The notes under the pieces were generated by a model. The model was not told the DNA's origin, searched no databases, and worked only from the letters and a program-made list of their open reading frames with translations. DNA of 21,609 nt from positions 1-21,609 of the IMG/VR virus record IMGVR_UViG_3300017917_003230; one strand, written 5' to 3'. Positions 1-21,609 of the stretch are shown here, piece by piece (within the stretch, counting starts at the first letter, position 1; the number at the start of each line of letters is the position of its first letter). The translations under genes were made by a program, and so were the position numbers. Origin of the DNA: a virus.

Positions 1-481
1 CAGGATTAATAGACATTACGAAGCGGGAATTTAAATTGCGAATTATTTAAAACTTTTACCATAATTATCAAACCTTTTTAACTTTTTTCCTGGTGTTTTA
101 TAACTTTTTGTAACTTTTTTGTTATGTTTTTATGGGGGTTTTTGGGCTATGAAGGTTTGACAAAACCATGGTTTGGGAGTATAATGCATGCCCGCTATGG
201 GGATAGGAAGGTTTGGGATAGGAGGTTTGGCCCGCCAGAGGATTACGACGCCATCTATAAAAGCGCTCTATCACCCATTACTCTCCACTTTACTCCACTC
301 TTACCCACTCATAAAAATATCAGTAAGATTTATTTTTGTCTATGACAACTTCTAGAGGGTATCAAATCAGCCTTTAAAGCCTATTTTAAGCGGGTATCAA
401 ACCATCGCCCTGGTCACATATTGTCCATACCAAACCTTCTGATCAGGAATATTGGACATACTATCAAACCTTCATGTCAGG

Positions 482-507
482 GATATCTGGGATATCTGGC
501 TATCTGG
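482..507. repeat. Tandem repeat, unit GATATCTGG
   Basis: Two exact 9-bp units (482-490, 491-499) are followed by a third unit CTATCTGG (500-507) that lacks one base. It is located between the minus-strand repeat at 465-472 and the promoter at 630. Function unknown; it may be part of an origin or a protein-binding array. Confidence 0.6.
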
Positions 508-584
508 ATATAAGGGTTTGTATTACACTGGGGGTATTACGATACTCTTTGTATACCCGCAGATTTTAGGATATTAACCGCTAT

Positions 585-599
585 TGCCCATGTTGGGCA
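585..599. promoter_or_regulatory. Inverted repeat TGCCCA-TGT-TGGGCA
   Basis: A perfect 6-bp inverted repeat with a 3-bp centre lies immediately before an AAGGTTTG copy (604-611) and 30 bp upstream of the -35 box at 630. The position suits an operator dyad or an RNA hairpin at the end of a leftward or rightward transcript. No T-run follows on either strand, so it is not an intrinsic terminator. Confidence 0.35.
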
Positions 600-629
600 T
601 GGGAAGGTTTGATAGTTCTATTTTGCGCC

Positions 630-658
630 TTGCCTTTATTGCCAAACCTTGATATAAT
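630..658 (+). promoter_or_regulatory. Promoter TTGCCT-17-TATAAT with repeat in spacer
   Basis: The -35 box TTGCCT (630-635) is separated by 17 bp from a perfect -10 box TATAAT (653-658), which is preceded by TGA, giving an extended -10. The predicted start is about 664-666. The spacer contains an exact copy of the octamer repeat on the minus strand (643-650), exactly where a bound repressor would block RNA polymerase. It would drive the 664-805 stretch and possibly the genes from 813 on. Confidence 0.6.
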
Positions 659-670
659 TATTTCAGAGGC

Positions 671-805
671 ATGAACGCTCTGTTCCTATTTATGGAAGTG
701 GTCGTAACTCTCTTGTTGGGGGAGACAGCAACATTAAATAACTGGCATACACCTGAGCATGTGGATAAAAGGCTCTCTTGCTTTTCCCACCGAAATTTGA
801 TATGA
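671..805 (+). other. Possible 44-residue ORF or structured leader RNA
   Basis: An ATG at 671 opens a 44-codon frame with a hydrophobic first third (NALFLFMEVVVTLLLGE) and a polar end. AGAGG is only a few bases before the ATG, which is close for a ribosome site. The DNA just downstream of the 630-658 promoter can also form short hairpins (CAGAG 664-668 with CTCTG 678-682, TTCC 683-686 with GGAA 694-697). The region may therefore be a short leader RNA rather than a gene. I recognise neither the protein nor the RNA. Confidence 0.25.
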
Positions 806-806
806 T
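778..806 (+). promoter_or_regulatory. Promoter TTGCTT-17-TATGAT, leaderless
   Basis: The -35 box TTGCTT (778-783) and -10 box TATGAT (801-806) are exactly 17 bp apart, and the -10 is extended by TGA. The ATG at 813 is six bases after the -10, which is the expected transcription start. The mRNA for the gene at 813 would therefore begin at its start codon, which agrees with the absence of a Shine-Dalgarno sequence. Confidence 0.55.
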
Positions 807-812
807 TGACTG

Positions 813-989
813 ATGAAGAATATATCTAACCTTATTGCTGCATCAGGATGTTTTAATTTGGATGAGGCTCTTCGTGCCGTCGCCGAACTTCATATCCCAG
901 AAGGCACATTGGTTCACAGATGCCAAGAAGATAAAAAGCCTTGGCCTTGCCAAACCATTAAAGCCATTGAAAAAGAATTAACAAAATGA
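813..989 (+). CDS. Small hypothetical protein, 58 aa
   Basis: This is a 58-residue soluble, slightly basic protein beginning MKNISNLIAASGCFNLDEAL and ending in a charged helix (IKAIEKELTK). No family is recognised. It has Cys residues at about 13, 37 and 46, but they are not in CxxC pairs. The start is chosen because the -10 box TATGAT ends six bases upstream, as expected for a leaderless message, and no ribosome site is present. The stop overlaps the ATG of the next gene (ATGA at 986-989), so the two are translationally coupled. It is the first gene of the plus-strand small-gene block. Confidence 0.65.
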   Translation: MKNISNLIAASGCFNLDEALRAVAELHIPEGTLVHRCQEDKKPWPCQTIKAIEKELTK

Positions 990-1195
990 ATTCAGTAGAT
1001 TTTGACAAACCAATCAATCGGTATGTCTTTGAATGTTGTATTGATTGTGGAAAGTTTATTAGAACAAAAGATAAAGTTAAACTAAGTTTATTTATGTATG
1101 ATCATTATGGACAAGAAGGTATTAAGCGTTGTTCTCATAAATGGTATGGAGAATTTGTTTGGACCCTGCTAAATTGGAGGCATAGAAACCCATGA
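986..1195 (+). CDS. Small Cys/His-rich protein, putative zinc-binding, 69 aa
   Basis: The protein has a CxxC knuckle (Cys18-Ile-Asp-Cys21-Gly) and later a C-S-H-K-W motif near residue 49, together suggesting one zinc site. The end is aromatic and basic (LLNWRHRNP). No named family is recognised. It is coupled on both sides: its ATG overlaps the previous stop and its own stop overlaps the ATG at 1192. A similar C-x-H-x-W element paired with CxxC, but in the reverse order, occurs in the gene at 1542, so the two may be distant relatives or independently built zinc microproteins. Role unknown; DNA, RNA or protein binding is possible. Confidence 0.65.
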   Translation: MNSVDFDKPINRYVFECCIDCGKFIRTKDKVKLSLFMYDHYGQEGIKRCSHKWYGEFVWTLLNWRHRNP

Positions 1196-1386
1196 CAGAA
1201 ATGACTAGTATAGGACAAGATTATGCTCAAAAAGAAACTAATCTAACTTGGGCAGAGGAAGATAAAAATCTTTGGAAGGGTTGGACCTATAGCCCTGAAA
1301 GAAATCGTTATTACTTTAATGATATAGGCAATGAATCTTTGGCAGCCTTTTGGGCAGACGAGTTTTTAAATCAGGCCTATGAATAA
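1192..1386 (+). CDS. Small acidic hypothetical protein, 64 aa
   Basis: This is an acidic, tryptophan-rich protein with no Cys and no membrane segment. The central part (LWKGWTYSPERNRYYFNDIG) looks like a small beta-rich module, and the C-terminal part is helical (LAAFWADEFLNQAYE). The middle is loosely reminiscent of the W-x-G-W and Y-S-P-x-R-N pattern in the 69-aa minus-strand protein at 13664-13873. The similarity is short and may be chance. It starts with ATGA coupling to the previous gene, and its stop is overlapped by the next ATG at 1379. Function unknown. Confidence 0.6.
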   Translation: MTEMTSIGQDYAQKETNLTWAEEDKNLWKGWTYSPERNRYYFNDIGNESLAAFWADEFLNQAYE

Positions 1387-1516
1387 AAATTTGATATACC
1401 TTGCGATTTCAATGACAGAAATAGATACGGGAATTGAATTATCTACCGAAGAACGTAAGGATATGTTCAATAGAATACTGGCAAGAATAAAAGATCTTGA
1501 GCAACAAGATAATTAA
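1379..1516 (+). CDS. Microprotein, 45 aa
   Basis: A 45-codon frame overlaps the end of the previous gene by 8 bp (ATGAATAA). The first part is hydrophobic (NLIYLAIS) and the rest is an amphipathic helix with alternating charges (STEERKDMFNRILARIKDLE), compatible with a coiled coil or a partner-binding helix. An internal ATG at residue 12 could be the true start, giving a 34-residue helical peptide. No family is recognised. Support is the coupling with its neighbour and the charged-helix composition. Confidence 0.5.
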   Translation: MNKNLIYLAISMTEIDTGIELSTEERKDMFNRILARIKDLEQQDN

Positions 1517-1541
1517 TATTATTTAATGATAAACTTATATT

Positions 1542-1718
1542 ATGGAATATGGCAATTTAGATAAAATGCGGGAAGCCTTAAAAAACCGCCAAGATCCACA
1601 TACCTGTGAGCACGACTGGGACTATATGGTTCAGGGCATGGCCAAAGGTAATATTTTTATTGAACTGTGCCGAAATTGTTTTGACACCAGAGGCACGGTA
1701 GAGAGATTTATTAATTAA
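1542..1718 (+). CDS. Small putative zinc-binding protein, 58 aa
   Basis: Residues C-E-H-D-W near position 22 and C-R-N-C near positions 43-46 form a plausible four-ligand zinc site. The arrangement, CxHxW first and CxxC second, is common among short actinophage proteins, but I cannot name a family. The protein is soluble and ends in a basic helix (RGTVERFIN). It is preceded by a 25-bp gap without a clear ribosome site and followed by the promoter for the gene at 1763. Confidence 0.6.
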   Translation: MEYGNLDKMREALKNRQDPHTCEHDWDYMVQGMAKGNIFIELCRNCFDTRGTVERFIN

Positions 1719-1726
1719 ATTCCGCC

Positions 1727-1755
1727 TTGTAAAAAACTGTCTAAAGTGATACAAT
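1727..1755 (+). promoter_or_regulatory. Promoter TTGTAA-17-TACAAT, leaderless
   Basis: The -35 box TTGTAA (1727-1732), 17-bp spacer and -10 box TACAAT (1750-1755), extended by TGA, put the transcription start at about 1762-1763. An ATG sits at 1763. The in-frame ATG at 1754 overlaps the -10 box and would not be in the transcript. Confidence 0.6.
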
Positions 1756-1762
1756 GATAAGT

Positions 1763-2467
1763 ATGTTCAAAAAAAAACCAATACTTAGATATGAATCATC
1801 TTTAGAGTATTATCAAAACTCAATAGTTCCTGCAAAAAATAATATACCAGAATGGTATAAAAAAATACCACAATGGCAAGATAATGAAATGTTTAATTTA
1901 AAAAGAGGTTTAGGTAGTACTGTAAAACTATGCATGCCATTTTTTGATGCTTTTGCAATTGGTTATATGATTACACTACCTTATGATATTTACATAACAA
2001 TTGATGATGATGGAATGCCAGCCATAGGTTTTAGAAATTCAGTTATTCATCATCCTCGCATTAGAAATAATATAGCAAGTGAGAGTTTAGTTCCATTTGG
2101 ACACCACCCAGTAGAATTTACATGGAATTATTGTGTATCTTATACATTACCAAAAGGATTTAGTGGATTATTTACACACCCATTAAATAGAAATGATCTT
2201 CCTTTTACGACTATAAGTGGAGTAATTGATGGAGGAATTGTTATGAATGCTCATGGAAATGCTCCATTTTATATTAAAAAAGATTTTGAAGGAATTATTG
2301 AACAAGGAACGCCAATTGCACAACTAATTCCATTTCGTCAAGAAAATTGGAAATCTAAAAAAACAAAAAATTTAGTCAAAATAGGAGATATTCATGATAA
2401 TGCTGGAGGAAGTGTATTTAGAGGTTGGTATAAAAAAAATTTTTGGACACGTAAAAGTTATGAATAA
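1763..2467 (+). CDS. P-family paralogue 1, beta-clip (dUTPase-like) core, DUF6065-like
   Basis: This protein of 234 residues is one of five divergent paralogues in the window. Blocks in order are I-P-E-W-Y-K-K (28-34), T-V-K-x-C-x-P-x-x-D...G-Y (53-68), a glycine-containing hairpin with the HPLNRNDLPF element (139-148), G-V-I-D (153-156) and EGIIEQGTPIAQLIPF (176-191). The last two resemble dUTPase motifs GVIDxDYxG and GxRIAQL, so a beta-clip fold is inferred; the catalytic Tyr of motif 3 is not seen. I recall the family as similar to Pfam DUF6065, which is unverified. The start at 1763 rather than 1754 follows from the promoter and from the paralogue starting MKFKK. It stands alone behind its own promoter. 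Confidence 0.75.
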   Translation: MFKKKPILRYESSLEYYQNSIVPAKNNIPEWYKKIPQWQDNEMFNLKRGLGSTVKLCMPFFDAFAIGYMITLPYDIYITIDDDGMPAIGFRNSVIHHPRIRNNIASESLVPFGHHPVEFTWNYCVSYTLPKGFSGLFTHPLNRNDLPFTTISGVIDGGIVMNAHGNAPFYIKKDFEGIIEQGTPIAQLIPFRQENWKSKKTKNLVKIGDIHDNAGGSVFRGWYKKNFWTRKSYE

Positions 2468-2487
2468 TTTAAATAAATTAATATTGT

Positions 2488-2595
2488 ATGTCAATCAATA
2501 GAATTGTTATTTGCGAAATATGTAAAGAAGAAATTCAAGTAAGATCAGCAATGGCATATCAAACAATGTATAATCATATAAAGAGGCATAAATGA
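2488..2595 (+). CDS. C2H2-like zinc-finger microprotein, 35 aa
   Basis: The 35-residue protein carries C9-x2-C12-x17-H30-x3-H34, the ligand spacing of a C2H2 finger with a longer than classical loop. The stretch between the cysteines and histidines is helical and ends in basic residues (IKRHK), suiting nucleic-acid contact. Its stop overlaps the next ATG (ATGA at 2592-2595). No ribosome site is obvious. The assignment as a real gene rests on the ligand pattern and the coupling. Confidence 0.55.
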   Translation: MSINRIVICEICKEEIQVRSAMAYQTMYNHIKRHK

Positions 2596-2762
2596 GAAAC
2601 TCAAAAAAATTTAAAGAACTTATTAACCCTATAAATCTTACTGTTTATACAAAGTCTCCTGAAAAATGGATATTAATAGATAGAGAAACTGGAGAAACTT
2701 ACCAGGGTAATCCTAATGGACACTGGGATAGGCTTGATCCAGTAATTAAAAATAAAAAGTAA
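2592..2762 (+). CDS. Small hypothetical protein, 56 aa
   Basis: The protein is basic at both ends with a central beta-hairpin-like block (WILIDRETGETYQGN) followed by GHWDRLDP. The pattern W-x-L-I-D-x-x-T-G-x-x-Y-x-G resembles short phage proteins in which a strand-turn-strand holds a conserved Trp, but I cannot name a family. It is coupled by ATGA to the zinc-finger microprotein upstream and ends two bases before the promoter of the secreted protein at 2799. Confidence 0.6.
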   Translation: MRNSKKFKELINPINLTVYTKSPEKWILIDRETGETYQGNPNGHWDRLDPVIKNKK

Positions 2763-2763
2763 C

Positions 2764-2792
2764 TTTACAAAACAAAACAGATAGGGTATACT
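2764..2792 (+). promoter_or_regulatory. Promoter TTTACA-17-TATACT, leaderless
   Basis: The -35 box TTTACA (2764-2769, one mismatch from consensus) and -10 box TATACT (2787-2792, one mismatch) are exactly 17 bp apart. The ATG at 2799 falls six bases after the -10, so transcription should start on the start codon. There is no Shine-Dalgarno sequence. This is the clearest leaderless promoter in the window. Confidence 0.7.
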
Positions 2793-2798
2793 TATAAT

Positions 2799-3194
2799 AT
2801 GAAAAAAATAATAATAAGTACATTAATAATTCTTATGCTTCCTGTTAATTCTGTGCAGGCAGCAACAAAATCTTTAAACACAAAAAATAATAAATATGCT
2901 TGTAAAAATATTAAAATAAATTATAAATCAGAAAATATGGTGAAATGGGCTGATGGCTTGGCCAGTGACAATGATGTTTTAGAAGAAATTGAATCTAATA
3001 TTAATATGATATCTAGAAAACAAAAAAATACAACTGGAAAAATTAAATCAATTATTTTTTCTTGGATCAATATAGAAAAAAATACAAAAATTGCACTAAC
3101 TGATAAAAATGTTGAGGCACTTACTAATGCAATGACATTAAAAATTAATGTTATTAAACAATTTGATAATACTTGTAAATCTATAGAAAAATAA
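2799..3194 (+). CDS. Secreted hypothetical protein with signal peptide, 131 aa
   Basis: The N-terminus is a typical Sec signal peptide: KK at 2-3, a hydrophobic core (IIISTLIILMLPV) and a likely cleavage after Ala at S-V-Q-A (about residue 21). There is no lipobox cysteine. The mature part of about 110 residues is basic, lysine- and asparagine-rich, with two cysteines near residues 35 and 126 that could form a disulfide, and predicted mainly helical. No family is recognised. A phage protein exported from the infected cell early in the gene order could act at the cell envelope, for example in superinfection exclusion; this is inference. Confidence 0.75.
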   Translation: MKKIIISTLIILMLPVNSVQAATKSLNTKNNKYACKNIKINYKSENMVKWADGLASDNDVLEEIESNINMISRKQKNTTGKIKSIIFSWINIEKNTKIALTDKNVEALTNAMTLKINVIKQFDNTCKSIEK

Positions 3195-3195
3195 C

Positions 3196-3321
3196 ATGGA
3201 CGAAAAACAATTACGTGAAAAAATAGCCCAAGAAATTGAGGCTATTGAAATTGAATCTAGCAAAACAAATGCGGTTGGTATGCAAATTCTTGCTGCAAAA
3301 ATTGCCAGAAATCAAGAATAA
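3196..3321 (+). CDS. Helical microprotein, 41 aa
   Basis: A single amphipathic helix rich in Glu and Lys (MDEKQLREKIAQEIEAIEIE) is followed by a short Ala/Ile helix ending ILAAKIARNQE. That ending resembles the end of the protein at 3439-3651 (ASAAIARGQNE), suggesting a shared C-terminal motif A-x-I-A-R-x-Q. It starts one base after the stop of the secreted protein and has no clear ribosome site. No family is recognised. Confidence 0.55.
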   Translation: MDEKQLREKIAQEIEAIEIESSKTNAVGMQILAAKIARNQE

Positions 3322-3332
3322 AGTAAATCTGG

Positions 3333-3338
3333 TATCAT
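3333..3338 (+). promoter_or_regulatory. Extended -10 TGG-TATCAT, leaderless
   Basis: TATCAT is preceded by TGG and stands six bases before the ATG at 3345. No -35 box lies at 17 bp; TTGCCA at 3303 is too far. Extended -10 promoters often do without a -35. Confidence 0.35.
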
Positions 3339-3344
3339 AGAACT

Positions 3345-3446
3345 ATGTTCTGTGATTATTGTGGTGGTAAATTGATAAATGGAGATTGTGTCAACTGTTA
3401 TAAAAGTTCTAATGCCCTGAGAGAATTTGAGGAAGAAGATGACTAA
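3345..3446 (+). CDS. Minimal zinc-ribbon microprotein, 33 aa
   Basis: The 33-residue protein is essentially one zinc ribbon: C3-x2-C6 and C15-x2-C18, with the sequence FCDYCGGKL between and around the first knuckle, then an acidic tail (LREFEEEDD). The double CxxC spacing makes coding very likely despite the length. It overlaps the start of the next gene (ATGACTAA, 3439-3446). A protein this small most likely works by binding a partner such as RNA polymerase, a nuclease or the ribosome; this is inference. Confidence 0.6.
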   Translation: MFCDYCGGKLINGDCVNCYKSSNALREFEEEDD

Positions 3447-3651
3447 TTGGACAGATGAACTTAATGATAAACAAAAAGAAGAGGTTTGGAATTTTATTGT
3501 TTTTACTGTTAAAGAAATAAGAGAGCAAATAGCCAAAGATATTGAAGCAACTGTTCCACTTTGGAAATCAAGAGGCTTATTAAAATCTCGTAGAACACAA
3601 AAAGCCTTTGAAGCATCTGCTGCAATTGCTAGAGGTCAAAATGAAATTTAA
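3439..3651 (+). CDS. Small helical protein, 70 aa
   Basis: The protein begins MTNWTDELNDKQKEEVWNFI and is fully helical, with an acidic first half, then a basic stretch (KSRGLLKSRRTQK) and the ending ASAAIARGQNE shared in outline with the protein at 3196. A TTG at 3427 extends the frame by four residues, but the ATG at 3439 is preferred because GAGG lies six bases upstream and the ATG overlaps the previous stop. Its own stop is overlapped by the ATG of P-family paralogue 2 at 3641. No family is recognised. Confidence 0.65.
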   Translation: MTNWTDELNDKQKEEVWNFIVFTVKEIREQIAKDIEATVPLWKSRGLLKSRRTQKAFEASAAIARGQNEI

Positions 3652-4360
3652 AAAAAATAATAAAAATATAATTACTTTTAGAGCACAGAATGAACATGTT
3701 TGGAAAGTTAGAGAAAAACCATTTCCATCGTCAAATGCTCTGCCAGAGTGGTGGAAAGAAATGAAGCCATATAGTAATTTAGAAAATAAATTTAAACTTA
3801 ATCCAGGTCCTACAGTTACTGTAAAAAAATGCGCTCCAGCATTAGACGCATTAACTGCTGGATACATAGTTCCGCTTTGGACAGATGTTTTTGTTTCAAA
3901 AGAAAATGATATTCCATTAATTCAGTGGTCATCACAAGAAGTTGTGTTTGATACTTGGCATGAAACGCAAGTTTCTAAATACGAAATACCAGATGGTTTT
4001 TCTTCAACAGTATTAAAATATATTCATGGATGGACAATTAAAACTCCACCAGGATGGTCTTGTTTAATTACTCATCCTTTTGGATATCAGAATATACCAA
4101 TTAAAACAATTTCTGGAATAGTGGACACAGATATCTTAGAAACTGAAATAAATACTCCATTTTTTATTAAAAATAATTTTGAAGGAATTATAGAAAAAGG
4201 AACTCCAATGTTTCAAATAATTCCTTTTAAAAGAAGTGATTGGCAATCTAATTTTATTTTAGAAAATGAAAATCAATTATATTTTAATGTAGAAAAACTT
4301 AGAACAAAATTAATTGGATCTTATTCAAGATATCTTAGAGTAAAAAAAACTTATAAATAA
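3641..4360 (+). CDS. P-family paralogue 2, beta-clip (dUTPase-like) core, DUF6065-like
   Basis: The 239-residue protein shares all blocks of the family: L-P-E-W-W-K-E, T-V-K-K-C-A-P-A-L-D...G-Y, then TPPGWSCLITHPF, S-G-I-V-D-T-D and EGIIEKGTPMFQIIPFKR. The string PPG...L...P...GIVDTD...N...GII.KGTP..QIIP follows the order and spacing of dUTPase motifs 2 to 4, supporting a beta-clip fold. The start at 3641 is chosen because AGAGG precedes it and it overlaps the end of the previous gene; a longer frame from 3608 would run through that gene. It is the first gene of the block that continues into the glycosyltransferases, 11 bp downstream. Confidence 0.78.
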   Translation: MKFKKNNKNIITFRAQNEHVWKVREKPFPSSNALPEWWKEMKPYSNLENKFKLNPGPTVTVKKCAPALDALTAGYIVPLWTDVFVSKENDIPLIQWSSQEVVFDTWHETQVSKYEIPDGFSSTVLKYIHGWTIKTPPGWSCLITHPFGYQNIPIKTISGIVDTDILETEINTPFFIKNNFEGIIEKGTPMFQIIPFKRSDWQSNFILENENQLYFNVEKLRTKLIGSYSRYLRVKKTYK

Positions 4361-4371
4361 ATGAAATCTTT

Positions 4372-5331
4372 ATGTCTAATATAATTTTTCTTGGTAACTT
4401 TGAAGTTCCCTATAGCAGTGAGAATCATCATGCTAAGTCTTTAGAGTCTCTTGGACATACCGTGCAAAAAATGCAGGAAAAGAAAGCAACAAGCGAAGAA
4501 ATTTTATATAAAGCATTAGCATCTGATTTATTTATATGGGTACACACACATAGATGGCAAACCCCAGGCAAATTATCTATGACAGATGTATTAAAACAAT
4601 TAAAGGCTGTAAACAAAACAACAATGACTTATCATCTTGACTTGTGGTTTGGTATTGAACGTGAAAAAGATTTAAAGGGTGATGATTTTTATACAAACAT
4701 AGGTCACTTTTTTGCTACAGATAAATTAATGTGTGATTGGTTTAATAAAAATACAAGTGTTAAAGGACATTTTTTGCCTGCTGGCGTATATGATAAAGAG
4801 TGTTATATACATTCTGATTATGATATAAATAACTTTGAGCATGACATAATCTTTGTTGGTAGCAAAGGATATCACCCAGAACATAAGTATCGTCCACAAC
4901 TAATAGACTTTTTACGAAAGACATATGGAAAAAGATTTTTGCATGTTGGTGGAGACGGAGATACTGGAACAGTTCGTGGTGATGCACTTAATCGTATCTA
5001 CGCAAAAAGCAAGGTAGCCATAGGAGATAGCCTTAATATAAACTTTAACTACCCATACTATACAAGCGATAGGTTGTTTGAAAGCACTGGTCGTGGTGGT
5101 TTTACTATCTACCCTCGCATAAAAGGACTTGATCAATACTTTGAAGATGGCAAAGAAATTATATTTTATGAGCACGGGAATCTTGAAGATCTTAAAGAAA
5201 AAATAGATTATTATATATTAGATGGAGTAACAAGAGAAAAAATAAGAATTGCTGGTCATGAACGAACTAAAAAAGAACATACCTATGTTCACAGATGGTC
5301 TACAATATTAGAAACTTTAAACATCAAATGA
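4372..5331 (+). CDS. CgeB-like glycosyltransferase (GT-B fold), 319 aa
   Basis: The protein starts with a Rossmann-type strand (NIIFLGNFEVPYSSENHHAK) and an A-S-D-L-F-I-W block. The C-terminal half has D-I-I-F-V-G, a histidine-containing H-P-E-H-K-Y-R-P segment, and the donor-binding region S-D-R-L-F-E-S-T-G-R-G-G-F near residues 232-244, followed by G-L-D-Q-Y-F-E-D-G-K-E. This last region is typical of CgeB-type / Glyco_trans_1_2 (PF13524) enzymes, where the S/T-x-R-x-F-E-x-x-G-x-G pattern contacts the nucleotide sugar. It likely moves a sugar onto a glycan in the cytoplasm. Substrate unknown. Its stop overlaps the next ATG (5328), so it is coupled to the FkbM gene. Confidence 0.82.
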   Translation: MSNIIFLGNFEVPYSSENHHAKSLESLGHTVQKMQEKKATSEEILYKALASDLFIWVHTHRWQTPGKLSMTDVLKQLKAVNKTTMTYHLDLWFGIEREKDLKGDDFYTNIGHFFATDKLMCDWFNKNTSVKGHFLPAGVYDKECYIHSDYDINNFEHDIIFVGSKGYHPEHKYRPQLIDFLRKTYGKRFLHVGGDGDTGTVRGDALNRIYAKSKVAIGDSLNINFNYPYYTSDRLFESTGRGGFTIYPRIKGLDQYFEDGKEIIFYEHGNLEDLKEKIDYYILDGVTREKIRIAGHERTKKEHTYVHRWSTILETLNIK

Positions 5332-6035
5332 TAGAAATGATCAAAGCAACAGTTAATGGAGAATATAAAATAGTTTTACCAAAACATCGTGCTGATAGAC
5401 CTGAGTGGTATACAGAAAAAGGTTGGGAAAAAAATAGATTACGATCAATGCATAATAATCTTGGAATAAACGATATAGTTTATTATGTGGGCGGAGAAGA
5501 AGGAGAAATGGTTGCTCTTTGTCAAATATGGGGAGCAAAAACTGTGATATTTGAACCTAATCCAAAAGTATGGTCACACTATCCATTACTATGGGAATCA
5601 AATAATTTAGACAAACCAATTGCCTGTATTCCTGGATTTGCGTCTGATAAAATAAATAATTTATCAAGAATTTATTATAATGAATGGCCACCAGAAGCAA
5701 ATAATGTTATTGATTCAGCACACGGATTTAAAGAGTTATACTTAGAAGGTAATTCTTATGGTCAGATTACTATAGATTCTTGTGTATACGATCATAATAT
5801 TGTTGCCCCTACCGCCATTTCTTTAGACGTAGAAGGCAGTGAAGGGCGTGTTTTAAAAGGCGCAGAAACCGTTTTAAGACAGTTTAAGCCTAAGATATGG
5901 TTATCTGGTCATCCAGAGTTTATGATGCAACAATGGAATGAATACTTATATGATTTAAGATTTTGGTTATGGGGACTGGGTTATAAAGAAACACTGCTTG
6001 ACTATCAGCATGAAGTACATTTATATTATGAATAA
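5328..6035 (+). CDS. FkbM-family SAM-dependent methyltransferase, 235 aa
   Basis: FkbM-type signatures are clear: G-G-E-E-G-E as a glycine-rich motif I variant (residues about 48-53), the acidic E-P-N-P end of strand 2, and S-L-D-V-E-G-S-E-G-R-V-L-K-G-A followed by a proline after the last helix (about 163-185). FkbM enzymes O-methylate sugars or polyketide hydroxyls and commonly sit in glycan gene sets, which fits the neighbours on both sides. The start at 5328 overlaps the preceding stop as ATGA; a frame from 5295 would run through the previous gene. The stop is overlapped by the next ATG. The probable job is methylation of a sugar residue made by the adjacent transferases. Confidence 0.85.
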   Translation: MIEMIKATVNGEYKIVLPKHRADRPEWYTEKGWEKNRLRSMHNNLGINDIVYYVGGEEGEMVALCQIWGAKTVIFEPNPKVWSHYPLLWESNNLDKPIACIPGFASDKINNLSRIYYNEWPPEANNVIDSAHGFKELYLEGNSYGQITIDSCVYDHNIVAPTAISLDVEGSEGRVLKGAETVLRQFKPKIWLSGHPEFMMQQWNEYLYDLRFWLWGLGYKETLLDYQHEVHLYYE

Positions 6036-6882
6036 TATTAAAACATATTTATATTCTGTTAAAGAAGAAGATTGTGCTGCTGACAAATGGGACTATGGAT
6101 TATTAAAAGAAATATTTAATAAAAATAAAATTAAACAAATTAAAGTAACATCTTTACCAGAGTGTGATCGTGCTTTTGTTGTAATTCCTGGACCACAAAA
6201 TATAGAATATGAAGATGTAATAAATGTAGAATTGCAAAAAATAAAAAGACTTGTTTTGTTTATTACTGGAGATGAAAGTGCAACATTTAATATTGAAAAA
6301 ATTAAACATAACAATTGTGAAATTTGGATTCAGTATCCACATAAAAAACATCAAAAATATAATAAATTGCCAATAGGAGTTCCACAACATTTATCAAAAA
6401 ATTTGCCAGACTATCAAAATAAAGTGTATGATGTATTTTTTTCTGGTCAAATAACTCACCAAAGAAGAAAACAATTGGCTGCCGTTATGCCTAATATTCC
6501 AAATTCTTTTTATAATCCTACCAAAGGTTTTGCCGAAGGATTAAAACCTAAAAACTATTACGATAAAATGTTTATTAGCAAAATTGTTCCTTGTCCAAGT
6601 GGTGCGGAAGTAATTGATTCTTTTAGATTTTTTGAAGCCATTGAAATGCTTTGTTTACCAATAGGAGATAAAATAGACTCAAAAGGTATAAATACTGATT
6701 TTTTTAATTTTGTTTTTGAGGATAATCATTCTATAAAAACAGTTGAAAATTGGTCAGACCTTGTTGACATGATGCCATACCTGTTAGATGTTTATGTGTC
6801 TGAAATGCATCAAATTGTTTGTTGGTGGATTAAATATAAAAGAGATTTATCTATTAAAATCATGGAGCAAATAAATGCATAA
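6028..6882 (+). CDS. Exostosin-like (GT47-type) glycosyltransferase, 284 aa
   Basis: The middle reads V-Y-D-V-F-F-S-G-Q-I-T-H-Q-R-R-K (about 138-153), a glycine turn opening the C-terminal domain as in exostosin-like GT-B proteins. It is followed by K-I-V-P-C-P-S-G-A-E-V-I-D-S-F-R-F-F-E-A-I-E-M-L (about 188-211), the conserved donor-binding stretch in which the enzyme reads S-x-R-x-x-E-A. The N-terminal half is less conserved. It likely works with the adjacent transferases on the same glycan. The ATG at 6028 overlaps the FkbM stop by 8 bp; an ATG at 5998 would lie deep in the FkbM gene. The end overlaps the next gene at 6875. Confidence 0.7.
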   Translation: MNNIKTYLYSVKEEDCAADKWDYGLLKEIFNKNKIKQIKVTSLPECDRAFVVIPGPQNIEYEDVINVELQKIKRLVLFITGDESATFNIEKIKHNNCEIWIQYPHKKHQKYNKLPIGVPQHLSKNLPDYQNKVYDVFFSGQITHQRRKQLAAVMPNIPNSFYNPTKGFAEGLKPKNYYDKMFISKIVPCPSGAEVIDSFRFFEAIEMLCLPIGDKIDSKGINTDFFNFVFEDNHSIKTVENWSDLVDMMPYLLDVYVSEMHQIVCWWIKYKRDLSIKIMEQINA

Positions 6883-7636
6883 AAATGATATAACGATTAT
6901 TTTAGCAACATCTGTCATACCAGATCATCCTAATACCACTATGATAGAACAAACAATTGGTGACCTTCGTGTTCATTTTCCAGATAATGAAATTATAATG
7001 CAGATAGATGGATTAAGACTAGAACAACAGAATCGCAAAAAAGATTACGATGAATACAAAAATCGTATACTTTGGAAATGTTTGCATGAATATAAAAACA
7101 TAGTTCCATTTGTTTTTAAACAGCATAGTCATCAAACAAATATGATGCGTGAAACAATCAATGAAATTAAAACACCTCTTTTACTTTATGTAGAAGGAGA
7201 CGCACCACTAACGCCAGATATGCCAATTGATTGGGAAAAATGTTTAGATATGTTTGAATATAAAAAGGCTAACACTATTCGTTTTCATTTTGAATCAAGA
7301 ATTCCTAAAGAACATGAACACCTAATGTTTGGAATTGAAGATGGCTTTATGAAAACAGCACAATGGAGTCAAAGACCACATTTAAGCACAAAGTCTTATT
7401 ACAAAGATATTGTATTGCCAAGTTGCAAAGATATATTCTTTATAGAAGACACTTTTCATGGCAAATTACAAGATGAAATATTACCTTATGATAAATACAG
7501 TGAAGATGGTTGGCAACAACATAAACTATGGATATATCACCCAGAGGGACATATTAAAAGATCTTATCACTTGGATGGTCGTCAGGGTACCCGCAAATTT
7601 ACTTCAGATGATGAAACCTGGGGTTATAAAGAATGA
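6875..7636 (+). CDS. GT-A-type glycosyltransferase-like protein, 253 aa
   Basis: The protein opens with an I-T-I-I-L-A-T-S strand and a helix (TTMIEQTIGDLR), typical of the start of a family-2-like GT-A domain. A central strand ends L-L-Y-V-E-G-D-A-P-L (about 107-116), where E-G-D-A takes the place of the metal-binding DxD. A later segment has S-Q-R-P-H-L-S and F-F-I-E-D-T-F-H-G (about 190-198), with the acid-acid pair expected for the catalytic region. It is coupled by an 8-bp overlap to the exostosin-like gene and by ATGA at 7633 to the next. Donor and acceptor unknown. An atypical member; assignment is by pattern only. Confidence 0.7.
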   Translation: MHKNDITIILATSVIPDHPNTTMIEQTIGDLRVHFPDNEIIMQIDGLRLEQQNRKKDYDEYKNRILWKCLHEYKNIVPFVFKQHSHQTNMMRETINEIKTPLLLYVEGDAPLTPDMPIDWEKCLDMFEYKKANTIRFHFESRIPKEHEHLMFGIEDGFMKTAQWSQRPHLSTKSYYKDIVLPSCKDIFFIEDTFHGKLQDEILPYDKYSEDGWQQHKLWIYHPEGHIKRSYHLDGRQGTRKFTSDDETWGYKE

Positions 7637-8670
7637 GATTGGGAATAATAGCAAGATCAGACAATACTGGGCTTGGTAATCAAACCAGAGAATTAGTTAA
7701 TATGCTTAATCCTAATAAAATTCTTTTAATTGACTCTACTCCATTTAATAAAAATAAACAACATCCAGAATGGTATCAAGGTTATGATTCTCTTAAGACA
7801 AATGGATTTCCATCTCTTCAACAAATAAAAATGTTTTTAAACGATATAGATATTGTATTAAGTTGTGAAACATTTTATGATCAAAACTTTATAAGGTTTG
7901 CTAATAAAAGAAATGTAAAAACAATTCTTCAATATAACTATGAATTATTTGGCCATTTAGTAAATCCAAATCTACCATTACCAACGGCACTTTTATCTCC
8001 AAGTGTTTGGCAAATTGAACACATTAAAAAAATGTTTGGCTCCAAAACAAAAGTAATTCATCTTCCACCACCAACGAATGAAGAATTATTTAATAAAATA
8101 AAAGAAAATAACTTGTCTAAGTCTCATAATAGAATTTTACATATTGCTGGTAAAAAAGCAGCAAAAGATAGAAACGGTACTGAAACTGTTATTGATATGC
8201 TTAAGCACTCTAAAGCAGATTATGAATTAGTAATCAAAAGTCAAAGTGAAATAGAAACAAATATAAAAGATTCAAGACTTAAAATTGAAATTGGTAATCC
8301 AGACAATAGGGAAGACATGTATAATGGATTTGATGCTATGGTTTTACCACGACGTTATGCTGGATTGTGTCTGCCAATGAATGAGGCTTTACTAAGTGCC
8401 TTGCCAGTTTTTATGACAAATATATCGCCTAATAATTTTATATTACCGCCAGAGTGGCTAGTTAAGAGTGATTCAATAGGAACAATTAGAACAAAAGTTA
8501 GGATTGAATTATTTGAAGCAGATCAAAAATATTTAGCAAAAACAATTGATGACTATATGACTATTAAAGATAAAACATCTTACAAAGAAAAAGCATATAA
8601 CATTGGAGTTGCAAACTTTTCTCCAAGTATCTTAAAAGATAAATACTTAGAACTTATTTCTCAAATTTAG
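7633..8670 (+). CDS. GT4-like glycosyltransferase (GT-B), 345 aa
   Basis: The N-terminal domain begins RLGIIARSDNTGLGNQT, with the glycine loop of GT-B enzymes, and contains H-P-E-W-Y-Q-G and a C-E-T-F block. The C-terminal domain has a strand R-I-L-H-I-A-G, a lysine-rich turn (GKKAAKDRNGTE), E-L-V-I-K-S and M-V-L-P-R-R-Y-A-G-L-C-L-P-M-N-E-A-L (about 237-254), which is the donor-binding element of GT4 enzymes with the last Glu. It overlaps the previous gene by ATGA. It is the last gene of the plus-strand operon and its 3' end overlaps the convergent minus-strand gene by 17 bp. Confidence 0.8.
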   Translation: MRLGIIARSDNTGLGNQTRELVNMLNPNKILLIDSTPFNKNKQHPEWYQGYDSLKTNGFPSLQQIKMFLNDIDIVLSCETFYDQNFIRFANKRNVKTILQYNYELFGHLVNPNLPLPTALLSPSVWQIEHIKKMFGSKTKVIHLPPPTNEELFNKIKENNLSKSHNRILHIAGKKAAKDRNGTETVIDMLKHSKADYELVIKSQSEIETNIKDSRLKIEIGNPDNREDMYNGFDAMVLPRRYAGLCLPMNEALLSALPVFMTNISPNNFILPPEWLVKSDSIGTIRTKVRIELFEADQKYLAKTIDDYMTIKDKTSYKEKAYNIGVANFSPSILKDKYLELISQI

Positions 8671-9346
8671 TTTTTTGTTTAAACTGAGTCTTGAGTATAC
8701 TATTCCAAATAATATCAAAAGAACTATCTGCACTAGATAAAAATGTATGCTGATCTATATTTAAATTATAAGATTTAAAAACTAATGGCCCCCTGGTATA
8801 AACCTTAACATCTTGCATCTCTGATCCACCGACTTTAAATATATTCCCATACATAGATCTCCATAAAAATTGATCGTTATTATTTAATACTTCTTGTAAC
8901 TTTTCTTTTTCCATGATCATTGGAACATGTAACTCATAATCTAATGGATCATCAATCCCAAGTCCTTTGAGTCTTTTATATGTAGCATTAAGTTTTCTAG
9001 TATAGTTAGAATTACCGTTTATTTTTTGATATAAGTTTATTTTATTTAATAAATATCCGCCATGAAAATTCTCTATACTATCTATCTTTTTAATAATATA
9101 AAAGTCATCATTCATTAAAACAAACTCATTTGATATTTCTGGTGATGAACAAATCTTTTTTAAATTTTCTATAGCATTTTTATATTTAGTATGAACTTGG
9201 TGTACTTCAATATAATTTCCTACATACCAGTCAGGCTTACCGCCAACAACCCAGACATTAGAATCTGGAAAACTTTCAACGACAGACCTAATAGAATACT
9301 TTAGTTCTTCGTTAACGCCTTCCTTACATATATATACAAAGTCCAT
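8654..9346 (-). CDS. Stealth/GT-A-like sugar transferase, 230 aa
   Basis: The N-terminus MDFVYICKEG-NEELKYSIRSV matches the opening of Stealth-type capsular sugar-phosphate transferases and related GT-A proteins, and E-F-V-L-M-N-D-D-F-Y (about residues 73-82) matches the NDD metal motif of Stealth conserved region 2. A later D-Y-E-L-H-V-P-M-I segment matches their H-x-P motif. It is shorter than full Stealth proteins, so only the core is present. It would add a sugar or sugar-phosphate, probably to the same glycan as the plus-strand cassette, although it is transcribed on the other strand. GGGGGAAT precedes the ATG, and a strong terminator separates it from the holin-like gene upstream. Confidence 0.72.
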   Translation of the reverse strand: MDFVYICKEGVNEELKYSIRSVVESFPDSNVWVVGGKPDWYVGNYIEVHQVHTKYKNAIENLKKICSSPEISNEFVLMNDDFYIIKKIDSIENFHGGYLLNKINLYQKINGNSNYTRKLNATYKRLKGLGIDDPLDYELHVPMIMEKEKLQEVLNNNDQFLWRSMYGNIFKVGGSEMQDVKVYTRGPLVFKSYNLNIDQHTFLSSADSSFDIIWNSILKTQFKQKTKFEK

Positions 9347-9360
9347 AATTCCCCCATTGT

Positions 9361-9401
9361 AAAAAATAAAGAGGGCAAGTTTTTAGGTTTGCCCCCTTTA
9401 T
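9361..9401 (-). terminator. Rho-independent terminator after the holin-like gene
   Basis: On the minus strand AAAGGGGGCAAA (beginning at about 9400) pairs with TTGCCCTCTTT around a short loop, with one mismatch, and is followed by ATTTTTT. It lies directly downstream of the holin-like gene and 15 bp before the start of the transferase gene. It should end most transcripts from the late minus-strand block. Confidence 0.85.
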
Positions 9402-9411
9402 CAAAAACAAA

Positions 9412-9684
9412 CTACTTTTTCTTAGCAGTCTTTTTCTTTGCTGGAGCCTTCTTAGCAGGAACAATCTTGCTAAGTGCATCTGAAACGGCACCAGTATCTG
9501 GTAATACACCAAATGCTTTGTCGTTTGGATTAAGTGCTCTTAATGCAACGGGCGCTAGTGCAGCAACTAGTGCAGCCCATAAATCTTTTGGATCTGTTAC
9601 GCCAGCCATATAAAGTGCAATTGCTGCACCAAGAACAGATCGTCCATATGATGCTAGTAATGCTTTTGTCTTATCATTAATCAT
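9412..9684 (-). CDS. Holin-like membrane protein, 90 aa
   Basis: The protein has a short polar N-terminus (MINDKTKALLASYGRS), a hydrophobic helix (VLGAAIALYMAGV, about 17-29), a D-P-K-D-L-W-A-A-L turn, a second hydrophobic helix (LVAALAPVALRAL, about 38-50) and a strongly basic Lys-Ala-Pro tail ending AKKKTAKKK. Two membrane helices with a charged C-terminus is the topology of small class II phage holins. A start on an excellent ribosome site (AGGAGG, five bases before the ATG) agrees with high expression. It would permeabilise the membrane for the endolysin, whose gene begins beyond 21609. A histone-like tail role cannot be excluded. It is followed by a terminator. Confidence 0.72.
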   Translation of the reverse strand: MINDKTKALLASYGRSVLGAAIALYMAGVTDPKDLWAALVAALAPVALRALNPNDKAFGVLPDTGAVSDALSKIVPAKKAPAKKKTAKKK

Positions 9685-9844
9685 TTTTCCTCCTAGGATA
9701 TGATTTATATTATTTTTCTATAACCATTTTTTAAATTATTAAATTTTATATTTTTTATAAAAATTAATAATAAAAATGGAAATTTGTATATAGTAAATAT
9801 AATACTATAAACAAAAACCAATATATTTTTAATAATGTTAAATA

Positions 9845-10567
9845 TTAATTGCATTCTTTTTTTACCCATTTATTATTTTTATAAAAACCTTCTAAATTTA
9901 TTAAAGCCATAATATTATCAACATATGGATTATAATTATCTTCATAAAATTTCTTTTTTTCAGAAACCCAAGATTCTCTTTTTATAGGAATAAGTTGTGA
10001 AATTGGAGTTCCCGCTTTTATTGTTCCTTCAAATCCAACTTTAAGTACCATTGGCATATTTACGTTTTTATAAAATTTATCAGAATCAACGATACCATGA
10101 AAACTATAAAATGGTAAATCAAACCTTCCTAAAGGATGCATATAAAGTAAACTATATCCTGGAGGGGTTTGTACACACCAAGTTGTGTTTACTTTTAAAA
10201 TAATATTTTCATATCCTTGTGGTATTGGATATTCGCCAATCTGTTCAATTTTGTGAGATCCAATATATCCCTCATCGGTTTTTCCCCATTGAACCTTTCT
10301 TTCTCCTTCTTTGTTATATGTACAAAAAATATCATAAGGTAGTTTATAAGAATATCCATAAGTCATTGAATCAAAAAATGGAATACATGTTTTTGCTGTT
10401 CTTGAATTAAAAAAATCTTTAGATCCATCACTTATAATTCCATTATTTATATATCTTTTAAGATTTTTATACCATTTAGAAATATCATTTTTTATAGGTT
10501 CTGGGGCTGGAGTAACTTCTTCTGTGAGGTCTGTGGTTGGCCTAAAAATAATTTTTTTATTTTTCAT
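9845..10567 (-). CDS. P-family paralogue 3, beta-clip (dUTPase-like) core, DUF6065-like
   Basis: This 240-residue protein has the family blocks I-S-K-W-Y-K-N, T-A-K-T-C-I-P-F-F-D...G-Y, TPPGYSLLYMHPLGRFDLPF, H-G-I-V-D-S-D and EGTIKAGTPISQLIPIKRE. It has a distinctive acidic and proline-containing N-terminal extension (EEVTPAPEP). The core is closest to paralogue 1 in the P-F-F-D and D-L-P-F elements and to paralogue 2 in the TPPG turn. Its start overlaps the end of paralogue 4 by 11 bp, so the two are translated together. AGGAAAAAA precedes the ATG. It is the last gene before a 160-bp AT-rich gap that leads to the holin-like gene. Confidence 0.78.
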   Translation of the reverse strand: MKNKKIIFRPTTDLTEEVTPAPEPIKNDISKWYKNLKRYINNGIISDGSKDFFNSRTAKTCIPFFDSMTYGYSYKLPYDIFCTYNKEGERKVQWGKTDEGYIGSHKIEQIGEYPIPQGYENIILKVNTTWCVQTPPGYSLLYMHPLGRFDLPFYSFHGIVDSDKFYKNVNMPMVLKVGFEGTIKAGTPISQLIPIKRESWVSEKKKFYEDNYNPYVDNIMALINLEGFYKNNKWVKKECN

Positions 10568-11303
10568 TATTTTTTTTCCTATCTATTTTGTATGTTTGTG
10601 TTTTATGAAATCTAGTTGATAAATTAAGATTATGTAAATTAATTCTAAATAAATCTTTTTTTGTTGCCTCTCTAACATTAAATTTTGTTTTTTCTCTTTT
10701 AAAAGGAACGTATTGTGCTAATGGAGTTCCTCTTGGTATAAAAATTTCTTTTTTATCACTATGAATTAATAATTGAATATTTATTTCATGATAAACATCT
10801 GTATCTCTTACTCCAGGAATGACAGAAAAGTCTTCGTTAAAATGAAAAAATGTTGGTAACTGATATAATGAATATCCTTTACTTGTAAAAATATTCCATG
10901 GAATTTTTGTTTTAAAAACAAAAAAAGAATTTTTATTTAAAAATTTATGATCAACATAATCTAAATATTGACTGTTTGCATGAGTTTGCCAACTAAAATT
11001 AGCGTCTGAAACTGACCACTTCCAACTTTGATCTTCTGAATTATAAAATAAATATGAATCAACCCACATTGGAAGAATATATCCTTTTGAAAAATAGTCT
11101 GAAAATGATGGACAACTTTTAAAATTTCCAGCAAGTGCGCCATTAAATGTAAATTCTGTTTTTATTGTTGGACTTTTTTTCCACCAATCTGGAATATATT
11201 CTTTTGCTAATTTTGGTTTGCAATCTTCCAACATACTTAAACCTGGAACTGTGGTTACAAAATCAATTTTTGCTGTTTTATCTTTATTAAATAAAAAATT
11301 CAT
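10557..11303 (-). CDS. P-family paralogue 4, divergent beta-clip-like core
   Basis: The 248-residue protein keeps I-P-D-W-W-K-K, S-C-P-S-F-S-D...G-Y, G-Y-S-L, P-G-V-R-D-T-D and IPRGTPLAQYVPFKRE, but lacks the TPPG and D-L-P-F elements and carries two extra aromatic stretches. It is more divergent than paralogues 1 to 3, yet the block order and spacing are the same. The G-V-R-D-T-D and G-T-P-L-A-Q segments line up with dUTPase motifs 3 and 4. Its ATG follows immediately after the stop of the 118-aa membrane protein and its end overlaps paralogue 3. Two tandem, non-identical copies translated together suggest a heteromeric assembly; this is inference. Confidence 0.72.
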   Translation of the reverse strand: MNFLFNKDKTAKIDFVTTVPGLSMLEDCKPKLAKEYIPDWWKKSPTIKTEFTFNGALAGNFKSCPSFSDYFSKGYILPMWVDSYLFYNSEDQSWKWSVSDANFSWQTHANSQYLDYVDHKFLNKNSFFVFKTKIPWNIFTSKGYSLYQLPTFFHFNEDFSVIPGVRDTDVYHEINIQLLIHSDKKEIFIPRGTPLAQYVPFKREKTKFNVREATKKDLFRINLHNLNLSTRFHKTQTYKIDRKKNNEK

Positions 11304-11660
11304 TTAATTTTTATTCTTTTCGGGTAATAATGCTAAAAGTTTTTCAGAATAGTTTACTAAACCTTTATTTTTTAAATCATCTGAAACTTCTTTTATTGTT
11401 TTTTGAGATTGTTCAATGTAATCAAAAGCCCAATCTCTTGAATCAGAAAGAAACTTTATAAAATTTTCTTTATGTACTTCATCATCAGACATATTGTGAG
11501 TAGTTTTAATCTGAGATGTTATCTCTTCTAATGCCTTGTTTTTAATAAAAAGATCAGCCAATAATAAGTTAGATTTTTTTAATTGTTGGAAGGTCGCCCA
11601 ATATGCTATTGCAAATGAAAATGACAAAGTACCTAAAAATATTATAAACAACATCTCCAT
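11304..11660 (-). CDS. Membrane-anchored helical protein, 118 aa
   Basis: A single N-terminal membrane helix (MLFIIFLGTLSFSFAIAYWA, residues 3-22) is followed by a charged helical domain (about 26-110) with coiled-coil character and a basic end. Topology would be N-out or N-in with the charged domain most likely cytoplasmic. No family is recognised. There is no Shine-Dalgarno; TACAAT lies seven bases before the ATG and may be a -10 for a leaderless message, but no -35 is seen. It sits five bases after the upstream gene and directly abuts P paralogue 4. The 139-aa protein at 14207 has the same architecture. Confidence 0.7.
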   Translation of the reverse strand: MEMLFIIFLGTLSFSFAIAYWATFQQLKKSNLLLADLFIKNKALEEITSQIKTTHNMSDDEVHKENFIKFLSDSRDWAFDYIEQSQKTIKEVSDDLKNKGLVNYSEKLLALLPEKNKN

Positions 11661-11665
11661 AGTAT

Positions 11666-12154
11666 CTATTGTACTCTATCTCTAATTACGTGAGTTGCCC
11701 AATAATATAAACATTTATCGCAGCAAGGTTTATTATGTTTACTTTTGGTATCTTTGTAGAACTCTGAATAATAAATATTATCTTTACGATAAAGGTTGGC
11801 TCTATGGGTAATATTGACACGATTTACATGAGATACCGTGCTCCAGAGTGGCTTATCAGTACCCCACAAATGCCCAGAAACGGTTTCCAGAGCGTCTAGG
11901 TTAGCCTCATTGCCATCTGTCCTAATACCCCTAAGCCTAGCCTCTTTAATCATAGAATTAGTGTATATGCGTAATGATTTTTCAGCATTTTTCCACATAA
12001 GTACCGCTGGATGATTACGCCAAGCACCAGAAGGTGATTTGCCAGAAAGGATTTTTAAGATTTGATAAGACTCTAATATTTGTTTATTTAATCTTTTATT
12101 ATCCAATATTTCTGCACATTGTTCATAGTCTGTGTAAGGTAAAAAAGTTTGCAT
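11666..12154 (-). CDS. PF03013 / MSMEG_6728-like protein, 162 aa
   Basis: The N-terminus MQTFLPYTDYEQCAEILDNK followed by R-L-N-K-Q-I-L-E-S-Y-Q-I-L, then W-R-N-H-P-A-V-L-M-W and an L-R-I-Y helix, is the signature of a family annotated as pyrimidine dimer DNA glycosylase/endonuclease V-like (PF03013) or MSMEG_6728. Catalytic activity is not demonstrated for this branch, and the N-terminal residue is not the Thr of T4 DenV. A role in processing damaged or modified DNA is plausible. The C-terminal CCDKC cluster is unusual and could bind metal. TAATG coupling links it to the upstream microprotein. Confidence 0.7.
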   Translation of the reverse strand: MQTFLPYTDYEQCAEILDNKRLNKQILESYQILKILSGKSPSGAWRNHPAVLMWKNAEKSLRIYTNSMIKEARLRGIRTDGNEANLDALETVSGHLWGTDKPLWSTVSHVNRVNITHRANLYRKDNIYYSEFYKDTKSKHNKPCCDKCLYYWATHVIRDRVQ

Positions 12155-12279
12155 TATTCTTCGTCTATATCAAAAATATCTAGATCCGACAATCCTTTTA
12201 AATTAGATGCTACCCAAAGAGATAGGGCAGTAAGGAAAGATAATACTACTAATGTTAATATTTTTGTCTTTTTTTTCAT
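12154..12279 (-). CDS. One-TM microprotein, 41 aa
   Basis: The protein starts MKKKTKILTLVVLSFLTALS, with a basic N-terminus and a hydrophobic helix of about 18 residues, and ends in an acidic tail (DLDIFDIDEE). It may be a single-pass inner-membrane peptide with the acidic tail outside. Its ATG overlaps the stop of the gene before (ATGA at 12276-12279) and its stop overlaps the ATG of the next gene (TAATG). Too short to place in a family. Coding support comes from coupling on both sides. Confidence 0.55.
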   Translation of the reverse strand: MKKKTKILTLVVLSFLTALSLWVASNLKGLSDLDIFDIDEE

Positions 12280-12407
12280 ATTGCTATCATTGCTCCACAT
12301 CTTGTACAAGCATTATAACTTTTTCCAGTAAACGGACACGCCCCAGCAGCAACTAATGTATGTTTTTTAATTTTACAAATAGTTAGTTTAAGTAATTGAC
12401 TAATCAC
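12276..12407 (-). CDS. Small Cys-containing protein, 43 aa, GTG start
   Basis: The 43-residue protein ends in a C-P-F-T-G-K-S-Y-N-A-C-T-R-C-G-A-M-I segment with cysteines at about 24, 34 and 37, plus Cys11, enough for one metal site. The C-T-R-C-G ending is frequent in short actinophage zinc proteins. Initiation is at GTG overlapping the stop of the gene before (GTGA, 12404-12407), and the stop overlaps the next ATG. No ATG exists in the frame near the start. No family is recognised. Confidence 0.5.
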   Translation of the reverse strand: MISQLLKLTICKIKKHTLVAAGACPFTGKSYNACTRCGAMIAI

Positions 12408-12634
12408 TTTACTGCCTCTCTTGTTATTAAAACTATGGCTCCACAATCCTCTAGAGCCTTTTTAATTTTTACAACATACTGCAATGCTGATATTTTTTCA
12501 TCATGCACCATATGTAAAAATTTTTTCTCATCCAATTTTACCGTAAGAAAGTGGTCGTTGTCAATAATCTGTATTCCAAAGTTTTTGGGTGCAGGAATAG
12601 AATGAACAACTTTACGCATATAATCTGTATACAT
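12404..12634 (-). CDS. Small hypothetical protein, 71-76 aa
   Basis: The soluble protein is alternately strand- and helix-rich (FGIQIIDNDHFLTVKLDEK, then KKALEDCGAIVLITREAVK). No family is recognised. Two starts are possible. The first ATG (12634) has no ribosome site. The second, at 12619, gives MRKVVHSIPAP and lies six bases behind TATACA, the spacing of the leaderless genes in this window, so the shorter 71-residue form may be real. It is 9 bp after the methyltransferase gene and coupled by GTGA to the next. Confidence 0.6.
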   Translation of the reverse strand: MYTDYMRKVVHSIPAPKNFGIQIIDNDHFLTVKLDEKKFLHMVHDEKISALQYVVKIKKALEDCGAIVLITREAVK

Positions 12635-12643
12635 GTTTAATAA

Positions 12644-13375
12644 TTAATTAAACCACTCTTCATTATCTGAACATGCATAAAAAATAAATAAATTGTTTTG
12701 TACAGAATACTCTCTATATTTATTAGTTGCTAATTCTACTAAATATTCTTTCATTTTTTCTGATTTATTAATTTTTTTAAAATTTTCAATATCGTTAAGA
12801 CAAGAATTTTTTACATTTTCTGTAAGATCTATACGATTAATATATTTATATAAGTTAAAATATTTTGGAAAATCTGAATTTATTGGTCCAGCACAATCTG
12901 TATATAAAAATATGCCATTTGGCTTTAAAACTCTTTTAACCTCTTTATAAAATAATCCTAAATTATCATAACAATGAGAAGACTCTACATTAATAATTAT
13001 ATCAAAACTATTATCTGAATAATCTAAGTTTTGTGCATCTGAAATTTTAAATTTAATATTGTTTTTATTATTATTATTGCAATATTCTATATTTAAATTA
13101 TTTAAATCGCAGGCATCAACACTATTAAAATTAAAATTTTTAGTTAGAGCGTTTATTCCACCACCTCTACCACAACCAATTTCAAGTATTGATTTATTGT
13201 CTGGATTAATTTTTTCAAATAACTTAAAATATAAACTTGCTTGATTTTTAAATTCTAAGTATTCACTACTAATAAAGTCATATGGGGGGTGATATCCATG
13301 ATTCATAAAAGCAATATCTGTACTTTCAAAAAAATTATTCATTTTATCATAAAGTTCTCGGTTATTTTTTTTCAT
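12644..13375 (-). CDS. Class I SAM-dependent methyltransferase, 243 aa
   Basis: Motif I is I-L-E-I-G-C-G-R-G-G-G (about 64-74) and the acidic strand-2 end is the D-A-C-D segment; a later block reads I-I-I-N-V-E-S-S-H-C-Y (about 126-136). The CGRGGG and NVESSHCY elements are characteristic of the branch containing mycobacterial Rv2952-type and related small-molecule O-methyltransferases (Methyltransf_11 fold). The substrate is unknown; a host lipid, glycan or small metabolite is more likely than DNA, because no target-recognition part is present. It uses GAGG before the ATG and overlaps the end of the WhiB gene by 14 bp, so they are co-translated. Confidence 0.82.
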   Translation of the reverse strand: MKKNNRELYDKMNNFFESTDIAFMNHGYHPPYDFISSEYLEFKNQASLYFKLFEKINPDNKSILEIGCGRGGGINALTKNFNFNSVDACDLNNLNIEYCNNNNKNNIKFKISDAQNLDYSDNSFDIIINVESSHCYDNLGLFYKEVKRVLKPNGIFLYTDCAGPINSDFPKYFNLYKYINRIDLTENVKNSCLNDIENFKKINKSEKMKEYLVELATNKYREYSVQNNLFIFYACSDNEEWFN

Positions 13376-13661
13376 TTTTTTCCTCCATTGTTAAAGATTG
13401 CCAGATTTGAGACCAGGCTTTTTTATTTTTATGTTTATTAAATTCTTTTGATATTTCTCCACCTTCTAAGTATACACCGCCCCAGACACCCCACTCTTTA
13501 CCAGAAACTCCATTAGCAAAACATATTTTTCTAACTGGGCATTGTTTACAAAACGCATCAACATTATATCTGGACTCTAAATTATCTTCATATTTATCAA
13601 AATAAATATTAGTATTAAGTCCTAAACATGCAGCGTTATCTTTCCATAAATGCTGCTTCAA
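13362..13661 (-). CDS. WhiB-family transcriptional regulator, TTG start
   Basis: The four cysteine ligands of the Fe-S cluster are at Cys12 and C38-x2-C41-x5-C47, and the G-V-W-G-G turn is at 58-62, all with the usual WhiB spacing. WhiB proteins bind the sigma-A region 4 of RNA polymerase and DNA and occur in actinobacteria and their phages, where they can repress host whiB genes. The initiation codon is TTG, preceded by AAGGA at about eight bases. The tail after the turn (KEFNKHKNKKAW) is rich in lysine and may be the DNA-contact part. It is 3 bp after the upstream gene and overlaps the methyltransferase gene. Confidence 0.93.
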   Translation of the reverse strand: MKQHLWKDNAACLGLNTNIYFDKYEDNLESRYNVDAFCKQCPVRKICFANGVSGKEWGVWGGVYLEGGEISKEFNKHKNKKAWSQIWQSLTMEEKNEKK

Positions 13662-13663
13662 GA

Positions 13664-13873
13664 TTAATCCTTATACTTATTCGGTATATTCCAGCCATTA
13701 CGATCTGGGCTATAAATTCTATGGATGTACCACTTATTTTTCACTCTAATACCTATTGGAGAAGTTTTGGCAACTTCTGATTCTTTTAAATCAATAACAT
13801 CCCACCCACGCCAAAATAGATTCGTGTTTTTATTTACAATTTTTTCCATAGTATTTAAACTTTTAATAATCAT
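13664..13873 (-). CDS. Small basic hypothetical protein, 69 aa
   Basis: The protein is basic and tryptophan-rich with the block LFWRGWDVIDLKE followed by a hairpin-like G-I-R-V-K-N-K-W-Y-I-H and a Y-S-P-D-R-N-G-W ending. No family is recognised. A strong AGGAG five bases before the ATG supports this start. It lies eight bases downstream of the SLOG-like gene and immediately upstream of WhiB, in the same operon. Confidence 0.68.
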   Translation of the reverse strand: MIIKSLNTMEKIVNKNTNLFWRGWDVIDLKESEVAKTSPIGIRVKNKWYIHRIYSPDRNGWNIPNKYKD

Positions 13874-13881
13874 TTCTTCTC

Positions 13882-14232
13882 CTAATATTTAAAAAGACCA
13901 ACATCAATATTGTTTGCTTCTGCAATTGAAACTAATTTTGACTTTGGATCTTTTGGACGACTTAAAAAAGCAAAATAATTAATTTGATTTATATTTTCAC
14001 TTAACCATGCTGGGGCAGCATTATAAAATTTAATTTTTTTACCCCTAGCCTTCATTCCACGTTCTGATAAATTAGAAAACTCTGAAACAAAGTTGTTTAC
14101 TTTTGCTGGACCAGCAGAATAAATAATAAACTCTTTATCTTCATTATTCATACTAGATAATGCAACGCTCATAGCACGTAAAAATACGTTATAGTCGTTG
14201 AACTCTTTAGTCCCTTGTACCGCCACTATCAT
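13882..14232 (-). CDS. SLOG/DUF2493-like nucleotide-binding protein, 116 aa
   Basis: The start M-I-V-A-V-Q-G-T-K-E-F-N-D-Y has the strand plus glycine loop and acidic turn of the SLOG/YspA (DUF2493) Rossmann-like family (pattern V-x-G-S-R-x-F-x-D). A second strand ends F-I-I-Y-S-A-G-P-A, another conserved glycine turn. A third strand, I-N-Y-F-A-F-L-S-R-P, and I-D-V-G-L close the sheet. SLOG proteins bind nucleotides or their modified forms, often in conflict systems. The assignment is from pattern only. It overlaps the end of the upstream gene by 26 bp. Confidence 0.6.
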   Translation of the reverse strand: MIVAVQGTKEFNDYNVFLRAMSVALSSMNNEDKEFIIYSAGPAKVNNFVSEFSNLSERGMKARGKKIKFYNAAPAWLSENINQINYFAFLSRPKDPKSKLVSIAEANNIDVGLFKY

Positions 14233-14626
14233 TCTGTGCTGTCCCCTGTTTTAAGTCATCAAGTATTGATAACATTTTGTCTAATTCTTTTTTTGACATA
14301 TTTTCAAAGTTTAATATTTTTATTGTTTGTTCATCTACTCTGCCACCTATAGCGTTAGCAGTATAAAAAACATTATCCAATATCCAATATGCTTTGCCTT
14401 CAGTTATTACAACCCTTAACATATTTTTTTGAATATGTTTCTGAGATTGAGTAATAGCCTTTGGCTTATCAAACCTTTGTTTTGGAAGAACATCTTTAAT
14501 TATTTCATGCATATCGCTTTGGCGATATCTGATATTTTTTAAAAATGTTATTCTACTTTTGTTTGATATTTTAATTATAGACCATACGCTTAGGGATGTC
14601 AAGCCTATAATTAATAAATATTCCAT
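14207..14626 (-). CDS. Membrane-anchored protein, 139 aa
   Basis: An N-terminal helix (YLLIIGLTSLSVWSIIKI, residues 3-20) is followed by a basic juxtamembrane part (KSRITFLKNIRYRQ) and a soluble region with a strand-rich centre (LRVVITEGKAYWILDNVFY, about 70-88) and a helical end with a coiled-coil look. No family is recognised; the design (one TM then a charged helix) is like that of the protein at 11304. It starts three bases after the stop of a 53-aa protein and its end overlaps the SLOG-like gene, so all belong to one operon. No signal for a ribosome site near the ATG. Confidence 0.7.
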   Translation of the reverse strand: MEYLLIIGLTSLSVWSIIKISNKSRITFLKNIRYRQSDMHEIIKDVLPKQRFDKPKAITQSQKHIQKNMLRVVITEGKAYWILDNVFYTANAIGGRVDEQTIKILNFENMSKKELDKMLSILDDLKQGTAQNDSGGTRD

Positions 14627-14629
14627 TTT

Positions 14630-14791
14630 TTATTTTGATTTTTTAGATGGCCCTTGGGCTGATTGCAAAATAATTGAATTGAGTTTATTTACCTCAAGTT
14701 GTATTTTTAATAATTCTAATTCAGTATCAGATAGTTTTTGTTTATAAAATGCTATTAACTGAATAAGTTCTTGTTTTTCTAAATTCTCCAT
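14630..14791 (-). CDS. Coiled-coil microprotein, 53 aa
   Basis: The whole protein is a long amphipathic helix (MENLEKQELIQLIAFYKQKL and beyond) with Leu at heptad-like spacing, then a short Pro-Ser-Lys tail. It resembles small phage coiled-coil proteins but no family is recognised. The ATG is preceded by GGGGGG three bases upstream (a ribosome site with short spacing). It lies nine bases after the gene at 14800 and three before the membrane-anchored protein. Confidence 0.6.
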   Translation of the reverse strand: MENLEKQELIQLIAFYKQKLSDTELELLKIQLEVNKLNSIILQSAQGPSKKSK

Positions 14792-14799
14792 ATACCCCC

Positions 14800-15171
14800 C
14801 TATTTATAAAGACTAAAAGCAGATCCCTGCCAAACCTTTTCTACTTTTTTCTTTTCACGCTCTACTATTGCACGACTCCAAGAAAATCCTGCATCTCCAC
14901 CCCAAGCATCCCACATAATTCTTCCGTTAGATGGAAAGTTTGGACCACTAAAAAATCCTTTACCCTTTTTATCTACTTCGTGGCGGGAAAAAAATGAATA
15001 CATTCTTTTAACAGTACTAAGAGACATTGCTCTACCAGCAACTATATCTGTTGCTCTACCCCAGCCTACTGGAGTTCCAGCGCCAGTTGCTTTGCCTTCT
15101 TCTTTCCACTTTAATGCACGACGAGCAGCAGCCTTCATGCCAGATGTTGGTGTGTAAGTTTCTTCAGCCAT
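14800..15171 (-). CDS. Head-region domain protein (stand-alone module), 123 aa
   Basis: The protein has a basic N-terminal helix (SGMKAAARRALKWKEEG), a G-W-G-R-A-T-D-I-V-A-G-R turn, a second helix with R-M-Y-S-F-F-S-R-H, and an ending with P-S-N-G-R-I-M-W-D-A-W-G-G-D-A-G-F-S-W-S. I recall this module from tailed phages, where it is stand-alone or fused to the prohead protease or related head proteins; I cannot give a Pfam name. It follows the large mosaic head-region gene and overlaps the 52-aa gene upstream by 8 bp. A role in DNA packaging or capsid assembly is likely but unproven. Confidence 0.6.
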   Translation of the reverse strand: MAEETYTPTSGMKAAARRALKWKEEGKATGAGTPVGWGRATDIVAGRAMSLSTVKRMYSFFSRHEVDKKGKGFFSGPNFPSNGRIMWDAWGGDAGFSWSRAIVEREKKKVEKVWQGSAFSLYK

Positions 15172-15322
15172 TGCTCATTACCTTTCTATGTTTAGGCTTG
15201 TATGCGCCTAAGTCTGCCTTGATACTACCATCTTTTCTTAAACGAACAATTCTACCATTTTTAATTTGCATTGGATTAAATCCATGATTTGGATAATAAG
15301 AGCCAGAAGATTTGTTAGCCAT
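15164..15322 (-). CDS. Small basic protein, 52 aa
   Basis: A very basic, glycine-, serine- and tyrosine-containing protein (MANKSSGSYYPNHGFNPMQI then R-I-V-R-L-R-K-D-G). It has no membrane part and is likely unfolded until bound to a partner. Its ATG overlaps the end of the mosaic gene (8 bp) and its stop overlaps the next gene. Position between two head-region genes suggests a structural or scaffold accessory role; this is inference. Confidence 0.55.
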   Translation of the reverse strand: MANKSSGSYYPNHGFNPMQIKNGRIVRLRKDGSIKADLGAYKPKHRKVMSNG

Positions 15323-16868
15323 TATTTTTAAACGGATTTAAATCAAAAATAGATCCGCCCCAGCCAGTTATGTCTTTGCGAGCAGTATTTTTCCAATCTT
15401 CTGGAAGCATACTTGTTGCACCTAATTCTTTTGCACGACGAATAATGTGTGCTTTTGCTTTTGCATAATCTTTGGCACGACCAACAGAGCGAATAGCGTT
15501 CATCAAGTCTGCACGATTTGCAATTGGAAATGATCCATCAGGCATTGCATTTCCTGATTCTGCCATTCTTTCACGAGATGTTTGAGAAAATTCTTTTTTT
15601 TCCATTTTAAATACCTCCGTTAATTTTTTAGGACCAGTTATTTCTTTTGCAAAACCTTCAAAAATTGATTTCTTTGTTGATCTAGAATGTCCTTTTGGAA
15701 ACAAATCTAAATCAAATGGTTTTCTAGGGAATCTACCACGTAACCCAGCCATAAATGCATTTACCCTACCCATTGCCCATTGCTCTGCACTAGAAACGCT
15801 GCCACGTACAGAAGATGGATTACTTCTATATGCCCCAATACCACGATTATAAACTTGTCTCAATGTTCCTACAGAAATTTTATTATCGCCTTCTTTGCCT
15901 TTGTTATAATTTTCAACCAACTCTCTTAATCTTGATTCTAACTTAGCAGAAACTTTTTCTATTTCTTCATCCTCATCATACATTTTTTCATCACTGATTG
16001 GTTCAGAATAGACTCTTAATGAACTAACTGGTTTTGCAACACGTCTATCAGTTCTTGTCCTTTTACCATTTTCGTCTGTTGCATAAACTCTTACAACTGC
16101 TACTGGATTATCTGAAGATGCTTCTACCGTTTCGTTTGTTCCAGGAAGAGTAACTTTACCAGAACGCTCTACTCTTTCTACAACCCCATGTGCTGATTCT
16201 GTTTTGTCTGGTGGTTTTGGAACTGCAAATGAAACATGATCTCCAATAGAAACACTTTTTGCTTTCTCTACTTCATTTGATTTGCTGACTGGAACACAAT
16301 TTGGAACCATGCGTCCGTCTTTTTCTTTCATACCTTGTTGCTCATAACCAATCCAACAGGCTTTAGCCATGTTATCCCATTTATCTTCTTCTTCATTTTC
16401 TGAATGATAACTTTTACTTATAATATTAAAATTTACTTCTTTTACAATTTTATCCATACCAACATTTGATTCAAGAGATGGCATTGCCATAACTTCTGAT
16501 GCTGTTACTCCAATAAAATATTCTGTTTCTTCTAATCCGCCCTCTTCCATTTCAAACAATTGAATTAAAAGTGCAGGTTCTGTAGCAGATGCTGCAATTG
16601 CATATTCAGAGCCAGGGAATCCTAACATACCATCTGTCATTACATGAACAACACGACCAACATAAACTTCATCATCGTTTGGCGCCATAACCATATCGCC
16701 CTCTTTTACCATTGCTTTTCCAATATTGCCTTCGCTTACATTGATAGCATAAATTTGACGTGCAGCAGCACCTTTTGATTTGTGGCAACCCATTACTGTA
16801 CCATCGTCTTTTACGGCAGGGTAGCCTTCACAACCGTATGATCCTTTAGCACCTACATGATATGGCAT
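15315..16868 (-). CDS. Mosaic head-region protein built from several phage modules, 517 aa
   Basis: Modules in order: (1) residues 1-47, with G-C-E-G-Y-P-A-V-K-D and G-C-H-K-S-K, a short Cys-containing unit known at the N-terminus of phage head proteins; (2) 48-145, strand-rich and unknown; (3) about 167-195, A-C-W-I-G-Y-E-Q-Q-G-M-K...R-M-V-P-N-C-V-P, another common phage unit; (4) about 205-285, beta-rich and Tudor-like (IGDHVSF start); (5) about 305-405, with V-Y-N-R-G-I-G-A-Y and W-A-M-G-R-V-N-A-F; (6) about 437-495, SGNAMPDGSFPIANRADLMN and HIIRRAKEL, a unit often fused to prohead proteases or XkdF. No protease serine is evident. TATAAT is seven bases before the ATG, no ribosome site. It likely acts in capsid assembly. 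Confidence 0.72.
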   Translation of the reverse strand: MPYHVGAKGSYGCEGYPAVKDDGTVMGCHKSKGAAARQIYAINVSEGNIGKAMVKEGDMVMAPNDDEVYVGRVVHVMTDGMLGFPGSEYAIAASATEPALLIQLFEMEEGGLEETEYFIGVTASEVMAMPSLESNVGMDKIVKEVNFNIISKSYHSENEEEDKWDNMAKACWIGYEQQGMKEKDGRMVPNCVPVSKSNEVEKAKSVSIGDHVSFAVPKPPDKTESAHGVVERVERSGKVTLPGTNETVEASSDNPVAVVRVYATDENGKRTRTDRRVAKPVSSLRVYSEPISDEKMYDEDEEIEKVSAKLESRLRELVENYNKGKEGDNKISVGTLRQVYNRGIGAYRSNPSSVRGSVSSAEQWAMGRVNAFMAGLRGRFPRKPFDLDLFPKGHSRSTKKSIFEGFAKEITGPKKLTEVFKMEKKEFSQTSRERMAESGNAMPDGSFPIANRADLMNAIRSVGRAKDYAKAKAHIIRRAKELGATSMLPEDWKNTARKDITGWGGSIFDLNPFKNNG

Positions 16869-16875
16869 GTTAACT

Positions 16876-16881
16876 ATTATA
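16876..16881 (-). promoter_or_regulatory. Extended -10 TGC-TATAAT, leaderless
   Basis: On the minus strand a perfect TATAAT preceded by TGC stands seven bases before the ATG of the mosaic protein. No -35 box is seen at 16 to 18 bp. The absence of a Shine-Dalgarno sequence agrees with leaderless start. Confidence 0.5.
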
Positions 16882-16889
16882 GCAGTAGT

Positions 16890-17285
16890 TTAGTTGTTTG
16901 GATGCTTGCCAGATAGTCTCTTTAACTCCTCTATAGACCATTTTTCACGTTTATTTAATTTAGACATTTCTATATCACTAAAAGATTTTGAGGCTAATGT
17001 GACTACTGGATCTTTTGATAAAAAGTCTATGTCAACATACCCTCGCTCCCATAAAGAAAGAATTTCAGTATTTACAGAATTCATGTGATCATGATACAAC
17101 TCTGGCATTAATTCTTTAATTTTAGGGGTAAATGAATAGAGCAATGATCCATCTTCAGAATCAATACCAGCAACTTCTAACCCACCATCAAGAATAAGTT
17201 TTTCAATTATTTCATTTTCATCTGAAGTCATATTTTTCCCATCTGGATTAAATATTCTCTTTAATAGTTTTTTCATAATTAACAA
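16890..17285 (-). CDS. Acidic hypothetical protein, 113-131 aa
   Basis: The soluble acidic protein has a short strand block G-L-E-V-A-G-I-D-S-E-D-G-S-L-L-Y-S-F (about 35-52) after a basic start, then two long helices. No family is recognised. The start is uncertain: ATG codons at 17285 and 17276 overlap the thioredoxin gene and have no ribosome site, whereas the one at 17231 gives a 113-residue protein and has GGGA six bases upstream. The first half of the longest form (MKKLLKRIFNPDGKN) is basic, a plausible true N-terminus, so both remain open. It precedes the mosaic head-region gene by 21 bp. Confidence 0.6.
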   Translation of the reverse strand: MLIMKKLLKRIFNPDGKNMTSDENEIIEKLILDGGLEVAGIDSEDGSLLYSFTPKIKELMPELYHDHMNSVNTEILSLWERGYVDIDFLSKDPVVTLASKSFSDIEMSKLNKREKWSIEELKRLSGKHPNN

Positions 17286-17520
17286 AATCTTCTAACTCTT
17301 CTCTTGTTTTTACCCCAGTTATACGATTTATTTCTTTGCCATCTTTTAATAAAATAAATGTAGGAACTGACTTAACCTGAAATTGTTTAACTAAAAGTTG
17401 TTCATAGTCAGCATCCACCATTTGAAATTGAAAACCTTCTTTTTTCATATCTTCAACAATAGGCTTTACCTTTTTACAAGGCTGACACCAGTCTGCTGTA
17501 AAATAAAAAATAGTTTTCAT
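17248..17520 (-). CDS. Thioredoxin-like protein, 90 aa
   Basis: The active site W-C-Q-P-C is at residues 11-15 and the cis-proline is Pro53 in S-V-P-T-F, with the usual surrounding strands (TIFYFTADWC; FILLKDGKE). At 90 residues it lacks the first helix and strand of classical thioredoxins (about 105 residues), like other compact phage versions. The CQPC centre suggests a dithiol-disulfide exchange in the cytoplasm, for example for a phage or host reductase such as ribonucleotide reductase; this is inference. It starts by ATGA coupling at the thermonuclease stop. Confidence 0.88.
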   Translation of the reverse strand: MKTIFYFTADWCQPCKKVKPIVEDMKKEGFQFQMVDADYEQLLVKQFQVKSVPTFILLKDGKEINRITGVKTREELEDFVNYEKTIKENI

Positions 17521-17924
17521 TTACCAGACTTTGCTCTAGCCTTTTTTAATACTTCAAAATCTTTAATTTTTGTTTCTCCAAGGTATCCCCAAGCATATCC
17601 ATCATTAATCATTCTATTATTAACAGATTCTGATTCGCCATTAACATATACCCAGCCAAGAATTCGTCCATATTTTTCGGAAGAATCCATTTTTTCCGTA
17701 CGAATAACTACAGACTTTGCATCTTTTAATTGTTTCTTTAAATATTCTTTAGCCTCAAGACCTAAAGCCTTCTCAGCCTTATCAGTTGTACGTGATTCTG
17801 GTGTATCAATACCAGCCAAACGTACACGAGATGAAAATAAAATATCAAACCCTAAATCAATAATAACGTCAATGGTATCTCCATCAACTACGTTTTTTAC
17901 TTCTTTTACAAAATACTCATACAT
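17517..17924 (-). CDS. Thermonuclease-like (staphylococcal nuclease family) protein, 135 aa
   Basis: The SNase core is complete: V-V-D-G-D-T-I-D near 12-19, S-R-V-R-L-A-G-I-D-T-P-E-S at 32-44 and Y-G-R-I-L-G-W at 85-91. The residues corresponding to the S. aureus catalytic set fall at Arg35, Asp40, Thr41, Glu43 and Arg87. No signal peptide is seen, so it should act in the cytoplasm, on host or invading DNA or RNA; activity needs Ca2+ in the family. Its start overlaps the last base of the upstream zinc protein, and GGAGC lies 11 bp before the ATG. Confidence 0.9.
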   Translation of the reverse strand: MYEYFVKEVKNVVDGDTIDVIIDLGFDILFSSRVRLAGIDTPESRTTDKAEKALGLEAKEYLKKQLKDAKSVVIRTEKMDSSEKYGRILGWVYVNGESESVNNRMINDGYAWGYLGETKIKDFEVLKKARAKSGK

Positions 17925-18196
17925 TATATTGCTCCAGTTGTTTTATTTTTTACCAATTTTTCACGCTCATCAATAAACTCAATACCAAATTGCATCATTT
18001 TTTGATAAGATAAAGGATTATTCATTATTTTTTCATAGTGGTGATTACAAAAAGTAAGTTCTCCAATTAAACCTTTTACCTTAACTAATGCCTGTGCAGG
18101 ACATTGATCACAACGATCATTGGCATTTAATATATATTTTTTTGAAATTACGCTTGGATGTTCTTGAACAATGCTAGTCATAGTATTATTATACAT
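17924..18196 (-). CDS. DUF7455-like zinc protein, 90 aa
   Basis: The central motif N-A-N-D-R-C-D-Q-C-P-A-Q-A-L-V-K-V with E-L-T-F-C-N-H-H-Y-E-K (Cys ligands about 29, 32 and 49, His 51-52) matches the actinobacterial DUF7455 pattern (A-D-R-C-D-x-C...L-x-F-C-x-H-H). This family is found in actinobacteria and their phages and is thought to bind zinc; function unknown. This copy has a longer N-terminus and a basic C-terminal helix. Its ATG directly follows the FmdB-like stop. An alternative ATG lies five codons further in. Confidence 0.75.
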   Translation of the reverse strand: MYNNTMTSIVQEHPSVISKKYILNANDRCDQCPAQALVKVKGLIGELTFCNHHYEKIMNNPLSYQKMMQFGIEFIDEREKLVKNKTTGAI

Positions 18197-18370
18197 CTAC
18201 TTTCTGTTGTCAGTTGAATAGAAACCCTTACCGTTAAAAATTGCAGCAGGAGCACTCCATAACCTTTGCATAGACTCATTACAACATATTGGATATTTGT
18301 CATCACCAATTGATTTTTCAAATTCAACTTGTGAAGAACAAACAGAACATTTATAATCGTATCTAGGCAT
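18197..18370 (-). CDS. FmdB-type zinc-ribbon protein, 57 aa
   Basis: The protein M-P-R-Y-D-Y-K-C-S-V-C-S-S-Q-V-E-F-E carries the two-cysteine knuckle of FmdB-type zinc ribbons (P-x-Y-x-Y-x-C-x-x-C-x-x-x-x-E), a second C-C pair, and the typical ending G-K-G-F-Y-S-T-D. The family is a small putative regulatory or zinc-binding group of unknown mechanism. A strong ribosome site (AAGGAGC) lies four bases before the ATG. A promoter with an inverted repeat over the start is just upstream (18398-18448), so it heads the operon that continues through the DUF7455, nuclease and thioredoxin genes. Confidence 0.82.
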   Translation of the reverse strand: MPRYDYKCSVCSSQVEFEKSIGDDKYPICCNESMQRLWSAPAAIFNGKGFYSTDNRK

Positions 18371-18397
18371 AACGCTCCTTTAATATATGGACAGTTT

Positions 18398-18417
18398 TAT
18401 GACATGTCCAGGTCATA
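18398..18417. promoter_or_regulatory. Inverted repeat TATGAC-n8-GTCATA
   Basis: A 6-bp perfect dyad with an 8-bp centre covers the predicted transcription start of the FmdB-headed operon. A second, overlapping dyad GGACA-n11-TGTCC is at 18389-18409. The position at the start site suits an operator. Confidence 0.45.
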
Positions 18418-18419
18418 TA

Positions 18420-18448
18420 AGTATACAGGTTTGCTAGTTATTTAGCAA
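18420..18448 (-). promoter_or_regulatory. Promoter TTGCTA-17-TATACT
   Basis: The minus-strand -35 box TTGCTA (18443-18448) and -10 box TATACT (18420-18425) are 17 bp apart. The -35 overlaps the end of the heat-shock gene. The start falls near 18413 and leaves a 43-base leader with a ribosome site before the FmdB-like gene. Confidence 0.5.
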
Positions 18449-18866
18449 CTTTTACTTTGATTTGTTTTGGTTTTTTATCTTCTGGAATGATACGATCAAT
18501 GTTGATGTGTAACATGCCGTCCTTCATTTCAGCGCCAGTTACTTCCATATATTCTCCAAGAGCAAATGTGCGGGTAAATTTACGACCTGCAATACCTTTA
18601 TGTACTACTTCTGCATCTTGAATTTCAGTAATTTCTCCTTTAATAATTAATGTTCCATTGTCTACAGAAACATCAATATTTTCTTGAGAAAAACCAGCAA
18701 CTGCTAAAGATAACTTGTACGTATCTTCGTCTAATTTTATAATGTCATACGGCGGATATGCCTGACGAGTTGCTAGATTGTGTACTGTGCTTAAACGTTC
18801 CAATTCACGATTGAAACCAATAAAAAATGGATCTTTAAAAAGATCCAGTGCAAATGAACTTACCAT
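18438..18866 (-). CDS. Small heat-shock protein (Hsp20/IbpA family), 142 aa
   Basis: The alpha-crystallin domain spans about 37-132: A-Y-P-P-Y-D-I-I-K then Y-K-L-S-L-A-V-A-G-F-S-Q-E-N-I-D-V-S-V-D and G-T-L-I-I-K-G-E, followed by R-K-F-T-R-T-F-A-L-G-E. The A-x-P-P-Y-D-I start is typical of bacterial IbpA-like and phage sHsps. The C-terminal I-K-V tail is the likely partner-binding anchor. These proteins hold unfolded proteins, here perhaps during phage assembly. A GGAG lies seven bases before the ATG. An extended -10 TATAAT is 61-66 bp upstream. Confidence 0.92.
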   Translation of the reverse strand: MVSSFALDLFKDPFFIGFNRELERLSTVHNLATRQAYPPYDIIKLDEDTYKLSLAVAGFSQENIDVSVDNGTLIIKGEITEIQDAEVVHKGIAGRKFTRTFALGEYMEVTGAEMKDGMLHINIDRIIPEDKKPKQIKVKVAK

Positions 18867-18926
18867 ATTATATTCTCCTTTTCAGCGAGTTTCATTTATG
18901 TACCCCCTTTTGGCAGGTACAAAACT

Positions 18927-18932
18927 ATTATA
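18927..18932 (-). promoter_or_regulatory. Extended -10 TGG-TATAAT ahead of the sHsp
   Basis: On the minus strand a perfect TATAAT preceded by TGG lies between the tRNA-Glu and the heat-shock gene. A -35 match is not evident. Repeated GGGGGTAC elements (one is the end of the tRNA) flank the site. It would allow sHsp expression independent of the tRNAs. Confidence 0.4.
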
Positions 18933-18943
18933 CCAAATTTTAG

Positions 18944-19015
18944 TACCCCCAAGGGGAATTGAACCCCTGTTACCACCGTGAAAGGGTGATGTCATAACCA
19001 CTAGACCATGAGGGC
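18944..19015 (-). tRNA. tRNA-Glu (anticodon TTC)
   Basis: The 72-nt gene folds as a cloverleaf: 7-bp acceptor stem GCCCTCA / TGGGGGT (with a G1-U72 wobble that is usual in actinobacterial tRNA-Glu), D arm with TCTAGTGGTTA, anticodon loop C-TTTCAC-G giving anticodon TTC, and T arm AGGGG-TTCAATT-CCCCT. The discriminator is A. The genome does not encode CCA; CTA follows. Confidence 0.93.
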
Positions 19016-19016
19016 G

Positions 19017-19091
19017 TGGAGCGGAAGACGGGATTTGAACCCGCAACATCCACCTTGGCAAGGTAGTATTCTACCATTGAACTACTTCCGC
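19017..19091 (-). tRNA. tRNA-Gly (anticodon GCC)
   Basis: The acceptor stem GCGGAAG pairs with CTTCCGC, the anticodon loop TTGCCAA gives GCC, and the T arm GCGGG-TTCAAAT-CCCGT is complete. The discriminator T is followed by an encoded CCA (included in these coordinates). It is the first of two tandem tRNAs on the minus strand and lies directly behind the secreted glycine-rich protein, itself unusually rich in Gly codons. Confidence 0.93.
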
Positions 19092-19101
19092 AACACTTAT
19101 A

Positions 19102-19791
19102 TTATTTAACCCAAGTTCCAAGTAACTCTATTAAAATATTTACTTTGTCATTTAATAATAAAAGATTAGAATCATTTATAATTGATCTAACTTCTTGATT
19201 TGTTTTTCTATTTCCTAAGTACAATGATTCTGTAATATTAGAATTTGTTGAAGAAATTATTGCTGTAGATTGTTCAGTCCAACTTTCAGTTACACCAGAA
19301 ACTTCTCCATTTTCTTTTATAAATACATTACCAGCAGCAAAAGTTAAAACTTTTCTACCAGAAACTATTGTAGAATTGTTTCCATCATTTTTATTTTCAA
19401 CTGATTCTGGCATAAAAACAGTAAAAGTTTTTGTTTCTCTATCATATGTTGTTGTTCCTGGTCCAGCCCAAAGTCCTTGTTCTCTTCCAGGAGTTTGTAA
19501 AACTACTGTTGGACCACCTGGTCCAAGTGTTCCTTGCTCACAATAATGATGACACACAATAATATTTGTAACTGTGCCATGATTATCTACAACTGCATAA
19601 CCTCCACCAACTCCTCCAATTGTTCCACCATTATTTCCACCTACGGTTGGTCCTAAAGTTGTTCCTGGATTCATATTAGTTACAACTTGTGGTCCAACAG
19701 TACCCATAACTACTTCCATATTTGCATTAGCAGGACTAATTGCAAAAGTTAAAAAAGTTAAACATGTTATGCTATAAACTATTTTTTTCAT
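19102..19791 (-). CDS. Secreted Gly/Pro-rich protein with signal peptide, 229 aa
   Basis: A Sec signal peptide (MKKIVYSITCLTFLTFAISP, likely cut after A-N-A at about residue 23) precedes a low-complexity region (about 29-110) with repeated G-x-x-G-P and G-G motifs, for example GPTVGGNNGGTIGGVGGGY. A C-x-H-H-Y-C segment near residues 80-84 may bind metal or form a disulfide. The C-terminal part is Ser/Thr- and Asn-rich, beta-like, and ends in a hydrophobic helix (ILIELLGTWVK). No family is recognised; a surface-exposed or adhesive protein is suggested. It has its own strong promoter (19820-19848) and a good ribosome site (AGGAG). Confidence 0.78.
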   Translation of the reverse strand: MKKIVYSITCLTFLTFAISPANANMEVVMGTVGPQVVTNMNPGTTLGPTVGGNNGGTIGGVGGGYAVVDNHGTVTNIIVCHHYCEQGTLGPGGPTVVLQTPGREQGLWAGPGTTTYDRETKTFTVFMPESVENKNDGNNSTIVSGRKVLTFAAGNVFIKENGEVSGVTESWTEQSTAIISSTNSNITESLYLGNRKTNQEVRSIINDSNLLLLNDKVNILIELLGTWVK

Positions 19792-19819
19792 TTTTCTCCT
19801 TTTGTAGTTTGTATTTTTT

Positions 19820-19848
19820 ATTATATATTAATTCATAATAAAAGTCAA
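19820..19848 (-). promoter_or_regulatory. Promoter TTGACT-17-TATAAT
   Basis: The minus-strand -35 box TTGACT (19843-19848, one mismatch) and a perfect -10 box TATAAT (19820-19825) are 17 bp apart, the best canonical promoter in the window. Transcription starts near 19813 and should drive the secreted protein and the two tRNAs. No extended TGN is present. Confidence 0.8.
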
Positions 19849-19850
19849 TA

Positions 19851-20633
19851 TTATATTTTTTTTGGTAATTGATGATTTTTAAAATTATTTTTTCTAAAAT
19901 CTTTTCCTGAATAATATAATTTATCTTGACCCAAATTATTTTTATTTGCAAAATCTCTTGCATTAGAGTGTTCTCTTACAATTAACATTTCATCTTGTAT
20001 TATATTTTTTTCAAAAATTTCATTTGAATCTTTTAATTCAAAAGAATCACAAAAATTTCTAGGAATTGGTAATATTCCCATTAAAGGATAATTTGCCTGT
20101 ATTTTAAAGTCTGTATTTGGAAAATCTATTTTTATATTTAATGTAAAACTAAATCTAATATTATCAGACTCTATTACTCCAGTCATAGGGCTTAAACCAG
20201 GAAGAGGAAAATTTGGTGGTGCAATTGTCATTAAATTTATTCCTGGAGGTGTTTTTAATGTTACTGGATAATGAATTGTAAGAATTCCATGACCAAATTC
20301 TGAAACTGGTTTAATAAAAGATTTATTATTATATTTTAAAATTTCTTCTTCAAAATATATTGAAAGATCATTAACATCATTACCACCATTCCACAAAACG
20401 TGAAATGTATACGGTAAACTAAAAACAAATCCTTGCATATTTCCAATTGCTAGTGGTAAACATTTATAAAAATGTGGAGTAAACCAATCTCTTTTATGAT
20501 TAATATTTAATGGTTTTAAAAATGTAGAAATATCCTTTAAATCAAACGGTTCAATTCCTTCATCGCTTATAACTGGAAACATTGCAATAGTTTTATCTGG
20601 AACAACTGGACCACCTTCTTGATTAATTATCAT
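19851..20633 (-). CDS. P-family paralogue 5, most divergent beta-clip-like member
   Basis: The 260-residue protein has the family layout in a more diverged form: C-L-P-L-A...F-S-L-P-Y, V-T-L-K-T-P-P-G-I-N-L, M-T-G-V-I-E-S-D, and a P-L-M-G-I-L-P-I-P-R tail segment that replaces G-T-P-x-x-Q-x-I-P. It lacks the W-Y-K-K element and has an N-terminal extension (about 40 residues) not shared with the others. The match is clear in block order but the dUTPase-like Q of motif 4 is missing. It is coupled by ATGA to the upstream proteasome-like gene. Membership in the family is inference from motif order. Confidence 0.6.
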   Translation of the reverse strand: MIINQEGGPVVPDKTIAMFPVISDEGIEPFDLKDISTFLKPLNINHKRDWFTPHFYKCLPLAIGNMQGFVFSLPYTFHVLWNGGNDVNDLSIYFEEEILKYNNKSFIKPVSEFGHGILTIHYPVTLKTPPGINLMTIAPPNFPLPGLSPMTGVIESDNIRFSFTLNIKIDFPNTDFKIQANYPLMGILPIPRNFCDSFELKDSNEIFEKNIIQDEMLIVREHSNARDFANKNNLGQDKLYYSGKDFRKNNFKNHQLPKKI

Positions 20634-21154
20634 ATACTTACCACATCAATAGGACCCATGCAAGATGGACTAAATTTAATAGCAGCATTTACTGCACCAA
20701 CTACCCTTTTACGAGCATCTTTAGATTTTTCTGTTGCATTTAAATATCCATATGCATATTCTGAACCAGACCCCATGGCTAAATAATCTAAATCATATTT
20801 AGATAAGGACATATCAACTGCATTATGTTCATATATTTGACCTTTAATACAAATAATTAAACCAAGATCAGCCTCTTTGCCAGTATCAACCCACCAGTCA
20901 CTATAAAAGTTTCTTAGTTGTTTAATAAATTTAGTTTGCATAAATTTATCTAAGTCTTTTATGTCTGGAACATATGGATTAAAATTATAACGAATACGTT
21001 CTCCGTCTAAAGCCCCTGCATATCCAAGCAGGTATGGACCAAGTTTCCAAACCTTTGGTGCTGTTAAAGAAAGAATTGTATTATCATCAGATGCACCACG
21101 ATCTCCAGCCATATAGATTTTATTCTCATGGCGAACTACGGCAAGGCAAGTCAT
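20630..21154 (-). CDS. Proteasome beta-subunit/HslV-like Ntn hydrolase, 174 aa
   Basis: After removal of Met1 the N-terminal residue would be Thr1, the nucleophile. Counting from it, Asp17 (A-G-D-R-G-A-S) and Lys33 (T-A-P-K) fall at the canonical catalytic positions of the 20S proteasome beta subunit, and the G-S-G-S turn is at 127-130 (Ser129 region). No propeptide is present, so the enzyme could be active directly, as in HslV. At 174 residues it is close to HslV (about 175). Actinobacterial hosts have 20S proteasomes, so host-like proteolysis is possible; a phage beta-like ring or inhibitor are alternatives. GGGAG precedes the ATG. Its stop overlaps P paralogue 5. Confidence 0.85.
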   Translation of the reverse strand: MTCLAVVRHENKIYMAGDRGASDDNTILSLTAPKVWKLGPYLLGYAGALDGERIRYNFNPYVPDIKDLDKFMQTKFIKQLRNFYSDWWVDTGKEADLGLIICIKGQIYEHNAVDMSLSKYDLDYLAMGSGSEYAYGYLNATEKSKDARKRVVGAVNAAIKFSPSCMGPIDVVSI

Positions 21155-21170
21155 GCTACTCCCTATAGAG

Positions 21171-21281
21171 TTAATTATTTGTTTTAGTTACTTTATTTTT
21201 TTCGTATTGCTTGCCCCAAAAAAATGATCCAATCATCAATAGACCAATTACTAATGAGTGCCAAAAATAAAATGTATTCAT
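21171..21281 (-). CDS. One-TM microprotein, 36 aa
   Basis: A 36-residue protein with a hydrophobic helix (FWHSLVIGLLMIGSFFW) and a basic tail (KQYEKNKVTKTNN). It could be a small membrane effector such as a lysis accessory; no family can be assigned at this length. Coding support is an excellent ribosome site (AGGGGAAC before the ATG) just downstream of a canonical promoter (21301-21329). It begins the transcript that continues into the Ntn hydrolase. Confidence 0.65.
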   Translation of the reverse strand: MNTFYFWHSLVIGLLMIGSFFWGKQYEKNKVTKTNN

Positions 21282-21300
21282 AGTTCCCCTTACTATATCT

Positions 21301-21329
21301 AGTATATCAAAACCTTTAGGCTTAGTCAA
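21301..21329 (-). promoter_or_regulatory. Promoter TTGACT-17-TATACT with repeat-like spacer
   Basis: The minus-strand -35 box TTGACT (21324-21329) and -10 box TATACT (21301-21306) are 17 bp apart, with an extended TGA. The spacer contains AAAGGTTTTGATA, i.e. the AAGGTTTGATA repeat of the 66-650 cluster with one extra T. It drives the 36-aa protein, the Ntn hydrolase and P paralogue 5. Confidence 0.7.
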
Positions 21330-21335
21330 ACACCA

Positions 21336-21609
21336 TTATTTAATGGCTTGACCACATTCTGAGCATGTTTTAGGCTTATTTTGAGATTTTTTAGCGGTAC
21401 CTGCAGGGGCAGATCCAAACTTAGGTCTACCAAACCCTACAATAGAAATCATTATGCCTTTTTTATTTTTCTTATAGGCACGAAGTTTTCTACAAACCTC
21501 TCCACCATTTCTTTGGCTTCCTTTTGCATCACCAGAAGTGTTACCCTCAACGCACCAAACTGTACCATCTTCATTATCTTTAACGACAATTCCGACATGA
21601 GATATACGA
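21336..21609 (-). CDS. CHAP-domain endolysin, C-terminal part (cut by window end)
   Basis: The 90 residues present begin with I-S-H-V-G-I-V-V and T-V-W-C-V-E-G-N-T, the His-containing and Glu/Asn-containing motifs of CHAP-type amidase/peptidase domains; the catalytic Cys would lie beyond 21609. After the domain come V-G-F-G-R-P, a low-complexity linker and a C-terminal C-S-E-C-G-Q-A knuckle. CHAP enzymes cut peptidoglycan cross-links or stem peptides. The gene continues past the window edge, so length and start are unknown. The Cys pair at the end is unusual for an endolysin and may bind zinc with partners upstream. Confidence 0.82.
   Translation of the reverse strand, partial: RISHVGIVVKDNEDGTVWCVEGNTSGDAKGSQRNGGEVCRKLRAYKKNKKGIMISIVGFGRPKFGSAPAGTAKKSQNKPKTCSECGQAIK

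Follow-up and report, generated by a model that had tools for sequence, protein, structure and literature searches.

Five genes within a 21,609-nucleotide stretch of viral DNA (IMG/VR record IMGVR_UViG_3300017917_003230, positions 1 to 21,609; the window) are predicted to share a dUTPase-type beta-clip core, on the basis of structural models for genes 2 and 5 and of homology for genes 1, 3, and 4. Sequence comparison shows them to be ancient paralogues, conserved independently of one another, within a single viral family (phrog_7084/DUF6065, with phrog_17480 as remote sister). We infer that, rather than acting as dUTPases, the family proteins have repurposed the beta-clip as an enzyme or a binding subunit. 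As best explanation, to which we give a little less than an even chance, they would be the beta-clip component in oxidative or glycosyl tailoring of virion or surface peptides. The analysis provides a predicted fold and a testable separation from dUTPases for an unannotated family of cyanophages, haloviruses, and bacteria, and links it, in cyanophages and certain other lineages, with 2OG-Fe(II) oxygenases and tryptophan halogenase, which are commonly catalogued as auxiliary metabolic genes.

Family membership, copy number, and age

All five open reading frames are intact at the coordinates given by the first-pass annotation (Table 1), and the homology that it proposed among them is supported by matches of all five to phrog_7084 (PHROGs v4, listed as unknown function) far beyond chance (E = 3e-30, 1.4e-45, 6.7e-46, 1.3e-46, and 9.8e-9 for genes 1 to 5, the gene 5 match being weak). 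A haloviral gene and the four cyanophage genes tested also match phrog_7084. DUF6065 (PF19541), named in that annotation as a similar family, was the right one: gene 5 is a member (E = 1.9e-32; 113.1 bits versus a Pfam gathering cut-off of 26.6), genes 2 and 3 fall below the cut-off (21 and 15 bits), and genes 1 and 4 have no match at E ≤ 1 in the Pfam search. In pairwise searches (small search set), genes 1 to 3 found one another at E = 3e-33 to 4e-36, gene 4 matched the others at E = 5e-10 to 6e-18, and gene 5 matched gene 2 alone (E of about 8e-5). DUF6065 members also occur on chromosomal contigs of Azospirillum and other bacteria, with cellular homologues in 24 of the 398 genomes sampled from one phylum.

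Table 1. Family genes, gene 2 motifs, and gene contexts, by position in the window
Feature	Position	Strand	Description
Family gene 1	1763..2467	+	234 aa, phrog_7084; motif-3 region GVIDGG; alternative in-frame ATG at 1754
Family gene 2	3641..4360	+	239 aa, phrog_7084; AlphaFold2 model; 11 bases between its end and the glycosyltransferase gene
Gene 2 invariant Cys codon	3830..3832	+	Residue 64, K-x-C-x-P
Gene 2 P-P-G	4046..4054	+	Residues 136-138; aligned with P-x-G ahead of dUTPase motif 2 (profile alignment)
Gene 2 G-I-V-D-T-D	4115..4132	+	Residues 159-164; aligned with dUTPase motif 3 (G-T-I-D-S-D-Y); without Tyr
Gene 2 G-T-P-M-F-Q	4199..4216	+	Residues 187-192; aligned with dUTPase motif 4 (template D-M-R-I-A-Q); Pro instead of Arg
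Gene 2 context	4372..8670	+	Glyco_trans_1_2, FkbM methyltransferase, sub-threshold exostosin/uDENN ORF, unmatched ORF, sub-threshold GT group-1-like ORF
Family gene 3	9845..10567	-	240 aa, phrog_7084; 11-base overlap of its start with gene 4 end
Family gene 4	10557..11303	-	248 aa, phrog_7084
Family gene 5	19851..20633	-	260 aa, DUF6065/phrog_7084; motif-3 acid is Glu (GVIESD); without motif-4 Q; AlphaFold2 model
Gene 5 context	20630..21154	-	HslV/proteasome-like gene directly upstream; pair recurs in relatives

The 91.7-kb contig that contains the window sequence holds six family copies and a remote sister (phrog_17480), and these seven copies fall into seven clades of the tree, each with genes of other viruses. 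Gene 1 pairs with a gene of another virus (L029:6432-7106; SH-aLRT 95), and the wider clade of gene 4 (23 rows; SH-aLRT 96) takes in members of a cyanophage cassette; the tree rules out recent tandem duplication. NG86 dN/dS was 0.17 to 0.38 in nine of nine pairs, indicating purifying selection. Five copies had been thought unusual for a phage. This view has to be tempered: 12 of 14 hand-picked long contigs (the window's own included) hold at least two, although 6 to 7 is the maximum seen; each of the 11 isolated virus genomes searched has one. When the right part of the window was searched against phages at the nucleotide level, the best 12 of 31 records matched about 1% of the query and named a nuclease or tRNA where annotated.

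No paper was found on DUF6065 or phrog_7084, or joining HSTV-2 with dUTPase, and no title on the family appeared among the papers listed on dUTPase paralogues or the beta-clip in phage, or among those listed on gene clusters of dUTPase-like, 2-oxoglutarate, and halogenase genes.

Predicted fold and dUTPase motifs

AlphaFold2 models of gene 2 (mean pLDDT, 89.7; pTM, 0.85) and gene 5 (mean pLDDT, 84.0; pTM, 0.80) were searched against the PDB with Foldseek, where 49 of 50 and 47 of 50 matches listed, respectively, were entries titled dUTPase or dCTP deaminase (best E among matches listed, 1.5e-3 and 3.9e-4). The remaining rows listed (one for gene 2 and three for gene 5) were chains of 6h4c, a repressor-complex entry whose title is silent on the chain. 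With VIA, all 50 matches listed were dUTPases for both gene 2 (best Z, 11.1; rmsd, 4.0 over 130) and gene 5 (best Z, 8.5; rmsd, 3.1 over 125). Aligned with hhalign to an independent profile of 29 dUTPases, family profile A3 scored a Prob of 38% (E = 3.3e-4) and placed P-P-G, G-[IV]-[IV]-D-x-D, and G-T-P-x-x-Q on dUTPase motifs 2 to 4; the controls SapC, 2OG, and DCD (the last from two sequences) stayed below 1%. The gene 5-type profile A2 did not match dUTPase (hhalign Prob, 0.16%). Searched against PDB sequences, A3 found two dUTPases at E = 0.85 to 0.92, behind an antibody Fc at 0.23, and A2 had no match. The dUTPase-like core that the first-pass annotation had proposed is supported by two predicted structures and by the profile alignment, in which the G-V-I-D and G-T-P-Q elements lie in register with dUTPase motifs and not at non-equivalent places.

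The ordered blocks quoted earlier for the five genes are real. The IPxWWKK-like start reads IPEWYKK, LPEWWKE, ISKWYKN, and IPDWWKK in genes 1, 2, 3, and 4, respectively; in gene 5, the equivalent Trp sits in KRDWF. Two further details were borne out: motif 3 lacks its Tyr, the full motif (catalytic acid, Tyr, and Gly) being found in 0 of 112 members versus 29 of 29 dUTPase controls, and the motif-4 Q is missing from gene 5 and its close relatives alike.

Losses extend to the other motifs. A motif 1 ([AS]GxD[LIV]-like) pattern turns up in 8 of the 112 members, in each case from residue 189 onward and not where motif 1 belongs (controls, 29 of 29), and the phosphate-binding Arg-Ser of motif 2 (RS[SG]) in 5 of 112, none at the motif-2 position (controls, 29 of 29), which aligns with His-Pro in gene 2. 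Strict motif 4 (G-x-[RK]-x-x-Q) and motif 5 (the Gly-rich C-terminal arm) were each found in 0 of 112 members and 25 of 29 controls. What persists is the motif-3 acid by itself, as D or E in 97 of 112 members, and a loose, Q-containing motif 4 that allows Pro (48 of 112). None of the five genes matched the Pfam profiles of dUTPase (PF00692) or dCTP deaminase (PF22769) up to E = 1, and this, together with the motif loss, rules out a canonical dUTPase or dCTP deaminase identity. The family has a signature of its own: an invariant W...C-x-[P/S/A]...G block precedes the motif 2 to 4 region, its Cys is present in all 112 aligned members and in all 26 additional bacterial homologues, and its Trp and Gly are near-invariant.

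Gene neighbourhoods

In the 91.7-kb contig, no 2OG-FeII_Oxy_3 match was found, and about 10 kb separates the sole halogenase from the closest family copy. Ten window proteins were scanned against PADLOC models; the five family genes matched none, and the sole match was a methyltransferase (12644-13375) to mad2 (E = 1e-17), a hit probably explained by the generic methyltransferase domain that it carries.

Among relatives, a tryptophan-halogenase gene directly precedes the family gene in seven of nine cyanophage records examined, and in all seven of these the genes that follow it include 2OG matches. Across 32 downstream ORFs from five of those cyanophages, matches were to Oxy_3 (13), Oxy_5 (12), JmjC_2 (4), Cupin_8 (4), and DUF6445 (2). 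In the cultured phage syn9, the family gene is gp43, with halogenases gp41 and gp42 upstream and gp45 to gp54 downstream. Because its members form one clade, the cyanophage cassette counts as one ancestral arrangement. Elsewhere, a 2OG gene stands immediately before the DUF6065 gene at three loci (L111, L113, and L116), and in a planctomycete MAG (assembly PBTE01) two loci fuse an HPAT-like (arabinosyltransferase-like) domain to DUF6065, one fusion adjoining a 2OG gene and the other a Trp_halogenase gene. The L016 and L017 contigs each have six 2OG genes, with the HxD..H pattern in three of six from L017. A single phage can carry 24 2OG-Fe(II) oxygenases (PMC9602691).

Such 2OG genes were present at 13 of 48 non-redundant loci (L116 included). 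They made up 24 of 438 genes within five genes of a family gene versus 1 of 259 farther out, and seven loci had an adjacent 2OG gene versus 4.0 in permutations (p = 0.04), five of the seven being one clade. Halogenase proximity in freshwater loci was not significant (Fisher p = 0.09; permutation p = 0.95) and was dropped as a general rule for freshwater contigs. At the 27 Pseudomonadota loci sampled, no 2OG link was seen, with no match to the 2OG profile within about 1.5 kb of the family gene; the commonest neighbour domains there were thioredoxin, TPR, and tRNA-editing. SapC (PF07277), considered as a possible related partner in halogenase/cupin clusters, gained no support (hhalign Prob, 0.12 to 0.20%; no joint paper found). 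The family genes that stand beside oxygenase and halogenase genes in some related viruses hint at a new chemical job, not nucleotide clean-up.

Possible roles and comparison with known systems

In the tailoring explanation, a beta-clip enzyme or binding subunit would act alongside 2OG-Fe(II) oxygenases, flavin-dependent halogenases, and glycosyltransferases on (poly)peptides of the virion or surface, for instance tail fibres, and each paralogue would have its own target or be part of a mixed oligomer. The cyanophage cassette, the 2OG genes close to family genes, and the planctomycete fusions favour this explanation. The absence of adjacent 2OG genes in the window's own virus and at the sampled Pseudomonadota loci, the single-clade origin of the cassette, and the family copies near nucleotide-metabolism genes in haloviruses and S-RIM4 weigh against it. 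A bolder version, which we offer as conjecture and think rather unlikely, is modular viral tailoring, in which the invariant-Cys proteins would form the core, recognising targets or supplying catalysis and directing those three enzyme classes to peptides of the virion or surface, with a different target for every ancient paralogue. If true, it would give a shared job to many unexplained cyanophage 2OG oxygenases and "tryptophan halogenases."

The paralogues could also be subunits, adjacent diverged copies forming mixed beta-clip trimers for any substrate. dUTPases are trimers with shared active sites, family genes directly adjoin at 10 of 47 non-redundant viral loci (the window's virus included), mostly as pairs from different clades, genes 3 and 4 overlap, and a pair of a gene 4-type and a second-clade gene recurs in L084 and L087. 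The single copy in the 11 isolated genomes implies, however, that one protein can suffice, and we consider such trimers possible but on the doubtful side. An enzyme or binder of (modified) nucleotides, for example one that clears or makes an unusual dNTP for DNA hypermodification, with the 2OG oxygenases and glycosyltransferases acting on bases, seems unlikely. The retrieval of dUTPases and dCTP deaminases by the fold, the retained motif-3 acid and loose motif-4 Q, and the absence of any dUTPase or dCTP deaminase match from the 91.7-kb contig (which may be incomplete) are consistent with it, as are family copies near thymidylate synthase in HSTV-2, near ribonucleotide reductase (RNR) in HF2 and Serpecor1, and near RNR and primase in S-RIM4, and one Mom and one C5-methylase gene among 101 neighbours. 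Yet the family lacks the Arg-Ser of motif 2, the Tyr and Gly of motif 3, the Arg of motif 4, and motif 5, HF2 and Serpecor1 have a separate genuine dCTP deaminase, and in Sf-FR1 and Sf-FP1 the cassette is flanked by genes annotated as tail fibre and head-tail adaptor. The duplicated nucleotide sensors of the first-pass annotation are not supported, and the dUTPase motifs are lost or altered.

Some phage dUTPases bind the SaPI repressor Stl, and by analogy the family proteins might decoy or regulate host elements that sense dUTPase. The structural matches do include staphylococcal phage dUTPases and dUTPase-Stl complexes, and beyond the fold nothing was found in support of the decoys for dUTP-linked host defence suggested earlier. 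Given cellular homologues, an old family under purifying selection, and five genes without a PADLOC match, we regard this role as very improbable.

Of known systems, dCTP deaminase (PF22769) is among the Foldseek matches of genes 2 and 5. S-CREM1 SCREM1_70 (OP535465), annotated "triphosphate nucleotidohydrolase," is a family member, and this label suggests that its depositors noticed the dUTPase resemblance for one gene; a passage search of the main text of PMC9964418 finds neither "nucleotidohydrolase" nor "dUTP." With dUTPase (PF00692), the family shares the order and register of motifs 2 to 4 and the predicted fold, but its proteins are longer (234 to 260 aa versus 112 to 177 for most matched chains) and add an N-terminal W...C-x-P block and a C-terminal helix.

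Family membership and predicted fold

All five open reading frames (ORFs) that the first-pass annotation had grouped as paralogues are genuine and intact (genes 1 to 5, table below). Each matched phrog_7084, a PHROG of unknown function, and among window ORFs of at least 80 codons the family profile (A3) picked exactly these five. Gene 5 is a member of Pfam family DUF6065, which genes 2 and 3 matched below threshold. Neither DUF6065 nor phrog_7084 was mentioned in any paper of the collection searched. The same genes are present at 100% identity on a 91,654-base IMG/VR contig, which has six phrog_7084 matches (six again with our own family profile) and a more distant paralogue, phrog_17480. A profile of five phrog_17480 sequences aligned with A3 (Prob 91%, E 9e-7; controls, Prob <1%) and gave no alignment with the gene 5-type profile, A2 (Prob 0.27%). 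phrog_17480 is apparently a remote sister family to phrog_7084, with the C-P element kept; in five fetched loci its genes lie at most a few genes from a phrog_7084 gene (those of L025 and L065 assigned by PHROGs scan).

Coordinates of family genes and neighboring features
Location	Strand	Feature
Window 1763-2467	+	Gene 1
Window 3641-4360	+	Gene 2
Window 9845-10567	-	Gene 3
Window 10557-11303	-	Gene 4
Window 19851-20633	-	Gene 5
Window 20630-21154		HslV/proteasome-like; adjoins gene 5
Window 8654-9346		phrog_7999 member; Stealth_CR2-like, under Pfam's cut-off
Window 11666-12154		Pyr_excise, pyrimidine dimer DNA glycosylase (E 2.5e-19)
Window 12644-13375		SAM methyltransferase; also matches PADLOC model mad2 (E 1e-17)
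Window 18438-18866		Hsp20; adjoins tRNA pair
Window 18943-19091		tRNA-Glu and tRNA-Gly, side by side
L025 528-1277	-	phrog_17480-type
L065 3282-4013	+	phrog_17480-type
L088 5610-6344	+	phrog_17480-type
L046 2918-3619	+	phrog_17480-type
L029 7085-7801	+	phrog_17480-type
L107 4155-5837		HPAT-DUF6065 fusion
L110 7029-8798		HPAT-DUF6065 fusion
L115 811-3819		1003-aa protein, two DUF6065 stretches and TPR repeats
L115 3819-5465		After the 1003-aa protein: second family protein and PhyH/methyltransferase/TPR protein
L017 352-5916		Six diverged 2OG-like ORFs around family genes
L031 5682-11436		Five diverged 2OG-like ORFs around family genes

Structures predicted with AlphaFold2 for gene 5 (mean pLDDT, 84.0; pTM, 0.80) and gene 2 (89.7; 0.85) were compared with the PDB using Foldseek. 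Entries titled dUTPase or dCTP deaminase made up 47 (gene 5) and 49 (gene 2) of the 50 matches listed, at modest E-values (from 3.9e-4 and 1.5e-3, respectively), and the remaining three and one were chains from the phage-island repressor entry 6h4c. With VIA, all 50 matches listed for either gene were dUTPase entries; the best had Z 11.1 for gene 2 (rmsd, 4.0; 130 aligned) and Z 8.5 for gene 5 (rmsd, 3.1; 125 aligned), the latter near the limit of 8 below which, the tool warns, a match may reflect a common arrangement. Among predicted viral proteins, the gene 2 model matched uncharacterized or unnamed phage proteins best, then dUTPases. Independently, hhalign aligned A3 to a 29-sequence dUTPase profile (two sets, 26 and 3; Prob 38%, E 3.3e-4; controls, <1%) in the register T-P-P-G-W/M-P-A-G-Y, G-I-V-D-T-D/G-T-I-D-S-D-Y, and G-T-P-M-F-Q/D-M-R-I-A-Q. 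A2 alone did not find dUTPase by hhalign, and profile searches of PDB sequences with A3 and A2 gave nothing significant. The predicted dUTPase-like fold is one of two firm results, the other being the loss of dUTPase motifs as judged from sequence.

A canonical dUTPase is ruled out by motif counts in 112 family members (unthinned; 11 rows are >95% like another, some being window genes re-met in other loci) versus 29 dUTPases: full motif 3 (0/112 versus 29/29), strict motif 4 (0/112 versus 25/29), and motif 5 (0/112 versus 25/29). Arg-Ser-[Ser/Gly], found in 29/29 controls, occurs in five members, off the motif-2 position, and the motif-1 pattern in eight, each time far downstream. The motif-3 acid is kept as Asp in 50 members and Glu in 47. 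In the N-terminal half, Cys is invariant (112/112), and Trp and Gly are each present in 107/112; 26 further bacterial homologues keep them in 26, 25, and 26 cases, respectively, and just four of these homologues have Arg at position 198, a residue often seen there in viral members.

Age and copy number

A 97-member tree put the window virus's seven copies in seven different groups, each with other viruses' genes (SH-aLRT 95, 97, 88, 96, and 85 for genes 1 to 5, where the partners of gene 3 are haloviral; 98 and 95 for the remaining two copies). This placement shows that the seven are retained paralogues of old origin and rules out recent duplication. NG86 dN/dS was 0.17 to 0.38 in 9/9 pairs (four including a window gene), with saturation as a caveat since YN00 failed for seven. 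At least two copies were present in 12 of 14 long contigs (hand-chosen, window's own included; all possibly fragments, and G014 and G015 apparently near copies of one stretch), the window's virus having the most (six, versus at most four in the others). Isolated genomes had one copy each in 11/11 cases (three haloviruses, eight cyanophages). Of 398 genomes sampled within the phylum to which an Azospirillum genome belongs, 24 had DUF6065 above its cut-off.

Gene neighborhoods and possible role

Gene neighborhoods suggest a family role in oxidative or glycosyl tailoring; they support it well in cyanophages, fairly well in some bacteria and freshwater phages, and not at all in others. Gene 2 is first in a glycosyltransferase operon. 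DUF6065 has a 2OG-Fe(II) oxygenase (2OG) gene immediately ahead of it in two MAG lineages of Pseudomonadota (L111/L112; L113) and in L116, a phage-like contig filed under Pseudomonas. In one planctomycete MAG, two genes fuse a hydroxyproline-O-arabinosyltransferase (HPAT)-like domain (30.8 and 23.7 bits; cut-off, 23.9) to DUF6065, one adjoining a 2OG gene and the other a tryptophan halogenase. Across 48 non-redundant loci, 2OG-like genes numbered 24/438 within five genes and 1/259 beyond; seven loci had an adjacent family-2OG pair (permutation mean, 4.0; p 0.04), five of them (L070, L074, L075, L077, and L078) from one clade. Since a simple HxD...H pattern is shown by only three of the six 2OG-like ORFs in L017 and two of the five in L031, the rest may be inactive or differently aligned.

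Several observations tell against the tailoring link, whose main rival is a role with nucleotides or in DNA modification. In haloviruses, family copies are found where nucleotide-metabolism genes meet tail genes, and an Oxy_3 search of 25 records found no match in 13, the three haloviruses included. On the 91.7-kb contig, 2OG-FeII_Oxy_3 has no match and the single halogenase lies ~10 kb from the nearest family copy; halogenases one to four genes off in five freshwater loci are indistinguishable from chance (Fisher p 0.09; permutation p 0.95). In 27 Pseudomonadota loci, including three weak or partial DUF6065 matches, the 2OG profile found nothing nearby; thioredoxin, TPR, and tRNA-editing were the commonest neighbor domains among the 25 of 53 families listed (97 of 174 segments scanned).

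Other neighbors were also recorded. An HslV-like gene lies directly upstream of a gene 5-type member in 23/32 fetched loci with both (many redundant). The window's mad2 match is probably due to the shared methyltransferase domain.

The cyanophage cassette

The tailoring role is best supported in cyanophages. With the S-CREM1 member as tblastn query, 17 cyanophage records were found, of which nine regions were read. In seven (S-CREM1, S-RIM44, Syn10, Sf-FR1, P-TIM40, Sf-FP1, and syn9), a tryptophan-halogenase gene stands immediately ahead of the family gene; the halogenase gene of Syn10 is annotated hypothetical and corresponds to syn9 gp42. 2OG matches occur among the genes 3' of the family gene in 7/7. 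In five of these phages, 32 downstream ORFs gave 13 Oxy_3, 12 Oxy_5, 4 JmjC_2, 4 Cupin_8, 2 DUF6445, and 2 PhyH matches. Annotated fiber or collagen-like genes lie upstream in S-CREM1, syn9, Sf-FR1, and Sf-FP1, and the stretch ends with neck or head-tail adaptor genes in S-RIM44, Sf-FR1, and Sf-FP1. The arrangement is not present in the Sf-CH8 and S-RIM4 regions. The cassette members, six rows in the tree, group as a single clade and therefore represent one ancestral arrangement. The available part of PMC9964418, on S-CREM1, does not contain the words ORF70, nucleotidohydrolase, or dUTP; it deals with PrnA, given as ORF69, and with ten 2OG oxygenases. For cyanophage 2OG oxygenases, the available part of PMC3037559 proposes a 2-oxoglutarate/nitrogen role.
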